A stretch of DNA of 64,000 nucleotides from Robiginitomaculum sp. (GTDB lineage Bacteria; Pseudomonadota; Alphaproteobacteria; Caulobacterales; Maricaulaceae). Every line of letters begins with the position of its first letter. The stretch's first letter is position 1. Location: the NCBI GenBank assembly GCA_021776515.1, contig JAJFFS010000008.1, positions 124,001 to 188,000 on the forward strand, given 5' to 3'. The notes beneath the pieces are model-generated. The model did no database searches. It was not told where the DNA came from and saw only the letters and a list, made by a program, of their open reading frames with translations. Position numbers and translations under genes: made by a program. This document shows positions 1 through 64,000 of the stretch, one piece after another.

Positions 1-429
1 GCGATACCGAATTTTGCCCAGATCGGTTCCATCAGCAGCAATTATATGCGCTTCGACCTCGGCACCACCCAGACCAAAAGAACGAAAGTCCAGTCCCGGG
101 CGCCGGGTATAGGCCTGCATCGTTGGCCGGTTGGGTGCCAAGTCAATGATGGTTAGCTCAAGACGTGCACCACCATCATTCATCAACTTATTTTTATCAA
201 GACGGCTGGATATTTTTTTGACAAGGTTTTTTTTCAATTGTTCAATATCACGAGGGCCCCAAAGTTCATCCTCATTGATAACGTCATCGCTGGCAGAAAC
301 GGTAATCGAGGAAATTGTTATATTTGTTGCCTCAATAGAGGTGCTAAATTTATAATCTGCGGTTCGCGCAGCACCAGTTGTAAGGATGCCAAAGGCGAAA
401 ATGGTAATGAATAATGTCAAGAAACGCAT
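1..429 (-). CDS. Exported protein of unknown function, 3' end outside window
   Basis: An open minus-strand frame of 143 codons starts at ATG 429 and runs off the left edge. AGGAG lies 7 bases upstream of the ATG. The N-terminus has a hydrophobic stretch (LFITIFAFGILTTGAA) that looks like a Sec signal peptide without a lipobox Cys, so a periplasmic product is likely. The remainder contains a charged helix-like stretch and a C-terminal part resembling small exported proteins of the DUF4410/DUF3313 kind, but I do not recognise the family firmly. It is divergent from purH and has no visible functional partner. Confidence 0.6.
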   Translation of the reverse strand, partial: MRFLTLFITIFAFGILTTGAARTADYKFSTSIEATNITISSITVSASDDVINEDELWGPRDIEQLKKNLVKKISSRLDKNKLMNDGGARLELTIIDLAPNRPTMQAYTRRPGLDFRSFGLGGAEVEAHIIAADGTDLGKIRYR

Positions 430-583
430 AGCGATACTCCTGTTTTTAAACCATGCCCCAGCCCAGGCAGGAAGCAGTGTATCATAATTTACAGCGCTTG
501 GGTAAAGAAGCTGCATGGTCGCTATTCCCTACCCTGTATTTGGTGTAAATGCGGGCCAGCTCTCAAAACGAATCGGAAGAATT
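430..583. other. Divergent intergenic region before purH
   Basis: This 154-base gap separates the minus-strand exported protein from purH and must hold both promoters. An in-frame ATG at 515 would add 23 residues to PurH, but that extension looks nothing like the family. I see no convincing operator or riboswitch. Confidence 0.3.
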
Positions 584-2203
584 ATGACCGTTTCTGCACC
601 AACAAACCACCGCACCCAAAATCTGGTCCCTATCCGCCGCGCATTACTGTCTGTTTCTGACAAAACCGGTCTGGTTGCCGTCGGGCAAGGGCTGCATGAT
701 GCCGGTGTTGAACTTGTTTCCACCGGTGGTACACATGCCGCATTGCAGGCACATGGATTGCCGGTTCGTGATGTATCTGAACTGACCGGGTTTGCGCAAA
801 TGATGGATGGGCGGGTAAAAACCCTGCATCCGGCTGTGCATGGTGGTCTTTTGGCACTACGCGATAATGACGAACACTGCCGTGCCGCCGCTGAGCATGG
901 CATTGCCATGATCGACCTTGTTTATATCAATCTTTATCCGTTTGAGGCGACCCTTGCCGCCGGTGCAGATTTTGAAACTTGCGTCGAAAATATAGACATT
1001 GGCGGCCCGGCCATGTTGCGCGCGGCGGCCAAAAACTATGGTTGGGTAAGTTGTTGCACCAGCGCTGAAGATGTTCACAACGTGCTGGACGCCATGGCAA
1101 AGAATGACGGCAAAGTGCCACTGGCTTTGCGCAAAAGCCTTAGCGCCGCCGCCTATGCCCGCACCGCTACCTATGATGCGGCTATTGCACGCTGGTATGG
1201 CACGCAGATTGACGACGAAACGCCGGCACAGTTCGCCCTTGGCGGCAGCTTGCGCCAACGTTTACGTTACGGCGAAAACCCGCATCAAAATGCCGCCTTT
1301 TATACCACGGGTGATACCCGGCCTGGTATTGCCAGCGCCCGGCAGGTGCAGGGTAAAGAACTTAGTTATAACAACCTTAATGATACCGACGCCGCCTTTG
1401 AACTGGTTTGCGAGTTTGATGCACAAAAAGAGGCCGCTGTGGCCATTATTAAACACGCCAATCCGTGCGGGGTTGCCGTCGCCGCCCACGCTGCGGACGC
1501 TTATGACAAGGCACTGGCCTGTGATGGTACATCCGCCTTTGGCGGCATTGTTGCTGTTAATCAACGAATTGATGCTGCACTGGCCAAACGTATTACCAGC
1601 ATTTTTACCGAAGTGGTCATCGCGCCAGATGCCGATGATGAGGCGTTAGCCGTTTTTGCAGAAAAACCTAATTTGCGGCTACTGCTGACCGGCGCTTTGG
1701 CTGATCCAGCCGAACAGGGGCGCACTGTAAAAACAGTGGCCGGCGGAGTTTTGGTGCAGGACCGTGATAATGGCCGCATAGAGAAGGTGGATTTGCGTAC
1801 GGTTACCGTCCTGGCACCGGACGATACGCAACTGGATGACCTTATCTTTGCCTGGCGGGTGGCCAAGCACGTAAAGTCCAACACGATTGTTTACGCCAAA
1901 AACGGGGCAACGGTTGGTATAGGTGCCGGGCAAATGAGCCGCGTGGATGCCGCCCGTATCGCCGCTATAAAAGCCGAAGATGCAGCACAAAGTGCGGGAC
2001 ACCCAATTTCGGCCACACAGGGTTGCGTGGCCGCATCAGATGCGTTTTTTCCCTTTGCTGATGGTTTGTTACAAGCCGCTTCAGCAGGGGCCATAGCGGT
2101 TATTCAACCGGGGGGATCCATGCGCGATGACGAGGTGATTGCCGCGGCAGATAAGGCAGGCCTTGCCATGGTCTTTACTGGCATGCGCCATTTTCGTCAT
2201 TAA
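584..2203 (+). CDS. purH: Bifunctional AICAR formyltransferase/IMP cyclohydrolase
   Basis: PurH catalyses the last two steps of IMP synthesis in the cytoplasm: formylation of AICAR with 10-formyl-THF, then ring closure. The MGS-like cyclohydrolase domain is N-terminal ([26 protein letters not shown]). The formyltransferase domain follows, with the catalytic Lys-His in [11 protein letters not shown] and the [11 protein letters not shown] segment. From ATG 584 the product is 539 residues, near the usual length. This start has GGAAGA just upstream and removes a 23-residue N-terminal extension available from ATG 515. It consumes 10-formyl-THF, the cofactor that folD and fhs handle later in the window. 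Confidence 0.96.
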
Positions 2204-2212
2204 TCCAGGCCG

Positions 2213-2458
2213 TTATTGCGCGGCCTTTTGTTCTGGGCCACCAGTGTCATCGGCCTCATCTTCATAGGTGAGTATTTCGCCGGGCTGGCATTGCAGCTCC
2301 CGGCACAGGGCCTCAAGGGTGGAAAAACGCACGGCCTTGGCTTTGCCGGTCTTCAGGATGGACAGGTTGGCCATGGTAACGCCGACCCTGTCGCATAGCT
2401 CGGTAAGCGACATGCGCCGATCCAGTAAAACCCGGTCTAATGTTACCCGTATACCCAT
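2213..2458 (-). CDS. XRE-family (Cro/CI-type) small transcriptional regulator
   Basis: This 81-residue protein is essentially a single helix-turn-helix domain of the Cro/CI type (MSLTELCDRVGVTMANLS, then an FSTLEALCRELQCQPGEIL helix pair), similar to the YozG subgroup. A short acidic tail follows. It lies 17 bases downstream of the DUF2975 membrane protein gene on the same strand. This regulator/DUF2975 pairing is common in bacteria, though its role is unclear. It probably represses its own two-gene operon. Confidence 0.85.
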   Translation of the reverse strand: MGIRVTLDRVLLDRRMSLTELCDRVGVTMANLSILKTGKAKAVRFSTLEALCRELQCQPGEILTYEDEADDTGGPEQKAAQ

Positions 2459-2475
2459 GTGCTCTCTTAAATCGC

Positions 2476-3006
2476 CTAAATCGTCAGTTTTTGTTCATCG
2501 CGCAACCGTGCGCCTTCACGAAAAATTTCAGCCAGAACAACCAGTACAGCGACAGCCAGCCACAAGCCTCCATTAATACTAAGGCCGCCTTGAAGACCAG
2601 AGGCTTCTGGTGTGTTTCCCGCTAAACTCAGGGATAACACCGCACCAGAGGTCACAATCATGCGCATGATTTCATAGGCTGCCAGTGTCATCCAGATCAC
2701 TCGCAAATGCACTGCATTTTCAGGCACAAACGGATCACCGTCGGTCAAGGTTGCAAATATGCGGCGCAACCGCGAAACAATGACCAGTGCAACCAGCAAA
2801 CTGATGACAAAAACCAGCATTCCGGGCCAAAGGACAACGCCAGGCGGTGGGGCGCTGACCCATGACAAATCCACATAGGCATCAATAATATAGGCCGGGA
2901 TACCAATCAAAACCATGATCGCCAGCAGGGCAATAAGAACCCAGCGCACGACATCAAGGCTGGCACATAAAAAACTGGCAAAAGATTTTTGTCCCAGCGC
3001 CTTCAT
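2476..3006 (-). CDS. DUF2975 family membrane protein
   Basis: A protein of 176 residues with about four hydrophobic segments, matching the DUF2975 layout: helices near residues 18-40 and 55-80, then two more in the C-terminal half, with an FVPENAVHLRVI segment typical of the family between them. It is an inner-membrane protein of unknown function. The start is ATG 3006 (MKALGQKS), preceded by GGAAAGAG. A TTG at 3060 would extend the frame but adds a polar, unlikely leader. It is co-transcribed with the XRE regulator just downstream. Confidence 0.82.
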   Translation of the reverse strand: MKALGQKSFASFLCASLDVVRWVLIALLAIMVLIGIPAYIIDAYVDLSWVSAPPPGVVLWPGMLVFVISLLVALVIVSRLRRIFATLTDGDPFVPENAVHLRVIWMTLAAYEIMRMIVTSGAVLSLSLAGNTPEASGLQGGLSINGGLWLAVAVLVVLAEIFREGARLRDEQKLTI

Positions 3007-3177
3007 TTTCTTGCTCTTTCCTTTATGACCAAGGGGTACTGTAACCTGATGTACGTGCAAAACATAATAATTACCTGTTAATCGATAAACACATATCGAG
3101 TTTCAATCAAGAAAAAGCTTGCCCTCTGGCTGTATTCACTTTGCACAAAGACGCGGTAAAACGTTAAATTCCGCATT

Positions 3178-3792
3178 ATGGAAGATCGTACAAACAAAAA
3201 AAATCTGGTCATCGCCAGCCATAATGCTGGCAAGGTCAGAGAAATCGCCATATTGCTGGAGCCTTTTGGGTTGACGGTGCAAAGCGCCGGTGAGTTAGGC
3301 ATTGTCGAGCCGGAGGAAACCGGCGTGACGTTTGCGGAAAATGCAATCCTCAAGGCTGAGCATTGCCGCGATGCGTCTGGACTTGCAGCATTAGCGGACG
3401 ATTCCGGGTTGGAGGTTGTGGCGCTGGGTGGTGCGCCGGGGATTTATTCTGCCCGTTGGGCAGGCCCGGATCAGGATTTTAACCTTGCCATGCACCGCAT
3501 TGAGGATGAATTACATAAAGAAGGTGGGGGAAAGCCACTGGATCGGCGCGCTCATTTTATCTGTGCGCTGGCCCTTGCTGTCCCCGGTGAGAAAACCCGT
3601 GTTTTTGAAGGCCGGGTAGATGGCACGTTCATCTGGCCACCACGGGGTAATCAGGGCTTTGGTTACGATCCGGTTTTTCAGCCCGTGGGGCTTGATGAAA
3701 CGTTTGGGGAAATGGACCAGACCGCCAAACACGCTATGAGCCACCGCGCGGATGCTTTTGAAAAACTCCTTACGGCCAAACCGTGGGTATGA
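3178..3792 (+). CDS. rdgB: XTP/dITP diphosphatase (RdgB/HAM1 family)
   Basis: This house-cleaning pyrophosphatase hydrolyses ITP, dITP and XTP to monophosphates and so keeps deaminated purines out of DNA and RNA. The family signature is plain: SHNAGKVRE near the N-terminus, [30 protein letters not shown] in two parts, and GFGYDPVF. The length of 204 residues is normal. Its stop overlaps the hemW ATG (ATGA), so the two genes are translationally coupled, an arrangement common in alphaproteobacteria. Confidence 0.95.
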
Positions 3793-4940
3793 GTAAGCAA
3801 ACACCTTTTGGGCTTTATGTGCATTGGCCCTATTGCCGCCGCCTGTGCCCGTATTGCGATTTTAATATCTATCGTCATCGTGGTGGCGCGCATGATGATT
3901 TATTGCGTGCCATCCTCAAGGACATAGAGGGGCATGGCGCTCGTATAGATGCGCCGGGGCCATTACACAGTCTCTCTTTTGGCGGTGGTACGCCTTCTCT
4001 GCTTGCCCCGGGGCAAATCAAAACAGTCATAGAAACCGCGGCGCGGGTGTTTGGTTTTGTGGCCGCGCCTGAAATATCGCTGGAGGCTAACCCTGACGTG
4101 CTGGACCGTGCGGCATGCGCGGGCTTTGCCAGTGCCGGGATCAATCGCATTTCCATAGGTATTCAATCCCTTGATGATGAGGAATTACACTTTTTGGGGC
4201 GCGATCACAGTGCCGATGATGCCCGGCGCGCCGTAGACGCTGCACAAAGCGCTGGTGTGCGGGTCAGTGCTGATTTCATTTACGATCTGCCCGATCAAAC
4301 CATGGCGGCATGGACACATGGTCTGGAGGCGGCGTTGGCGCTGGATTTGGCGCATTATTCTTTTTATGGACTAACCATTGCCCCTGGTACTGCCTTTGGC
4401 CATCAAGCCAAAAAAGGTCGTCTGAAACGACCATCAGAAGATCATTCAGCCGCCCTGTTTGCCTTTACGCAAAAACACGCGGCCAAAGCCGGATTACCAG
4501 CCTATGAGGTTTCCAATCACGCCAGCAATACGGCAGAACAATCACGCCATAATTTAATTTACTGGCAAAATGGCGACTGGGTTGGCGTTGGGCCGGGGGC
4601 ACATGGACGCGCCCATATTCAGGCAAACCGCACAGCTTTGGTAACGGCCCCGCGCCCGGAAGATTATTGTGCGGTGGTCAAAGCGCAGGGGTGGGGTGTG
4701 ATTGAAAATACAGTTTTGTCACCTGAAGAGGTTGCCATGGAGGCATTATCCATGGGCTTGCGACTTCAGGCCGGATTAGACCTTGAAGCGCTCAACAGCA
4801 CCACCGGGTTTGTCTTGCCGCAGCAAAATCTGCAAAGCCTCACCGATCAGGGGTATTTGAATACCAGAGATAATATTTTACGGGTGCTGCCAAAGGGGCA
4901 GGCACTTATTGACCGTCTGGTGCTCGAACTTCTGGCTTAA
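3789..4940 (+). CDS. hemW: Radical SAM heme chaperone HemW
   Basis: A cytoplasmic radical-SAM protein of the HemN/HemW group. The [4Fe-4S] cluster motif CxxxCxxC appears as [12 protein letters not shown] near the N-terminus, followed by [10 protein letters not shown], the EANPD segment and the RISIGIQS stretch. At about 383 residues it fits HemW, the heme-transfer chaperone, rather than the longer coproporphyrinogen oxidase HemN. ATG 3789 overlaps the rdgB stop. A GTG at 3783 in the same frame is less likely. Confidence 0.93.
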
Positions 4941-4952
4941 TGGTTGAGGTGA

Positions 4953-4978
4953 TTATGAAGATATAACCCTCTTCATAA
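4953..4978. terminator. Possible bidirectional terminator between convergent genes
   Basis: An inverted repeat TTATGAAGA...TCTTCATAA (9 bp stem, 8-base loop) lies 12 bases after the hemW stop and overlaps the stop codon of the convergent lipoprotein gene. A/T-rich sequence follows on both sides. The stem is A/T-rich, so termination strength is uncertain. Confidence 0.45.
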
Positions 4979-5449
4979 ATAATTATTTATTGCATATTCA
5001 GCCGACTCTTTCGCAGATTTATCTAGTGCAGATTTGAAGGAGCCTCCAAACACTCCACCCGATATTTCACCACCAGTATGTATTTTTGAAAGCTCATTTC
5101 CTTCATCATCAAGGTAAATAATTTCAATTGTTAGCTTACCTTTCCCCGCTATAGGGCCAAGAAAATAACGTTTGGTGCGACTTCCTGCGTCTAATTGGAT
5201 AAACCGATAACGCAAGGTCAAGCCGGCTCCTTCTTTAAATCCCCCCTCTTTGTAAAGTTCTTCAGCCAGCTTTCTTCTAAAATAACTGCCCAAATTTTCC
5301 TCAATAGCAACTGTATCCTCAGCATGTATAATGTTGATGGTATCCGAGTTTAATTTTAATTTTGGTGCTTCAAGTACAGTAGTCGACGCTGATGCACACC
5401 CTATCACCGTAATTAAAAAACCCATTAATACAAAGTTTGAGAATTTCAT
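4973..5449 (-). CDS. Putative lipoprotein, DUF4410-like
   Basis: A 158-residue exported protein with a signal peptide ending in VIGC, a plausible lipobox, so likely membrane-anchored. The mature part contains the LGSYFRRKLAEELYKEGGF segment and a Gly-rich GGEISGGVFGGSFKSALDKSA C-terminus (read in two parts). This resembles DUF4410-type proteins, whose function is unknown. It stands alone between hemW and the LpoA-like gene and has a somewhat lower G+C than its neighbours. Confidence 0.7.
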   Translation of the reverse strand: MKFSNFVLMGFLITVIGCASASTTVLEAPKLKLNSDTINIIHAEDTVAIEENLGSYFRRKLAEELYKEGGFKEGAGLTLRYRFIQLDAGSRTKRYFLGPIAGKGKLTIEIIYLDDEGNELSKIHTGGEISGGVFGGSFKSALDKSAKESAEYAINNYL

Positions 5450-5525
5450 ATCGTTACCCTTATGTTATTCCATATTGCTATATAACACCAAATACAGTGC
5501 GGTTTTCAAGTGTAATTTTGTTATA

Positions 5526-6986
5526 TCAGAACGCCGCCGTATCTCCGTCGTCTGCGGGCAGCTCTATGGGCAATGCAAAGTGCTCTGCGGCCGGTTTGAT
5601 CTCTTTGAATGCACCCTGGCGTATCTCGAAAATACTAAGCATGCGTTCTACCAGTCCGTTATTGCCAAACCGAAAAAGGCCATCGGCGCCGCGAAACCCG
5701 CTGGGGTTTTCTATTTGCTCACGGTCAATTTCAAGTCCGTTATCACCTTCAATCAGGCTTTGTGGTACGATCAAAACAGCGTCATGAGCCAAAGAGGCCA
5801 AACGACCGGGTTTTTCGTCAAAAGCACGTTCAAAATTTTGGGTAAAGGCCGTTTTGTCTTTGGCGTTTGATGCGGGAAACCAGCCACCAAAAAGCGCAGG
5901 TTCACGCAAGAGATCGTCATCATACCAAAGGCTGGTGCCGATAAAGCGGGTAATTTTTGGGTCTACATCATAAAACGGTAATAACGGCGCTAATGAGCGT
6001 AATTTAACCCCGCTTTCCGGTATAAAAACAGCCTGATAGGGCAAGGCAAATACAAATGAAGGATCAAGACCCGGATCGCCAAAACCGCCATCGTTTTCCC
6101 ATTCCTGAATGGCGGCATTGCGCTCATCCACATGGGCAATTTGTCTGGCCGGAGCACTCATGCTTTCGGCGTTGCGGCTATAACGGGCAATATCAGTGAT
6201 GAACAGACCCGAGCCCGGCGTTTGCGTAAACAGCGCTTCTTCAATCCGGTCGCCATAGCCATTATCAGGGCGTAACAGCGCCAGTGCCCGCATACTTTTG
6301 TCTTCAGCCGACAGTTCAGCGTCAGGGCGCAACGCTGTGAACGTCTCAAATGCAGCCATGTTTTGCGCTTTGATATAATCGATCATGTGTTGTGTGTCGG
6401 CTTCGGGTAAAAAGCTGAGAAGGTAGATGCCATCTCCGGCAACACTGCGGTCTGTAGAAAAAGCAATCACGGGAATGCCAGCTTGGCGAGCGGGCATTGC
6501 AGCGGCCAAAACGGCACTGCCTAAAACTGGCCCCAGAATGACACTGGCGCCATCATTGATAACCGCCTGGGCAGCGCTTTGCGCACCCGTTTCGGTGCCG
6601 CCAGTGTCTTTTGGTAATAAGACAAGGCGGGGGTCATGGGCTTCAAAAAGTGCCAATTGTGCAGCGCTTAACATGGAGCGTGCTTCTTCGCGCAGAGCAG
6701 AGCTTTTGGCACTGAATGGTAACAACAAACCAATACGCACCAGATCACGGCCTTCCATATGCGGCAGCACAAGACCACCAGGACCCGTTGGGAGCGGTTC
6801 AGGCTCAGGCAGTGTTGGTGTGGTGGGAAGCGGGTCTACGGGTTGGCCGGGGCCAGGTGTTGGTGCCGGGGGCTGTACGGGCGGCGGTGCGGGGGTTTGG
6901 CAGCCAGCCAGCACAATTGCGCTCACCACAAGAACCACAGCCCCTCTTCCACCCCGGTAAAAATCAGTCCACAATCTAAAACACAT
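5526..6986 (-). CDS. Penicillin-binding protein activator, LpoA-like lipoprotein
   Basis: Outer-membrane lipoprotein of about 486 residues. The signal peptide ends in VLAGC (lipobox), followed by a roughly 50-residue Pro-rich linker. The rest is a periplasmic-binding-protein fold of the Leu/Ile/Val-binding type (VRIGLLLPFSAKSSALREEA, GASVILGPVLGSAV, IPVIAFSTD). In enterobacteria LpoA activates the peptidoglycan synthase PBP1a. The alphaproteobacterial homologues are shorter and lack the TPR part, so equivalence in function is inferred. ATG 6986 has AGGGA 8 bases upstream and shares its CATG with a divergent in-frame ATG of rsmI. The neighbours rsmI, yraN and a dolP-like gene match the E. coli locus. 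Confidence 0.82.
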   Translation of the reverse strand: MCFRLWTDFYRGGRGAVVLVVSAIVLAGCQTPAPPPVQPPAPTPGPGQPVDPLPTTPTLPEPEPLPTGPGGLVLPHMEGRDLVRIGLLLPFSAKSSALREEARSMLSAAQLALFEAHDPRLVLLPKDTGGTETGAQSAAQAVINDGASVILGPVLGSAVLAAAMPARQAGIPVIAFSTDRSVAGDGIYLLSFLPEADTQHMIDYIKAQNMAAFETFTALRPDAELSAEDKSMRALALLRPDNGYGDRIEEALFTQTPGSGLFITDIARYSRNAESMSAPARQIAHVDERNAAIQEWENDGGFGDPGLDPSFVFALPYQAVFIPESGVKLRSLAPLLPFYDVDPKITRFIGTSLWYDDDLLREPALFGGWFPASNAKDKTAFTQNFERAFDEKPGRLASLAHDAVLIVPQSLIEGDNGLEIDREQIENPSGFRGADGLFRFGNNGLVERMLSIFEIRQGAFKEIKPAAEHFALPIELPADDGDTAAF

Positions 6987-7050
6987 GACATCTGTCCCTA
7001 AAATACCCGGCGATAGTAAAGATAGCACCGCCCTGCCGCAAGGCAGCATT

Positions 7051-7893
7051 ATGCCTTCAGCGCTTGCGCCCGGGCTTTACCTGGTGGCGACGCCTATTGG
7101 TAATTTGCGTGATATTACATTGCGGGCTCTGGATGTTCTTGGGCATGTTGATCTGGTGCTGGCCGAAGATACGCGTATGAGCCGTCGGCTCTTTGATGCT
7201 CATGGCCTGCTTCCGAAATGCACCGCCTATCATGAACACAATGCCGACAAACGCCGCGAAAAGGTATTGGGTGAGCTGGAAGAGGGGGCACGCATAGCCC
7301 TGATCAGTGATGCGGGGACGCCGCTTATCTCTGACCCGGGCTATAAACTTGTGCGCGAGGCGGCCCGGCGCGGCATAGATGTTTTTGCCATTCCGGGGCC
7401 AAGCGCAGCCCTTGCGGCCTTGACTGTTTCTGCTCTGCCTACGGACAAATTTTTCTTCGCTGGCTTTTTGCCGCCCAAAAGTGCGGCACGGCAACGGGCG
7501 CTTGAGAGGTTTGTATCCATTCCGTCCAGCCTTGTGTTTTACGAATCACCAGCGCGTATCGAGGCCAGCCTTGCCGATATGGCAGAGGTGTTTGGCCCCC
7601 GCCCGGCGGCGCTCGCCCGGGAACTGACCAAACGCTTTGAGACGCTTTATCGCGCGCCACTGGACCAGCTTGGTGCGCTTATCCCCGAAGATGAAAAACG
7701 TGGCGAGATGGTCGTGGTGGTCGGCCCGCCGGATGAGAACACGCAATGGGATACTGAACAAGTGGATCAGGCACTGCGCGAGGCGCTTACAGATCAAAGC
7801 CTGAAAAGCGCAGTTGATGAGGTCACGCAAATGTGTGGTCTGGCCCGTAGAGAGGTCTATCGCCGGGCGCTGGATTTACGGCAAAGCTCATGA
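7051..7893 (+). CDS. rsmI: 16S rRNA (cytidine1402-2'-O)-methyltransferase
   Basis: RsmI uses SAM to 2'-O-methylate C1402 in the decoding centre of 16S rRNA. It belongs to the SAM-dependent tetrapyrrole-methylase fold. Signatures seen are GLYLVATPIGNLRDITLRAL, LAEDTRMSRRL, ISDAGTPLISDPG and GPSAALAAL. Starting at ATG 7051 gives 280 residues, a normal length, with an AGGCAG Shine-Dalgarno-like stretch. ATG 6985 in the same frame adds 22 residues and has no ribosome-binding site. The stop overlaps the yraN start (ATGA). Confidence 0.94.
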   Translation: MPSALAPGLYLVATPIGNLRDITLRALDVLGHVDLVLAEDTRMSRRLFDAHGLLPKCTAYHEHNADKRREKVLGELEEGARIALISDAGTPLISDPGYKLVREAARRGIDVFAIPGPSAALAALTVSALPTDKFFFAGFLPPKSAARQRALERFVSIPSSLVFYESPARIEASLADMAEVFGPRPAALARELTKRFETLYRAPLDQLGALIPEDEKRGEMVVVVGPPDENTQWDTEQVDQALREALTDQSLKSAVDEVTQMCGLARREVYRRALDLRQSS

Positions 7894-8285
7894 CGGCCCG
7901 CGATGTTAAATCGCGGCGGCAGGCTTACAAAAGCGGGGTGTGGGCAGAACGTCTGGCTGCATTGCTGTTGTTGATGAAAGGCTACCGCCTGTTGCACTTT
8001 CGTTATCGTACCGGGGCAGGCGAAATTGATATTGTTGCCCGGCGCGGCTCTGTGTTGGTATTTGTCGAGGTGAAAAACCGCAAGGGGGGGGCGACCCTGG
8101 AGGCCATTCATCCGGCGCAGGCGGCACGTCTGGTACGAGCGGGCAATGCTTTTTTAGCTAAAACGCCCGATCTTTGTGCGCTTGATGTACGCTTTGATGT
8201 GGTGCTGACCGGCGGATTTTCCTGGCCTCGCCACATCAAATCTGCCTGGCAGGCAGACAGCGAGGCTAAAACTGCGGTATTCTGA
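7890..8285 (+). CDS. yraN: YraN family protein (UPF0102)
   Basis: A 131-residue protein of the YraN/UPF0102 family, which has a nuclease-like fold related to Holliday-junction resolvases but no established function. Seen here are AERLAALLLLMKGYRLLHFR, AGEIDIVARRG and LVFVEVKNR, matching the E-x(n)-D-x(n)-E-x-K core of PD-(D/E)xK nucleases. It overlaps rsmI by 4 bases and precedes the BON-domain lipoprotein gene. Confidence 0.93.
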   Translation: MTARDVKSRRQAYKSGVWAERLAALLLLMKGYRLLHFRYRTGAGEIDIVARRGSVLVFVEVKNRKGGATLEAIHPAQAARLVRAGNAFLAKTPDLCALDVRFDVVLTGGFSWPRHIKSAWQADSEAKTAVF

Positions 8286-8313
8286 GGCATGATTCGGATT
8301 ATTGGAGGCTGCT

Positions 8314-8931
8314 ATGACGATGTTGCAAAATATGCTTTTGGTTGTTGTGGCGCTGGCCATATCAGGGTGTGCTGTCAGCACCATTAGTGGCGCTACCAGC
8401 AAGGAACGATCCGTCGGGCGCAGTATTGATGATACCAGTGCCGGCATGGCCATCGGTTCGCGGTTTCGCCGTTATCATGATGGTGACTTGTCGGGCGTAC
8501 GTGTTGCGGTCGAAGATGGTTTTGTGTTGCTTTCGGGCAATGTGCCAGAACCACGCTTGCGGCTTCAAGCAGAAAGAATTGCCTGGTCAGCCCCCAAGGT
8601 CATCAAGGTTGCCAATGAGATAGAGGTCACGGGAAAACGCGGGTTTTTAGGCAATATGAAGGACCGCTGGATTACCACCCGGGTTCGCACCCGCATTCTT
8701 GCCGATAAATCAGCGCGCAGCGTTAACGTGAACATCGAAACCCGCAACAAAATAGTGTACCTTCTGGGGCTTGTGCGCACCGAAGGCGAGCTTGAACGTA
8801 TTACCGGCCATGCCAGACTGGTTCCGGGCGTGCAAAAAGTGGTCAGTTATCTGACCATTGTCAGGCGTGCCGACAATAATGCTGAACAACCGCAAAATGA
8901 ACTCCTGGGCGGGCTGGAAGACGGTTCATAG
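8314..8931 (+). CDS. BON-domain lipoprotein, DolP/YraP-like
   Basis: A 205-residue exported lipoprotein with lipobox ISGC and two BON domains (roughly residues 45-110 and 115-190), containing GVRVAVEDGFVLLSGNV and NIETRNKIVYLLGLVRTEGE. In E. coli DolP (YraP) supports outer-membrane integrity and BAM function. The conserved position behind rsmI-yraN supports orthology. The chosen ATG 8314 has GGAGG 5 bases upstream. The TTG at 8302 actually overlaps this ribosome-binding site. Confidence 0.87.
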   Translation: MTMLQNMLLVVVALAISGCAVSTISGATSKERSVGRSIDDTSAGMAIGSRFRRYHDGDLSGVRVAVEDGFVLLSGNVPEPRLRLQAERIAWSAPKVIKVANEIEVTGKRGFLGNMKDRWITTRVRTRILADKSARSVNVNIETRNKIVYLLGLVRTEGELERITGHARLVPGVQKVVSYLTIVRRADNNAEQPQNELLGGLEDGS

Positions 8932-9021
8932 ATTTATGTATTTGTCGCGCTCAGCGCTTGCAGGGTGTGGACCAAATCCCTAGATCAGGTTTTCACGTCA
9001 TAAAAACCATAGGGAAGAAAA

Positions 9022-9981
9022 ATGACTAAGACCTTGCGTATTGCCGTGCAAATGGATCCCGTTTCTGGCGTTGATATTGATGGCGACACCAGTTTTGCCA
9101 TGATTGAGGCAGCGCAATCACGCGGGTTTAAGGTCTGGACCTATGGGCCGCAGGATCTCAGCTATGACGAGGGCAGGATATTTGCCCGCGCCCGTCCGGT
9201 TATCGTTACACGCGAACGCGACAATCATGCCAAAGAGGGTGAAGCCATAGAGCTGGACTTGCGCACAGGTGTGGATGTGGTGCTGATGCGTCAGGATCCG
9301 CCTTTTGATATGGCGTACATTACGGCAGCTCACCTTCTGGAGCTGATCAGCGGTGATACGCTGGTGATCAATGACCCGGCCTGGGTGCGCTCCTCGCCGG
9401 AAAAACTGTTTCCACTATTGTTCAGGGAACTTATGCCGCCAACCCTGATCAGCCGCGATGAAAGCGCTATTCGTGCGTTTCGGGTGCGCCATAAGGACAT
9501 CATTATCAAACCGCTTTATGGCAATGGGGGTGAAGGAATATTCAGGCTGAAAGAAGACGACAGCAATTATAGCTCGTTGCTGGAGATGTTTTTTGCCATT
9601 AGCCGTGAGCCGGTTATGGCCCAGGCCTTTTTACCCGAGGTCAGCAAGGGCGATAAACGTATTTTACTGGTGGATGGTGAACTGACCGGCGGCTTTAACC
9701 GGGTGCCGCAAAAGGGCGAGACACGCTCCAATATGCATGTGGGTGGTGAGGCCTTGCCGGTGGACCTGACCGACCGCGACCGCGCCATTTGTGCCGCCAT
9801 TGGGCCGGAGCTGAAAAAACGTAACCTTATTTTTGTCGGTATTGATGTGATAGGCGATTTTATGACCGAGATTAACGTGACCTCACCCACCGGCGTTCAG
9901 GAACTGAAACGCTTTACCGGCATTGATGCCATGATGCCGTTTTGGGATGCCATTGAGAACCGCCTAAAAGGTTCTTCCTAG
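9022..9981 (+). CDS. gshB: Glutathione synthetase
   Basis: ATP-grasp ligase joining gamma-glutamylcysteine and glycine to make glutathione. Family segments seen: RIAVQMDPVSGVDIDGDT, VLMRQDPPFDMAYI, KPLYGNGGEGIF (phosphate-binding loop), FLPEVSKGDKRILLVDGE and FVGIDVIGDF, with NVTSPTG near the C-terminus. The length of 319 residues is standard. The gene follows the dolP-like gene and converges with the copper chaperone gene, leaving only 4 bases between stops. Confidence 0.96.
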   Translation: MTKTLRIAVQMDPVSGVDIDGDTSFAMIEAAQSRGFKVWTYGPQDLSYDEGRIFARARPVIVTRERDNHAKEGEAIELDLRTGVDVVLMRQDPPFDMAYITAAHLLELISGDTLVINDPAWVRSSPEKLFPLLFRELMPPTLISRDESAIRAFRVRHKDIIIKPLYGNGGEGIFRLKEDDSNYSSLLEMFFAISREPVMAQAFLPEVSKGDKRILLVDGELTGGFNRVPQKGETRSNMHVGGEALPVDLTDRDRAICAAIGPELKKRNLIFVGIDVIGDFMTEINVTSPTGVQELKRFTGIDAMMPFWDAIENRLKGSS

Positions 9982-9985
9982 TTCG

Positions 9986-10441
9986 TTAAGCCGGCCCGTT
10001 CCCGGCAATAGCGGTAATGGTTATTGCGCCGGCGCGTTCAAAGTTCAGGATTAGTTCAATTTCATCGCCCGCCTTGAGGTCATCGGGCACACCAAACATC
10101 ATGAAATGCCGCCCGCCGGGTTGATAGTTTATGGTGCTTTTTGCCGGAATAGTGACGCTGTGTTCCTGGCGCATACGCATCACCTCCCCGTCCATATCAT
10201 GAATATGCATTTGTACATCACCAGCTATTGGTGATGCCGCCGATAGCAATGTATCCGCACCACCATCGTTTTTGATAACGAGATAGGCGGCGCTGATGTC
10301 CCGTCCACCCGGTGGCAGGCGCATCCAGGCGCCTTGCAAGGTGATGTCAGGTTCAGCATGACCGGGGTTTTTTCCACAGGCGGCAAGGGTAAGCGCACCA
10401 CCAGAAGCAATCAGGAAAGTTCGCCGCGTCAATATGCTCAT
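9986..10441 (-). CDS. Periplasmic copper chaperone PCu(A)C family protein
   Basis: A 151-residue protein of the PCuAC family (DUF461), which delivers Cu(I) to cytochrome oxidase assembly. The N-terminus has RRTFLIASGG followed by LAAC, mixing a Tat-like twin Arg with a lipobox. The metal-binding pattern H(M)x(n)Mx(n)HxM is visible: MHIHDMDGEVMRMR, then GGRHFMMFG. The start codon overlaps the stop of the upstream methylase gene (TAATG), so the two are translationally coupled although their functions look unrelated. Confidence 0.88.
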   Translation of the reverse strand: MSILTRRTFLIASGGALTLAACGKNPGHAEPDITLQGAWMRLPPGGRDISAAYLVIKNDGGADTLLSAASPIAGDVQMHIHDMDGEVMRMRQEHSVTIPAKSTINYQPGGRHFMMFGVPDDLKAGDEIELILNFERAGAITITAIAGNGPA

Positions 10442-11058
10442 TAGTTTTTCTCCATCAGGAACCAGGAAAAATCATCAGCCGGGAAATTGGGATCACGATG
10501 ATAGACAAACCCGTAATCACGCAGTTTAAATTCCGGATGTGCATCCATGAACTCGCCGGCAAAGTCACGCTTGAACAATCGCTCATTATGACCACGATAG
10601 TTTATCTCAACCGGGACGGGGTTGTAATACTCGCAAATTACCACATAGCGGCGGCTGGCATTGGCAATCTGTGCATAGGCGCGGGGCAGCTCGCTGGGGT
10701 TGATATGGATCAGCACCGTGCAGGTAAAGGCCAGATCGCTTTTTTGCTTTGGTGCGGTATCCAGTAAAGAACCTTCCTCTACATCAACAAAGCCCAAAGA
10801 CTTTAGCTCCGCCGCCGCCTTGGCGTTGATCTCGACACCGTGCAGTTTGGCCTCAGGCAACAGGGCGTGCAAGGCCCTCATGTTCAGACCAATATTGGCA
10901 CCAAACTCGGTGACGTTTTTTATGGGGCGGCAAGTTTGTAAAATTTTGGACCACAGAGAAAACCGTGAAGCCAAAGCCGCTTCGCCGCGGCAACGATCCA
11001 CATACTCATCGCCAAAATTACCTCGCCAGAACTGTTCCTGCTCGGTCTCTTTGCCCAT
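10441..11058 (-). CDS. Pseudaminic acid biosynthesis-associated type methyltransferase
   Basis: A 205-residue SAM-dependent methyltransferase. The N-terminal TEQEQFWRGNFGDEYVDR segment is the hallmark of the pseudaminic-acid-associated methylase family, followed by the SAM-binding region VTEFGANIGLNMRAL and LHGVEINAKA. These proteins usually sit in flagellin-glycosylation or surface-sugar clusters, but here the gene is next to a copper chaperone. ATG 11058 has GGAGGG 7 bases upstream. Upstream in-frame TTG/ATG codons at 11085 and 11073 are less likely. Confidence 0.85.
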   Translation of the reverse strand: MGKETEQEQFWRGNFGDEYVDRCRGEAALASRFSLWSKILQTCRPIKNVTEFGANIGLNMRALHALLPEAKLHGVEINAKAAAELKSLGFVDVEEGSLLDTAPKQKSDLAFTCTVLIHINPSELPRAYAQIANASRRYVVICEYYNPVPVEINYRGHNERLFKRDFAGEFMDAHPEFKLRDYGFVYHRDPNFPADDFSWFLMEKN

Positions 11059-11308
11059 GGGCGGACCCTCCATTTTATTGGCCAAAGCTTAGGCCCAAAA
11101 CCACTGACAACGAATCACCAAATCATAATAATAGCAAAATACGCCTCAAAAATGCGTAAATGCACTCGCAAATTTATTTAAAAACGGGTTGTTATTAAAG
11201 GGGTATCAATAGGTTTGTTTTAGTATCCACCTAATACTTGCCTTGACACGAAGGTAAGAAGTTTACGGGGCTGGGCGGATAAAATCACCCAATTAAGAAG
11301 GCAATACG
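11059..11308. other. Divergent intergenic region, likely kinase promoter
   Basis: This A/T-rich gap of 250 bases separates the methylase gene from the divergent hybrid kinase gene. A TTGACA at about 11243-11248 could be a -35 element for the kinase gene, but no matching -10 is convincing. No other structure was recognised. Confidence 0.3.
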
Positions 11309-13756
11309 GTGCGATATATTTCTATATTTTTTTTGTTACTAATCAGTTTAGTAGCAAGTGCAAGCCATGCGGAACAATATAAGTTTCCCATAGTGGAAAA
11401 GGGTGTTCTGGATCTCAGAGAGTGGGATTTCTTGGCAGAAAACAGTACCCTCCCGCTGGAGGGAGAATGGCAATTTGCCTGGCGGAAATTCGTTGATCCG
11501 CAACACGCAACGGATAAAAGTATATTTGAGGCTGTGTCCGTACCTCATAACTGGCGCGGTGCAAATTTTGATGATGAAGTATCCGATGGCCGTGGCTTTG
11601 GTACTTACAAATTACGCATCCGTTTGCCAGAAAATCACCCCGCACTGGCCCTGAAATTGCCCGGCATTAACTATGCAACAGCGATTTATATTAATGGCGA
11701 ATTGATCCATGAAATTGGTAAGCCAGGTAAATCTAGCCAAAGTGAAATACCTTACCATATTGTTGATGCTGTGCCGCTTCCGGCGGCATTAGTTCAAACC
11801 GAAGTGCTGGATATTGTTATTCACATGTCGAACCATGCACATGCACGCGGCGGCATGACAGCCAGTATCCAGCTCGGAACTGCCAAAGTGGTTATGACGA
11901 GCCATACTAAATACACGATGCTCATCGTGGCTATGGTCAGCGGGATGTTGGCATTGATGGCCTATTGCCTGGTTATCTATTGCACCAGACGTACATTTCC
12001 TGCCCCGTTTTATTTTGCTATGCTTTTGCTCTCTATTGCTGCCCATATGGGGGCCAGCAAAGGTGTTTTTGTTGAATTTTTCCCCTTCTTGTCCGGGTTG
12101 TTACTCTTACGTGTCGAGTATCTCGCCGTCGTTATGGGTGCCTTTATGGGGTATTTGTTTATTGCCAGTCTTTACCCGCAAAACTTCAACAAGGTTGTTC
12201 ATAAAATAATATTTTCTTATACGGCTGTTGCTGTGATTTCATTATTCACGCTTGGTTCCTATCTATATTCATCCCTGCTTTTATTTTATGAAGCCGGTAT
12301 GATGTTGACGGTTCTGGCGATGATTGTTGGCCTTGGTTTAGCCGCTTATCGTCGTCAGGATGATGCTGTTTTTCTGCTTTTGGGACTCAGTGTTTCTTTT
12401 GTGTTTCTTGCCATTGGCATCACCACAGAACACCTAAGCGGGGAAACTACCTGGTTGATGGTCTATGTTGCCCTGATCACCAATATAGTGGCCCAGGCCA
12501 TTACACTGGGCCGACAAATGACCCGCTCCGTACAACGGGCAGAGCGTCTGGGTGTCAGGCTACAAGAAGCGAATGAACAGCTTGAGACGCGCGTATCCGA
12601 GCGCACCCAGTCATTGAATAAAGCGTTGGAAGAAGCCGAGGCCGCCAACCGGATTAAATCGGACTTTTTAGCCACAATGAGCCATGAAATACGAACGCCC
12701 ATGAATGGTGTTATTGGTATGACCGAGGCGATGCTGGCTGGTGATCTGTCAGTAGACCAGCATGAGAATGCGCAGGTTATTAAACAATCGGCCAATGCAC
12801 TTATGGTCATTTTAAATGACATCCTTGATATATCAAAGATTGAAGCCGGGAAAATTGTCCTGGAATCCCGTGCCTTTAGCCCGAATGACGTCATCAACAA
12901 TACTATTGCTCTGTGGCAGGAGCCCATTGCTCAAAAAGGCCTGGAATTACAAACCGAAACCCATGGCGATTTAACAGGGTTTTTAATGGGCGACCAGGTT
13001 CGTCTCGGGCAGGTGCTTTCCAACTTGTTATCCAACGCTTGCAAGTTTACCGAAAATGGCCGTGTTAAACTCAAAGTCAGCGTGAATGATACCAGCTCAC
13101 AAAAAATTTTGGAATTCCGTGTAGAGGATACAGGCACCGGTATAAACTGTGATAAAATTGAGGAAATATTCAAGCCCTTCTCTCAGGCTGATCAGACGAT
13201 CACCCGGCGTTTTGGGGGCACAGGGCTTGGTTTGTCTATTTGTGTTAACCTGGCAAAGCTAATGGGCGGCACACTGAGATGCGACCATGATTATAAAAAT
13301 GGGGCGTGCTTTATATTCACCTGCACATTTGATAAAACTGAAGCACCAGAGGCAATTGCAGAAGAGAGCGTAACCCAGAGCTTTTCTGAATCGCACCGCC
13401 TTAGTCTTTTGGTGGCAGAAGACAATGAAGGCAACCGCAAGGTTTTTAAGGCTATATTGGGGGAGGCATTTTTTGACCTGACCTTTGCTCATGACGGTGT
13501 TGAAGCGGTGAATAAGGCAGAGGCGGATAAATTTGACGCTATTTTGATGGACGTACACATGCCCAATATGGATGGTGTTGAGGCCACAAAAACCATTCGC
13601 ATTTCAAATGGTCCCAATGCCACGACACCTATTATTGCCATAACGGCCAATGCTATGGCTGGCGACCGGGAAAAATATTTAAGCGCCGGAATGGATGATT
13701 TTGTACCAAAACCTATTAATCCTGAATATCTAATTCAGGCTATCAGGGCAGCATAA
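11309..13756 (+). CDS. Hybrid sensor histidine kinase/response regulator with 7TMR-DISM sensor
   Basis: An inner-membrane sensor of 815 residues. In order: a signal peptide (about 1-21), a periplasmic beta-sandwich domain like 7TMR-DISMED2 (about 40-190, with GFGTYKLRIRLP and AIYINGELIHEIG), seven transmembrane helices (about 200-400), a coiled coil (about 405-450), HisKA with phospho-accepting His459 in MSHEIRTPMNG, an HATPase domain (GDQVRLGQVLSNLLSNACKF, DTGTGI, GGTGLGLSI) and a C-terminal receiver with Asp748 in AILMDVHMPNMDG. The start is GTG with AAGAAGG 7 bases upstream. No output regulator gene adjoins it, so its target is unknown. The extracellular domain suggests a carbohydrate-like ligand. 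Confidence 0.93.
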   Translation: MRYISIFFLLLISLVASASHAEQYKFPIVEKGVLDLREWDFLAENSTLPLEGEWQFAWRKFVDPQHATDKSIFEAVSVPHNWRGANFDDEVSDGRGFGTYKLRIRLPENHPALALKLPGINYATAIYINGELIHEIGKPGKSSQSEIPYHIVDAVPLPAALVQTEVLDIVIHMSNHAHARGGMTASIQLGTAKVVMTSHTKYTMLIVAMVSGMLALMAYCLVIYCTRRTFPAPFYFAMLLLSIAAHMGASKGVFVEFFPFLSGLLLLRVEYLAVVMGAFMGYLFIASLYPQNFNKVVHKIIFSYTAVAVISLFTLGSYLYSSLLLFYEAGMMLTVLAMIVGLGLAAYRRQDDAVFLLLGLSVSFVFLAIGITTEHLSGETTWLMVYVALITNIVAQAITLGRQMTRSVQRAERLGVRLQEANEQLETRVSERTQSLNKALEEAEAANRIKSDFLATMSHEIRTPMNGVIGMTEAMLAGDLSVDQHENAQVIKQSANALMVILNDILDISKIEAGKIVLESRAFSPNDVINNTIALWQEPIAQKGLELQTETHGDLTGFLMGDQVRLGQVLSNLLSNACKFTENGRVKLKVSVNDTSSQKILEFRVEDTGTGINCDKIEEIFKPFSQADQTITRRFGGTGLGLSICVNLAKLMGGTLRCDHDYKNGACFIFTCTFDKTEAPEAIAEESVTQSFSESHRLSLLVAEDNEGNRKVFKAILGEAFFDLTFAHDGVEAVNKAEADKFDAILMDVHMPNMDGVEATKTIRISNGPNATTPIIAITANAMAGDREKYLSAGMDDFVPKPINPEYLIQAIRAA

Positions 13757-13832
13757 AAGTGTATGAAAATACCCGTGTGGTTCCGTAAGGTTTTGCGAAC
13801 ACGCCTTTGCGCATGCCTGCTCATTTGATTGC

Positions 13833-13860
13833 GTGACCCCGGGCATGAGGCCCGGGATCC
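13833..13860. repeat. Short palindromic intergenic element
   Basis: CCCCGGGCATGAGGCCCGGG forms a hairpin with a CCCGGG/CCCGGG core, flanked by GTGAC and GATCC. It resembles the widespread alphaproteobacterial intergenic palindrome built around CCCGGG...CCCGGGAT. It lies between the convergent kinase and fadJ-like genes. Confidence 0.55.
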
Positions 13861-13885
13861 CTAGCGGCGTTCAACAGCCTCATAG

Positions 13886-13917
13886 CCCCGGATCATTTTA
13901 TAGCAAAATCTCCGGGG
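13886..13917. terminator. Hairpin downstream of the beta-oxidation operon
   Basis: CCCCGGA (13886-13892) pairs with TCCGGGG (13911-13917) around an 18-base A/T-rich loop, 13 bases after the stop of the fadJ-like gene. There is no long T-tract, so it may be a weak terminator or an mRNA 3' end-protecting hairpin. Confidence 0.45.
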
Positions 13918-13930
13918 CGGTATTTGAGGG

Positions 13931-16135
13931 TTAAGCGGCCTTTTTATCTTTTCCAAAGCGGCCATAAAAGCTTTCGCCCTTGCTGGCCATTTCACGAAGC
14001 AAATCGGGCACGTCAAAGGCTTCACCGCTTGTTGCCGCCAGTTCATCAGCGCGTTTGACAAAATCAACCGCCCCTATGGTATCAATATAGGAAAGCGCAC
14101 CGCCGGTATAAGGCGCAAAACCCCAACCCAGTATCGAGCCTACATCAGCTTCGCGGGGGTCTTGAACAATACCTTCGGCCATGCAGCGCGCGGCCTCTAT
14201 CGCCTGAGCGTATAAAATGCGCTCCTTGATATAAGCCGGTGTTGGTTGCTCGTCCTCGGGCAGAACACCGTTTATGGCAAACTGGTCCAGTTTGTCCCAA
14301 AGGCGCTTTTTGCCATCCTTGCTGTAATTATAAAAGCCTTTGCTGTTTTTACGGCCCTTGCGGTCATGTTTTTCGATCATGGCAATCAGAATAGGTGCCG
14401 TTGCGCCCATAGGCAGGGCATCAGGACCCAGATCTGCCTCGGTCTGTTTGATGATTTTATAGCCCAGATCAATGGCCACTTCGTCCTGCAATGATAGCGG
14501 CCCGACAGGCATACCGGCCATGCGCGCAGCATTTTCAATCAGGGCCGGGGTGACACCCTCGGCAAGCAACGCCATGCCCTGCCCAATATAACGCATCACA
14601 CAGCGATTGGCGTAAAAGCCACGTGTGTCAGAGACCACGATGGGTGTTTTGCGGATTTTGGTGACAAAGTCGAGGGCGCGTGAGATCGCGTAATCAGAGG
14701 TTTTCTCACCAACAATAAGCTCGACCAGCATCATCTTGTGAACCGGCGAGAAGAAGTGAATGCCGATGAAATTTTCTGGCCGCTTGCTGGCCTCGGCCAG
14801 CCCGGTGATAGGCAGGGTTGATGTGTTGGAACCAAACACCGCCGTCTCCTGCATTTGCTCTTCGGCCATTTTGGTGATTTTGGCTTTGAGCTCGCGGTTC
14901 TCAAACACCGCCTCAACCACCAGATCAGCATCCTTCATCACTGTATAATCTGTGGTGGGGGTAATGCGTGCCAAAATAGCGTCGGCCTTGGCCTGGTCCA
15001 TTTTCTTGCGGCTTACCCGTTTGCCAAGCTCGCCCGCAGCAAAGGCTTTGCCCTTTTCGGCGGCCGCCTGATCTACATCCACAAGGGCAACCTCAATGCC
15101 AGCCATAGCCGAAACATAAGCGACCCCTGCGCCCATGAAGCCGGCACCGATGACGGCGACATTCTTAATCTCGCCGCTTGATTGGCCGGCCGGGCGGGCA
15201 CCGCCCTTGTCCAGCGATTGCTTGGACAGGAATAACGAGCGGATCATGTTGCGGCTTTCCGGGCGCTGCATCAGCTTGGTAAAATAGCGACACTCAATGC
15301 GTAATCCCGCATCAATATCAACCTGCAAACCTTCATACACGCACGACATGATATAACGTTGCGCCGGGTAGTTGCCATAGGTGTTTTTGCGGATCATCGG
15401 CGCAACACCCATAAAGGTTTGCGCGCCTGCCGGGTGGTAAGGGCCGCCGCCCGGGATTTTGAATTTTTCCTGATCCCAGGGCTGTTTGGCGTCCGGGTTG
15501 GCCTTGACCCAGGCTTTGGCTTTTTCAACCAGCTCTGCACCCGGTGCGGTTTCATGGATGACACCAAGCGCCAGCGCCTTGTCGGCTGTGATCATCTTGC
15601 CTTGCATCATCAGATCAAAAGCATTCATGGCCCCGATAAGACGCGGCAAACGCTGTGTGCCGCCGCCGCCGGGCAGTACGCCGACCATGGCTTCGGGCAG
15701 GCCCAGCTTCATTTTGGTGTTATCGCTGGCGGCAATGCGGTAATGACAGGCCAGAGTAATTTCCAGTCCGCCACCAAGGGCGAGGCCGTTAATGGCCGCT
15801 GCCACAGGTTTGCCACAGGTTTCCAGTGCGCGTAAAGCTGCATTCATCTTGAAAAGTTCGGTATAGAGTTTGGCGTTACGCTCTTCGGCTGGCAATTTGG
15901 CAAGATCTGCCATGGCATTGCCAAGTCCGGAAAGTTCGGCCCCGGCGCAAAAGGCATTATCCCGGCCAGAGGTGATAACCACACCCTTGACGGCTTCATC
16001 GCTGCCGATTTGCTCTACCCACGAGACCATTTCCGCCAGCACTTCGGCGCTAAGGACATTCATGGTGACATCGGGGCTGTTAAAGGTGACGAGCGCAATG
16101 CCGTCTTTGTCTGTTTCAATAGTAAAATGTTTCAT
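13931..16135 (-). CDS. fadJ: Fatty-acid oxidation multifunctional protein (FadJ/FadB type)
   Basis: A 734-residue fusion of enoyl-CoA hydratase (N-terminal, NGLALGGGLEITLACHYRIA) and 3-hydroxyacyl-CoA dehydrogenase (NAD motif GAGFMGAGVAYV, then GSNTSTLPITGLAE and IGIHFFSPVHKMMLVE), with the dehydrogenase C-terminal domain at the end. It hydrates trans-2-enoyl-CoA and oxidises 3-hydroxyacyl-CoA. It is the last gene of the minus-strand fad cluster and is separated from the thiolase gene by a lipoprotein gene and the DUF559 gene. The length suits the FadJ-like class common in alphaproteobacteria. Confidence 0.93.
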   Translation of the reverse strand: MKHFTIETDKDGIALVTFNSPDVTMNVLSAEVLAEMVSWVEQIGSDEAVKGVVITSGRDNAFCAGAELSGLGNAMADLAKLPAEERNAKLYTELFKMNAALRALETCGKPVAAAINGLALGGGLEITLACHYRIAASDNTKMKLGLPEAMVGVLPGGGGTQRLPRLIGAMNAFDLMMQGKMITADKALALGVIHETAPGAELVEKAKAWVKANPDAKQPWDQEKFKIPGGGPYHPAGAQTFMGVAPMIRKNTYGNYPAQRYIMSCVYEGLQVDIDAGLRIECRYFTKLMQRPESRNMIRSLFLSKQSLDKGGARPAGQSSGEIKNVAVIGAGFMGAGVAYVSAMAGIEVALVDVDQAAAEKGKAFAAGELGKRVSRKKMDQAKADAILARITPTTDYTVMKDADLVVEAVFENRELKAKITKMAEEQMQETAVFGSNTSTLPITGLAEASKRPENFIGIHFFSPVHKMMLVELIVGEKTSDYAISRALDFVTKIRKTPIVVSDTRGFYANRCVMRYIGQGMALLAEGVTPALIENAARMAGMPVGPLSLQDEVAIDLGYKIIKQTEADLGPDALPMGATAPILIAMIEKHDRKGRKNSKGFYNYSKDGKKRLWDKLDQFAINGVLPEDEQPTPAYIKERILYAQAIEAARCMAEGIVQDPREADVGSILGWGFAPYTGGALSYIDTIGAVDFVKRADELAATSGEAFDVPDLLREMASKGESFYGRFGKDKKAA

Positions 16136-16181
16136 CTTATTTGTCCTGTTGTGTTGTTTTCAAATTTTGCAACATTATTTT

Positions 16182-16227
16182 CCTCCCCCGTTCACGGGGG
16201 AGGTGTCAGCAAAGCTGACGGAGGGGG
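16182..16227. repeat. Palindromic repeat, left copy flanking the DUF559 gene
   Basis: CCTCCCCCGTTCACGGGGGAGG is a strong hairpin (8-9 bp stem). It is followed by a second small hairpin TCAGCaaaGCTGA and then GGAGGGGG. The element supplies the stop codon and last dozen codons (the LPPPSALLTPPP end) of the DUF559 frame. An inverted copy lies at 16589-16632. Confidence 0.85.
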
Positions 16228-16572
16228 CAATATTGCGGCTATGGCTTCGAGCACACCGTCAAGGTTTTCATAAACTTCAGGGTTGGTAATACGTAAAATT
16301 TGCCAGCCTTTATCTTCAAGAAACGCTGTACGTCGTTGGTCATGCGTTATTTCCTTATCTGTTGAATGTGTCGCCCCATCAATTTCAATAACCAGCTTCT
16401 TTGCGATACAGGCAAAATCAGCTATAAAGGGGCCAATAGGGTGCTGTCGGCGAAAACCGTATCCATTCAACTGCTTCTTACGTAAACGTGACCACATAAT
16501 CACCTCTGCATTGGTCAAAGATCTGCGCAGTTGTTTGGCGTGTTTGCGCGATTTTGTTTCTAAGTCTCGCAT
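16192..16572 (-). CDS. DUF559 (Vsr/endonuclease-like) protein embedded in palindromic repeats
   Basis: A small protein with the DUF559 core: QLRRSLTNAEVIMWSRLR, GYGFRRQHPIGPFIADFAC, LVIEIDGATH and a QILRITNPEV segment. DUF559 has the PD-(D/E)xK endonuclease fold related to Vsr mismatch nucleases. The D-x(n)-E-x-D pattern (ADFAC...VIEIDG) is present, so it may be active. ATG 16572 (MRDLETKS) is preferred, because the frame upstream to 16611 is made of repeat sequence (PRRGGGG). Its C-terminus also runs into the left repeat. It sits inside the beta-oxidation cluster, with no functional link to it. Confidence 0.8.
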   Translation of the reverse strand: MRDLETKSRKHAKQLRRSLTNAEVIMWSRLRKKQLNGYGFRRQHPIGPFIADFACIAKKLVIEIDGATHSTDKEITHDQRRTAFLEDKGWQILRITNPEVYENLDGVLEAIAAILPPPSALLTPPP

Positions 16573-16588
16573 TGCTCTTATTGACAGA

Positions 16589-16632
16589 CCCCCTCCACCC
16601 CTACGGGGCACCTCCCCCGTTCACGGGGGAGG
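16589..16632. repeat. Palindromic repeat, right (inverted) copy flanking the DUF559 gene
   Basis: Read on the minus strand this is an inverted copy of the left element: CCTCCCCCGTGAACGGGGG, then AGGTG, a CCCCgtaGGGG hairpin and GGAGGGGG. The outer hairpin and the terminal GGAGGGGG are conserved between the copies, while the inner hairpin differs in sequence but not in form. Confidence 0.85.
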
Positions 16633-16635
16633 AAA

Positions 16636-16983
16636 CTAGAGTTTAGGATCAGGAATTTCTCCTTCCAGTGAAACCGGCCCGTAAACTTTTTGAGTGCCAT
16701 CCCATACAAGATAATATTTCCAAGTTTCACCATCGCGGGTGCATGCAACGAGGTATTCATGTTCTGAGAAAGAACTCTTGCGGAAATAAAACTCACCACA
16801 GCCAGTTGTATGTGTTTTTATCAAAGCTTTGATAATGCCTGTATGTGTCCTATCCACCCAAGGGCTAGGATATTTTTCAGAAAGGCTTAGTTTCTCACTT
16901 TCAGATTCTCCGCAGGCTGAAATCAAAAAAGAAAATACAAACAACAAAATAACAATTGAGAATGCTGCTTTAAGGCGAATCAC
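16636..16983 (-). CDS. Small putative lipoprotein of unknown function
   Basis: About 115 residues with a hydrophobic signal segment ending in LISAC, a lipobox, then a short acidic linker. A mature domain follows with conserved-looking Cys residues ([28 protein letters not shown]). The GTG at 16983 has AAAGGG 7 bases upstream. A TTG at 16989 overlapping the thiolase stop (TTGA) is an alternative. It is not recognised. Position suggests co-transcription with the thiolase gene, but a role in lipid oxidation cannot be inferred. Confidence 0.65.
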
Positions 16984-16985
16984 GA

Positions 16986-18191
16986 TCAAACCCTTTCAAT
17001 AATTGTTGCTGTGCCCATGCCGCCGCCAACACACAATGTGGCCAGCGCGGTTTGCTTGTCGGTCCGTTCCAGTTCGTCCAGCACGGTACCCAAAATCATC
17101 GCGCCGGTGGCCCCCAGCGGGTGACCCATAGCGATGGCACCGCCATTGACGTTCATGATGGCGGGGTCGATGTCGAAGGCCTGCATGTGACGCAAAACCA
17201 CAGAGGCAAAAGCTTCGTTCAGCTCGAAAAGATCAATATCGCTGACATCCATACCGGCTTTGGCCAGCGCCTTGGCGGTGACCGCAACAGGGCCAGTGAG
17301 CATGATGGTGGGTTCAGAGCCAATGCTGGCCATGGAGCGAAAGCGCGCCCGTGGTTTCAGGCCAGCCTTTATCCCTGCTTCCTTGGAGCCAATAAGAATG
17401 GCGCTGGCACCATCAACTATGCCCGATGAATTACCGCCGGTATGGACGAAATTAATGGCTTCTACTTCGGGGTATTTTTGAATGGCAACATTGTCGAGAC
17501 CGACAAATTCAGACAAGGCCTGAAAAGCAGAATTCAGCCCGCCTAAGGATTGCATGTCGGTGCCCGGGCGCATGTGCTCGTCCTTGTCCAGTATGGTCAG
17601 GCCAAGCTGGTCTTTGACCGGCACTACGGAATTTTTGAACCGGCCTTCGCTCCAGGCTTGCGCGGCGCGTCTTTGGCTTTCCATGGCATAGGCATCCACA
17701 TCATCGCGGGAAAAACCGTATTTCGTGGCGATAAGGTCTGCTGATACCCCCTGAGGAACGATATTGTGGTCAAAGGTAATTTCCGGATCGACGCCCATGG
17801 CACCACCGTCCGAGCCCATAGGTACGCGGCTCATGGCTTCGACACCGCCAGCGACAACAAAATCTGCTTCGCCGCACATCACCTTGGCGGCACCAAGATT
17901 GCACGCCTCCAGCGCACTGGCGCAAAAGCGGTTAACCTGGAACCCGGCAGTGGTTTGCGCGTAATCGGCGTTAATCACCGCAGAGCGGGCAATATCCGCG
18001 CCTTGCTCTCCCACGGGAGAAACGCAGCCCAAAATCACATCATCAACCAGAGATGTATCAAGCGCATTGCGATCCCGCACGGCTTCTAATTGCTGGGTGG
18101 CCAGTTGCAGGGCGGTAATCTCATGCAGGGAACCATTTTTCTTCTTCCCGCGGGGGGTGCGCACGGCATCGTAAATATAAGCTTCAGTCAT
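16986..18191 (-). CDS. fadA: Acetyl-CoA C-acyltransferase (beta-ketothiolase)
   Basis: Thiolase of 401 residues that cleaves 3-ketoacyl-CoA with CoA in the last step of beta-oxidation. The nucleophilic Cys is in [18 protein letters not shown]. The C-terminal catalytic motifs are [15 protein letters not shown] (His) and CVGGGMGTA (Cys). Gene order with acyl-CoA dehydrogenases upstream and a FadJ-like gene downstream supports the fatty-acid role over acetoacetyl-CoA synthesis. The FadA/FadI assignment is by context. Confidence 0.92.
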
Positions 18192-18246
18192 TGGGGAGAT
18201 CTCCTTTGGAGTGGTGATATGGTGTTCGTTGGAAAGTGAAGGTCTG

Positions 18247-18315
18247 CGTCATACCGACGAAAGTCGGTATCCAGTTGTGACTCAATTCTGGATTCCGGCT
18301 TTTGCCGGAATGACG
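18247..18315. repeat. Paired palindromic intergenic repeat (CGTCAT...ATGACG type)
   Basis: Two hairpin units face each other: CGTCATACCGACGAAAGTCG...ATCCAG and CTGGATTCCGGCTTTTGCCG...ATGACG. Each has an inner stem (CCGAC/GTCGG and CCGGC/GCCGG), and the outer ends CGTCAT/ATGACG also pair. This is a REP-like element type seen in many proteobacterial genomes. It lies between the thiolase and acyl-CoA dehydrogenase genes, inside the operon. Confidence 0.75.
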
Positions 18316-18329
18316 GTATTTGATCTGAT

Positions 18330-19493
18330 TCAAAGTGACCTCGCGATAAGCAGTTTCATAATTTCATTGGTGCCGCCGTAAATGCGTTGCACGCGGGCAT
18401 CGGTGAACATGCGGGCGATGGGGTATTCTTCCATATAGCCATAACCGCCAAAGAGTTGCAGGCATTCGTCCATCACCTTGCCTTCCACATCCGTGACCCA
18501 GTATTTGGCCATGGAGGCGGTAGAGGCGTCCAGTTCACCCTTCATCAGGCGTTCGGCGCAATGATAGGTGAAGGTTTTGGCCACCGTGGTGATGGTTTTG
18601 CATTCTGCCAGTTTGAACTGGGTATTTTGGAACGCCATGATCGGCTTTTTGAACGCAGTGCGTTCCTTGGTATAGGCAATGGTTTCGCGCAAGGCACGTT
18701 CCATGGAACCTACCGCCTGTACAGCAATGTTCAGGCGCTCTTGCGGCAATTGATCCATAAGCTGGAAAAAACCCTGGCCTTCCTCGGTGCCTAAAAGCGC
18801 ATCGGCGGGCAGATCAACTTCATCAAAGAAAAGCTCTGACGTATCTTGTGCGTGATGACCTATTTTATCCAGATTACGACCGCGTTTAAAGCCCTCCGCA
18901 CCATCGGTTTCCACCACCATGAGCGAGACGCCTTTGGCACCGTCTTCATTGCCGGTTTTGGCCACGACGATGATCAAATTGGCGGTGCCGCCATTGGTGA
19001 TGAAGGTTTTTGAGCCGTTCAGCACATAGCCATTACCGGACTTTTTGGCCGTTGTGCGTATGCCTTGCAGATCAGAGCCGGCACCTGGTTCGGTCATGGC
19101 AATGGCACCCACCATCTCGCCAGAGGCCAGTTTGGGTAACCATTTGTGTTTTTGTTCCTCGGTGCCGTAATGCAAAATATAAGGTGCGACAATGGCATTG
19201 TGTAACGAGATGCCAAAACCTTCGACACCGGCGCGAGGCATCTCTTCCATGATGATCATTTCATGGCGGTAATCACCGCCTGTGCCGCCATATTCTTCGG
19301 GCATGGAGGCACATAACAGGCCCATGGCCCCGGCCTTGTTCCAGGCCTCGCGGTCAACAATGCCGTTTTTGCGCCATTTCTCCGAATGCGGGGCGCATTC
19401 GCGTTCATAAAACCCGAAAGTGGCATCGCGGAAGATGTTGATATCTTCCTCAGAATACCAATCGGGAAGGGGAAAATCCAAAGCTTCAGACAT
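18330..19493 (-). CDS. Acyl-CoA dehydrogenase
   Basis: A FAD-dependent dehydrogenase of 387 residues, the standard tetrameric class. Signatures are [18 protein letters not shown] (FAD/substrate loop), FITNGG and the C-terminal [20 protein letters not shown] with [15 protein letters not shown]. It introduces the alpha-beta double bond into acyl-CoA and passes electrons to ETF. Its start is one base downstream of the stop of the larger acyl-CoA dehydrogenase gene, so the two are coupled. Chain-length preference cannot be read from the sequence. Confidence 0.93.
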
Positions 19494-19494
19494 A

Positions 19495-21276
19495 TTAAAA
19501 CTCGCTTTCGTCTAGTGCCATCAGGTTTTCTGCGCCAGCTTCGATTTTGCCAAGATGAAGGGCTGTCGCCGGTAAAACATGGCTCAGGAAAAACGCACCG
19601 GTTTTAATCTTGGTGGCGTAAAATGGTTCTTTGCCAGCTTTGGCCAGGGCAATTTTCGCCATGCGTGCCCACATATAACTAAGGGCTGTCAGGGCGAAGA
19701 GGTGCAAAAACTCGTGACTGGCGGCACCGGCATTATCGAAATTAGACAAGCTGTTTTCCATCAACCAGGTGGTCGCGGTATTCAGATCGCCGCGCGCAGC
19801 GCCAAGGCCATCAATAAAGGGTTTCAGATCTGCATCATCGCCATTTTCAGCAATGAAGGCATCCAGCTCGCCGATAAAGGTCATAATCGGACGACCACCG
19901 TGCATGGCCAGCTTGCGACCCACCAGATCCAGCGCCTGAACGCCATTGGCACCCTCATAGATCATACCAATGCGGGCATCACGTACAAATTGTGACATGC
20001 CCCATTCTTCAATATAGCCATGACCGCCATAAATTTGTTGGGCGTTGGTGGCATTGTGATAGCCGCGATCAGTGAGGTAGGCTTTGATAACCGGGGTCAA
20101 AAGCGCCATGTAATCACTACCTTTTTCGCGCACTTTTTCGTCTGGCGACAGTTCTTCCAGATCGCCATGCAAGGCGGTCCAGTAAAGAAATGCCCGGCAC
20201 CCTTCGGTAACGGATTTGCTTTCCAGCAACATGCGCCGCACATCAGGGTGCACAATGATGGGGTCTGCCGGGCCATCCGCATTCTTGGGTCCGGTTAACG
20301 AGCGTCCCTGTATGCGTTCCTTGGCGTAAGCGACGGCGTTTTGGTATGAGGCTTCTGACTGGCAAAGCCCCTGCATGCCGGTGCCCAGGCGTGCCGCATT
20401 CATCATCACAAACATCAGGCGCAAGCCTTTGTTTTCCTCGCCGATGAGATAGCCCTTGGCATCATCAAAGTTCATCGTGCAGGTGGAATTACCGTGAATA
20501 CCCATTTTATGCTCAATAGAGCCGCAGGACACGCCATTGCGTTCGCCAAGTGAGCCATCATCGTTTACCATCACCTTGGGCACAATGAAGAGAGAAATAC
20601 CCTTGGTGCCAGAAGGCGCACCTTCAATGCGGGCCAGCACCATGTGGATGATATTGTCGGTCAGATCATGCTCGCCGGACGAGATAAATATTTTCTGACC
20701 ACTGATTTTATAAGTGCCATCGGCCTGAGGCACGGCCCTGGTTTTCAAAAGCCCCAGATCCGTACCGCAATGCGGCTCGGTCAAATTCATCGTGCCGCCC
20801 CATTCACAAGACGTCATTTTATGCAGGTATTTTTCTTTCTGCTCAGGCGTGCCACCAGCAAGAATGGCCTCGACCGCGCCGCGTGTCAGGCCCGGATACA
20901 TGGCAAATGCTGTGTTGGCCGTGCTCATCATCTCGGAAACAGCTATGCCCAGAACACTGGGTAAGTCCTGCCCGCCAAACTCTGCTTCGGCACCCAATAG
21001 CGGCCAGCCATTTTCCACAAACTGATCGAAGGCGTCTTTGAACCCCGGCGGTGTGGTGACAGAAGCATCATCGTGGCGCACACAGCCCTGTTGATCGCCA
21101 ACCTGATTTAAGGGTTGCAATACCCCTTCGGCAAATTTGGCCGCTTCGTCCAGGATGGCGTCAGCCAGATCACGCGGCGCTTCGGAAAATTTAGGCAGAT
21201 CGCCATATTGCTCAATGTCCAGCACTTCATGAAGCAGGAATTTCATATCGCGGACGGGGGGGGAATAACTGGGCAT
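19495..21276 (-). CDS. Large acyl-CoA dehydrogenase (DmdC/FadE5-like family)
   Basis: A 593-residue acyl-CoA dehydrogenase with the extra C-terminal domain typical of the 590-600-residue class that includes FadE5 and the DMSP-pathway enzyme DmdC. Seen: MNLTEPHCGTDLGLLKTRAV, KIFISSGEHDLTDNIIHMVL, HKMGIHGNSTCTMNFD and YGGHGYIEEWGMSQFVRDAR, followed by IYEGANGVQALDL. The neighbouring beta-oxidation genes favour fatty acyl-CoA over methylmercaptopropionyl-CoA. It starts 9 bases after the MerR gene and is the second gene of the operon. Confidence 0.9.
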   Translation of the reverse strand: MPSYSPPVRDMKFLLHEVLDIEQYGDLPKFSEAPRDLADAILDEAAKFAEGVLQPLNQVGDQQGCVRHDDASVTTPPGFKDAFDQFVENGWPLLGAEAEFGGQDLPSVLGIAVSEMMSTANTAFAMYPGLTRGAVEAILAGGTPEQKEKYLHKMTSCEWGGTMNLTEPHCGTDLGLLKTRAVPQADGTYKISGQKIFISSGEHDLTDNIIHMVLARIEGAPSGTKGISLFIVPKVMVNDDGSLGERNGVSCGSIEHKMGIHGNSTCTMNFDDAKGYLIGEENKGLRLMFVMMNAARLGTGMQGLCQSEASYQNAVAYAKERIQGRSLTGPKNADGPADPIIVHPDVRRMLLESKSVTEGCRAFLYWTALHGDLEELSPDEKVREKGSDYMALLTPVIKAYLTDRGYHNATNAQQIYGGHGYIEEWGMSQFVRDARIGMIYEGANGVQALDLVGRKLAMHGGRPIMTFIGELDAFIAENGDDADLKPFIDGLGAARGDLNTATTWLMENSLSNFDNAGAASHEFLHLFALTALSYMWARMAKIALAKAGKEPFYATKIKTGAFFLSHVLPATALHLGKIEAGAENLMALDESEF

Positions 21277-21285
21277 GGGTTTCTC

Positions 21286-21741
21286 CTAATGTTCAAGTCG
21301 GGCGCGGGACAGTGCCTCAAAGGCGCGGGCGCGGGATTTAAGTTCTTCTGATGGTTCCAGGTCGGCCTGTCGGGCTTCCATCCAGGCACAGCCGGTCTCT
21401 AATTCCTCTATGGCATCGTCGATGTCGCGGCGCTGTTGTTTCAGCGCGTTGATGCGGGTGCGAAAACGTTTCAGCCATAACCCCAGATGCTGTGGACTAT
21501 CCGAGGTGATGGATTCAAGGTCCAGCATTTCGCGGATTTCATCGAGGCTGAAACCAACCCGTTTGCCCCGTAATACAAGGCGAAGACGGGCGCGATCAGC
21601 GGCGGAAAAAACGCGGGTTTGCCCATGACGCGAAGGGGTTAGCAGCCCCTTGTCTTCATAAAACCGCAACGCCCTAGCCGTGATCGAAAACTCTTCGGCC
21701 AGTTCGGAAATGGAATAGGTTTTTGATGCGTTATTGAGCAT
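21286..21741 (-). CDS. MerR-family regulator of the beta-oxidation operon
   Basis: A 151-residue protein with a MerR winged helix (YSISELAEEFSITARALRFY, EDKGLLTPSRHG, RVFSAADRARLRLVLRGKRV) and a C-terminal dimerisation helix. It lacks the clustered Cys of metal-sensing MerR proteins. It resembles LiuR-type regulators of branched-chain and fatty acyl-CoA catabolism. As the first gene of the fad cluster, with a palindrome 20 bases upstream, it probably autoregulates the operon in response to an acyl-CoA. Confidence 0.88.
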   Translation of the reverse strand: MLNNASKTYSISELAEEFSITARALRFYEDKGLLTPSRHGQTRVFSAADRARLRLVLRGKRVGFSLDEIREMLDLESITSDSPQHLGLWLKRFRTRINALKQQRRDIDDAIEELETGCAWMEARQADLEPSEELKSRARAFEALSRARLEH

Positions 21742-21760
21742 GAAGTGTTGTTATATTACG

Positions 21761-21776
21761 TTTACGTTAACGTCAA
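21761..21776. promoter_or_regulatory. Candidate MerR (LiuR-like) operator
   Basis: TTTACGTTAACGTCAA is a near-perfect 16-base palindrome centred on GTTAAC, 20 bases upstream of the MerR start codon. The ACGTTAACGT core fits published descriptions of LiuR-type binding sites as I recall them. Position and neighbours make this the likely control site of the beta-oxidation operon. Confidence 0.65.
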
Positions 21777-21813
21777 GAAAAGAGTTGCCTGAGCTGTAAT
21801 TTTGTTATCTTTT

Positions 21814-21884
21814 CCTCGTCTTTCGACAAGCTCAAGATGAGGAAAGAAATACAGACCTCATCCTGAGCTTGTCGAAAGACGAGG
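21814..21884. repeat. Inverted pair of CCTCATCCTGAGCTTGTCG-type repeats
   Basis: CCTCGTCTTTCGACAAGCTC...GATGAGG and CCTCATCCTGAGCTTGTCGA...GACGAGG are reverse complements of each other with one mismatch, separated by about 13 bases, and would form a long hairpin. The same repeat family recurs at 60283-60352. It lies between the divergent MerR and GNAT genes. Confidence 0.85.
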
Positions 21885-21963
21885 TGACATGGCAACCACA
21901 CTCAAACTCCGGATAATGCCAAAAAAATTTCCGCAGGTGGTACATTTCAACTAAGATCGCACC

Positions 21964-22503
21964 ATGCAAACAAACGCCCTCACCCACCGACTTGCCGCAG
22001 AAGCTGATCTGCCCGCTCTGCACCATTTGATGAAGCGCGCCATGACCAACTTCCTGCCTGATTTTCTTGAGCCCGAGCAGGTTGAGGCCAGTTTCGAGAT
22101 CATGGGCGTGGATTCGCGCCTAATTGCAGATGGCACGTACTTTACGGTGTTTGACGGGGATGCACTGGCAGGATGCGGGGGCTGGTCGCGCCGCGAAACC
22201 CTGTTTGGCGGCGACCATACCTTCGGGCGCAATCCGCGCCTGCTGGACCCGGTGGGCGAGGCCGCCCGGGTACGGGCCATGTACACCGACCCGGATCATG
22301 CCCGAAAAGGCGTGGGGCGTTTGATCCTTAAACTATGCGAAGATGCGGCGCGGGCGGAAAACTTTACCCGTGCCGAGCTTGCCGCCACTGCCGCCGGTGT
22401 GCCGCTTTATAAAGCCTGTGGCTACGCGCCTATGCGCGCCTGGGACGAGGTCACCAGTACTGGCGTGCCGGTACCGCTGGTGTTGATGGGCAAGGGTTTG
22501 TGA
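21964..22503 (+). CDS. GNAT-family N-acetyltransferase
   Basis: A 179-residue acetyltransferase with the GNAT fold. The acetyl-CoA binding loop is visible as MYTDPDHARKGVGRLILKL (R-x-x-G-x-G/A), preceded by the beta4 strand region VRAMYTD and followed by ACGYAPM. The substrate is unknown. It is divergent from the MerR operon and downstream of the repeat pair, standing alone. Confidence 0.88.
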   Translation: MQTNALTHRLAAEADLPALHHLMKRAMTNFLPDFLEPEQVEASFEIMGVDSRLIADGTYFTVFDGDALAGCGGWSRRETLFGGDHTFGRNPRLLDPVGEAARVRAMYTDPDHARKGVGRLILKLCEDAARAENFTRAELAATAAGVPLYKACGYAPMRAWDEVTSTGVPVPLVLMGKGL

Positions 22504-22548
22504 AGATCGCTCGCCCATGAATATTTGTCATTGCAGCACATAAAATGC

Positions 22549-22974
22549 TTACCGTTCCAGCACGTCCAGTGCCAGGCGGATCAGAGCTGGTTGACGGTTT
22601 ACGTGGGTTTTTTGGTAAATATTGTGCAATTGGTTGCGCACGGTATTGCGGCTGACATTGCGCTCACGGGCAATATCGACAAGGTTTTTCCCATTCACAA
22701 GAAGCAATACCAGACTGGCCTCAGCCTGGCTTAAATCCATAGCGTCTTGCAGGCGCAATAAATCACTTTCCTGGTTATCTATGGATTTGATATAATCGTT
22801 GATAGCGGTTTCAAAATCCGGTGGGATGAAGTCAAGTATTTCACCAAGCCGTACTTCAAAGTCGGGATAGAGTTTCACATAACTCCGAAAGTAAAAACTA
22901 CGTTCCAGAATTGACATTAACGCCTTGGTTTGGTCATCGCTCAGACCATCACCCATTTCATTGGCCGTTTTCAA
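22549..22974 (-). CDS. LuxR-type HTH transcriptional regulator
   Basis: A 141-residue protein whose last 65 residues form a LuxR/GerE helix-turn-helix (MDLSQAEASLVLLLVNGK, VDIARERNVSRNTVRNQLHN, YQKTHVNRQPALIRLAL). The N-terminal half is acidic with no recognised sensor domain. The start used is a TTG with GAGAG 7 bases upstream. ATG 22956 is an alternative without a ribosome-binding site. It is divergent from the hydrolase-like gene, which may be its target. Confidence 0.78.
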   Translation of the reverse strand: MKTANEMGDGLSDDQTKALMSILERSFYFRSYVKLYPDFEVRLGEILDFIPPDFETAINDYIKSIDNQESDLLRLQDAMDLSQAEASLVLLLVNGKNLVDIARERNVSRNTVRNQLHNIYQKTHVNRQPALIRLALDVLER

Positions 22975-23090
22975 TGTAATGCTCTCGTTTGTCAGAATAT
23001 GTTACACTATCACTATACTATTGTGATTGGGCTTGTCGTGTTTAAATAATTCCAAAATTACATTTTTATGATGATGAGAATAGTTATCTG

Positions 23091-23888
23091 GTGTTACATA
23101 GCCTTATGGATGTTGCTGTAAAAATACGAAGCGTAAAAGAGACACCCTGTCCGGTAAAATGGATAACCCCTTTGGGCATAAAACCAAAAGGGCTTTTGCT
23201 CTATGTTCATGGCGGTTCTTTTACACTGGCGGCATCGCCATTAATCACCAATATGGTGTGCGAAATTGCGCAAAAAAGCGGCTTTGACGTACTCATGCCG
23301 GAATACCGTCTGGCCCCGGAACACCCGTGTCCCGCTGCGATAGAAGATGTGCAGGCTATTTATAGTTGGGCCCTGGAGCAGGGGCATGACCCAAAAACAA
23401 TTGTGTTTACCGGCGAGCAGGCTGGTGCCTGCATTGCCCTTGCCAGTTTACAACAATGCCAAAAAGAAGGGTTGCCCATGCCGGCTGGCGTGGTGCTGTT
23501 TTCCCCTCTGGTGGATTTGACGCTTGATAATTGGGCAATTGTATTCAGAGGGATGTCAACACCAGCGCATTCGCGTGAACTGCTGGCTATTGCCATATGG
23601 CTTTATCTGGGTGTTCACGGGACCCCTATGGCGGCAAGTGACCCGTTGGCGTCACCTTTGTTTGGCGCCATGGAAGGCTTGCCTCCAATGTTGATACAGG
23701 CCCGCGGTGACACATTCACGCTGGCAGACTCAAAACGGTTGCTCAGCGCTTTCAAGAAGGCGGGGGGGGAGGCCACTTTGAACATCTGGCCGGAAAATGC
23801 GCATCTGTGGGAGCGCTACAAACCTGAAAACTATGGCTCGCTTGTTGAGGCAAGTGTGGAGTTTATAGAAGAGCTTTTGCAAAAATAG
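23091..23888 (+). CDS. HSL-type alpha/beta hydrolase lacking the catalytic serine
   Basis: A 265-residue protein of the hormone-sensitive-lipase branch. The oxyanion motif is YVHGGSF (usually HGGG), followed by VLMPEYRLAPEHPCPAAIED. The nucleophile elbow, normally GDSAGG, reads GEQAGA, so Ser is replaced by Gln. The acid residue region (QARGDTFTLAD) and a His (NAHLWERY) remain. The N-terminus is short compared with the 300-320-residue family norm. It is therefore probably a pseudoenzyme or has another activity. The start is GTG with a poor ribosome-binding site. ATG 23106 is possible. Confidence 0.75.
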   Translation: MLHSLMDVAVKIRSVKETPCPVKWITPLGIKPKGLLLYVHGGSFTLAASPLITNMVCEIAQKSGFDVLMPEYRLAPEHPCPAAIEDVQAIYSWALEQGHDPKTIVFTGEQAGACIALASLQQCQKEGLPMPAGVVLFSPLVDLTLDNWAIVFRGMSTPAHSRELLAIAIWLYLGVHGTPMAASDPLASPLFGAMEGLPPMLIQARGDTFTLADSKRLLSAFKKAGGEATLNIWPENAHLWERYKPENYGSLVEASVEFIEELLQK

Positions 23889-23921
23889 CTTTGCCGCAAG
23901 ATAATTTCCCCACACTCATCC

Positions 23922-23951
23922 CTTGACTCCCAACCCACTCTTTCCTACCTC
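23922..23951 (+). promoter_or_regulatory. Putative heat-shock promoter of groESL
   Basis: CTTGAC at 23922-23927, a 17-base spacer and CTACCT at 23945-23950 fit loosely the alphaproteobacterial RpoH promoter form (CTTG-N17-CYTAT). It ends about 10 bases before the CIRCE palindrome, so transcription would start at or just upstream of CIRCE, as usual for groESL. Confidence 0.5.
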
Positions 23952-23960
23952 CCCCATGCG

Positions 23961-23987
23961 TTAGCAGCCGGGTGGGTAGAGTGCTAA
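23961..23987 (+). promoter_or_regulatory. CIRCE element (HrcA operator)
   Basis: TTAGCAGCC-N9-GAGTGCTAA matches the CIRCE consensus TTAGCACTC-N9-GAGTGCTAA with a perfect right arm and two changes at the end of the left arm. It lies 62 bases upstream of groES. HrcA should bind it and repress groESL when unstressed GroEL is plentiful. No hrcA gene is in the window. Confidence 0.9.
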
Positions 23988-24049
23988 TAATTTTGCCTGC
24001 GGCGCGTTGACCACGGTTATAATTTTGGAAAAACACGGAGACGATGACT

Positions 24050-24337
24050 ATGACATTCCGTCCTTTGCACGACCGCGTGCTCGTTAAGCGGATCGAAGAA
24101 GAAGAAAAAACGGCTGGCGGGATTATTATTCCTGATACAGCCAAGGAAAAACCACAAGAAGGCGAAGTTGTCGCCGTTGGTGCTGGCTCCAAAGATGATG
24201 ATGGCAAGGTTACGGCGCTGGACGTCAAGGCTGGCGATCGCATCCTGTTTGGTAAATGGTCTGGCTCTGAAGTCACATTGGGCGGCGATGAGCTGTTGAT
24301 CATGAAAGAATCCGATATTCTGGGCATTCTGGGTTAA
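24050..24337 (+). CDS. groES: Co-chaperonin GroES
   Basis: The GroES lid of the GroEL chaperonin. Signatures: [37 protein letters not shown], the mobile loop region, and [10 protein letters not shown]. From ATG 24050 it is 95 residues, the standard length, with GGAG 9 bases upstream. ATG 24044 would add two residues and sits too close to the Shine-Dalgarno. It is the first gene of groESL, under CIRCE. Confidence 0.96.
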
Positions 24338-24387
24338 GCGCCCCGCACCTGTCACAATCATTCACATTATTAAGTTAGGAAATTACA

Positions 24388-26046
24388 ATGGCTGCTAAAG
24401 AAGTTCTCTTTGAAGCTGCGGCGCGCGATCGCATGATGCGCGGCGTCGATGTTCTTGCCAATGCGGTAAGAGTTACCCTGGGCCCCAAAGGCCGTAATGT
24501 TGTTCTCGATAAATCCTTTGGTGCGCCCCGCACCACCAAGGACGGCGTAACCGTCGCCAAAGAGATCGAGCTGGAAGACAAGTTTGAAAACATGGGCGCA
24601 CAAATGCTGCGCGAAGTGGCCTCCAAGGCCAATGATGTTGCCGGTGACGGCACCACCACCGCCACCGTCTTGGCGCAATCCATCGTTTCCGAAGGCATGA
24701 AGCGCGTTGCCGCTGGCATGAACCCTATGGACCTGAAACGCGGTGTTGATGCTGCGGTTTCCGAAGTTGTCAAAGACATCGTCAAGAAGGCTAAAAAGGT
24801 CAAAACCAACGAAGAAATTGCGCAGGTTGGTTCTATCTCTGCCAATGGCGAACGTGAAATTGGCGACATGATTGCCAAGGCCATGGAAAAAGTTGGCAAT
24901 GAAGGCGTCATCACTGTTGAAGAAGCCAAATCACTGGATACCGAGCTGGACGTTGTTGAAGGCATGCAGTTTGACCGTGGCTATCTGTCCCCATACTTCA
25001 TTACCGACCCGGACAAGATGATCTCTGTCATGGAAGATCCACTGATCCTTCTGCACGAGAAAAAACTTGCCAACCTGCAAGCCATGCTGCCCATTCTGGA
25101 AGCTGTGGTTCAGGCTTCTCGTCCACTGATCATCATTGCCGAAGACATTGAAGGCGAAGCGCTGGCAACTCTGGTTGTCAACAAGCTGCGCGGTGGTCTG
25201 AAAATCGCGGCTGTCAAAGCCCCTGGTTTTGGCGATCGTCGTAAAGCCATGCTCGAAGACATTGCCATCCTCACCGGTGGTCAGGTGATCTCCGAAGATC
25301 TGGGCATCAAGCTGGAAAACGTCACCATGGACATGCTGGGTTCCGCCAAGAAGGTTTCCATCACCAAGGACGACACCACCATTGTTGATGGTTCTGGAGA
25401 CAAGGACGGCATTGGAGCCCGTATTTCTCAAATCCGCCGTCAGATCGAAGATACATCTTCTGATTATGACAAGGAAAAGCTGCAAGAACGTCTGGCCAAG
25501 CTGGCTGGCGGCGTTGCGGTGATCAAGGTTGGCGGTGCCACCGAGATCGAAGTGAAGGAACGCAAAGACCGCGTCGAAGATGCGCTTAATGCTACCCGCG
25601 CTGCGGTTGAAGAAGGTATTGTTCCCGGCGGTGGCTCTGCCCTGCTGCGTGCGTCCAAGTTCATTAACGCCGAAGGCGCCAATGATGACCAGAAGGCCGG
25701 TATCGACATTGTTCGCCGTGCCTTGCAAGCGCCGGTTCGCCAAATCGCTCAAAACGCTGGTGCTGAAGGTTCCATCGTTGTCGGTCAAATTCTTGACTCG
25801 AAAAGTGCGACCTTTGGTTATGATGCGCAAAACGATGTTTATGTCGATATGGTCGAAGCCGGCATTATTGACCCGGTCAAGGTTGTGCGTTCTGCCTTGC
25901 AAAACGCAGCATCCGTTGCCGGTCTGATCATCACCACCGAAGCGGCTGTGGCCGATGCCCCGAAAAAGGAAGGCGCTGCTGCTGGCGGCGGCATGCCTGA
26001 CATGGGCGGCATGGGCGGAATGGGTGGCATGGGCGGCATGATGTAA
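24388..26046 (+). CDS. groEL: Chaperonin GroEL
   Basis: A 552-residue 60 kDa chaperonin subunit that folds client proteins in an ATP-driven double ring. Seen: KDVLF-like start, [17 protein letters not shown], the nucleotide-binding [27 protein letters not shown] and the Gly-Gly-Met tail ([13 protein letters not shown]). It follows groES by 50 bases and is closed by a strong terminator. A long antisense open frame opposite codons 180-500 is a codon-bias shadow. Confidence 0.98.
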
Positions 26047-26086
26047 TCATGTTCGTTCCGGTTCACCCCGGTCCAAACCAATTCAG

Positions 26087-26119
26087 AAGGGCGGCTCATC
26101 ACGGGCCGCCCTTTTTGTT
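26087..26119 (+). terminator. Rho-independent terminator of groESL
   Basis: AAGGGCGGC (26087-26095) pairs with GCCGCCCTT (26105-26113) across a 9-base loop, followed by TTTTGTTTT. It lies 41 bases after the groEL stop codon, a classic intrinsic terminator. Confidence 0.92.
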
Positions 26120-26212
26120 TTGGCGGTACAGGGAAATTCCTTTCTTTCAGGACTGTTTTTGGGCACAATGAAAAACTATGAAAACAATCTGAAGACTGTT
26201 GGGAAAATCTCT

Positions 26213-27619
26213 ATGAAATATAGCTGGGTCGCTTTTATATTTGTTTCTCTGGCGGCCTGTACATCAGCGCCGCTGCCTCTTTCAGAGTATGAAGGGCTTT
26301 ATGAATACGAAAATGAGACCACTCTCATTTTTGTTGCCGGGCCAAAACGGGAGGCCTTATACGCATCGATTAATGACGCCCGGTATCCTCTCCGGCCTTC
26401 CAAAAAGGATATCTTTTTAAATTCTGGCGATGTTGAAGTTCAATTTGTCCGGGATGCAGAGGGTAGCATCACGGGATATCGCGAGAACAAAGCAAAAGAA
26501 GATGCAAATAATCCGGTATTTGCGCTATTGGACGCGAACCAGAAATTACCGCCATCCATTTGGGTGGCCAAACCCGTCGCTGCACCATTTCCCTATTTTT
26601 ACGTCCCGCCAAACGATTTGCAAGACGGCCTGCCGGTGCAAGCTTTGCATGGGAATGATCTCTTAATCCCTCACCTCACTGAAATGACAAACGCCCTCTA
26701 TGAAGAGACCTACCCGTATACGCAAAGCGTTTTGGTTTTTCATGATGGCGCGCTGGTTTACGAAGAATATTTCTATGAATTCGATCAAAGCAAACAGCAT
26801 CAGTTGCGGTCTGCAACAAAAACGCTCATGGCCCTTTTGGCCGGTATAGCGATCGATCAAGGTCTCATTCCAACGATAGATGACCCGGTGCTTCCCTTTT
26901 TTCATGAGTATACCAATTTAGAAAACCTCGATGCCCGCAAAACAAGCATCACCATACGGGACTTGCTGACAATGCAGTCGGGGCTTGAGTGCAATGATTG
27001 GGACGAGACCTCAGTCGGCAACGAAAGCAAGATGATATATTCGGATGATTGGGCGCGATTTATATTGGACCTGCCGATGGCCAATGAACCTGGAACTGTC
27101 GGCTCATACTGCTCAGGAAACGTCGCTATTATTGGGCGAATTATTGAGAAAGCTACCGGGAAACCCCTTAAAGAATTTGCCGATGAATTTTTATTCGAGC
27201 CATTGGGTATTCATGATTATCAATGGGACTTTCGACCAGATCGATCAAATGTCGACAATTTTACGCAAGCATGGTTGCGGCCCCGCGACATGATGAAAAT
27301 CGGCGTCCTTATTTTCGATGGCGGGGAGTGGAATGATCAACGAATTGTCTCAAGCGCGTGGATTGAAGAATTGACCAATGCTCAATCAAAAATTGGGGAC
27401 ACGCCATATGGTTACTTTTTTTGGGGTCGTTACATATTTCCGGACGGCAAGAACCGAATTGAAATCCCACAAATGTCAGGCAATGGGGGTCAGAAGGTGA
27501 TTGTTCTGAAAGAGCAAAACGCTGTGATTGTCCTGACCGGAGGGAATTATAATAAATCCTCTCATACAAATGAGTTACTTGCGAACCATATATTAAAGGG
27601 GTTGCCGACAGTTAAATAA
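26213..27619 (+). CDS. Beta-lactamase-family serine hydrolase, lipoprotein
   Basis: About 468 residues. The signal peptide ends in SLAAC, a lipobox, so it should be membrane-anchored. An N-terminal beta-rich region (about 25-130) precedes a class-C beta-lactamase/6-aminohexanoate-dimer-hydrolase-like domain. The SxxK motif is RSATKTLM and the YxN-like motif is SYCSGNVAIIG. In place of the usual HxG triad there is MSGNGGQKVIVL. ATG 26213 gives a proper signal peptide. In-frame starts upstream at 26120 and 26168 overlap or closely follow the groEL terminator. The substrate is unknown. Confidence 0.83.
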   Translation: MKYSWVAFIFVSLAACTSAPLPLSEYEGLYEYENETTLIFVAGPKREALYASINDARYPLRPSKKDIFLNSGDVEVQFVRDAEGSITGYRENKAKEDANNPVFALLDANQKLPPSIWVAKPVAAPFPYFYVPPNDLQDGLPVQALHGNDLLIPHLTEMTNALYEETYPYTQSVLVFHDGALVYEEYFYEFDQSKQHQLRSATKTLMALLAGIAIDQGLIPTIDDPVLPFFHEYTNLENLDARKTSITIRDLLTMQSGLECNDWDETSVGNESKMIYSDDWARFILDLPMANEPGTVGSYCSGNVAIIGRIIEKATGKPLKEFADEFLFEPLGIHDYQWDFRPDRSNVDNFTQAWLRPRDMMKIGVLIFDGGEWNDQRIVSSAWIEELTNAQSKIGDTPYGYFFWGRYIFPDGKNRIEIPQMSGNGGQKVIVLKEQNAVIVLTGGNYNKSSHTNELLANHILKGLPTVK

Positions 27620-27773
27620 GGTGTCGATTCATAAAGAGCATCTTCATTACCTTTTCAGGCGAAATTACAAACTCGCCCCTTGCCAAACTACATATTTATT
27701 GTTATTCGATATGGGCTGGGGAGCGCAATACGGAATGGACACAGAATCTATTTCGCCATAACTGGAGCGCTCG

Positions 27774-28205
27774 ATGAAGAAATTACTGATAACTGCCGGA
27801 TTAAGTCTGGTCCTTGCCGCACCGGCGTTTGCTGGTTCCCGCCACGCTCATGACCGTAACCATGATTATAATCTATTTGTGGTTGCTGATGAAAACACCG
27901 ATAGTGCCATTTTTGTAATCACGCATGATGGCGAAACCGTGGCGATTGAGGTGTTTGACGATGACGAGGATGCACGCTGGTTAAAGGATAAAGTTGGCCT
28001 GAACGTCCTGGCGCAGGCTGAGGATGAATTTGGCCCAATAGGTGAAGGTAAAGGAAAAGGCTTTGCTTTTTCAATCAATGATGATGAAGTGCATATTGCT
28101 TTTCCGCTTCTGTTTTTCAAACATATTTCCATCCGTGCATCAGATGATGAGGATGAAGCGCCGCGAGCCATGCGCAAAAAAATGAAAAAAGAGTTGGAGT
28201 TGTAA
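27774..28205 (+). CDS. Secreted acidic protein of unknown function
   Basis: A 143-residue protein with a clear Sec signal peptide (LLITAGLSLVLAAPAFA) and a strongly acidic mature part (FDDDEDARW, SDDEDEAPR), ending in a Lys/Glu-rich tail. GGAG lies 6 bases before the ATG. It contains repeated His-Asp pairs near the mature N-terminus (RHAHDRNHDYN), which might bind metal. No family was recognised. It is monocistronic by position. Confidence 0.6.
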   Translation: MKKLLITAGLSLVLAAPAFAGSRHAHDRNHDYNLFVVADENTDSAIFVITHDGETVAIEVFDDDEDARWLKDKVGLNVLAQAEDEFGPIGEGKGKGFAFSINDDEVHIAFPLLFFKHISIRASDDEDEAPRAMRKKMKKELEL

Positions 28206-28463
28206 TAAGGCGCAGTGCGAACAATATGGTTTGAAATCTATTTATTCAGGCCTGTTTGATAGCTTCATTTCTTGGTGCATTGTCATATTGATGACGCATC
28301 ACCAAAGCATTGTACAAAAGCACGCAATGCGGGCTTTTGCATAGCCTGCGCCACGGCTTGTCGTGATTTGCAATCTAATGTGTACCCCGATTTGCAAAGA
28401 ATGGTTTACCCATAAAACTGCCCTGCTATAAGGCATCAGCGCAGGCCAATGTGGGTATTCAGA
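28206..28463. other. Intergenic region before the nucleotide-sugar genes
   Basis: About 250 A/T-rich bases with no open frame of note, no tRNA-like T-arm and no clear hairpin. It presumably holds the promoter of the aminotransferase/dehydrogenase pair. Confidence 0.3.
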
Positions 28464-29591
28464 ATGAGCATAGCCTTTATAGACTTGCAGGCGCAGCGCG
28501 CCCGCATTGAAGATAAAATCAATGCCGCTATAGCCAATGTGCTTGATGAAGGCCGGTTTGTCATGGGATCGCATGTGGCGGCTTTTGAGGCGCAATTGGC
28601 CAGCTTTGGTCAGGCCAGACACGTCCTTGGGTGTGGTAACGGCACAGATGCACTGGCGCTTCCCCTGATGGCCTGGGGCGTTGGAGCGGGTGATGCGGTT
28701 CTCTGCCCAAGTTTTACATTCGCCGCCACGGGCGAGATTATTCCCTGGTTTGGTGCAACACCTGTTTTTGTTGATATTTTGCCGGACACCTACAATATTG
28801 ACCCGGTCAAACTTGAAGCCAGTATTGAGAAAATCAAGGCCGAGGGGAGGTTAACCCCCAAGGTTATTATTGCCGTAGATTTATTTGGGCAACCCGCTGA
28901 TTACCCTGCCCTTTCTGCGATTGCCAAAAAACACCAGATGAAGCTGATCTCAGATTCGGCGCAGGCTTTCGGGTGCACCTTAAATGGCCACCACCCCTTG
29001 CATTGGGCCGATGTTGCGACAACAAGTTTTTTCCCCGCAAAGCCATTGGGTTGCTATGGAGATGGCGGTGCTGTGTTGACCAATTGTGATGAAACGGCAG
29101 AAATTATTCGCTCTCTCCGCGTTCATGGCGAAGGTCATGATAAATATGACAACATCCGCATCGGCATGAACTCTCGTCTTGATACACTGCAAGCGGCGAT
29201 ACTGATTGAGAAACTTGCCATTTTTGCTAGCGAAATTGAGCGCCGTAATGTGATCGCCACGCGCTATTGCGATCATTTGCAAGGCGTTGTTGGCAATGTG
29301 CCGACAATCATTGAGGGCGGTATTTCAACATGGGCGCAATTTACTATCGAGCATGATGATCGCGATGGTCTGGCCGCACACTTAAAAGCCCATGGCGTGC
29401 CAAGCGCAATATATTACCCTAAACCCATGCACATGCAGATGGCCTATAAAGGGTTTCCTGTTGGTGCTGGTGGGTTGAGTGTCTCGGAAGCCAAGGCAAC
29501 ACGTGTGATTTCATTGCCGATGCATCCCTATCTGGATATAAACACCCAAGATGCCATTATACAGGCTGTGTGTGGTTTCAATCACCATTAA
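28464..29591 (+). CDS. DegT/DnrJ/EryC1/StrS-family sugar aminotransferase (WbpE-like)
   Basis: A PLP-dependent nucleotide-sugar aminotransferase of about 375 residues. It opens with MSIAFIDLQAQRARIEDKI, as WbpE-type enzymes do. It has the GCGNGTDALALPL cofactor loop and the PLP lysine in SFFPAKPLGCYGDGGA. WbpE acts on UDP-3-keto-GlcNAcA, the product chain started by WbpA. The next gene is WbpA-like, so the pair may make UDP-GlcNAc(3NAc)A-type sugars for surface polysaccharide. The in-frame ATG 28449 adds five residues, but the family start fits ATG 28464. No glycosyltransferases are nearby. Confidence 0.87.
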   Translation: MSIAFIDLQAQRARIEDKINAAIANVLDEGRFVMGSHVAAFEAQLASFGQARHVLGCGNGTDALALPLMAWGVGAGDAVLCPSFTFAATGEIIPWFGATPVFVDILPDTYNIDPVKLEASIEKIKAEGRLTPKVIIAVDLFGQPADYPALSAIAKKHQMKLISDSAQAFGCTLNGHHPLHWADVATTSFFPAKPLGCYGDGGAVLTNCDETAEIIRSLRVHGEGHDKYDNIRIGMNSRLDTLQAAILIEKLAIFASEIERRNVIATRYCDHLQGVVGNVPTIIEGGISTWAQFTIEHDDRDGLAAHLKAHGVPSAIYYPKPMHMQMAYKGFPVGAGGLSVSEAKATRVISLPMHPYLDINTQDAIIQAVCGFNHH

Positions 29592-29631
29592 TGTGCCAGA
29601 ATAAAATAGAACAAATCAAAAGGACAAATTA

Positions 29632-30990
29632 ATGAACGCCCCAGATACCAGTCAGGCCAGTGTGCCTCTTAAAGCTTTGAGCGAGGACTTTGTTCGTAAA
29701 GCGACAGACAGGGAATTGCGGGTTGGCATTGTAGGGCTTGGCTATGTTGGTTTGCCGCTGGCCGAGGCTTTTGTACGCGAGGGTTTAGCCGTCGTGGGCT
29801 TTGATATTGATGCGACCAAAGTCAAAGTGCTGGATGAAGGAAGATCTTATATCAAGCATATCCCGGATGAAAGAATTTCGGCTATGTATGGTAGTGGGAA
29901 ATTTCTAGCAACAACGGATTTTAATAACCTTCGTCAGGTTGATGCTGTTTTGATTTGTGTGCCAACCCCATTGGGCGCGCATCGTGAACCGGATCTTTCC
30001 TTTGTAATAGCGACAACAGAAACCATCGCCAGACATGTGCAAGTTGGTCAATTAATAGCCCTGGAATCAACAACATACCCGGGTACTTCTGAAGAAATTT
30101 TGCAACCTATTCTGGAGCGTAGCGGCCTTCGCGCAGGTGTGGATTTTGGCCTTGCCTATTCACCTGAGCGTGAAGATCCGGGTAATGCGGAGTATGGCAC
30201 CTCTTCTATTCCCAAAGTGGTTGGCGCGTCTTCTGATTATGAGCGGGCCATGGCAAACGCGCTTTATGGCACCATTGTCCCCACTGTGCCGGTGCCAAAT
30301 CTGCGAACGGCAGAGGCGGTAAAGCTTACCGAGAACATTTTTCGCGCTGTCAATATTGCCCTCGTGAATGAGCTTAAAGTTGTCTATGGCGCCATGGACA
30401 TTGATGTCTGGGAAGTTATTGAGGCCGCAAAAACCAAGCCGTTTGGTTATATGGCATTTTACCCTGGCCCAGGCCTTGGGGGGCACTGCATTCCTATTGA
30501 TCCGTTTTATCTGACATGGAAAGCCCGCGCGTACGGGCTAAATACGCGTTTTATAGAGCTTGCGGGGGAAATAAACTCGAATATGCCGGGGCATGTTATT
30601 GATCGGCTGGCTGAGGCCATGAATGAAAAGCTTGGGCTTGCGATGAGGGGGGCCAAGGTATTGATTATCGGGTTGGCATATAAGAAAAATGTAGACGATA
30701 TGCGGGAAAGCCCTGCGCTGGAATTCATTGATAAACTAAGGGAGCGCGGCATGGAGGTTGAATATTATGACCCCTATATTCCCATTGCGCCATCAATCCG
30801 TGAACACCCGGAAGTCGAGGGTATGCAATCAATCGAATGGAATGAGGAAGCGCTTGGCAAGTTTGATGTGGCACTGATTGCTACTGACCATGATAATGTT
30901 GATTATGCACCACTTCTGCGCGCGGTTGATCTGGTGGTGGATACCCGTAATGCCATTAAACAAAAAATAGAAAAAGTAGTGCGCGCCTGA
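29632..30990 (+). CDS. Nucleotide-sugar dehydrogenase (UDP-GlcNAc 6-dehydrogenase, WbpA-like)
   Basis: A 452-residue UDP-glucose/GDP-mannose dehydrogenase-family enzyme that oxidises the sugar C6 to a carboxylate with two NAD+. Signatures: GIVGLGYVGLPLAEAF (Rossmann), AVLICVPTPLGAHREPDLSF, catalytic Cys in PGLGGHCIPIDPFYLTW and the YKKNVDDMRESPAL segment near the C-terminal domain. It is separated by 40 bases from the aminotransferase gene. The UDP-GlcNAc substrate is inferred from similarity to WbpA and from its partner gene. Confidence 0.9.
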   Translation: MNAPDTSQASVPLKALSEDFVRKATDRELRVGIVGLGYVGLPLAEAFVREGLAVVGFDIDATKVKVLDEGRSYIKHIPDERISAMYGSGKFLATTDFNNLRQVDAVLICVPTPLGAHREPDLSFVIATTETIARHVQVGQLIALESTTYPGTSEEILQPILERSGLRAGVDFGLAYSPEREDPGNAEYGTSSIPKVVGASSDYERAMANALYGTIVPTVPVPNLRTAEAVKLTENIFRAVNIALVNELKVVYGAMDIDVWEVIEAAKTKPFGYMAFYPGPGLGGHCIPIDPFYLTWKARAYGLNTRFIELAGEINSNMPGHVIDRLAEAMNEKLGLAMRGAKVLIIGLAYKKNVDDMRESPALEFIDKLRERGMEVEYYDPYIPIAPSIREHPEVEGMQSIEWNEEALGKFDVALIATDHDNVDYAPLLRAVDLVVDTRNAIKQKIEKVVRA

Positions 30991-31377
30991 AGCTTATCTT
31001 TGCAGGCCGGGCAGGGCAAAGCGTGCAAGCACATCTGGCAAGATACCTGGTAAACTTTTGACCTGAATTACCCTGAATTTCTTGCGAAGTTCATGATAAT
31101 TCCGGAAAGTATCTTGAGGTGCGGGGCAGGATTTTTGTCTGCAAACTCTAAGATATGCAGCTCATCAAACGCCCTGAAAAATCACGGGCAGATATGTGGT
31201 AATTGGCCAACAATTTCTTGACAGGGCATTATAGATCACCTAGAGCTGACTAATTGATTAGTTACTATGCTCGGTTATTGCATTGTCTGTAAATTTTTTT
31301 CAACATAGCCGCAATGATGAAAACCATTTCGGCAAAATTGTAGACTACAGGATCAACCAGAGGCTGAAATATATTTT
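30991..31377. other. Intergenic region with promoter and operator of the TetR/demethylation operon
   Basis: A 387-base gap without coding potential. Near its right end TTGACA (31218-31223) is followed after 17 bases by a weak -10 (TAGAGC) and immediately by the palindrome at 31247-31264. The first 200 bases show nothing I can name. Confidence 0.45.
31247..31264. promoter_or_regulatory. Palindromic operator candidate for the BetI-like TetR regulator
   Basis: TGACTAATTGATTAGTTA is an inverted repeat with 7 of 8 matching arm positions around a central TG, 114 bases upstream of the TetR start and just after a possible promoter. Related sequences occur upstream of the TonB receptor gene (44663-44680 and 44758-44771). 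That suggests a shared operator. Confidence 0.6.
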
Positions 31378-31974
31378 ATGACCAATAGAGGCCGCGCCAA
31401 CGATACATCGCAGACGATTATAAACGGAACGCTTTCTGCAATGGCAGATGAGAGTATATCCAACCTGACCACAAAATCTATTAGCAAGAAGGCCGGCGTT
31501 TCTACTGCTGCAATTCACTATTTTTTTGAAACAAAAGAAAAATTGATTTATCATTCATTTGTTTTTGTCATCAGAAGTATACGCCGAGAAATGCTTCGGG
31601 TGAGAAAGGCTGAAAAAGACCCCATCGATCGGGTAAGAGAAGCCATAAGAGTGCATTTCAGCTCAACCCATTTATCCCAGGAAGCCGCCAGTATCTGGCC
31701 ACAACTATGGGTATATTCCACATATCACGCGGAAACAGCTCGCCTTTTTAAGGTTTTTGGCGCCCGTATGATTTCTAATTTCACCTATGATCTATGTCAG
31801 GCTGGCCTTAGCCGTCGTAAGGCCCGCTCGGCGGCGATAAAAATACGGGCCTTAATTATTGGTCTTTGGGTTGAAAAACAAATTTCAAAAAACGTAAGCC
31901 CGGGTGAGTGCTGGAAAATTTTTGATACACTTTTAATGGATCTGACTGCTGAAGCAGAAAAAAGCACTGCTTAG
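31378..31974 (+). CDS. TetR-family regulator, BetI-like
   Basis: A 198-residue repressor. The N-terminal HTH is TTKSISKKAGVSTAAIHYFF followed by ETKEKLIYHSF. The ligand-binding domain resembles BetI (WPQLWVYSTYHAETARLFKV, IRALIIGLWVEKQIS). BetI senses choline and controls betaine genes. Here the regulator lies 35 bases upstream of demethylation genes, so the ligand may be betaine, dimethylglycine or choline. It probably controls itself and the downstream operon through the palindrome at 31247. The Shine-Dalgarno is weak. Confidence 0.83.
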   Translation: MTNRGRANDTSQTIINGTLSAMADESISNLTTKSISKKAGVSTAAIHYFFETKEKLIYHSFVFVIRSIRREMLRVRKAEKDPIDRVREAIRVHFSSTHLSQEAASIWPQLWVYSTYHAETARLFKVFGARMISNFTYDLCQAGLSRRKARSAAIKIRALIIGLWVEKQISKNVSPGECWKIFDTLLMDLTAEAEKSTA

Positions 31975-32009
31975 TCAAACGGTAAAACCACCATACAAGG
32001 AAGTCTGTA

Positions 32010-34475
32010 ATGAGCGATGTCGCTGCGGCTCAAACAATAAAAACTCATGCACGGGTAGTCGTTATTGGTGGTGGTGTTGTGGGTGTTTCCACCTTGTACC
32101 ATTTGGCTAAAAAGGGCTGGTCAGACGTTGTCTTGTGCGAGCGCAATGAGTTGACCTCCGGATCAACCTGGCACGCTGCGGGGCTGCTGCCCTTATTTAA
32201 TATGAGCTATTCCGTTGGGCAGTTACATAAATATTCTGTCGATTTATATGGGCGCCTTGAGGAGGAAACCGGGCAGGATGTGGGATTGCGCACTGTGTCC
32301 AACATTCGCCTGGCGACTAATCAGGACCGGATGGACGAGTACTATCAATATGCAGGCGTGGCACAAACCATAGGTGTGAATGTTGAATTTCTAAGCCCGG
32401 ATGAGGTCGTTGACCTTTGGCCATTTGCTGTAAAAGACGGGTTGGTGGGGGCTATGCGCCACCCTGATGATGGATATGTTCAGCCCGCCGATTTAACCCA
32501 GGCATTTGCCATTGGTGCCCGTGCCAGAGGTGCAAAAATATACCGCAAGACGACGGTTACAGGGATCACGCAATTGCCCGGTGGGGAATGGAAAGTTTCC
32601 ACTGATAAGGGCGATATTGTTTGCGAGCATGTGATTTCTGCAACGGGCAATTTTGCCCGTCAGACCGGTGCGATGGTCGGGCTTGATATTCCTGTTGTCC
32701 CGGTGGAGCACCAATACATTGTTACAGAATCGCACCCTGATATTGTGGCTCGCAAAGCACAAGGTTTGCCAGAACTCGGCGTCTTGAGAGAGTCCGATGG
32801 TTCATGGTATATGCGCGAAGAGGCAGGGGGATTAATCCTTGGCCCATACGAAAAGGGCGCGCCGGCCTGCTATGTGGATGGGCCAGCCAAAGATGCCGAA
32901 TATGAATTGTTTCAGGAAGATATAGACCGGCTTATCCCGTATATTGAATCTGCTATTCGCCGTGTTCCCATCTTTGAAGACCTGGGTATGAAAAAGGTCT
33001 ATAATGGCGCGATTGCCTACACCCCGGATGGGAACCCCATTGTGGGCCCGGCCTGGGGAAAGCGCAATTTCTGGCTCAATGAAGGGCACAGCTTTGGCAT
33101 TACCGCCGCAGGTGGTGCCGGATGGCAATTGGCAGAATGGATCGTAGAGGGTGAACCCAGCGTAGATATGCTGGGCGTAGACCCCAGGCGCTTTGGTAAA
33201 TATGCAACCAAGAGCTATCTCATTGAAAAAAATGAAGAAGCTTATGCCGATGTATTTTCCACTCATTATCCGGATGAAGAACGGGCAGCAGCCCGGCCAT
33301 TACGCACATCGCCCTGCTATGATCGCATGAAAGAGCACGGCGCCGTTTTTGGTCAGCTTTTTGGCTGGGAACGTCCCAACTGGTTTGCCCCAAAGGGTGT
33401 TGATCAAAAAGACGATTGGTCGTTCCGGCGCTCCTCATGGTTTGAGCATGTGGGTAATGAGTGCAAGAATGTTCAGGACAATGTTGGCCTTTTGGATATG
33501 ACGGCCTTTGCCAAATGCCGCATATACGGCCCTGGTGCCACGGACTTCCTGAATTATTTTCTCGCCAACAAAATGCCGGTCAAAATTGGCCGCGTGGGGC
33601 TGGCGCATGGTTTGACCAGTCGCGGCGGTGTTCATTCAGAATTTACTGTGCAACGCGAAGCCGAGGATTGTTATTATCTGGTTTCAGCCGGTGCCTATCA
33701 CCGTTTGGATCATGACTGGCTCAAAAAACATATGCCAACGGATGGGTCTGTTCAATTTGAAGATTTAACCAACGCCAAAGGGGTGCTGGTCGTGGCTGGG
33801 CCGAAGGCGCGGGATCTGTTGCAGCCCTTATGCGGCACGGATCTTTCACATGAGGCCTTTCCCTGGCTCACCGGGCAGGAAACATCAATTGGCCATGCAC
33901 CTGTGAAATTATTACGGGTGAATTTTGTTGGTGAGCTCGGTTGGGAAATCCATCACCCGATTGAATATCAAAATCACATCTTTGATGTTTTGATGAAACA
34001 CGGTGCGCACTATGGATTAAAACCATTTGGTATTCGCGCCATGGACAGCATGAGGGTTGAAAAATCCTACCGTCTGGTTGGTACGGAAATGTCGATTGAA
34101 TATTCAGCGTATGAGTCTGGACTTGGCCGGTTTGTCTCTCGCAAAAAAGAAGATGATTTTATTGGGCGCGATAACCTGTTTGCCTGGGAAGAGCGCGGGG
34201 CTGATAACGCATTTGTCACGATTGAAGTTTTGGATGTCGAGGATGCGGATGTTATTGGCAACAACCCGATTTACGCAGATGGTAATGTTGTTGGCCGCGC
34301 AACAAGTGGGAATTACGGGTTTCGCATTGGCAAATCATTGGCTCTGGGGATGGTTCACCCCAGTCAATCAGCCATAGGGACAAAGCTGGAAATTGACATT
34401 CTCGGCAAGCGCTATGCTGCTGTGGTTTTGGAAGAAAGCCCATATGACCCACAAAATGTGAAACTGAGGTCTTAG
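32010..34475 (+). CDS. Dimethylglycine dehydrogenase-like FAD/folate enzyme
   Basis: An 821-residue fusion. An N-terminal FAD-dependent oxidoreductase domain (about 15-385) has ARVVVIGGGVVGVSTLYHLA and SGSTWHAAGLLP, where His55 matches the His that carries covalent FAD in mammalian DMGDH. A central FAO_M-type linker and a C-terminal GcvT-like folate-binding domain (about 445-815) follow. The family oxidatively demethylates dimethylglycine or sarcosine and hands the methyl to THF as methylene-THF. With soxBDAG next door doing the sarcosine step, dimethylglycine is the likely substrate. It follows the TetR gene by 35 bases. Confidence 0.88.
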   Translation: MSDVAAAQTIKTHARVVVIGGGVVGVSTLYHLAKKGWSDVVLCERNELTSGSTWHAAGLLPLFNMSYSVGQLHKYSVDLYGRLEEETGQDVGLRTVSNIRLATNQDRMDEYYQYAGVAQTIGVNVEFLSPDEVVDLWPFAVKDGLVGAMRHPDDGYVQPADLTQAFAIGARARGAKIYRKTTVTGITQLPGGEWKVSTDKGDIVCEHVISATGNFARQTGAMVGLDIPVVPVEHQYIVTESHPDIVARKAQGLPELGVLRESDGSWYMREEAGGLILGPYEKGAPACYVDGPAKDAEYELFQEDIDRLIPYIESAIRRVPIFEDLGMKKVYNGAIAYTPDGNPIVGPAWGKRNFWLNEGHSFGITAAGGAGWQLAEWIVEGEPSVDMLGVDPRRFGKYATKSYLIEKNEEAYADVFSTHYPDEERAAARPLRTSPCYDRMKEHGAVFGQLFGWERPNWFAPKGVDQKDDWSFRRSSWFEHVGNECKNVQDNVGLLDMTAFAKCRIYGPGATDFLNYFLANKMPVKIGRVGLAHGLTSRGGVHSEFTVQREAEDCYYLVSAGAYHRLDHDWLKKHMPTDGSVQFEDLTNAKGVLVVAGPKARDLLQPLCGTDLSHEAFPWLTGQETSIGHAPVKLLRVNFVGELGWEIHHPIEYQNHIFDVLMKHGAHYGLKPFGIRAMDSMRVEKSYRLVGTEMSIEYSAYESGLGRFVSRKKEDDFIGRDNLFAWEERGADNAFVTIEVLDVEDADVIGNNPIYADGNVVGRATSGNYGFRIGKSLALGMVHPSQSAIGTKLEIDILGKRYAAVVLEESPYDPQNVKLRS

Positions 34476-34484
34476 GGGCTGTGA

Positions 34485-35738
34485 ATGGTAAAGTATTCAG
34501 TAGCTTCACTTTTTGCCAACGCGCTGCACGGTCATAAAAAATGGCCAAAGCAATGGCCTGATGCCGCTCCTAAAAAGGCTTATGATGTTATCATTGTCGG
34601 GGCCGGTGGACATGGGCTTGGCGCTGCATATTACCTGGCCAAAAAGTATGGCGTTACCAATGTCGCCGTTATTGAAAAAGGCTGGCTTGGCGGCGGCAAT
34701 ACCGGGCGTAACACCACCATTATTCGCTCTAACTATCTTTATGATGAAAGCGCCCGCATTTATGATCATGCGGTGGACCTGTGGGACGGACTTAGCCAGG
34801 AGCTGAACTATAACGTCATGTTTTCAAAACGTGGGGTTTTGATGCTGGCCCATTCCGTTCATGACGTACAAAGTTTCCAGCGCCATATTCATGCCAATCG
34901 ATTAAATGGCGTTGATAACCAGTGGTTAACACCAGAACAGGCCAAAGCATTTTGCCCTCCGGTGAACATTTCACCCGGTGCGCGTTACCCGGTACTGGGT
35001 GCGGCTCTGCAACGGCGGGCTGGCACAGCGCGCCATGATACGGTTGCCTGGGGATATGCACGCGCCGCGGCGGCACTGGGGGTTGATATTATCCAGAACT
35101 GCGCGGTGACCGGGATCAGAAGAGGTGCTGATGGTGCGGTTCAGGGCGTGGAAACAGAACGCGGCTTTATTGGTGCAAAAAAGATCGGCGTATCGACGGC
35201 AGGTAACAGCTCGGTTGTGATGCAGATGGCGGACCTCAGATTTCCACTGGAAAGCTATCCCTTGCAGGCGTTGGTGTCTGAGCCAATAAAGCCGGTTATG
35301 CCCTGTGTGGTGATGTCAAATAGTGTCCATGCCTATATTAGCCAGTCTGACAAGGGGGAACTGGTCATCGGGGCCGGGACGGACCAGTATATTTCCTACA
35401 GCCAGCGTGGGGCGCTTCATATTCTGGAGCATACATTGGCTTCGATCTGCGAGATTTTCCCGATATTCAAACGTATGCGCATGCTCAGGTCATGGGGTGG
35501 GGTTGTGGATGTAACACCTGACCGGTCACCAATTTTGGGCAAGACCCCGGTACCGGGGCTTTATGTCAATTGTGGATGGGGTACGGGTGGTTTCAAGGCA
35601 ACGCCGGGTGCCGGTGATTTATTGGCCTATACCATAGCCAAGGATGAACCTCACCCGATTAATGCGCCCTATACCCTGGAGCGTTTTCAGGGCGGGCGCC
35701 TGATAGATGAAGCTGCCGCCGCAGCCGTGGCACATTAG
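34485..35738 (+). CDS. soxB: Sarcosine oxidase subunit beta
   Basis: The flavin subunit of heterotetrameric sarcosine oxidase, 417 residues. It has the FAD Rossmann motif [19 protein letters not shown] and [20 protein letters not shown]. His184 in [14 protein letters not shown] corresponds to the residue that carries covalent FMN in the family. [14 protein letters not shown] near the C-terminus is also typical. The complex oxidises sarcosine to glycine and transfers the methyl as methylene-THF. It starts 9 bases after the DMGDH-like gene and heads soxBDAG. Confidence 0.95.
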
Positions 35739-35749
35739 GGGGTGGGGTC

Positions 35750-36064
35750 ATGCTTTTAATTCGGTGTCCGTATTGCGAAGAAGACCGGCCAGAGGTCGAG
35801 TTTTCTTATGCCGGTGAAGCCCATATTGTGCGTCCCGTAGATCCATCCCTGATGGATGATGCGGCCTGGGCAGAATATTTGTTTGTGCGTGATAATGCGC
35901 GGGGCAGACATTACGAGCGCTGGTATCATATTTACGGCTGTGCGCGGTTTTTTAATGCGGTACGTGACACCGTCAGTGATAAATTTTCAATGACCTACAA
36001 AATGGGTCAGCCCCGGCCAACGGACGCAGAAATTACGGAGGCCAACAATGACGGGCTTTCGTAA
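35750..36064 (+). CDS. soxD: Sarcosine oxidase subunit delta
   Basis: The small zinc-binding subunit, 104 residues. Zinc ligands are visible in the N-terminal IRCPYCEEDRPEVEFSY and in the YGCARFFNAVRDTVS segment. It overlaps the start of soxA by 17 bases, and the usual order B-D-A-G is kept. It has a structural role in the sarcosine oxidase complex. Confidence 0.95.
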   Translation: MLLIRCPYCEEDRPEVEFSYAGEAHIVRPVDPSLMDDAAWAEYLFVRDNARGRHYERWYHIYGCARFFNAVRDTVSDKFSMTYKMGQPRPTDAEITEANNDGLS

Positions 36065-39020
36065 AACTGGCTGCGGGCGCATTGCCGAGGCGCAAGTCAT
36101 ACACTTTACTTTTGATGGTAAAAAGTATGAAGGCCGTAAGGGCGATACACTGGCCTCTGCCTTGCTGGCTAATGGGGTGCACCTCATGGGGCGATCGTTC
36201 AAGTACCATCGCCCTCGCGGGGTTATGGGCGCGGGCTCTGAAGAAGCCAATGCGCTGGTTACCTTTGACCGGGGGCCGGGGCGGGTCACCCCCAATGTAC
36301 GGGCGACAACGCTGGAGCTTTTTGACGGCCTTGTGGCACGCAGCCAAAACAATTGGCCAAACCTGAAATTTGACTTTGGCGCGATCAACGACGTCTTTTC
36401 AATGATGTTTCCAGCGGGTTTTTACAACAAGACCTTCATGTGGCCCAAATCATTCTGGGATAAAGTTTACGAGCCGGTCATTCGCAAACTGGCTGGACTT
36501 GGCCCGGCGCCGACAGCGGCGGATGTGGATCATTATGCCAACATCTACAGGCATTGCGACGTTCTGGTGGCCGGTGCTGGGCCTGCCGGGATTGCGGCGG
36601 CTTTGGCAGCCTCTGAAACAGGCAACAGGGTCATTGTGGCTGATGAGCAAAATGAACTTGGCGGCAGCCTGCTTTGCACACCGGGCACCATCATTGACGG
36701 TCAACCTGCCTGGCAATGGCTGAAAGAAAGTATTGAGATACTCAAGTCTCGCCAGAATGTGACCTTGCTGCCCCGAACCACGGTTATCGGTTATTACCAT
36801 GATAATTATCTGGGGCTTGTTGAACGCCTGACGGACCATGAGAAAAATTTAAACCCCGATAAACCAAGGGAGCGCATGCACCGGGTCCGGGCTGGCAAGG
36901 TTATCCTTGCAACAGGGTCGATAGAAAGGCCGCTGGTATTTGCAGGCAATGACAGGCCGGGCGTGATGCTGGCATCAGCCGCGCAAATTTATTTGAACAG
37001 GTACGGTGTTGCCGTAGGCAATAATGTGGCTGTTTTTACCTCTCATGACAGCGCCTATGAAGTGGCGTTCGATTTGTCAGATGCCGGTGTCAATGTCGCA
37101 TCGATTATTGACGTGCGCCCAACAGTTTCTGAAGTCCTTTTGGAACAGGCGCGTAAACGCGCCATCACCGTTCAGAGCCGTGCCGTGGTATGCAGAACCC
37201 AGGGGCGGCTTAAAATAACGGGTGTTCACATTGCCCAAATGCAAGATCAAAACATCATTACCCGCCCGACGCATATTGCCTGTGATTGCCTGCTTATGGC
37301 GGGGGGATGGACGCCAAGCGTACACCTGTTCTCTCATTCTAAAGGTTCATTAAAATGGCATGATGACATTGGCGCATCTGTTCCCGATTTGCCCAATGAA
37401 AACGCTGTATCTGTCGGCGCGTGCAACGGCACGTTTGGATTAACAGCCGGGTTGGACGAGGGGGCTATTGCCGGGGGTGGCCAAGGCAAGTTCAGCACTT
37501 CGGCAACAGAGTTTGGTAGGGGGCAAACATGGCAAGCATTACCCACTGACCGTGACCCATCCAAGATCAAGGCTTTTGTAGATTTTCAAAATGATGTGAC
37601 GGAAAAAGACATTAATCTTGCGATCCGCGAAGGTTTTAAGTCTATCGAGCACGTCAAACGCTACACCACAACGGGTATGGCTACGGATCAAGGCAAAACC
37701 TCTAATTTGAACGCGGTGCAAATTGCCTCAAAAGCCATTCAGGCTCCTGTTCAGCAGGTTGGCCTTACAACCTTTCGGCCTCCCTATACGCCAACAAGCT
37801 TCGGGGCGTTGGTTGGGTATCGGGCGGGTGATATGTTTGAAGTCACCCGCAAAACCTCTATTGACGGCTGGGCAGAAGAAAATGGTGCCGTTTTTGAACC
37901 GGTTAGCCTGTGGCGACGGGCCAGATATTTCCCGCAGGGTGGTGAAGATATGCACGCCGCGGTTACGCGCGAGTGTGAAGCAACGCGCAAGGGGGTAGGC
38001 ATTTTTGATGCCTCGACCTTGGGGAAAATTGAAATTGTTGGCCCGGATGCCGCCAAATTTATGAATTTGATGTACACCAACCCGTGGACGATGCTGGCTG
38101 CAGGACGATGTCGCTATGGTCTGATGCTGGGTGAGGATGGTTATATCATGGATGACGGTGTTATTGGCCGCCTGGCCGATGACCGTTTCCATGTGACCAC
38201 CACCACCGGCGGTGCGCCGCGTGTCTTACGCATGATGGAAGACTATCTGCAAACAGAATGGCCAGAGCTGGATGTCTGGCTCACCTCAACAACAGAGCAA
38301 TGGGCCGTGATCGCGCTGAACGGCCCGCATGCCCGTAAACTGCTTGAACCTTTGGTGGACGGCATAGAGTTAAGCCCGGAAAGCTTTCCCCATATGGCGG
38401 TACGCGAGGGGACAATTCTGGGCGTGGAAACACGGTTGTTCCGGGTCAGTTTTTCTGGCGAGCTGGGCTTTGAAATTAATGTACCGGCGCACTATGGCCG
38501 TGACTTGTGGGAGGCATTAATCAAGGCCGGAGAAGGCTATGGCATCACACCTTACGGCACAGAAACCATGCATGTTCTTCGTGCGGAAAAGGGCTTCATC
38601 ATTGTTGGCCAGGACACCGACGGGACCATAACCCCTGATGATGCCGGAATGTCATGGGCCATTGGTAAAAAGAAGTTGGACTTTGTTGGCAAACGGTCAT
38701 TGGACCGTGCCGATATTAAAGCTTCGGGGCGCAAGCAGTTGGTTGGTTTGCTGACCGACGATCCCGACATTGTGCTGGAAGAAGGGGCGCACATTGTCGC
38801 CACATCTGGCCAATCGGTGCCGATGACCATGATCGGCCATGTCACGTCTTCTTATTGGAGTGCCGCATTGAACCGCTCAATTGCCATGGCGGTTATAAAG
38901 GATGGTCGGGCACTGACAGGCAAGAGTATTTATATACCTATGCCCAAGAAAACCCATGAAGCTAAAATCTGCTCAGCAGTGTTTTATGATCCCAAAGGGG
39001 AGCGGTTAAATGTTGTCTGA
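36048..39020 (+). CDS. soxA: Sarcosine oxidase subunit alpha
   Basis: A 990-residue subunit that carries NAD+ and the folate site. The N-terminus has a 2Fe-2S-like fold without the Cys set (GRSFKYHRPRGVMGAG). A pyridine-nucleotide domain follows (CDVLVAGAGPAGIAAALAAS, GKVILATGSIERPLVFAGND). The last roughly 370 residues are GcvT-like and bind THF, where the methyl is captured (FSGELGFEINVP). ACGGAGG precedes the ATG. Its stop overlaps the soxG start. Confidence 0.96.
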   Translation: MTGFRKTGCGRIAEAQVIHFTFDGKKYEGRKGDTLASALLANGVHLMGRSFKYHRPRGVMGAGSEEANALVTFDRGPGRVTPNVRATTLELFDGLVARSQNNWPNLKFDFGAINDVFSMMFPAGFYNKTFMWPKSFWDKVYEPVIRKLAGLGPAPTAADVDHYANIYRHCDVLVAGAGPAGIAAALAASETGNRVIVADEQNELGGSLLCTPGTIIDGQPAWQWLKESIEILKSRQNVTLLPRTTVIGYYHDNYLGLVERLTDHEKNLNPDKPRERMHRVRAGKVILATGSIERPLVFAGNDRPGVMLASAAQIYLNRYGVAVGNNVAVFTSHDSAYEVAFDLSDAGVNVASIIDVRPTVSEVLLEQARKRAITVQSRAVVCRTQGRLKITGVHIAQMQDQNIITRPTHIACDCLLMAGGWTPSVHLFSHSKGSLKWHDDIGASVPDLPNENAVSVGACNGTFGLTAGLDEGAIAGGGQGKFSTSATEFGRGQTWQALPTDRDPSKIKAFVDFQNDVTEKDINLAIREGFKSIEHVKRYTTTGMATDQGKTSNLNAVQIASKAIQAPVQQVGLTTFRPPYTPTSFGALVGYRAGDMFEVTRKTSIDGWAEENGAVFEPVSLWRRARYFPQGGEDMHAAVTRECEATRKGVGIFDASTLGKIEIVGPDAAKFMNLMYTNPWTMLAAGRCRYGLMLGEDGYIMDDGVIGRLADDRFHVTTTTGGAPRVLRMMEDYLQTEWPELDVWLTSTTEQWAVIALNGPHARKLLEPLVDGIELSPESFPHMAVREGTILGVETRLFRVSFSGELGFEINVPAHYGRDLWEALIKAGEGYGITPYGTETMHVLRAEKGFIIVGQDTDGTITPDDAGMSWAIGKKKLDFVGKRSLDRADIKASGRKQLVGLLTDDPDIVLEEGAHIVATSGQSVPMTMIGHVTSSYWSAALNRSIAMAVIKDGRALTGKSIYIPMPKKTHEAKICSAVFYDPKGERLNVV

Positions 39021-39621
39021 GAAAAACAGGACAATTTTATTCATGGATCAGGGGGTGCACCTAGCCCCGATCATGTCTGGTGAGACCGAAGCGGATGGTG
39101 TCACACTCATAAATGTGCAGGTTCGCTACAGCTTGCGTTTCAAGCCAGAAGACCGGGTCGCGGTACAGAAATTGAGTAAAATTGACCTGCCGGAAAAAAT
39201 TGGGGTATCATCAATAAAGAATGACAAAATGGTGCTGTGTTTAGGCCCTGATGAATGGTTGTTGATTGCTGACCTTTCCAGAAAAGAGGAATTGCAACAA
39301 ACTTTTGAACGAATTTCCAGCAAATTTGTTTGTAGCGTAGTTGATGTTTCTCATCGCAATACAGGGTTTAGCATACGGGGCCCATACGCAGAAACGATGA
39401 TCAACACGGGCTGTCCGCTGGATCTATCAATACGTGTTTTTCCCATTGGAAGATGTACCCGCACGGTTTATGAAAGCACCGAGATTATAGTATTGCGCAA
39501 AGGTGAGGCAGAGTTTCATGTTGAAGTTTGGCGGTCATTTGCACCGTATCTTTCTCATTTTTTTGAAAAATTCATGATGGACGTATCTGTACCTCAAAGG
39601 GAGACCGGTGGTGGCAAATAG
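39010..39621 (+). CDS. soxG: Sarcosine oxidase subunit gamma
   Basis: A 203-residue subunit, the least conserved of the four. LGPDEWLLIADL and VVDVSHRNTGFSIRGPYAE are typical SoxG segments, as is GRCTRTVYESTEIIVLR. It overlaps soxA by 11 bases and the folB-like gene by 14, so the whole group is one tightly coupled operon. Confidence 0.92.
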   Translation: MLSEKNRTILFMDQGVHLAPIMSGETEADGVTLINVQVRYSLRFKPEDRVAVQKLSKIDLPEKIGVSSIKNDKMVLCLGPDEWLLIADLSRKEELQQTFERISSKFVCSVVDVSHRNTGFSIRGPYAETMINTGCPLDLSIRVFPIGRCTRTVYESTEIIVLRKGEAEFHVEVWRSFAPYLSHFFEKFMMDVSVPQRETGGGK

Positions 39622-40042
39622 TGAGGCAATGCGGGCTGAGTTTCTTGCTGTGAACACAGACATATCGCCTTCTGCAAAAACGCAGCAGAGCCTTGATCAG
39701 GTGTTTATTGAAGATCTGATTCTGGAGGCCTCTATTGGTGTTTACAAGCATGAATTAACGCAAAAACAGCCTGTGCAAATTAATATTATTATTGACCTGT
39801 CCCCCTTACAGACAGAGGCAAGCTACGCAATCACCAATATTGTTTGCTACGACCAGATCTGTCGTGGTGTAAAGGCTATTCTTGATAGTGGTCATATAGA
39901 CCTGGTTGAAACGCTGGCAGAAAATATCGCCAGTCTTTGTCTAAACTTCCAAAGGGTTTTGTGCGTTGATGTTCGTGTTTCCAAGCCCAGGGCAATTCAA
40001 GAAACCACACATGTCGGGGTGCGTATAGTTCGCGTAAAATAG
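39608..40042 (+). CDS. folB: Dihydroneopterin aldolase-like protein (FolB family)
   Basis: A 144-residue protein with the FolB/tunnelling fold: DQVFIEDLILEASIGVYKHE, QINIIIDLSP, VCYDQI, HIDLVETLAENIASLCL and VSKPRAI. FolB makes 6-hydroxymethyl-dihydropterin for folate. In this operon it may boost folate supply for the THF-using demethylases or perform a related step. It has about 28 extra N-terminal residues, and the start is one of two tandem GTGs (39608 or 39611) after GGGAG. Whether it is the main cellular FolB is unknown. Confidence 0.83.
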   Translation: MVANSEAMRAEFLAVNTDISPSAKTQQSLDQVFIEDLILEASIGVYKHELTQKQPVQINIIIDLSPLQTEASYAITNIVCYDQICRGVKAILDSGHIDLVETLAENIASLCLNFQRVLCVDVRVSKPRAIQETTHVGVRIVRVK

Positions 40043-40048
40043 CGTATT

Positions 40049-42046
40049 TTATGCCCGGTAATTTTGCAGACTATCACCCAGTGCCGCTGTTAGTTCACCT
40101 AAATAGGGCTCATAGTTTTCCCATTGCGCCAGCCCCCTGGTGTTGATGGGTTCGCGCACCTGTTCCGAGCTGGCCGTGCGCACTTCACGTTTGGTTTTAT
40201 AAAAATCGATGCAGGATTGCTCGAAAGGTAGATGGCAATGTTTCAGGATACGGCGCACCTGTGCCTCTAAATCATCCACCACATCTTCATATTGCACCCG
40301 CAAAACCTTACCGGGCAAGACCCGGTCCCAATGATCCATCAGGTCTACATAGCCTTTATAATATCGCCCTATATTATCAAGGCTGTATGTAAACTCCTGT
40401 CCTTCAGCAAAAAGTTGTTTAAAGCCACTGAAACAACACGACATGGGGTGGCGGCGCGCATCAATGATTTTTGCATTGGGCAGAATGCTATGAATAAGCC
40501 CTATGTGGCGAAAATTATTGGGCATTTTATCGGTAAAAAACGGGGCCCCCTGGCGATGAAATTGCGTATCCTGAATGTATGCTTCTCCAAATTTACATAA
40601 TTGTTCATGGGTAAGCTCTGACATAATTTTTGGGTACTGACTTCCACTTCCGGCAAGGCTGCGGCCACGCAAATTGTGCGAAAGCGTCAGAATATTGGGT
40701 AGCTCAAGTGTTCCATCCACTTGTGAATGGGATGCCAGAATTTGCTCAAGCAGTGTGGAACCGGCCCTGGGGAGGCCAACAATGAAAATGGGATCTGGGG
40801 CCTGACAGCCATGTCCTTTGCTGTTTTCAAAAAATGCCGACGTACATGTAGCGATTTGTGCTTTAAGTTCTTCACCCATTGTTTCGGCTGTGTAACCGCT
40901 TTGCGCACATTTCAGCCGGTTACCGTTTTCATAGAATAAAAATGACTTTTCATAGTCACGGCGGTCTTCGTAAGCTTTGCCTAGCGCAAAGCAAAAATGA
41001 ATGCGGTCACGATAAAGGGTGCCTTTCTGGCTCTCGTGGGTGCGCATTGCCGCCACTTCTTCGTCGTTAAATTGATAGGTTTTCAGATTGGCCAGCGAAT
41101 AATAGGCGTCAGCATGATCTGGCTTTGCGCGATAGGCCAAACGGTAGGAGGTTATGGCCTCTTTCTGGTTTCCCGAAGTTTTCAGCACATGCCCGCGCGA
41201 TGTAAGTGTAGAAGGATCATTGGGCAGTTTTTCAAGAACTTTATCGAACATTGCCAATGCCGTATCGAAGTCACCGGCCTGCAGACTTTCAATGGCAAAT
41301 GTTGATTGAAAAACAGGGTTTTTATTATCTTTGTCCAAAAGGTATCTGGCCTGCTTAACAGACTCATAAATTTTCTGCCTTTTGCGTAACACCTGAATGT
41401 AATCAAGGCGTAGCTGGATATTTTCCGGGTCAAATTCTATGGCGCTTTCAAGCAAAAAGTCGGCCTCATCAAGCACGCCAAAACGAACGCCTATTTCAGC
41501 AAGCAGGCGCATGCCTTCAATGTGGTGGGGGTGATTTTTCAGGAAATGTCGGCATAAAGCCTCGGCTTTCAGGGTTTTTCCCTCATAAATAAAATTTGTA
41601 ACGCTTAATAATTCTCTGGGTAGGGCAGCAAGTCTATCAGCCTGAGCACTGGCCTGAGCGGCTTCTTCTTTACGCCCGCCCTCATTTAATAGATCAGATT
41701 GTGCCCGCCAGCTCGCAATAAGGGCCGGGTTAAGCAAACAGGCCTGCGCAAAAGCGCGAAGTGCATTCTCCGTCTGGCCGAGCTCACGATATAAATGGCC
41801 TTCTTCCTGAAAATTTCGACCAAATTCAGGCGATAAGTTTTTTAGTTTTTCTATGATATGAAATGCAGCTTCGGATCGTTTGGCATACCGTTGACAAACA
41901 GTGCTCATATAGAGCGCATCCAAATGCTCAGGTGCTTTATCCAATATACCGGACAGCGTTGTCAGTGCGGCATCAAACTGGCTGTTATAAAGCTGTGACT
42001 GTGCCGTTCTGATTATGTCTGAAAAATCTTCATTGTCTAAAGACAT
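40049..42046 (-). CDS. TPR-domain sulfotransferase
   Basis: A protein of about 665 residues. The N-terminal 400 residues hold TPR-like helical repeats (e.g. FDAALTTLSGILDKAPEHLD, ENALRAFAQACLLNP, GNQKEAITSYRLAYRAKPDH). The C-terminal part is a sulfotransferase domain with the PAPS 5'-phosphosulfate loop IFIVGLPRAGSTLLEQILAS and DARRHPMSCCFSGFKQLF. Such proteins may sulfate peptides, sugars or lipids; the acceptor is unknown. It converges with folB (6 bases between stops). ATG 42046 is used rather than TTG 42058. Confidence 0.87.
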   Translation of the reverse strand: MSLDNEDFSDIIRTAQSQLYNSQFDAALTTLSGILDKAPEHLDALYMSTVCQRYAKRSEAAFHIIEKLKNLSPEFGRNFQEEGHLYRELGQTENALRAFAQACLLNPALIASWRAQSDLLNEGGRKEEAAQASAQADRLAALPRELLSVTNFIYEGKTLKAEALCRHFLKNHPHHIEGMRLLAEIGVRFGVLDEADFLLESAIEFDPENIQLRLDYIQVLRKRQKIYESVKQARYLLDKDNKNPVFQSTFAIESLQAGDFDTALAMFDKVLEKLPNDPSTLTSRGHVLKTSGNQKEAITSYRLAYRAKPDHADAYYSLANLKTYQFNDEEVAAMRTHESQKGTLYRDRIHFCFALGKAYEDRRDYEKSFLFYENGNRLKCAQSGYTAETMGEELKAQIATCTSAFFENSKGHGCQAPDPIFIVGLPRAGSTLLEQILASHSQVDGTLELPNILTLSHNLRGRSLAGSGSQYPKIMSELTHEQLCKFGEAYIQDTQFHRQGAPFFTDKMPNNFRHIGLIHSILPNAKIIDARRHPMSCCFSGFKQLFAEGQEFTYSLDNIGRYYKGYVDLMDHWDRVLPGKVLRVQYEDVVDDLEAQVRRILKHCHLPFEQSCIDFYKTKREVRTASSEQVREPINTRGLAQWENYEPYLGELTAALGDSLQNYRA

Positions 42047-42078
42047 AGATATCGACAACCTGTGATAATAATTAAAAA

Positions 42079-42108
42079 AGAAGGCGTTCCGATAGTGGAA
42101 CGCCTTCT
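42079..42108 (-). terminator. Rho-independent terminator of the TonB receptor gene
   Basis: AGAAGGCGTTCC and GGAACGCCTTCT form a perfect 12-bp stem with a 6-base loop. On the minus strand it is followed by TTTTTTAATT. It lies 34 bases after the stop of the TonB receptor gene and separates it from the sulfotransferase gene. Confidence 0.95.
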
Positions 42109-42141
42109 AAATTTAGTCAATTAAAACGAAGAATGACTGAC

Positions 42142-44634
42142 TTAATAATCCACGGACATGCGCATGCCCCAGGTCCGTGGGCGGTTCACAGAAATGCGCT
42201 CACGGTCAAAGCCAAAGTTGTTATTGAGCTGCGCCCGTTCATCGGTCAAATTGTCGCCATAAAGCTCGATGGACCACCGGTCATGAGCGATACCTGCTGT
42301 CAGGCCAAGGAGAAAGTAACTATCCTGTTTGGCCCGGTTAATGGAAACAATGTCGCTGAATGATGAGGCAGAATAAGACATTGAAGGTTGAATATGAGCA
42401 TCAAACCCGTTTTCCATCGTCCACTCATACCGGGCGCGTAAATTACCCTGGAATGAAGGGGCGTAGGCAAGGTCTTCACCTGGACCGGCAATGGCCACAC
42501 TGGCACCGACAAGTTTGGTAATTTTTGTATCCAGTATTGAAACGCCAGCAACGACAGTTAAGCCACCAATATCAGCCGGAGCCCATGTCAGATCGGCTTC
42601 AACACCTGTAATTTCTGCGTCCGCAGCATTATCTGAAAAGAGCAGATTGGATACAGATGTATCAAAAATTGTCGTTTGCAGATCGCCAATATCGACAAAG
42701 AATGCGCTACCGTTTAGTCGAACCTGACCGTCAGCCAAGTCCATTTTCCAGCCAAGCTCGTAATTCTTTACCGTATCGGTTCTAACGATTGCAGGAACAG
42801 CACCGCCACCGGCACCGGCAGGCCGGTTTGGCAAGCCAGGTCTGAAGCCTTCCGAGTAGGTTGCATAGAGCAGAATATCTGATGATGGTGTCCAGGAAAT
42901 GTTCCCTTTAAGAACCGTACCCGTAGCCACCGCTTTCTTTGGCACCACAACACCATTGATAACCTGGGTACCATCAAATTGTGTATCCAGATTGGTGCCA
43001 AAGGCGTTGACGTCAACGCCACCAAAGTTAAAGAATGATGAGTTCGCGCTACCTTTAAGGCTCACACGAACATCATGGTAACGAGCCCCACCGGTAATAG
43101 AGAGCACGTCCGGGATAACATCATACGTGACTTCCCCAAAACCACCCAATTGCACGTCATCGCGGGTAATGTCATTAAAGAAGATGACACCGAGAGGACG
43201 CGGATTAGGGTCACTAACCGATGATCCAGGTAGTGGTCCATTTTGAGGCCAACCAAACACGCCAGGTGTGAAGCTTTCGGCAAAAATCGAACCCGGATAG
43301 GTAAAGTTATTACGCTCTACGAGTTTTTGATCGCTATAAAACCCACCAGCGGTCAAACGCAGGCGTTTTTCCGAAGGTGTGGTAAAGCGCAATTCATGGG
43401 TAAAGACTTCTGTTTCTGTGGTTGAGTCCACAAACAGGTTTGGTGCCTGGCACGTACCAGATGGTGCGCCTCCAGGATAAGTAACCGAGCCGTCACAAAT
43501 GTAATAGGGCAAATACTGTCCAACAAACAAATAGTCGGTGTAGTCAACCGTTTGATTTACGTCGCGGTCCAGATAAGCACCGGTGTAAACCACATCAAGG
43601 GCACCCATGCGGCCTTCCAGTGTCCAGGATGTGTTATTAAACTTGTCATTGGTTTCATCTGGCGAAAACCGCTGGACAGATAGCTGATTTGGGTCATTCA
43701 GTTCAGGGTCATAGAAAAACACCCCTTCTGTCTCAATTTTTTGACGCGCATGTGTGGCGCTTAATTTCCAGTCGTCGTTTATGATGTATGTCGTTGCGAC
43801 ACGGAAACCTGTATAAGTCGTGTCATTGAAGTTGTTTTCGACAAGATCAAGGTTGTTTGCGTCCAAAAAGGTAACGCCAGAGAAATCTGCGCCAGCCTGA
43901 AAGCCCGGGTTTGTCGGAACACCATTGCTACGTGTCGTTACGCCTTGAAAGCGGGCGCTTTCCCGTGCACTCACGGTGCCCGCTACATTGTCGATATAAC
44001 CACCCTGGTTATCGATATAAAACACGCCACGAACGGCAAATTTATCCTCAATAATGGGTAAATTGACGACGGCCTCAACTTTTTCACTCATGCTCCCGTG
44101 CTCGGTAAATGAAACACCGGTATTCATGGTTGCGAAAAACTCGCCCGTATCGGCTTTGTTGGTAATCAAGCGGATCGTGCCGGCCTGTGAACTGGCACCA
44201 AACAAGGTACCTTGTGGTCCAGGCAGCACTTCAACGCGACTTAGGTCGGCCGCATAAACATCCAGATTACGTCCAACCTGGGTTACAGGTTGCTCGTCCA
44301 GATAAAGGGCAACATTAGGCGCTAGCCCGGCAACACCGGCGGTGGTCAGGTTAGGTGTCGTAGACGCGAGGCCACGAATATAAATCGTTCCCTGACCGGG
44401 ACCACTGCCGCCAGCGGTCACGCCCGGCAATTGTAAAAGGTAGTCCGTGAAAACGTCGACACCCAGCTCATCCAGGGCGCGCTGTCCAAGTGCCTGCACC
44501 GCAACAGGAATATCCTGTGCATTTTCTGCGCGCTTGGTCGCCGTAACAATAATCTCATCAAGCTGGGCATACGCAGCCGAACTTACAGAAGAAGCAATGG
44601 CGATTACTGAGGCGCCAACTAAAAGTTTATTCAT
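42142..44634 (-). CDS. TonB-dependent outer-membrane receptor
   Basis: An 830-residue receptor. It has a signal peptide (LLVGASVIAIASSVSSAAYA), a TonB-box-like segment DEIIVTATKRAENAQDIPVA, a plug domain (IYIRGLASTT, VEVLPGPQGTLFGASSQAGT) and a 22-strand barrel ending in Tyr (GMRMSVDY). The style is that of the broad alphaproteobacterial family, not BtuB. ATG 44634 has GGGGAAA upstream. Two palindromes related to the TetR operator lie upstream, linking it to the betaine genes. Its ligand is unknown: corrinoid, a betaine or an unrelated compound are all possible. Confidence 0.9.
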   Translation of the reverse strand: MNKLLVGASVIAIASSVSSAAYAQLDEIIVTATKRAENAQDIPVAVQALGQRALDELGVDVFTDYLLQLPGVTAGGSGPGQGTIYIRGLASTTPNLTTAGVAGLAPNVALYLDEQPVTQVGRNLDVYAADLSRVEVLPGPQGTLFGASSQAGTIRLITNKADTGEFFATMNTGVSFTEHGSMSEKVEAVVNLPIIEDKFAVRGVFYIDNQGGYIDNVAGTVSARESARFQGVTTRSNGVPTNPGFQAGADFSGVTFLDANNLDLVENNFNDTTYTGFRVATTYIINDDWKLSATHARQKIETEGVFFYDPELNDPNQLSVQRFSPDETNDKFNNTSWTLEGRMGALDVVYTGAYLDRDVNQTVDYTDYLFVGQYLPYYICDGSVTYPGGAPSGTCQAPNLFVDSTTETEVFTHELRFTTPSEKRLRLTAGGFYSDQKLVERNNFTYPGSIFAESFTPGVFGWPQNGPLPGSSVSDPNPRPLGVIFFNDITRDDVQLGGFGEVTYDVIPDVLSITGGARYHDVRVSLKGSANSSFFNFGGVDVNAFGTNLDTQFDGTQVINGVVVPKKAVATGTVLKGNISWTPSSDILLYATYSEGFRPGLPNRPAGAGGGAVPAIVRTDTVKNYELGWKMDLADGQVRLNGSAFFVDIGDLQTTIFDTSVSNLLFSDNAADAEITGVEADLTWAPADIGGLTVVAGVSILDTKITKLVGASVAIAGPGEDLAYAPSFQGNLRARYEWTMENGFDAHIQPSMSYSASSFSDIVSINRAKQDSYFLLGLTAGIAHDRWSIELYGDNLTDERAQLNNNFGFDRERISVNRPRTWGMRMSVDY

Positions 44635-44662
44635 AAAAATTTCCCCGGGGCTATTTTGCAAC

Positions 44663-44680
44663 TGACTAATTAGTAAGTAA
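44663..44680. promoter_or_regulatory. Operator-like palindrome upstream of the TonB receptor
   Basis: TGACTAATTAGTAAGTAA contains the perfect palindrome ACTAATTAGT (44665-44674), and the flanks extend the symmetry (ACTnACTAATTAGTnAGT). It lies about 30 bases upstream of the receptor start codon and shares TGACTAATT with the site before the TetR gene. Confidence 0.55.
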
Positions 44681-44757
44681 CCCATAATCGCTCACCCCAT
44701 ATTTGTCAATAATTTATAGAAAGACCAGAATGTTTTGCCAAAAAATAAGTCTGACTG

Positions 44758-44771
44758 TGACAAATTAGTCA
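44758..44771. promoter_or_regulatory. Second operator-like palindrome upstream of the TonB receptor
   Basis: TGACAAATTAGTCA is symmetrical except for one central pair and shares TGACnAATTnGTCA with the neighbouring site. It lies about 120 bases upstream of the receptor start and might form a second binding site for the same repressor. Confidence 0.45.
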
Positions 44772-45256
44772 ACAACAGGGCATACAATTAAACTCATGCC
44801 CCAGAGATCAGATAACAGCCAACTTGTATCAATACTGTCAGGCATGGGCGTTAATTACAGAAGCCGCCACCCTCTCGCTGCGGGAAGGGCGCATGGGTCC
44901 GTATTAGGTATGAATGAGTTTCATGAACAATGATATGCCTGTCTCATCGCGGAACGGCCAATAAAGACTGATTGCTTTGCCAGACAAATTGCCCAATAGG
45001 GTATTCCGTATTATGGCGGTATGCCGGTTATCGCTATTTCTGCTCACCTGGCAGGACCAGTAGGGCCGGTATCAACCGCCTCGCCCGAAGGAACCGCCAG
45101 CTCTCCCTTTTTGTTGCTCAATGTGGCTGTTTTCCGTCAGAATAAATGGGCAGCCCTGCTCCTGAATTATATGCAAAATATCCAGGCCCTGATTGTGAGG
45201 AAATTTGCAATTAGAGAAGCACAAGGTTAAGTCAAAGAAAAACCGGGGAGAAATTT
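44772..45256. other. Intergenic region between the TonB receptor and BCCT genes
   Basis: About 485 bases. A possible frame at 45021-45230 has no recognisable product and no good ribosome-binding site, so I do not call it. The BCCT promoter must lie here. No riboswitch or strong hairpin was recognised. Confidence 0.35.
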
Positions 45257-46843
45257 ATGACTAAAGAATCAAATGTTGATGCAGGGCTTAATGACAAAAA
45301 CATACGTTTTGCGGGGTTTGATATTCATCCATTTGTCTTTTTAGTTTCTGCAGCTTTGATACTTGTCCTTGTTTTTCTTACGCTTCTGCACCCTGATATT
45401 GCGGCAACATTTTTTGCTGGTTCATTGGAGGCCGTCACAACAAATTTCAACTGGTTGATGACATTATTGGCGAATGTATTCATCCTGGTAGCTATTGTTA
45501 TTATGCTGTCCCCTTACGGAAAAGTGCGTTTGGGCGGGGCCAACGCAAAGCCGGATTTTGGTTACATGGCATGGTTTTCCATGCTGTTCGCCGCCGGAAT
45601 TGGCATTGGCCTTGTATTCTTTGGTGTTAGCGAACCTTTGTCTCATTATACAAGTTCTGTTGCCGCCGATGCAGGGCAGATAGGTAGTTACGCACCTTTG
45701 GGAGGTTCTGCCGGAGATGTTGTTGAGGCCAAGCGCATTAGCATGACTGCCACCATAGCGCACTGGACCCTTCACCCATGGGCAATCTACGCACTTGTGG
45801 CCTTATCCCTGGCGCTTTCAAGTTATAATTTTGGGCTGCCGCTGACTATTCGATCCGGGTTTCATCCTGTTTTTGGAGATCTGGTTTGGGGGCCGTTGGG
45901 TAATTTTATCGATACCCTTGCCGTTATTGCTACCGTTTTTGGTCTGGCGACATCGCTAGGGTTGGGCGCGCAACAGGCACTGTCAGGGTTAAACTTCCTC
46001 TTTGGTATAGAGATTAATATATTTAATCAGATTGTGTTGGCCCTGGTGATTGCAGGCATAACAATTTTGTCATTGTATCTGGGGCTGAAAAAAGGTGTGC
46101 GGCGATTAAGCGAGATAAATATGGCGCTTGCCGGCCTGCTTTTGCTTTTTGTTGTTGTAGTTGGCCCGACGGCTCTTATTTTCTCAGATTTAATCGGTAA
46201 CACCATTGCCTATGTACAAAAACTTCCCGCGTTATCAAATCCCTTCGGACGCACGGACCTGCCCTTTTTTAATGAATGGACGACGTTTTACTGGGCGTGG
46301 TGGAGTGCGTGGGCGCCTTTTGTAGGCATGTTTGTAGCGCGCATTTCACGTGGGCGTACGGTTAGGGAGTTTATTTTTTATGTGCTGTTAATTCCTTCAT
46401 TGATCAGTACATTGTGGATGACAACTTTTGGCACGGTTGGCATAGACCAGGTGGCCAATGGCCATACCGCTCTGGCAGATGCCGCGTTGCAACTCAAACT
46501 GTTTGTGATGCTTGAGCAATTACCATTGACGTCAATTACGTCGTTTGTTGGCATAGTGTTGATTTTGGTCTTTTTTGTAACCTCATGGGATTCCGGCGCT
46601 CTGGTTCTGGATACTATCTCGGCAGGCGGTAAAATCGGTACCAATAAAAGGCAGCGTATTTTTTGGGTCTTTATTGTTGGCGCTGTTGCCAGTGCGCTTT
46701 TGATCGGCGGAGGTTTAAAATCCCTGCAATCAGCATCAATTATAACAGGCCTGCCTTTTATGATTATAATCGGCATCATGTGTGTTGGTCTGTTCAAAGG
46801 CCTGGCCAGGGCCAAGAGAGAGCAATTTAAGGGCAAGACTTAA
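45257..46843 (+). CDS. BCCT-family betaine/choline/carnitine transporter
   Basis: A 528-residue inner-membrane protein with 12 predicted helices. The BCCT signature is EWTTFYWAWWSAWAPFVGMF followed by ISRGRTVREF. In helix 3 the Gly-rich stretch AAGIGIGLVFFG resembles the GMGIG of the Na+/betaine symporter BetP. It should import a quaternary ammonium compound, most simply glycine betaine, feeding the demethylation genes on both sides. GGGGAG stands before the ATG. It lacks the long charged tails of osmosensing BetP, which favours a catabolic role. Confidence 0.93.
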   Translation: MTKESNVDAGLNDKNIRFAGFDIHPFVFLVSAALILVLVFLTLLHPDIAATFFAGSLEAVTTNFNWLMTLLANVFILVAIVIMLSPYGKVRLGGANAKPDFGYMAWFSMLFAAGIGIGLVFFGVSEPLSHYTSSVAADAGQIGSYAPLGGSAGDVVEAKRISMTATIAHWTLHPWAIYALVALSLALSSYNFGLPLTIRSGFHPVFGDLVWGPLGNFIDTLAVIATVFGLATSLGLGAQQALSGLNFLFGIEINIFNQIVLALVIAGITILSLYLGLKKGVRRLSEINMALAGLLLLFVVVVGPTALIFSDLIGNTIAYVQKLPALSNPFGRTDLPFFNEWTTFYWAWWSAWAPFVGMFVARISRGRTVREFIFYVLLIPSLISTLWMTTFGTVGIDQVANGHTALADAALQLKLFVMLEQLPLTSITSFVGIVLILVFFVTSWDSGALVLDTISAGGKIGTNKRQRIFWVFIVGAVASALLIGGGLKSLQSASIITGLPFMIIIGIMCVGLFKGLARAKREQFKGKT

Positions 46844-46950
46844 TCCATAGACCGCTTAAATTGATTGCTGGCCTAAATAAGGTGTGATAGCGCGCTTGAT
46901 TATTGATGTGACGGGCTCACTCATATCTCGTGCAATCAGGTGGCGATCTC

Positions 46951-48195
46951 ATGCGGACAATTCTAGCCTCTGTCGGTGCATTGTTAATTTCTGCGGCCAT
47001 CTTGCTTACTGGCGGCGGGCTGCTCTCCACATTGGTTGCCGTTCGTGCGCAAAGTGAAGGCTTCGCCCTCCCCTTGATCGGCTTGCTGTTGTCCAGTTAT
47101 TATGCCGGCTTTGTTATCGGCTGTTTTGTCACGCCCTATTCGGTTGCCCGTGTTGGGCATATTCGTGCCTTTGCCGCGCTGGCAGCGTTGGCTGCAGCGG
47201 CAGTTTTGTGCCACGCCATTTCTCAAAATGTTATTATCTGGCTGATATTGAGATTGATAACCGGATTTAGCTTTGCCGGGCTTTATATGATCGTTGAAAG
47301 CTGGATTAACGAAAAATCCACAAACAAAATGCGCGGCCAGGTTTTGTCTATTTACAGGGTTGTGGATCTGGTTGCGGTAACGGCTGGCCAGTACATGTTG
47401 ATCCTTGCCAATCCGGCAGGGTTTATCCTGTTTTCTTTGGTAACCATGCTTATTGTAATTTCAATTGTGCCTATCGCCATGACAAAAGCCATGGTGCCAG
47501 AACCTATCACTCAAACATCTTTGAACTTGCCCAAGCTTTTACAGGTTTCGCCCATAGCCGTTGTCGGGGCGTTTAGCGTTGGTATGGCCAACGGCGCGTT
47601 CTGGGGTATTGCGCCTGTTTTTGTGCAACAACTTGGCTATGAAGTTATGATGGTGCCAGTTTTTATGAGCGTGGCCATCATCAGTGGCGCTTTGGCGCAG
47701 TGGCCCGTTGGTTATATTTCTGATCTGGTCGATCGACGTATTGTTTTGATAGCGGTTGCCGGTGCCTGTACCTTTAGTGGCATTTTTTTGAGTGTATATG
47801 CGACAAGTTCACTACCATTGCTGCTTATCGGCAGCGGATTATACGGGCTGTTTGCCATGCCAATTTTTGGTCTAAGCGCTGCTCATGCCAATGATTACGC
47901 TCAGGACGATGAGTTTGTCGCGATCAGTGGCGGTTTGCTTTTGCTCTATGGCATTGGATCAATTATTGGCCCTGTGCTGGCTTCTCTGGTGATGCAGGCC
48001 GCTTCACCGCAATGGTTGTTTGCCTATACGGCGCTGGTTCATGTTTTGCTTGCAATTTTTGGCCTGTATCGGTTAACCCGTCGCTATTCAATACCTGTCG
48101 AATATCAGGAAGACTATGTACCTGTTCCGCGTACAACCCCTGCCATCTTTGAAATCGACCCCCGTAATATCAGTACTGAAGCAGAAGACACATGA
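46951..48195 (+). CDS. MFS transporter, YcaD-like
   Basis: A 414-residue major facilitator with 12 hydrophobic helices. Seen are the GLLLSSYYAGFVIGCF segment in helix 2, the LRLITGFSFAGLYMIVESW stretch in helices 4-5 and a second-half DLVDRRIVLIAV loop. It resembles the YcaD group of uncharacterised transporters. ATG 46951 has AGGTGG 7 bases upstream. The frame opens upstream at 46930 without one. The substrate is unknown, and it could export or import a product of betaine metabolism. Confidence 0.87.
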   Translation: MRTILASVGALLISAAILLTGGGLLSTLVAVRAQSEGFALPLIGLLLSSYYAGFVIGCFVTPYSVARVGHIRAFAALAALAAAAVLCHAISQNVIIWLILRLITGFSFAGLYMIVESWINEKSTNKMRGQVLSIYRVVDLVAVTAGQYMLILANPAGFILFSLVTMLIVISIVPIAMTKAMVPEPITQTSLNLPKLLQVSPIAVVGAFSVGMANGAFWGIAPVFVQQLGYEVMMVPVFMSVAIISGALAQWPVGYISDLVDRRIVLIAVAGACTFSGIFLSVYATSSLPLLLIGSGLYGLFAMPIFGLSAAHANDYAQDDEFVAISGGLLLLYGIGSIIGPVLASLVMQAASPQWLFAYTALVHVLLAIFGLYRLTRRYSIPVEYQEDYVPVPRTTPAIFEIDPRNISTEAEDT

Positions 48196-48196
48196 C

Positions 48197-48218
48197 CCTG
48201 TCGTTTCAAACAGGTTTA
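48197..48218 (+). terminator. Weak hairpin after the MFS gene
   Basis: CCTGT pairs with ACAGG (8-base loop) and TTTATT follows, two bases after the MFS stop codon. The stem is short, so this is only a possible terminator between convergent genes. Confidence 0.35.
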
Positions 48219-48237
48219 TTCAAATCCGGTGCCTCGG

Positions 48238-49209
48238 TTAATTCACCGCCTTCAGCCGTTCTGTACGGGGCGGGTGTTTGAAATGATGCTTATAGGCTTG
48301 CGTAAAATGGGCGGCAGACTTGAAGCCTGTGGCCACGGCGATTTGCAATATGGACATTGTGGTTTGAGTCAGTAATTGCCTGGCGCGTTGCAACCGAAGG
48401 GCCAGATAATATTGTGAGGGCGTTGTATTTAACAATGAACGAAAAAGCCTTTCCAGTTGCCGCAAGGAAATGTTCGAACGGTCTGCAAATTCAGGCAAGC
48501 TTAGTGGTGTTTCAATATAGGCTTCCATATAGGCAATGACAGCCAACAATTTTGGATGACTGATGCCGGTTCTGTACTGGATGGAGGAGCGTTGATGGTC
48601 GTGGGGCTGACGAACTAGGCTATGGAGCATTTGCTCTGCAACACTGGCCGCAAGTTTTTTCCCATGATCCAGTGTTATGGAATAAATCATCATATCCAGC
48701 GGCGCTGTGCCACCAGAGCAGGTGTATCTGTTACCATCAATTTCAAACAAGGTGGCGGTAACATCAAGGCCGGGATAGGCCTCGACAAAGCCTTCAATAT
48801 TTTCCCAGTGTATTGTGCAACGGCATTTATCCAGCAATCCGGCGTTAGCCAGGGCAATAGAGCCGGTGCAAACACCGCCAAGCGACACCCCCGCTCTGGC
48901 ATAGGCTTGCAGTTTTGCTGTCATGGCCTGATTGTGAAACTCGTTGGCATAAATGCCTGCACAAACAAACAAAACGTCAACGTCTATGGCATCTGAAAAA
49001 GCGGCGTCTGGTGTGATGTGGACACCATTGCTTGCAGCAACATTGTTTCCATCAACGCTATAGGTTTTCCATTGGTAGAGATTGTCCCCGCTCATTCTGT
49101 TGGCGATCCTCAAGGGGTCAATGCAGGATGTAAAGGCAAGCATGGAGAAATGCGGTAATAGCAAAAACCCTATGGTCTGATTTTTCTTGTGCGTGTGATG
49201 GCCGAACAT
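48238..49209 (-). CDS. GlxA-family AraC-type regulator (GbdR-like)
   Basis: A 323-residue activator with an N-terminal DJ-1/PfpI-like domain (QTIGFLLLPHFSMLAFTSCI, LGGVCTGSIALANAGLLDK) and a C-terminal double-HTH AraC domain (LPEFADRSNISLRQLERLFR, QIAVATGFKSAAHFTQAYKH). GbdR of Pseudomonas has this architecture and activates glycine betaine and dimethylglycine catabolism. Here the gene is divergent from fhs and the corrinoid cluster, so it is a good candidate for the activator of that cluster. AGGG lies 5 bases before the ATG. Confidence 0.87.
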   Translation of the reverse strand: MFGHHTHKKNQTIGFLLLPHFSMLAFTSCIDPLRIANRMSGDNLYQWKTYSVDGNNVAASNGVHITPDAAFSDAIDVDVLFVCAGIYANEFHNQAMTAKLQAYARAGVSLGGVCTGSIALANAGLLDKCRCTIHWENIEGFVEAYPGLDVTATLFEIDGNRYTCSGGTAPLDMMIYSITLDHGKKLAASVAEQMLHSLVRQPHDHQRSSIQYRTGISHPKLLAVIAYMEAYIETPLSLPEFADRSNISLRQLERLFRSLLNTTPSQYYLALRLQRARQLLTQTTMSILQIAVATGFKSAAHFTQAYKHHFKHPPRTERLKAVN

Positions 49210-49239
49210 CTGTACCCTAAACCCAAGTTAAACAATGTG

Positions 49240-49288
49240 AGGTTGTGTAAAACCCTGGAAATGAAATCAGGGCTTTACAGCCAAACCT
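49240..49288. other. Long interrupted inverted repeat in the regulator/fhs gap
   Basis: AGGTT...AACCT encloses GTAA...TTAC and CCCTG...CAGGG with a 10-base A/T-rich loop, giving a stem of three short helices. It lies 31 bases upstream of the GlxA-like start and could be a regulator site or a folded leader on either strand. Confidence 0.4.
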
Positions 49289-49394
49289 GTTAAAAATCCT
49301 CATGCCATTTGTATAACAAAAATGTGGCGATTATGTCGTAATTACTAAACTTAACGTCGCCTGAGGAAAACACCACATTTTTTTTATTCCCTAT

Positions 49395-49447
49395 GCTGAG
49401 AGGATAAGAGGTGTGGATAATTCACCACAAATGATAAGCCTCACAGC
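49395..49447 (+). ncRNA. Candidate structured leader RNA upstream of fhs
   Basis: GCTGAGAGG (49395-49403) pairs with CCTCACAGC (49439-49447) with one A-A mismatch. Inside, TGTGG (49412-49416) pairs with CCACA (49425-49429). The two stems are joined by a purine-rich internal loop of 8 and 9 bases. The two-stem shape with a large internal loop suggests a small riboswitch or protein site. I could not match it to a known class. Its place, 35 bases before formate-THF ligase, makes a folate-related or C1-related ligand thinkable. Confidence 0.35.
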
Positions 49448-49460
49448 AAAACAGGGAGCC

Positions 49461-49472
49461 GGCCTATAGGCC
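49461..49472. promoter_or_regulatory. Perfect palindrome between Shine-Dalgarno and fhs start
   Basis: GGCCTATAGGCC is a perfect 12-base palindrome between AGGGAG (49453-49458) and the fhs ATG (49482). Spacing between Shine-Dalgarno and ATG is 23 bases, but only about 11 if the palindrome folds into a tetraloop hairpin. Confidence 0.4.
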
Positions 49473-49481
49473 ATCACCATC

Positions 49482-51182
49482 ATGACAATAGACACATTAC
49501 CTGCGCCTGGCGCACCCGATATTGATATTGCCCGGGCGGCAACGATGCAGCCCATTCTGTCTTTGGCCAAGGATCGTCTGGATGTCCCGCCAGAAGCACT
49601 GGTGCCTTACGGGCATCACAAAGCCAAGCTTTCGCTGGACTATATCAAGTCTATTCAGGGTCGCCCCAAGGGCAAGCTGGTTTTGGTCACCGCCGTGACG
49701 CCTACACCAGCCGGTGAAGGCAAAACCACGACCAGTGTTGGTTTGAATGATGGCCTGAATAAAATCGGGGTTAAGTCCATGGTCTGCCTGCGCGAGCCAT
49801 CACTTGGCCCCTGCTTTGGTATGAAGGGCGGTGCCGCGGGCGGTGGCCGGGCACAAGTTATCCCGATGGAGGACATAAACCTTCACTTTAATGGTGATTT
49901 TCACGCCATTACCGCAGCTCATAGCCTGCTGTCTGCCATGCTGGATAATCACCTCCATTGGGGGAATGAGCTGGGTATTGACCCACGCCAGGTCAGCTGG
50001 CGCCGGGTTGTGGACATGAATGACCGGGCCTTGCGCAATATTGTTGTGGGCCTTGGTGGTCCGGTTCACGGTATACCCCGCGAGAACGGCTTTGACATCA
50101 CAGTTGCCTCTGAAATCATGGCGATTTTCTGCCTGGCAACAGATATGGCCGACCTGCAACGTCGGCTTGGTGACATTATTGTTGCACGCACCCACGATAA
50201 AACGCCGGTTACGGCGCGCGATCTTGGTGCCGATGGTGCTATGGCGGTTTTACTCAAAGATGCGCTACAGCCTAATCTGGTTCAAAGTATCGAACATAAT
50301 CTGGCCTTCATCCATGGTGGCCCGTTTGCCAATATTGCCCATGGTTGCAACAGTGTTATGGCCACAAGCACGGCGCTGTCGCTATGCGATGTGGTGGTAA
50401 CCGAGGCTGGCTTTGGTGCAGACCTTGGCGCTGAGAAATTTCTCGACATTAAGTGCCGCCAGTCTGGTTTGCGCCCGGATGCCATCGTTCTGGTGTGCAC
50501 CATACGGGCAATGAAAATGCAGGGCGGTGTTGCCAAAGATGCCCTTGGCGCCTCAAACCCAGAGGCTGTGGAGCGCGGTTGTGTCAATCTGGTTCGCCAC
50601 ATTGAGAATATGAAAACCGTGGGCGTAACGCCAGTTATTGCCCTCAATCATTTTATTGCCGACACACAAGATGAGATCGCTGTTATTGAGCGCATTTGTG
50701 CCGAACAGGGTGTCTCTATGGCCGTGTCAAAACATTGGGCAGAAGGCGGTGCCGGTGCCGAAGATCTGGCCAGGGCCGTGATGAAGCAAATTGAAAATGG
50801 CTCTCCCGAGATCACGCTTCTCTATGAGAACGAAGAAAGCTTGCAAGATAAAATCGAAGCTGTGGCCAGCAAATTTTATCGCGCTGGTGATGTCTCCATT
50901 AGCGGCCCTGCCGCCAAAAGTTTGGCCGAAATTGAGGCGTTAGGGTTTGGCCATTTGCCGGTTTGCATTGCTAAAACTCCGTACAGCTTCTCATCTGACC
51001 CGGCCCTTAGTGGTGCGCCGGAGGGACATACACTGGAAGTACGCGAGGTAAGGCTTTCCGCCGGGGCCGGGTTTGTGGTGGCCGTTTGCGGTACCATCAT
51101 GACCATGCCGGGCCTGCCCAGAAAACCGTCGGCATTGAATATCGGCCTGGATGAAGACGGGCAAATCGTCGGGCTGTCTTAA
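49482..51182 (+). CDS. fhs: Formate-tetrahydrofolate ligase
   Basis: A 566-residue enzyme that interconverts formate + THF + ATP and 10-formyl-THF + ADP + Pi. The P-loop-like [39 protein letters not shown] and [18 protein letters not shown] are diagnostic. Together with folD and the formate dehydrogenase genes downstream it would run in the formate-releasing, ATP-forming direction when methyl groups are oxidised. It heads the plus-strand cluster. The long Shine-Dalgarno spacing and upstream hairpins suggest translational control. Confidence 0.96.
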
Positions 51183-51204
51183 GCCTGAGATGCAGGAGTG
51201 AATT

Positions 51205-51891
51205 ATGAGTGACGAAGAAGACATCATCCTCAGGGATTTGAATGATAATGACCTGGTCGATCAGATCAAGGATGACCTTTATGACGGTCTCAAGGATGAA
51301 GTGTTTGAGGGTGTTGAAATTCTCCTTGAGCGCAAGTGGGAAGCAAACCTCATACTGAGCGACGTGCTTGTCGAGGCTATGCGCATCGTTGGCATCGACT
51401 TTCGTGACGGTATTTTATTTGTACCTGAGGTACTGCAATGTGCCGGTGCCATGAAGGGCGGCATGGGTCAGCTTCGCCCGATACTGGCCGCCAGTGATGC
51501 ACAGACCAGCGTTGGCAAGTTCGTCATTGGTACTGTGAAAGGGGATATCCACGATATTGGTAAAAATCTGGTGGGTATGATGCTGGAAGGTGCCGGCTTT
51601 GAAGTGATCGATCTGGGTATCAATAACCCCGTTGAAAACTATCTGGCCGCCATAGATGAGCACAAGCCTGATATATTGGGCATGTCGGCACTTTTGACAA
51701 CAACCATGCCCTATATGGGCCTCGTGATTGAGGAATTGGACAAACGCAATATCTTAAAAGAACTGCCGGTTATGGTTGGCGGTGCACCGCTTAATCAGGA
51801 ATTTGCTGATGCCATCAATGCGCATTCTTACGGCCGCGATGCTGCTATGAGTGCCGAAATGGCCAGAACCATAATCGGCAAGAATTCCTGA
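51205..51891 (+). CDS. Methyltransferase cognate corrinoid protein
   Basis: A 228-residue cobalamin carrier of the MtgC/MttC/MtaC class. The N-terminal four-helix cap (about 15-100) is followed by the Rossmann B12 domain with the DxHxxG motif in KGDIHDIGKNLVG; His116 is the lower cobalt ligand. The GGAP loop (VMVGGAPLNQEFAD) is also present. It accepts a methyl from the MttB-family enzyme and donates it to the pterin-binding methyltransferase, both encoded in the same cluster. The extended acidic N-terminus is slightly unusual. Confidence 0.94.
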   Translation: MSDEEDIILRDLNDNDLVDQIKDDLYDGLKDEVFEGVEILLERKWEANLILSDVLVEAMRIVGIDFRDGILFVPEVLQCAGAMKGGMGQLRPILAASDAQTSVGKFVIGTVKGDIHDIGKNLVGMMLEGAGFEVIDLGINNPVENYLAAIDEHKPDILGMSALLTTTMPYMGLVIEELDKRNILKELPVMVGGAPLNQEFADAINAHSYGRDAAMSAEMARTIIGKNS

Positions 51892-51892
51892 C

Positions 51893-52579
51893 ATGTCCGC
51901 GCAGCGCCATAAATGCCTGATCATTGCCTGTGGCGCACTGGCAAAGGAAATCGTTTATTTGCGTCGTCATCTTGGCGTTGCTGATGAGGCGCTTACGCTA
52001 AAATGCTTGCCCGCTGAATTTCATAATACGCCGCAAAAAATTGCCCCGGGCGTAGAGGCTTTGCTTAAAGAGCATCGCAAGCACTATGATCGGGTGCTGG
52101 TCGCCTATGGTGAATGTGGAACCGGCGGTGCGCTGGATACCTTGTTAAAGCAATATGATGCCGAGCGGTTGCCCGGCGCGCATTGTTATGAATTTTTTGC
52201 CGGAGCCGCACAATTTGAACAGATTGTAGAGGCCGAAATCGGTAGTTTCTTTCTGACGGACTATCTTGTGAAAAACTTTGACCGTCTGGTCATCAAAGGG
52301 CTGGGGCTGGATCGCTATCCGGAGCTGACCAGTGTTTATTTTAACAATTATAAGCAAGTGGTTTATCTGGCTCAAAATGAAGATGAAGCCCTGAAACAAA
52401 AGGCTTTGGGTGCTGCCCGACAGCTCGATCTTGATTTTCTCTACAAAAGAGTGGGCTATGGCGACCTTGCGACAGAACTTGAAGCTTTCGTACAAGAAGA
52501 AGGGCTGTGTGGTTCTGCACATAAAGATCAGCAAACCCGGCAGCTGAAGACCAAGGATGAAGACCATGTATCATGCTAG
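51893..52579 (+). CDS. DUF1638 protein
   Basis: A 228-residue cytoplasmic protein starting one base after the corrinoid protein stop. DUF1638 proteins occur beside corrinoid methyltransferases in methanogens and other bacteria, but their function is not known. Cys and His residues are clustered in short motifs (IIACGALAKEI, KCLPAEFHNTP, YGECGTGG, GAHCYEFFAG) that could bind a metal or thiolate ligand. The MetV-like gene overlaps its 3' end by 14 bases. A role in cobalamin loading, corrinoid repair or methyl transfer is possible but unproven. Confidence 0.85.
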   Translation: MSAQRHKCLIIACGALAKEIVYLRRHLGVADEALTLKCLPAEFHNTPQKIAPGVEALLKEHRKHYDRVLVAYGECGTGGALDTLLKQYDAERLPGAHCYEFFAGAAQFEQIVEAEIGSFFLTDYLVKNFDRLVIKGLGLDRYPELTSVYFNNYKQVVYLAQNEDEALKQKALGAARQLDLDFLYKRVGYGDLATELEAFVQEEGLCGSAHKDQQTRQLKTKDEDHVSC

Positions 52580-53006
52580 GCTTTGGTCAAGCCGCCACTC
52601 ACGTGGCCTTGAGATTGTTTACAACGCTGTAAACCCTTCGCTTTTATCGGTTTTGCGTGGCGTTAGCAAACTATTTGGTCGCCGTTTTGACAAGCCGATT
52701 ACGGCACTGGAAAGTATGGCCAAGGGCTTTTTATTTGATTGTCAGATGTGTGGTGATTGCATCTTGTCCAAGACGGGTATGAGCTGCCCGATGAACTGTC
52801 CAAAAACCATTCGTAATGGTCCCTGCGGCGGCGTGCGGGCGAACGGCATGTGCGAGGTAAATCCCAACATGCGCTGTGTCTGGGTGGATGCCTGGAATGG
52901 CGCGGCGCAAATGAAAAATGGGGGGGCAATCAAGGATATTCAGTTTGCCGTAAACAATCAAAACCAAGGCACTTCGTCGTGGTTAAGAATGGTGCGTGAT
53001 GAGTAA
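52566..53006 (+). CDS. metV: MetV-like protein (methylene-THF reductase C-terminal domain)
   Basis: A 146-residue protein with the MTHFR_C domain and eight Cys in a short region: LFDCQMCGDCILSKTGMSC, PMNCPKTIRNGPCGG, ANGMCEVNPNMRCVW. In acetogens MetV pairs with MetF in a zinc- and sometimes iron-sulfur-containing reductase. ATG 52566 has AAGGA 7-8 bases upstream and overlaps the DUF1638 gene. The ATG at 52557 has no ribosome-binding site. It is followed at once by metF, so a MetVF complex is likely, here working in the oxidising direction. Confidence 0.87.
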   Translation: MYHARLWSSRHSRGLEIVYNAVNPSLLSVLRGVSKLFGRRFDKPITALESMAKGFLFDCQMCGDCILSKTGMSCPMNCPKTIRNGPCGGVRANGMCEVNPNMRCVWVDAWNGAAQMKNGGAIKDIQFAVNNQNQGTSSWLRMVRDE

Positions 53007-54030
53007 GGTTGAGGGCATAACAACAAGGCAAGGCCTTAACCCTGGGGATCCTTTACCACAACCACCGGGGCATAAATCTCATGGCCGGTTTGAGCAGGTT
53101 TTGCGCGCCGGACATTTTGCCATTACCACGGAAATCGCCCCCCCGGACTCTGCCGATCCGGATGAAATTCTAAAGCGTGCGCATTTATTTGACGGGGTTG
53201 TGGATGCCATTAATGCCACCGATGGTTCTGGTGCACACTGTCACATGTCCAGCCTGGCCGTTTGCGCTATTCTAACCCGCATTGGTTATTCGCCTGTTAT
53301 TCAGGTGTCATGCCGGGACAGGAACCGGATTGCCATTCAGGGCGATATTCTTGGCGCTGCGGCGCTTGGGGTAACCAATTTGTTGTGCTTGACCGGGGAT
53401 GATGTAAGCGCGGGGGATCATCCCGAAGCCAAGCCTGTGTTTGATCTGGATAGTGTTTCGCTATTGCAGACCGTACGAACCCTGCGGGATGAGAAGCAGT
53501 TTTTAAGTGGCCGGGTTTTGGATACAGCTCCCAACCTGTTTATGGGCGCATCGATCAATCCCTTTGTGCCGCCCCTTGAAAACCGCATCGATCAACTGGC
53601 CAAGAAAATTGATGCCGGTGCTGATTTTATCCAGTCTCAATATTGCTTTGACATTGATTTGTTAACATCCTTCATGGCGCGGGCCGTGGATATGGGGCTG
53701 ACCGAGCGTTGTTATATCCTTATCGGCGTTGGCGTGCTGGCCTCTGCCAGAACGGCGCGCTGGTTGCGTGAAAATGTACCCGGTGTTCACATTCCTGATG
53801 CTATCATTGATCGACTGGATGGTGCCACAGACCCCAAACAAGAGGGGCGTAATATCTGTGTCGAGCTGATGCAGCAGATAAAAGAAATCAACGGCATTAG
53901 CGGCATTCACGTTATGGCATACCGCCAGGAAAAATATGTTGCTGATGTCGTAAAACGATCAGGTGTGCTGGGGGGCAGGCAACCCTGGGCACCGGAGCAA
54001 ATGAAAACGTCTATCGGAATTGTCAGTTGA
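52999..54030 (+). CDS. metF: Methylenetetrahydrofolate reductase
   Basis: A 343-residue TIM-barrel flavoprotein of the MetF family: ITTEIAPPDSADPDEIL, DAINATDGSGAHCHMSSLA, GVTNLLCLTGDDVSAGDHP and ADFIQSQYCFDIDLL. It interconverts methylene-THF and methyl-THF. Here it would oxidise methyl-THF made by the corrinoid system. It overlaps the MetV-like gene by 8 bases; ATG 52999 is used over GTG 52996. It is longer than E. coli MetF (about 296 residues), with an N-terminal leader and a C-terminal extension as in MetVF-type enzymes. Confidence 0.93.
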   Translation: MSKVEGITTRQGLNPGDPLPQPPGHKSHGRFEQVLRAGHFAITTEIAPPDSADPDEILKRAHLFDGVVDAINATDGSGAHCHMSSLAVCAILTRIGYSPVIQVSCRDRNRIAIQGDILGAAALGVTNLLCLTGDDVSAGDHPEAKPVFDLDSVSLLQTVRTLRDEKQFLSGRVLDTAPNLFMGASINPFVPPLENRIDQLAKKIDAGADFIQSQYCFDIDLLTSFMARAVDMGLTERCYILIGVGVLASARTARWLRENVPGVHIPDAIIDRLDGATDPKQEGRNICVELMQQIKEINGISGIHVMAYRQEKYVADVVKRSGVLGGRQPWAPEQMKTSIGIVS

Positions 54031-54064
54031 TTTTGGCGAATAGCCACTCACAAGGAAAATAAAA

Positions 54065-54961
54065 ATGACCAGAACCGTAATAAGCTCAGCCACAAAAGAG
54101 GTCGTCATAGGGTTTGACCAACCCTTTGTTATGATAGGCGAGCGTATCAATCCAACCGGTCGCAAAGTGCTGGCAGCACAAATGAAAGAGGGCGACTATT
54201 CAATGGTCGAACAAGACGCACTGGCGCAGGTTGCTGCCGGGGCGCAGGTTTTGGATGTGAATGCGGGTATTCCTCTGGCGGATGAGCCAAAAATTCTGGC
54301 AGAGGTGATCCAGCTGGTTCAATCCATAACGGATGTGCCGCTTTGTATCGACTCGTCAATAATTGGCGCACTGGAAGCGGGTCTGAAAGTTTATAAGGGC
54401 AAGGCCCTTGTTAATTCTACCACCGCAGAAGACGAGGTGATGGAACAGGTGTTACCACTGGTGAAAAAATACGGTGCGGCCATTGTTGCTATATCAAACG
54501 ATGACACCGGTATTTCAGAAGACCCGGACGAGCGTTTTGAAATTGCCAAGCGGATTGTAGAACGTGCCGCTGATCATGGCATTAAGTCTGAAGACGTTGT
54601 TGTTGATCCTCTGGTCATGCCTATCGGGGCCATCAGCACGGCGGGCCGGGATGTCTTTCATTTTATCCGCCGCCTCAAAACAGAGCTAAAAGTCAATACA
54701 ACGTGCGGGGCATCAAATATTGGTTTTGGTCTGCCTAACCGCCATGCCATTAACAACGCCTTCCTTCCCATGCTGGCCAGTGCCGGTATGACATCAGCAA
54801 TTTTGAACCCGTTGCATGAAGGGCTGGTCCCGGCGATCAAGGCTGCTGATATGCTGAACGGTGTTGATCCGCACTGTGCAAACTGGATTAAAACATATCG
54901 TCAGCCACCTGCCGAGGGCGAAGGAGGGCGACGCGGACGCAGGGGCAGACGCGGTGCATAA
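54065..54961 (+). CDS. mtgA: Methylcorrinoid:tetrahydrofolate methyltransferase (pterin-binding domain)
   Basis: A 298-residue TIM-barrel protein of the dihydropteroate-synthase/AcsE/MtgA class: MIGERINPTGRKVLAAQM, GAQVLDVNAGIPL, LCIDSSIIGALEAGL, NTTCGASNIGFGLPNR. It moves the methyl from the corrinoid protein to THF. It ends in an unusual tail, GGRRGRRGRRGA, absent from typical members. The AGG GGC codons of this tail also supply the Shine-Dalgarno of the next gene, whose GTG overlaps the stop. The gene symbol follows the MtgA role by analogy. Confidence 0.9.
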   Translation: MTRTVISSATKEVVIGFDQPFVMIGERINPTGRKVLAAQMKEGDYSMVEQDALAQVAAGAQVLDVNAGIPLADEPKILAEVIQLVQSITDVPLCIDSSIIGALEAGLKVYKGKALVNSTTAEDEVMEQVLPLVKKYGAAIVAISNDDTGISEDPDERFEIAKRIVERAADHGIKSEDVVVDPLVMPIGAISTAGRDVFHFIRRLKTELKVNTTCGASNIGFGLPNRHAINNAFLPMLASAGMTSAILNPLHEGLVPAIKAADMLNGVDPHCANWIKTYRQPPAEGEGGRRGRRGRRGA

Positions 54962-55358
54962 AGTTTACCATGGCAACTGTTTATGCGGCGAAGTAACGTT
55001 TGCTGCAGAAGGGGTTTCTGACATCTGGTATTGCCATTGTCATCAATGCCAGCACCTCACAGGATATGTTGTTGCCGCCGCTGGTGTTGATCAAAAAAAT
55101 CTGAGGTATGTAGGTGATATACGGTGGTCGCCGGTTTCTAGCCGCACAGATTCCGGGCATTGTGTGAAATGCAATAGTTTCATGTTCTGGAATAAAAAAG
55201 ATAGCCACTCGATCAGTATTCTCGTCGGTAACCTTGAAGACCCCACAGGGCTGGAGGTCAAGGGGCATGTTTTTGTTAGTGAAAAGCCGGATTACTATGA
55301 AATAGGTGATGACTTACCTCAATTTGAGCAATTCCCCGAAGGTGGTACTCGACAATGA
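54954..55358 (+). CDS. GFA-family zinc protein (glutathione-dependent formaldehyde-activating-like)
   Basis: A 134-residue CENP-V/GFA-domain protein. Zinc ligands are visible in GNCLCGEVTF, WYCHCHQCQHLTGY and SGHCVKCNSFMFW. The archetype Gfa was described as speeding formation of S-hydroxymethylglutathione from formaldehyde, although this function is debated for the family. Demethylases upstream can release formaldehyde, so detoxification or a C1-handling role fits. The GTG at 54954 has AGGGGCAG upstream. The frame opens earlier, inside the methyltransferase gene. It overlaps the next gene by 4 bases. Confidence 0.83.
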   Translation: MHKVYHGNCLCGEVTFAAEGVSDIWYCHCHQCQHLTGYVVAAAGVDQKNLRYVGDIRWSPVSSRTDSGHCVKCNSFMFWNKKDSHSISILVGNLEDPTGLEVKGHVFVSEKPDYYEIGDDLPQFEQFPEGGTRQ

Positions 55359-57310
55359 ATGCTGTGCCTTCACATACGGTGTTGTTCACCCCATCAGGCA
55401 TTCGCACTGAAACCAATGAGGGTGAAAGCCTTTATGACAGTGCGTTGCGTGCCGGGGTTGATCTGCGCTCTATCTGTGGTGGCAAGGGGCTTTGCAAACG
55501 CTGTCAGGTAAAGCTTTCACCCGGTAAGCATGCTAAGTTTAAGGTTGATGTTTTGGAAACCCATTTGGGCAGGCTAACGCCAACAGAGAAAAAGGCTATG
55601 GCTGAGGGGGAGCTAACCGAAGACCGGCGCCTTGCTTGCCGGGCAAAAGTATATGGTGATGTGGTGGTGGACGTACCCGATGACAGCCGGGAGCATGAAA
55701 CCAGCATTTCCAAAAAAAGCACGCAAATCACCACAGACATCAACCCGTCCGTAAAATTGTATATGTGCAGGCTGGCGGTTCCCAGCCTGGAAGATAATCC
55801 CAGTGATGCCGAGGCACTAAGCCATGCCCTTGAAGGGTTTGGTGTACATGCCAAAGCCGTGCACAGTGTACTGGTGAAATTGCAAAGTGTTCTGGCGCAA
55901 AATGAGCGTTCGCTAATAGCTGTTGTGCGCGATGGTCACCAGGTCATTGATGTTTGGCCGCCCTCTGCCTCTGATGTTTATGGGGCCGCGATCGACATCG
56001 GTTCAACCTCGGTTGCGCTTTATGTTTATAATTTGGCAAACGGCACTTTGGTTTACGAAAAGGCGGCGATGAACCCCCAAATTCGCTTTGGCGAAGACCT
56101 GATGAGCCGGGTTTCTTACATCATGATGAATAAGGGCGGCGAGCACAAACTAACCGCCGCCATTCAGGAACAAATGGCTATCATGCTTAAAGAGGCTGTT
56201 GCTGCGCTTGAGATCAAGCCTGAACAATTGCTTGAAGTTACGGCTGTCGGCAATCCGATCATGCACCATTTGTTTTTGGGCCTGTCTCCGGTTGAGCTTG
56301 GCCAGGCACCCTTCACCCTGACCGTTAAGGACTGGGTGGATGTGTCGGCGCGGAAGCTTGATCTTGGCTTGTCTGAGGAGGCGCGCATTTCTTTCCTGCC
56401 CTTGATCGGCGGGCATGTAGGCGCAGATACAACCGGGGCCTATCTTACACAAATCGATACGATGAAAGGCCGTTCGGTCTTGCTTGTGGATATTGGCACT
56501 AATGCTGAAATTGTATTGAGCCATAAGGGCCGTGTTGCTGCCGCCTCATCACCCACAGGCCCGGCTTTTGAGGGTGCCGAGATCAGCCACGGCGTGCGGG
56601 CCAGTATTGGTGCCATCGAACGGGTACGTATTGATGCGAACACCAAACAATCAAAGTTCAAAGTAATCGGCTATGATGAATGGCTCAGTGACCTCTCACC
56701 TGATTTTTCAACTCATAATATCACTGGCATTTGCGGGTCCGGTATTTTTGAGGTCATGGTTGAGTTGGCCAATGCGGGCCTTATCGACGAAAGCGGTTTA
56801 TTTGTACCGGATGCCGCCCCGGACCGGTTTATCAAAGATGGGAAAAGCTGGAAATATGTGCTGGCAAACAGGCCTGAAAACCCGATAACCATTAAGCAAA
56901 CCGATATTCGGGCGGTACAACTTGCCAAGGCTGCACTGAGCGCCGGGGTCAGTCTGTTGTCTGAATACCTTTCTTGCGATGCCTTTGACGAAGTGCTGCT
57001 GGCCGGTGCTTTTGGTACGCATCTTGATCCGCATTATGTGGTGCAGATTGGTATTATTCCGGGTGCTTCGGCTGAGAATACGCGTTCCATTGGCAATGCC
57101 GCTGGTATGGGGGCGGCTATGGCGCTTTTGAATGTTGATGAAAAAACGAAAATTATTGAGGCAGTCACGCACATAGAAAAGCTTGAAACGGCGATGGAGC
57201 CAAAATTTCAGGGCTATTTTGTTGGGGCTATGCGGTTTCCAACAGCCCCGGTGGCAAACCAGAAAAACAAAACACGGCGGCGACGGCGTAACACGCAGGA
57301 GAGATCATAA
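55355..57310 (+). CDS. RACo/RamA-like corrinoid activation protein (ASKHA, DUF4445)
   Basis: A 651-residue protein. The N-terminal ferredoxin-like domain has a [2Fe-2S] site (SICGGKGLCKRCQVKL and LACRAK). A linker and a C-terminal ASKHA ATPase domain follow (YGAAIDIGSTSVALYVYN, LLVDIGTNAEIVL, ITGICGSGIFEVMVEL, LLAGAFGTHLDP). RACo proteins use reductant and ATP to bring inactive Co(II) corrinoid back to Co(I). Inactivation would be frequent in an aerobe. The C-terminus ends KTRRRRRNTQERS, one of three Arg-rich tails in this cluster. The stop overlaps the next start (TAATG). Confidence 0.92.
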   Translation: MNAVPSHTVLFTPSGIRTETNEGESLYDSALRAGVDLRSICGGKGLCKRCQVKLSPGKHAKFKVDVLETHLGRLTPTEKKAMAEGELTEDRRLACRAKVYGDVVVDVPDDSREHETSISKKSTQITTDINPSVKLYMCRLAVPSLEDNPSDAEALSHALEGFGVHAKAVHSVLVKLQSVLAQNERSLIAVVRDGHQVIDVWPPSASDVYGAAIDIGSTSVALYVYNLANGTLVYEKAAMNPQIRFGEDLMSRVSYIMMNKGGEHKLTAAIQEQMAIMLKEAVAALEIKPEQLLEVTAVGNPIMHHLFLGLSPVELGQAPFTLTVKDWVDVSARKLDLGLSEEARISFLPLIGGHVGADTTGAYLTQIDTMKGRSVLLVDIGTNAEIVLSHKGRVAAASSPTGPAFEGAEISHGVRASIGAIERVRIDANTKQSKFKVIGYDEWLSDLSPDFSTHNITGICGSGIFEVMVELANAGLIDESGLFVPDAAPDRFIKDGKSWKYVLANRPENPITIKQTDIRAVQLAKAALSAGVSLLSEYLSCDAFDEVLLAGAFGTHLDPHYVVQIGIIPGASAENTRSIGNAAGMGAAMALLNVDEKTKIIEAVTHIEKLETAMEPKFQGYFVGAMRFPTAPVANQKNKTRRRRRNTQERS

Positions 57311-58842
57311 TGTCACGAGAGCATAGACGAGGTGGACGTAGAGGCAGAGTGCAGGGCAAAGGGACTACGCCAAAGGCTGCGCCGTATATTGTTCGGAAAA
57401 TTCCGCCCTATGAGATATTAGGGGCCACCGATCTGGCACAGATAGAGCATAATGCCGACACCATCCTTGAAGACATTGGTGTAGACATAAAAGACGATCC
57501 GGAATCCATTGATATTTTTGTTGCCGCTGGTGCATCGGCTGATGGTGAACGGGTGCGTTTCCCGCGCGGCATGTGCCGGGAAATAATCCAGAAAAGTGCC
57601 CCGGAAATTTTTACGCAACACGCCCGTAACAAGGATAATAATGTCGTTATCGGCGGTAATAATACGGTGCTTGTACCGGCGTATGGCCCGCCTTTTATTT
57701 ACTCCCGCGAAGAGGGGCGACGCTATGCAAGGATTGAGGATTTCCGTAATTTTATAAAATTGGCCTACATGTCGCCAACCCTGCACCATTCTGGTGGTAC
57801 GGTATGCGAGCCGCTGGATCTGCCGGTCAATAAACGCCATTTTGATATGGTTTACAGCCATATCAAATATTCTGACAAAGCCTTTATGGGATCAGTTACA
57901 GCGCCTGAACGTGCCGAAGATTCTGTATCCATGGTCAAGATCGTTTTTGGCGAGGATTTTGTTGAAGACAATTGTGTGCTGGTCAATTTGATCAATGCCA
58001 ATTCGCCGCTCACTTTTGATTCTGTGATGCTGGGCGCACTTAAAGTTTATGCACGACATAATCAGGCCTCGATGGTGAGCCCGTTTATTGTGGCCGGTGC
58101 CATGTCGCCGGTTACCGTTGCTGCGGTTGCGGCGCAAAGTCTGGCCGAAGGCATGGTTGGTATGGCGCTGGCGCAACTCATTCGCCCAGGTGCGCCGGTT
58201 ATTTATGGTAATTTTGTCAGCTCCATGTCCATGCAGTCCGGTGCACCAACTTTTGGTACGCCCGAGGCTTCACAGGTAATCAATATTGGTGCGTCTTTGG
58301 CACGCAGACTGGGTGTACCATTTCGCAGTGGTGGCGGGTTTACGTCGTCAAAAGTTCCCGATGCACAGGCTGCTTATGAAGCCACCAATACATTGCAAGC
58401 CGGCTTGCTGGCTGGTGTAAACTTCATGCTCCACACCGCAGGCTGGCTGGAAGGTGGATTGGCCATGGGGTACGAAAAGTTTATCATGGATGCTGATCAG
58501 GCTGGCATGATGGCGGTTTATGCCAATGGCGTAGATATGTCGGAGAACGGGCAGGCGCTTGATGCCATTAGGGAGGTTGGTCCGGGCAAGCATTTTCTGG
58601 GATGTGCCCACACGCAAGCCAACTTCAAATCGGCATTCTACAGCTCTGCCATTGCCGATAATAACAGCTATGAACAATGGCAAGAAGACGGCGAACAGGA
58701 TGCCCAGATGCGGGCGGAGAAAATCTACAAACAAATGCTTGCTGATTACGCCCCCCCGGAATTAGACCCGGAACTGGATAAAAAGCTACTGAAATTCGTA
58801 GACGATAGAAAAAATAGTTTTGAGGATTCCAACATCAGCTAA
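57310..58842 (+). CDS. mtgB: MttB-family corrinoid methyltransferase, non-pyrrolysine (glycine betaine type)
   Basis: A 510-residue TIM-barrel methyltransferase of the trimethylamine methyltransferase superfamily: ADTILEDIGVDIKD, LHHSGGTVCEPLD, GAPVIYGNFVSSMSMQSGAP, RSGGGFTSSKVPDAQAAYE. The frame is uninterrupted by TAG, so it lacks pyrrolysine, as do MtgB, MtpB and MtcB, which use glycine betaine, proline betaine or carnitine. The nearby BCCT carrier, DMGDH-like enzyme and soxBDAG point to glycine betaine, giving dimethylglycine. The N-terminus is Arg/Gly-rich (REHRRGGRRGRVQGKG). GGAGAG precedes the ATG. The symbol is by inferred substrate. Confidence 0.87.
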   Translation: MSREHRRGGRRGRVQGKGTTPKAAPYIVRKIPPYEILGATDLAQIEHNADTILEDIGVDIKDDPESIDIFVAAGASADGERVRFPRGMCREIIQKSAPEIFTQHARNKDNNVVIGGNNTVLVPAYGPPFIYSREEGRRYARIEDFRNFIKLAYMSPTLHHSGGTVCEPLDLPVNKRHFDMVYSHIKYSDKAFMGSVTAPERAEDSVSMVKIVFGEDFVEDNCVLVNLINANSPLTFDSVMLGALKVYARHNQASMVSPFIVAGAMSPVTVAAVAAQSLAEGMVGMALAQLIRPGAPVIYGNFVSSMSMQSGAPTFGTPEASQVINIGASLARRLGVPFRSGGGFTSSKVPDAQAAYEATNTLQAGLLAGVNFMLHTAGWLEGGLAMGYEKFIMDADQAGMMAVYANGVDMSENGQALDAIREVGPGKHFLGCAHTQANFKSAFYSSAIADNNSYEQWQEDGEQDAQMRAEKIYKQMLADYAPPELDPELDKKLLKFVDDRKNSFEDSNIS

Positions 58843-58899
58843 CACCCCTTAACGAGATAATGGTCACAGGTAATGGGCCAAACTAAAGGAAACAAACAA

Positions 58900-59796
58900 A
58901 TGAGTGCAGAACTTATTGACGGTAAAGCCATTGCGGCATCACTGCGATCACGCCTTGCCGAGGCAGTCTCAAGTTTACAAGCGGCGCACGGACGCGCACC
59001 GGCTTTGGCCGTGGTGCTGGTTGGCGATGATCCCGCCAGTCAGGTTTATGTGCGCAACAAGGCCCGCCAGACCGAAGAGGTCGGCATGCGTTCCATCGAA
59101 CACCGTCTTGATGATGATACGCCTCAGGACGTTCTAGTTAATCTGGTGCAGACCTTGAACGCTGATCCGCTCATTGATGGCATACTGGTGCAATTGCCCT
59201 TGCCAGACCATCTTGATGAAGCGGCGGTTATTGAACAGATTGACCCGTCCAAGGATGTGGATGGCCTGACCGAGGCTAGCGCTGGGCGACTGGTGCTGGA
59301 CAAACCGGGTTTGCGGCCCTGCACCCCCACGGGTTGTGTAATTCTGGCGCGTGAAGTGCTGGGCGATTTAACCGGCAAATCCTGCGTCATAGTTGGCCGG
59401 TCAATTCTGGTTGGCAAGCCCGCCGCATTTTTGTTTCTTGAACAAAATTGCACCGTTACCATAGCCCATTCCCGCACGCAGGGTTTACCTGCCCTTTGCC
59501 GTGAGGCCGACATTCTGGTGGCCGCCGTTGGCCGCCCGATGATGGTTAAAGGTGATTGGATAAAACCGGGTGCCTGTGTTATTGATGTGGGTATAAACCG
59601 TATTGATGCGCCCGAGCGCGGGGAGGGTAAAACCCGCCTTGTGGGTGATGTGGATTTTGACGCAGGCAAGGACGTTGCCGGCGCTATAACCCCGGTGCCG
59701 GGTGGTGTTGGCCCAATGACTATCGCCTGCTTGCTTCGCAACACTGTACTGTCCGCTTGTGCGCGTGAAGGCTGGTCCGTACCGGAAGGTGTGTGA
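58900..59796 (+). CDS. folD: Methylene-THF dehydrogenase/methenyl-THF cyclohydrolase
   Basis: A 298-residue bifunctional enzyme that converts methylene-THF to 10-formyl-THF with NADP+ or NAD+. Seen: [15 protein letters not shown] (catalytic Lys region), [43 protein letters not shown] and [16 protein letters not shown]. The ATG at 58900 has AAAGGA 9 bases upstream. The frame also opens at 58873. It links methylene-THF from metF, DMGDH and SoxBDAG to fhs. The stop overlaps the fdsG start. Confidence 0.96.
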
Positions 59797-60269
59797 TGAC
59801 AAACATGACCCATTGGGATGACAATAAAGCCAAGGCGGTGATGACAAACAGTCATGCCCGGGGTGCACCCCTGACCGGGGCCTTGCGGGCGCTGGTTGAT
59901 GCCTTTGGTTATGTGGATGATGCGGCGATTGCCCCCCTCATGCAGACCTATGCGCGTAGCCGCGCCGAAGTTCTGGGCGTAATCTCATATTATGATGATT
60001 TTCGCCAATCTTCACCGGGGCGGCACGTCATTCGTCTTTGTCAGGCTGAAGCTTGTCAGGCCGTTGGTGCGCGGGAATTGACTGCCCATGTTTGTAAAAA
60101 AACCGGCCTTGCCCTGGGTGAAACCACGGGCGATGGCCAACTCACGCTGGAACCTGTCTATTGCCTCGGTCTTTGTGCCAACGGTCCGGCGGCCGATATT
60201 AACGGCAAACCTGCCGCGCATCTGGATGAAAAATCCATTGATGCCAAACTGGCGGAGATTACTAAATGA
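59796..60269 (+). CDS. fdsG: NAD-dependent formate dehydrogenase gamma subunit (NuoE-like)
   Basis: A 157-residue thioredoxin-like [2Fe-2S] protein. The four Cys are in RLCQAEACQAVGARE and VYCLGLCANGPA, as in NuoE. It relays electrons between the formate-oxidising subunit and the NADH site. ATG 59796 overlaps the folD stop (TGATG). Together with fdsB and fdsA it forms the soluble NAD-linked formate dehydrogenase operon. Confidence 0.9.
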   Translation: MTNMTHWDDNKAKAVMTNSHARGAPLTGALRALVDAFGYVDDAAIAPLMQTYARSRAEVLGVISYYDDFRQSSPGRHVIRLCQAEACQAVGARELTAHVCKKTGLALGETTGDGQLTLEPVYCLGLCANGPAADINGKPAAHLDEKSIDAKLAEITK

Positions 60270-60282
60270 GAGATTTTTCGTA

Positions 60283-60352
60283 CCTCATCCTGAGCTTGTC
60301 GAAGGATAAAATCATTAATGTCTCTCTCTGCTTCGACAAGCCCGGCATGAGG
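60283..60352. repeat. Palindromic repeat pair inside the fds operon
   Basis: CCTCATCCTGAGCTTGTCGA... and ...TTCGACAAGCCCGGCATGAG form a facing pair of the same repeat family as 21814-21884. The GAGGAG at its right end doubles as the Shine-Dalgarno for fdsB (ATG 60361). Confidence 0.8.
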
Positions 60353-60360
60353 AGAACATT

Positions 60361-61896
60361 ATGAACACACGCATTTTCATACCTGCCGACATGTTGGCCA
60401 TTGCTCTGGGTGCCAATGAAATTGCTGTTGCAATGGCGAGTGAGGCTAATGCACGGGGTGAAGCCATCGAGATTATCCGCAATGGTTCACGTGGCCTTTG
60501 TTGGGCAGAACCATTGGTGGAAGTGCAAACCGATACGGGCCGCATAGCCTATGGCAACATTACCATAAATGATGTTGGCGGTTTGTTTGATGCTGATTTC
60601 CTTAAAGGCGGTGCGCATGAAAAATGCCTCGGGGCAACAGAGGAAATACCTTTTTTGAAAGCGCAGGAACGCTTTATTTTCAAAACCTGCGGGCTATATG
60701 CCCCTTGCAATATAGTGGCCTATGAGGCTCATGGCGGGTTTGCAGGTCTACGCGCGGCTCTTGCCCTGTCATCAGAAAAAATCGTTGACGAGGTTCAGAC
60801 ATCTGGCCTTCGCGGGCGCGGCGGTGCCGGGTTTCCGGCGGCGATAAAATGGCGCACGGTTTTGGATGTCGATGTTTCGCAAAAATACGTGGTCTGCAAT
60901 GCTGATGAGGGCGATTCAGGCACCTTTGCCGACCGCCTGATTATGGAGGGCGACCCGTTTCGCCTGATCGAAGGCATGGTCATTGCCGGCCTGGCCACAG
61001 GGGCGCAAGAGGGCGTTGTTTATTTGCGCTCTGAATATCCCGTTGCAAAGCGGGTGCTGGAAACAGCCATTGAACGCGCAGAAGCGGCCGGATGGCTAGG
61101 CACCAATATTCAGGGTAGTGGCAAGGACTTTACCCTTGGCGTTTTTGTTGGTGGTGGTTCCTATGTGTGCGGCGAGGAAACCGCACTTCTGGAAAGTCTG
61201 GAGGGCAAGCGCGGCATTGTTCGTGTCAAACCCCCCATACCGGCGCTGGAGGGGCTGCACGGCAAACCCACGCTGATCAACAATGTGATTACTTTGTGCG
61301 CTGTGCCGGATATTCTTGCCAGGGGCGGCGCATGGCATGGCGCACTTGGCGTGGGCCGCTCCACCGGCACTTTGCCGTTTCAACTTGCTGGCGATGTAAA
61401 GTATGGCGGCTTGGTCGAGCTGCCCTTCGGGCGCTCATTACGCGAACTTGTTGAAGATTTTGGTGGCGGCACTCGTTCCGGCCTGTCTGTGAAAGCAATA
61501 CAGATCGGCGGGCCATTAGGGGCGTATCTGCCTCCTCATCTGTTCGATACACCGCTGGATTATGAGGCTATGGCAGCCTTGGGCGCGGGTGTGGGTCATG
61601 GCGGCATTGTGGTTTATAACGAGACCACAGATATGCGCCAGCAAGCCCGTTATGCGTTTGAGTTTTGCGCCCATGAAAGCTGCGGCAAATGTACGCCGTG
61701 CCGCATTGGCTCGGTTCGGGGGGCAGAGGTGCTGGCAGAAGATACACCAGACCTTCATCTTGTGGATGACCTTTGCGAAGTGATGATTGATGGCTCCGCC
61801 TGCGCCATGGGCGGTATGACGCCAGTGCCAGTGCAATCGGCCATCAAATACTTTGCCGATGACTTCGGTACGCCCCAGCGCGTCGCAGCGGAATAG
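60361..61896 (+). CDS. fdsB: NAD-dependent formate dehydrogenase beta subunit (NuoF-like)
   Basis: A 511-residue subunit with an N-terminal thioredoxin-like domain (about 1-120) and a NuoF-like core. The NADH/FMN site appears as GLRGRGGAGFPAAIKW, NADEGDSGTFADR and GGGSYVCGEETALLES. The [4Fe-4S] site is HESCGKCTPCRIGS with a further Cys in GSACAMGG. It passes electrons from formate oxidation to NAD+. The upstream ribosome-binding site is provided by a palindromic repeat. It is spaced 10 bases from fdsA. Confidence 0.95.
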   Translation: MNTRIFIPADMLAIALGANEIAVAMASEANARGEAIEIIRNGSRGLCWAEPLVEVQTDTGRIAYGNITINDVGGLFDADFLKGGAHEKCLGATEEIPFLKAQERFIFKTCGLYAPCNIVAYEAHGGFAGLRAALALSSEKIVDEVQTSGLRGRGGAGFPAAIKWRTVLDVDVSQKYVVCNADEGDSGTFADRLIMEGDPFRLIEGMVIAGLATGAQEGVVYLRSEYPVAKRVLETAIERAEAAGWLGTNIQGSGKDFTLGVFVGGGSYVCGEETALLESLEGKRGIVRVKPPIPALEGLHGKPTLINNVITLCAVPDILARGGAWHGALGVGRSTGTLPFQLAGDVKYGGLVELPFGRSLRELVEDFGGGTRSGLSVKAIQIGGPLGAYLPPHLFDTPLDYEAMAALGAGVGHGGIVVYNETTDMRQQARYAFEFCAHESCGKCTPCRIGSVRGAEVLAEDTPDLHLVDDLCEVMIDGSACAMGGMTPVPVQSAIKYFADDFGTPQRVAAE

Positions 61897-61906
61897 GAGA
61901 GGCCTT

Positions 61907-64000
61907 ATGGAAAAGCTGAACACTCAAGAGCCGCCTGCAAATACGGTAACTCTGAGCATTGATGGTATTGAGGTCAGTGTGCCGCAAGGCACTACGCTGA
62001 AACGTGCTGCCCGTATTATTGGCACTGACATACCTAGCCTGTGCGCTATCTCCAGCCTTAAACCCCTGGGGTCATGCCGACTATGTCTGGTGGAAATTGA
62101 AGGGCGGAAAGATACGCCGGCCTCCTGCACCACCCCGGTAAGGGAGGGCATGGTTGTTCACACGGAAACCACACGCCTGAACCGTCTGCGCAAAGGTGTG
62201 ATGGAACTCTATATTTCCGATCATCCGCTTGATTGCCTGACATGCGCCGCCAATGGCGATTGCGAGTTGCAGGACATGGCCGGGCGTGTTGGCCTGCGCG
62301 ATGTGCGTTATGGAATTGCGGGCGAAAACCATCTGGATAGCCCAAAAGACGAGAGCAATCCGTATTTCACTTTTGATCCGGCCAAATGTATTGTCTGTGC
62401 GCGCTGTGTACGGGCTTGTGACGAGGTGCAGGGCACACTGGCGCTCACCCTTGAAGGGCGCGGATTTGACAACAAGGTTAGCGCGGGCGGCACAAACTTT
62501 TTCGACAGCGAATGTGTTTCCTGCGGTGCTTGTGTTCAGGCCTGTCCAACCGCAACATTGATGGAAAACAGTGTCATAGAGCTGGGCGTGCCGGACCGGG
62601 TGGTCAAAACTACCTGTGCCTATTGCGGGGTTGGTTGTTCATTTCGCGCCGAGCTGAAGGGCAATACAGTTGTCCGCATGGTGCCGGATGAAGACGGCAA
62701 GGCCAATCATGGCCATTCCTGCGTCAAGGGCCGCTTTGCCTGGGGTTATGCCAACCACCCGGACCGCAAAACCAAACCCATGATCCGCGAGAGCATAGAC
62801 GATGACTGGCGCGAGGTTGGCTGGGATGAGGCCTTTGTTTTTGCCGCCAAACGCCTGAACGCTATCAAGAAAAAACACGGACCAAAATCCATTGGCGGAA
62901 TTACCTCCTCGCGTTGTACAAATGAGGAAGTATGGCTGGTACAAAAAACCATCCGTGCCGCCTTTGGCAATAACAATGTTGATACCTGCGCGCGGGTTTG
63001 TCATTCGCCCACAGGCTATGGCTTAAAGCAAACATTTGGCGAAAGTGCTGGCACGCAAAATTTTGATTCAGTGCGTGAAACAGACCTCATCATGGTCATT
63101 GGCGCGAACCCCACCGAAGCACATCCGGTATTTGGCTCGGCCATGAAGAAACGGCTGCGCGAAGGGGCAAAGCTGATTGTACTGGACCCACGTGCAATAG
63201 AGCTGGTCAGTGCGCCGCATATTCGTGCTGATTATCATTTGGCACTATTGCCTGGCACCAATGTAGCCATGGTCAATGCTTTTGCCTACGTCATCGTTAC
63301 CGAAGGTCTGGTTGATGAAGCCTTTGTAGCAGCGCGTTGTGACACGGCCTCGTTTAATGAATGGCGCAGTTTTGCCGCCAGCGCAGAAAACACCCCTGAA
63401 GCCGTTTCAAAAATAACCGGCGTACCGGCGGATGACATTCGTGCTGCCGCCAGGATTTATGCAACTACGCCCAATGCTGCCATTTATTATGGTCTGGGTG
63501 TGACCGAACATAGCCAGGGCTCGACCATGGTTATGGGCATGGCCAATCTGGCTATGGCAACAGGTAATATTGGTCGCGCGGGGGTTGGCGTGAACCCCAT
63601 GCGCGGTCAAAATAACGTGCAAGGCTCATGCGATATGGGTTCATTTCCTCATGAGTTTGCCGGTTATCGCCCGGTTAGCGATGACGTGACCCGCGCACAA
63701 TTTGAGGCGGATTGGGGCGTAACACTGGATGCGAAGCCGGGCCTGCGCATCCCCAATATGCTGGATGAAGCCTGCGCCGGAACGTTCAAGGGGCTTTATA
63801 TTCAAGGCGAGGATATTGCCCAGAGCGACCCCAATACCTTGCATGTGGAAAAGGCCTTGCGCGCTATGGAATGCGTGATTGTGCAGGACTTGTTTCTCAA
63901 TGAAACCGCACGCTTTGCCCATGTGTTTTTGCCTGGAACGTCGTTTCTTGAAAAAGACGGCACCTTCATCAATGCCGAGCGGCGTATCAATCGCGTTCGC
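61907..64000 (+). CDS. fdsA: NAD-dependent formate dehydrogenase alpha subunit, 3' end outside window
   Basis: 698 codons are present and the frame is open at the right edge. The family is about 920-960 residues. Order: NuoG-like N-terminus with [2Fe-2S] (LGSCRLCLVEIEG), a His/Cys cluster (SDHPLDCLTCAANGDCELQ), two [4Fe-4S] sites (CIVCARCVRACDEVQG, CVSCGACVQACPTATL) and the Mo/W-bisMGD catalytic domain with its own cluster (CAYCGVGC). The metal ligand is Cys365 next to His366 in CARVCHSPTGYG, so this is a selenium-free enzyme. It oxidises formate to CO2. ATG 61907 follows AGGAGAGG. Confidence 0.95.
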   Translation, partial: MEKLNTQEPPANTVTLSIDGIEVSVPQGTTLKRAARIIGTDIPSLCAISSLKPLGSCRLCLVEIEGRKDTPASCTTPVREGMVVHTETTRLNRLRKGVMELYISDHPLDCLTCAANGDCELQDMAGRVGLRDVRYGIAGENHLDSPKDESNPYFTFDPAKCIVCARCVRACDEVQGTLALTLEGRGFDNKVSAGGTNFFDSECVSCGACVQACPTATLMENSVIELGVPDRVVKTTCAYCGVGCSFRAELKGNTVVRMVPDEDGKANHGHSCVKGRFAWGYANHPDRKTKPMIRESIDDDWREVGWDEAFVFAAKRLNAIKKKHGPKSIGGITSSRCTNEEVWLVQKTIRAAFGNNNVDTCARVCHSPTGYGLKQTFGESAGTQNFDSVRETDLIMVIGANPTEAHPVFGSAMKKRLREGAKLIVLDPRAIELVSAPHIRADYHLALLPGTNVAMVNAFAYVIVTEGLVDEAFVAARCDTASFNEWRSFAASAENTPEAVSKITGVPADDIRAAARIYATTPNAAIYYGLGVTEHSQGSTMVMGMANLAMATGNIGRAGVGVNPMRGQNNVQGSCDMGSFPHEFAGYRPVSDDVTRAQFEADWGVTLDAKPGLRIPNMLDEACAGTFKGLYIQGEDIAQSDPNTLHVEKALRAMECVIVQDLFLNETARFAHVFLPGTSFLEKDGTFINAERRINRVR

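What the first reader, a model, noticed from the sequence alone, without database searches (positions are those of the whole stretch)
31378..64000. A joined-up betaine demethylation and C1-oxidation island mixing anaerobe-type and aerobe-type chemistry
Seen: BCCT transporter, BetI-like and GbdR-like regulators, DMGDH-like enzyme, soxBDAG, MttB-family methyltransferase, corrinoid protein, pterin methyltransferase, RACo-like activator, MetV/MetF, folD, fhs and formate dehydrogenase lie within 33 kb. Known: each family is established, but corrinoid MtgB-type systems are best studied in anaerobes, whereas DMGDH/Sox belongs to aerobes using BHMT or GbcAB for the first step; neither of those is in the window. 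Inference: all three methyl groups of glycine betaine could be taken to CO2 with the first step corrinoid-dependent.
Basis: partly seen in the sequence, partly recalled or inferred. Interest (0 to 1): 0.9.

Follow-up and report, generated by a model that had tools for sequence, protein, structure and literature searches.

The report
Betaine-eating operon with charged docking tails
A marine bacterium carries a known kind of vitamin-B12-based gene set for stripping methyl groups from glycine betaine, and its methyl-passing enzymes share positively charged tails, with a negatively charged one on the B12 protein, that may be how one shuttle finds all its partners.

Summary
The gene content is real. 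The host is a Robiginitomaculum/Hellea-type alphaproteobacterium. Its genome shows no BHMT, no MetE and no GbcA at the curated cut-off; its one Rieske oxygenase scores 154 of 670 bits. Corrinoid-dependent first demethylation is the best reading, but not new in kind: Mausz et al. (PNAS 2025, PMC12478193) showed it in aerobic Ruegeria with mtgC and mtgD mutants. Here MetH is present and MtgE absent, so the system looks purely catabolic.

What I did not find described is a set of matching charged tails. MtgC's presumed partners are Arg-rich at one end: MtgD 66/67, RACo 67/68, MtgE 22/22 (C-termini), MttB superfamily 151/153 (N-termini). MtgC starts strongly acidic in 71/71. Same-fold proteins outside this system lack tails: RACo beside unrelated corrinoid proteins 0/9, non-corrinoid homocysteine methyltransferases 0/6, MetH proteins or modules 0/21. 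I propose electrostatic docking tails on swappable modules. That they bind MtgC is inferred, not shown, and two control families are imperfect (MetV, GbdR).

The parts
31378..31974 (+). BetI-like TetR regulator
   Evidence: TIGR03384 118.7 bits (cut-off 201.3), so BetI-like, not BetI by the curated rule; PF13977
32010..34475 (+). dimethylglycine dehydrogenase-like FAD/GcvT enzyme
   Evidence: PF01266, PF16350, PF01571, PF08669
34485..39621 (+). soxB, soxD (35750-36064), soxA, soxG: heterotetrameric sarcosine oxidase
   Evidence: TIGR01373 707 bits, TIGR01372 1451 bits, both above cut-off; TIGR01375 122 bits (cut-off 144); PF04268, PF04267
39608..40042 (+). folB, dihydroneopterin aldolase
   Evidence: TIGR00525 74.8 bits (cut-off 72.15)
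45257..46843 (+). BCCT transporter
   Evidence: PF02028 544 bits; NF047988 473 bits (cut-off 650)
48238..49209 (-). GbdR-like AraC regulator, divergent from fhs-mtgC
   Evidence: NF052371 385 bits (cut-off 480); divergent neighbour in several relatives
49482..51182 (+). fhs, formate-tetrahydrofolate ligase
   Evidence: NF010030 882 bits, above cut-off
51205..51891 (+). mtgC, corrinoid protein
   Evidence: PF02607, PF02310; MtgC models 187 and 150 bits, below cut-offs of 370 and 310
51205..51243 (+). acidic N-terminal extension of MtgC (about residues 1-13)
   Evidence: first 30 residues carry -8 to -14 net charge in 71 of 71 distinct homologues at 60% identity or more; phmmer matches to 1y80 and 4jgi start at query residue 20
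51893..52579 (+). DUF1638 protein, B12 reactivation partner by analogy
   Evidence: PF07796; mutant phenotype in Phaeobacter (PMC5764234, passages)
52557..53006 (+). MetV-like, DUF5981
   Evidence: PF12225
52996..54030 (+). metF-type methylenetetrahydrofolate reductase (second copy; a canonical one lies by metH on C8)
   Evidence: PF02219; other copy
54065..54961 (+). mtgD, methyl-THF:corrinoid methyltransferase
   Evidence: PF00809; NF005719 368 bits, above cut-off
54899..54958 (+). Arg-rich C-terminal tail of MtgD (last 20 residues, 7 Arg)
   Evidence: 66 of 67 distinct homologues have at least 4 Arg in the last 20; Arg codons are mixed
54861..55358 (+). GFA-family protein; listed GTG start overlaps mtgD, true start probably later
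   Evidence: PF04828
55355..57310 (+). RACo/RamA-like corrinoid reductive activase
   Evidence: PF14574, PF17651, PF17650, PF00111
57248..57307 (+). Arg-rich C-terminal tail of RACo (last 20 residues, 6 Arg)
   Evidence: 67 of 68 distinct homologues; 9 of 9 RACo beside unrelated corrinoid proteins lack it
57310..58842 (+). mttB-family (mtgB) methyltransferase without pyrrolysine
   Evidence: PF06253 732 bits; model matches S. meliloti 4yyc (61% identity) and MtgB 9yce (46%)
57310..57369 (+). Arg-rich N-terminal tail of MttB (residues 1-20)
   Evidence: the only segment with pLDDT under 50; Arg-rich N-terminus in 151 of 153 distinct homologues
58873..59796 (+). folD
   Evidence: PF00763, PF02882; NF010785 460 bits, above cut-off
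59793..64000 (+). fdsG, fdsB, fdsA: NAD-linked Mo formate dehydrogenase; fdsA continues past the window
   Evidence: TIGR01591 885 bits on the continuation in L002, above cut-off; PF01257, PF01512

Best explanation
This is an aerobic glycine betaine catabolic island. BCCT takes betaine up, and the GbdR-like protein controls the operon. MttB (MtgB) moves the first methyl group to Co(I) on MtgC, and MtgD moves it on to tetrahydrofolate. MetF, probably with MetV, then FolD, Fhs and the NAD-linked formate dehydrogenase oxidise it to CO2. DMGDH and SoxBDAG release the other two methyl groups as methylene-THF or formaldehyde, leaving glycine. RACo, with DUF1638, returns Co(II) to Co(I). The modules find the single corrinoid shuttle through complementary charged tails: Arg-rich, flexible tails on MttB (N-terminus), MtgD, RACo and, in other genomes, MtgE (C-termini) dock on the acidic N-terminal extension of MtgC. 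Shown here: gene content, no BHMT, MetE or GbcA-grade gene found, and conservation and family-specificity of the tails. Inferred: the substrate, the flux, and that the tails bind MtgC. The metabolic part alone I would put at about 0.85; the figure below is for the metabolic part and the docking together.
For: Gene families. Own-genome searches: PF02574 hits only the split MetH, no MetE, one weak Rieske. Published mtgC and mtgD mutants of Ruegeria do not grow on betaine, with or without methionine (PMC12478193; no mtgB mutant in the parts read). The four betaine-contact residues proposed for D. hafniense MtgB by modelling (PMC6855144, passages) align with Y125, N229, R339 and H375, kept in 33 of 33 rows of A2 at 51% identity or more, window row included. 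Tails: MtgD 66/67, RACo 67/68, MtgE 22/22, MttB superfamily 151/153, MtgC acidic 71/71. Same-fold proteins outside this system: RACo 0/9, non-corrinoid homocysteine methyltransferases 0/6, MetH proteins or modules 0/21. MttB residues 1-20 predicted disordered. Arg codons mixed, so not a DNA repeat.
Against: No binding or growth test exists for the tails or this strain. The proposed betaine contacts are also kept in most distant MttB paralogues (N229, R339, H375 in 43 of 45 rows, Y125 in 36), and the aromatic residue at MtgB 353 aligns with Gly383, so they do not fix the substrate. The own genome has one Rieske oxygenase. MetV, thought not to touch the corrinoid, has an Arg-rich N-terminus in 33 of 46, and GbdR an Arg-rich C-terminus in 8 of 31. 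DUF1638, thought to act on the corrinoid, has no tail (4 of 54). Related sequences inflate the counts. The anaerobe comparison rests on a few solved structures and family models, not a genome survey.
Confidence: 0.55

Rival explanations
1. The pathway is as described, but the Arg-rich tails do not dock on MtgC. They bind RNA, nucleoid, anionic lipid or another protein, or only aid solubility or oligomerisation.
For: Arg-rich tails are generic polyanion binders (general knowledge). MetV also has an Arg-rich N-terminus in 33 of 46. The MttB N-terminal strands of Methanosarcina help build the oligomer (PMC9842639, passages).
Against: The tails are on the presumed partners of one protein and absent from same-fold proteins outside the system. 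That one protein has an acidic start that unrelated corrinoid proteins lack.
Confidence: 0.33
2. The MttB acts on another methylated compound (for example another betaine) and betaine demethylation is not its main job.
For: MttB paralogues with different substrates share one MtgC in Eubacterium (PMC12478193). Active-site residues are not diagnostic.
Against: GbdR, BCCT, DMGDH and Sox homologues here, and at least one of them in 60 of 80 loci. It is the only intact MttB match in the genome. The closest characterised enzyme by sequence and fold is MtgB.
Confidence: 0.15
3. The Rieske oxygenase on contig C6 makes the first, oxygen-dependent demethylation.
For: Its best NCBIfam match is GbcA and its best solved relative by sequence is carnitine monooxygenase.
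Against: 154 bits against a 670-bit GbcA cut-off, over the N-terminal half only. It sits beside a CrtO-like FAD protein, a dimethylargininase-like protein and a permease-like ORF; among ORFs of 200 aa or more in that 20-kb stretch I recognised no ferredoxin-type reductase, but profiled only three of them. G003 has the mttB island but no PF00848 match, while G002, G011 and G013 have a PF00848 protein and no MttB match.
Confidence: 0.07
4. The tails are an inherited remnant without function.
For: All proteins compared are related, so shared ancestry alone could give high counts.
Against: Composition is kept while tail length and sequence drift, with RACo down to 42% and MttB down to 24% identity. 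Tails sit at opposite ends in different families and are kept where the genes lie far apart, as in G141 and G414.
Confidence: 0.08

Closest known systems
MtgBCD(E) of Ruegeria pomeroyi and the split methionine synthase of Phaeobacter inhibens
   Same: Same modules (MttB-family, MtgC, MtgD, RamA-like, DUF1638, second MetF), aerobic marine host, DMG/sarcosine and C1 genes often co-located in marine relatives (PMC12478193; PMC5764234, passages)
   Different: Here a full split MetH is present and MtgE is absent, so no methionine role is expected; MetV and GFA genes sit in the operon. I did not look at the Ruegeria or Phaeobacter proteins themselves for tails; the PNAS main text contains none of the words arginine, tail or docking
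MtgBCA of Desulfitobacterium hafniense (anaerobe)
   Same: MttB fold and 46% identity to MtgB 9yce/2qne; same chemistry proposed
   Different: 9yce aligns from its residue 3 to window residue 31, so no N-terminal tail. The two MtgC models align from window residue 15. The THF methyltransferase here resembles MeTr (2yck), and MtgA entry 6SJ8 (named in PMC7154762, passages) is not among the entries printed for the 17 distinct sequences matched
MttB-MttC and MtaB-MtaC corrinoid complexes of methanogens
   Same: TIM-barrel methyltransferase plus small corrinoid protein; MtaC also uses an N-terminal addition for partner binding (PMC9842639, passages)
   Different: Recognition there is described as by folded surfaces (dimerisation loop with cap domain; an N-terminal domain in a groove), not by charged flexible tails
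RACo, solved structure 3zyy
   Same: Domain order Fer2, linker, middle, ASKHA
   Different: 3zyy has 11 residues after the last aligned position, the window protein 22, with an Arg run among them

Membership tests
Aerobic MtgBCD betaine demethylase (Mausz et al. 2025) | MttB-family protein, MtgC corrinoid protein and MtgD pterin methyltransferase together | tested here: met
Aerobic MtgBCD betaine demethylase (Mausz et al. 2025) | RamA-like activase and DUF1638 protein | tested here: met
Aerobic MtgBCD betaine demethylase (Mausz et al. 2025) | dual role in methionine synthesis through MtgE, usually with MetH lost | tested here: not met
   Only PF02574 hit is MetH's; MetH present as 394 + 887 aa. 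The paper reports 28 of 239 metH genomes that also have MtgBCD, so this does not exclude membership
Aerobic MtgBCD betaine demethylase (Mausz et al. 2025) | required for growth on glycine betaine | not testable with these tools
   needs a deletion mutant
D. hafniense-type MtgBCA | MtgA-type THF methyltransferase | tested here: not met
   Best solved relatives are MeTr 2yck/2yci; 6SJ8 not seen among the entries printed for 17 distinct sequences at E 1e-3; no direct comparison with MtgA was made
Glycine betaine monooxygenase GbcAB | GbcA at the curated cut-off | tested here: not met
   Single PF00848 protein scores 154 of 670 bits
Glycine betaine monooxygenase GbcAB | GbcB reductase | not tested
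   No genome search was made for GbcB
Betaine-homocysteine methyltransferase | PF02574 protein other than MetH | tested here: not met
   1 hit in own genome, part of split MetH
Pyrrolysine TMA methyltransferase MttB | in-frame UAG read as pyrrolysine | tested here: not met
   510-residue frame open without any stop; 252 bits against TIGR02369 cut-off 525
Docking-tail corrinoid system (proposed here) | Arg-rich tails on MttB, MtgD, RACo and acidic start on MtgC | tested here: met
Docking-tail corrinoid system (proposed here) | tails bind MtgC | not testable with these tools
   needs a binding assay; no complex prediction was available

The most novel reading that the evidence does not exclude
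Aerobic Pseudomonadota run corrinoid methyl transfer as a plug-in system. A single MtgC with an acidic leader recruits any module bearing an Arg-rich tail: several MttB paralogues for different methyl donors, MtgD for folate, MtgE for methionine and RACo for repair. The tail is the membership badge, which would let paralogues be added or lost freely. The multivalent charge pairing might also gather the modules into a metabolon that keeps Co(I) short-lived in oxic cells.
Probability: 0.5. Interest if true: 0.75.

Novelty: new variant of a known kind. Interest (0 to 1): 0.58.

Why it matters
Glycine betaine is a major marine osmolyte, and MtgBCD has been proposed as a major oceanic route for its breakdown (PMC12478193). 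How one corrinoid protein serves up to seven MttB-type proteins (number from that paper), a folate enzyme, a homocysteine enzyme and a reactivase is, as far as I could find, open. A tail code would answer it, give a sequence test for which proteins belong to the system, and can be tested by deleting 20 residues. It could also explain, as an inference, why these modules can be separate proteins without losing efficiency.

Tried and rejected
B12 synthesis genes and GbcB were not searched, because the 12 genome searches went to other questions. A survey of anaerobe genomes was not possible with one genome-contig scan; solved structures and family models stood in. The plasmid search showed, in the 60 of 196 rows listed, only names that I know as Pseudomonadota, so it gave no anaerobe control. 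No complex structure could be predicted (single chains only). Rfam (gathering threshold) and tRNA scans of the window found nothing.

Considered and rejected. A DNA-repeat or overlapping-gene artefact for the tails: Arg codons are mixed, and tails persist where GFA is not seen or genes are far apart. A GC artefact: the host is near 50% GC, and 28 of 414 proteins in 16 control groups reach 4 Arg in the last 20, against 155 of 157 for MtgD, RACo and MtgE (sums made by me). 101 of 888 background ORFs also reach 4 (ORFs chosen by length alone, many probably not genes), and 10 of 119 ORFs in own-genome stretches do, two of them MtgD and RACo. GbdR (8 of 31), MFS (2 of 8) and MetV (8 of 47 C-terminal, 33 of 46 N-terminal) are the worst controls.

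What the samples are. Searches used 13 of the 61 genomes. Searches used 22 genomes: 20 of the 54 MttB-positive ones plus G028 and G035. One search kept the best 80 of 366 relatives. Of the lower-identity MttB places I chose and fetched 40. In one search the hits before filtering were 111 MtgD, 88 RACo and 31 MtgE; dropped were incomplete C-termini, 60% query coverage or less, under 40% identity, and rows with identical ends, leaving 67, 68 and 22. In one search, 166 MttB hits gave 153 distinct and 100 MtgC hits gave 77, of which 6 were MetH pieces at 31-35% identity (charge -3 to +2) and 71 are counted. In one search, 31 MtgE, 35 MetH and 8 other PF02574 hits gave the 23, 21 and 6 rows listed; three of the 21 are whole-length MetH ends and some are one protein seen in two loci.

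Script errors: the ORF picker took antisense or neighbouring ORFs for many loci, and the four added queries were wrong ORFs; one search replaced both. N-terminal counts depend on a nearest-start rule that I chose. The two C-terminal exceptions (L268 MtgD, L088 RACo) are still basic near the end. The two N-terminal exceptions are L051, cut by its contig, and L227, with 3 Arg in the best 14 residues.
Full report
Observation. The window lies at G000:C19:124001-188000 in a 2.57-Mb assembly reported as 99.85% complete. G028:C1 likewise matches Hellea balneolensis (1236178). The host is thus an alphaproteobacterium of that family, probably marine; its own name was not given.

Distribution. MttB matches occur in 6 of 61 genomes searched among relatives, own included, and in 3 of the 18 genomes of its genus, one of those only 37% identical; they occur in 54 of 397 Pseudomonadota, own included. 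The nearest proteins after OFTM234 come from records named Alphaproteobacteria OFTM136, Emcibacter, Marinicaulis, Maritalea and Henriciella (83-86%), nearer than those named Hellea (76-81%; H. balneolensis is of the host's family). That suggests horizontal spread; I built no tree.

Is the first step corrinoid-dependent? In the own genome PF02574 (BHMT, MtgE, MetH homocysteine module) gives one hit, at C8. It is the N-terminal part of MetH, whose 887-aa remainder passes the MetH cut-offs next door. MetE (PF01717) gives none. PF00848 gives one 394-aa Rieske oxygenase on C6. It scores 154 bits against the 670-bit GbcA cut-off and sits beside CrtO-like, dimethylargininase-like and permease-like ORFs. 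G003 has the mttB island but no PF00848 match; G002, G011 and G013 have a PF00848 protein and no MttB match. So neither classical first step is recognisable, and the MttB route is the best candidate. GbcB was not searched.

Known precedent. Mausz et al. 2025 (PMC12478193; main text parts 1-4 of 6 read) show by proteomics and by mtgC and mtgD mutants that Ruegeria pomeroyi demethylates betaine through MtgBCD. They report such genes often near later demethylation genes in marine Alpha-, Gamma- and Deltaproteobacteria. Price et al. 2018 (PMC5764234; [quoted passage not shown] The island is therefore a member of a known kind. It differs in keeping MetH and lacking MtgE, which points to a purely catabolic role. 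Four proposed betaine contacts of D. hafniense MtgB (Y94, N199, R309, H345; PMC6855144, passages) map by the alignment, in my own count, to Y125, N229, R339 and H375; the aromatic 353 maps to Gly383. These residues are common in the superfamily and do not prove the substrate.

The tails. Reading the operon's translations, I noticed that MttB starts with an Arg-rich stretch, MtgD and RACo end with one, and MtgC starts acidic. In homologues from the fetched loci at least 4 Arg occur in the last 20 residues of 66 of 67 MtgD, 67 of 68 RACo and 22 of 22 MtgE proteins. 151 of 153 MttB-superfamily proteins have at least 4 Arg in a 14-residue stretch of their first 45, including 11 of 11 paralogues at 24-26% identity. 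MtgC homologues at 60% identity or more carry -8 to -14 in their first 30 residues in 71 of 71. How these samples were drawn and filtered is told under Tried and rejected.

Controls. Families in the same loci that are not expected to touch the corrinoid mostly lack C-terminal tails: MetF 1 of 50, Fhs 0 of 22, FolD 0 of 11, GFA 0 of 32, SoxB 0 of 16. GbdR (8 of 31) and MetV (8 of 47; N-terminus 33 of 46) are less clean. DUF1638 has none (4 of 54), although it is thought to act on the corrinoid. Same-fold tests are the strongest. Of PF02574 proteins, 23 of 23 MtgE-type end Arg-rich, 0 of 6 non-corrinoid methyltransferases do, and 0 of 21 MetH proteins or modules do. All 54 MttB-positive genomes among the 397 also have a RACo, and 10 more genomes have RACo without an MttB match (my comparison of the lists). 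In 9 of these 10 the RACo lies by a corrinoid protein only 24-34% like MtgC, and all 9 lack the tail. The tenth, G161, has MtgD and RACo next to each other, both with 9 Arg in the last 20; its MtgC was not looked for. Of the distinct complete RACo proteins in the 30 loci, 27 of 27 have the tail; these overlap with those. The 9 unrelated corrinoid proteins start with 0 to -6 over 30 residues, depending on the start chosen.

Structure. The MttB model has mean pLDDT 93, and its only segment under 50 is residues 1-20. The closest solved structure, S. meliloti 4yyc, has 525 residues in its sequence and 479 in the Foldseek entry. I take that as about 46 residues not seen in the crystal, tag possibly included. 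MtgB 9yce aligns from its residue 3. MtgC residues 1-4 are under 50, with a helix at 14-26 (mean pLDDT 80). MeTr 2yck ends 1 residue and RACo 3zyy 11 residues after their last aligned positions.

Reading. Complementary tails on one shuttle and its partner kinds, absent from same-fold proteins outside the system, fit electrostatic docking. That would let many MttB paralogues share one MtgC. The step from conservation to binding is inference, and Eubacterium, reported to share one MtgC among several MttB-type enzymes, was not tested for tails. I did not find the tails described: the PNAS main text has none of the words arginine, tail or docking, and no title or abstract start among the rows listed by my searches is about them (15 of 1,101; 62: 25 of 199; 67: no paper; 68: 15 of 409; 88: 12 of 181; 92: 8 of 43). 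Those lists are capped; subscription papers and preprints were not covered, and supplements were not read.

Verdict. Observation confirmed. Interpretation plausible and supported by genome absence data, but its novelty was overtaken in 2025. The charged tails are the part worth a specialist's time.

Noticed in passing
G000:C7:80328-80540 (L042 about 8329-8570): A 71-residue stretch 37% like the MttB C-terminus, with a stop inside the match: probably the remnant of a second MttB paralogue in the host genome.
   Followed up: partly
L040:5557-9140 (G000:C6): Rieske oxygenase, CrtO-like FAD protein and dimethylargininase-like gene in a row on the minus strand; possible methylated-arginine catabolism, a guess.
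   Followed up: partly
window:54861-55358: GFA-family gene inside the operon; seen in 27 of 46 MtgD-bearing GTDB loci. Role unknown, formaldehyde handling is a guess.
   Followed up: partly
window:52557-53006: MetV-like protein family with an Arg-rich N-terminus in 33 of 46 homologues; may mean MetV also joins the assembly, or that the control is poor.
   Followed up: no
G035:C13:15444-20346 (L049 from 15444): MttB paralogue (50%) followed by a DMGDH-like gene and PF02574 frames interrupted by a stop.
   Followed up: no
L055 (G036:C79) and L056 (G028:C2): Second mtgC copies next to RACo (and MtgD in L055), on other contigs than the main operon pieces; in G028 this RACo is the only one matched.
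   Followed up: no
window:40049-44685: TPR-sulfotransferase and TonB receptor pair between the sox and mtg parts; similar pairs lie near mttB in L058, L097, L100 and L108. Possibly osmolyte or B12 uptake, a guess.
   Followed up: no
window:24388-26046: A chaperonin-family protein of 552 aa, PF00118 274 bits, probably an ordinary GroEL.
   Followed up: no
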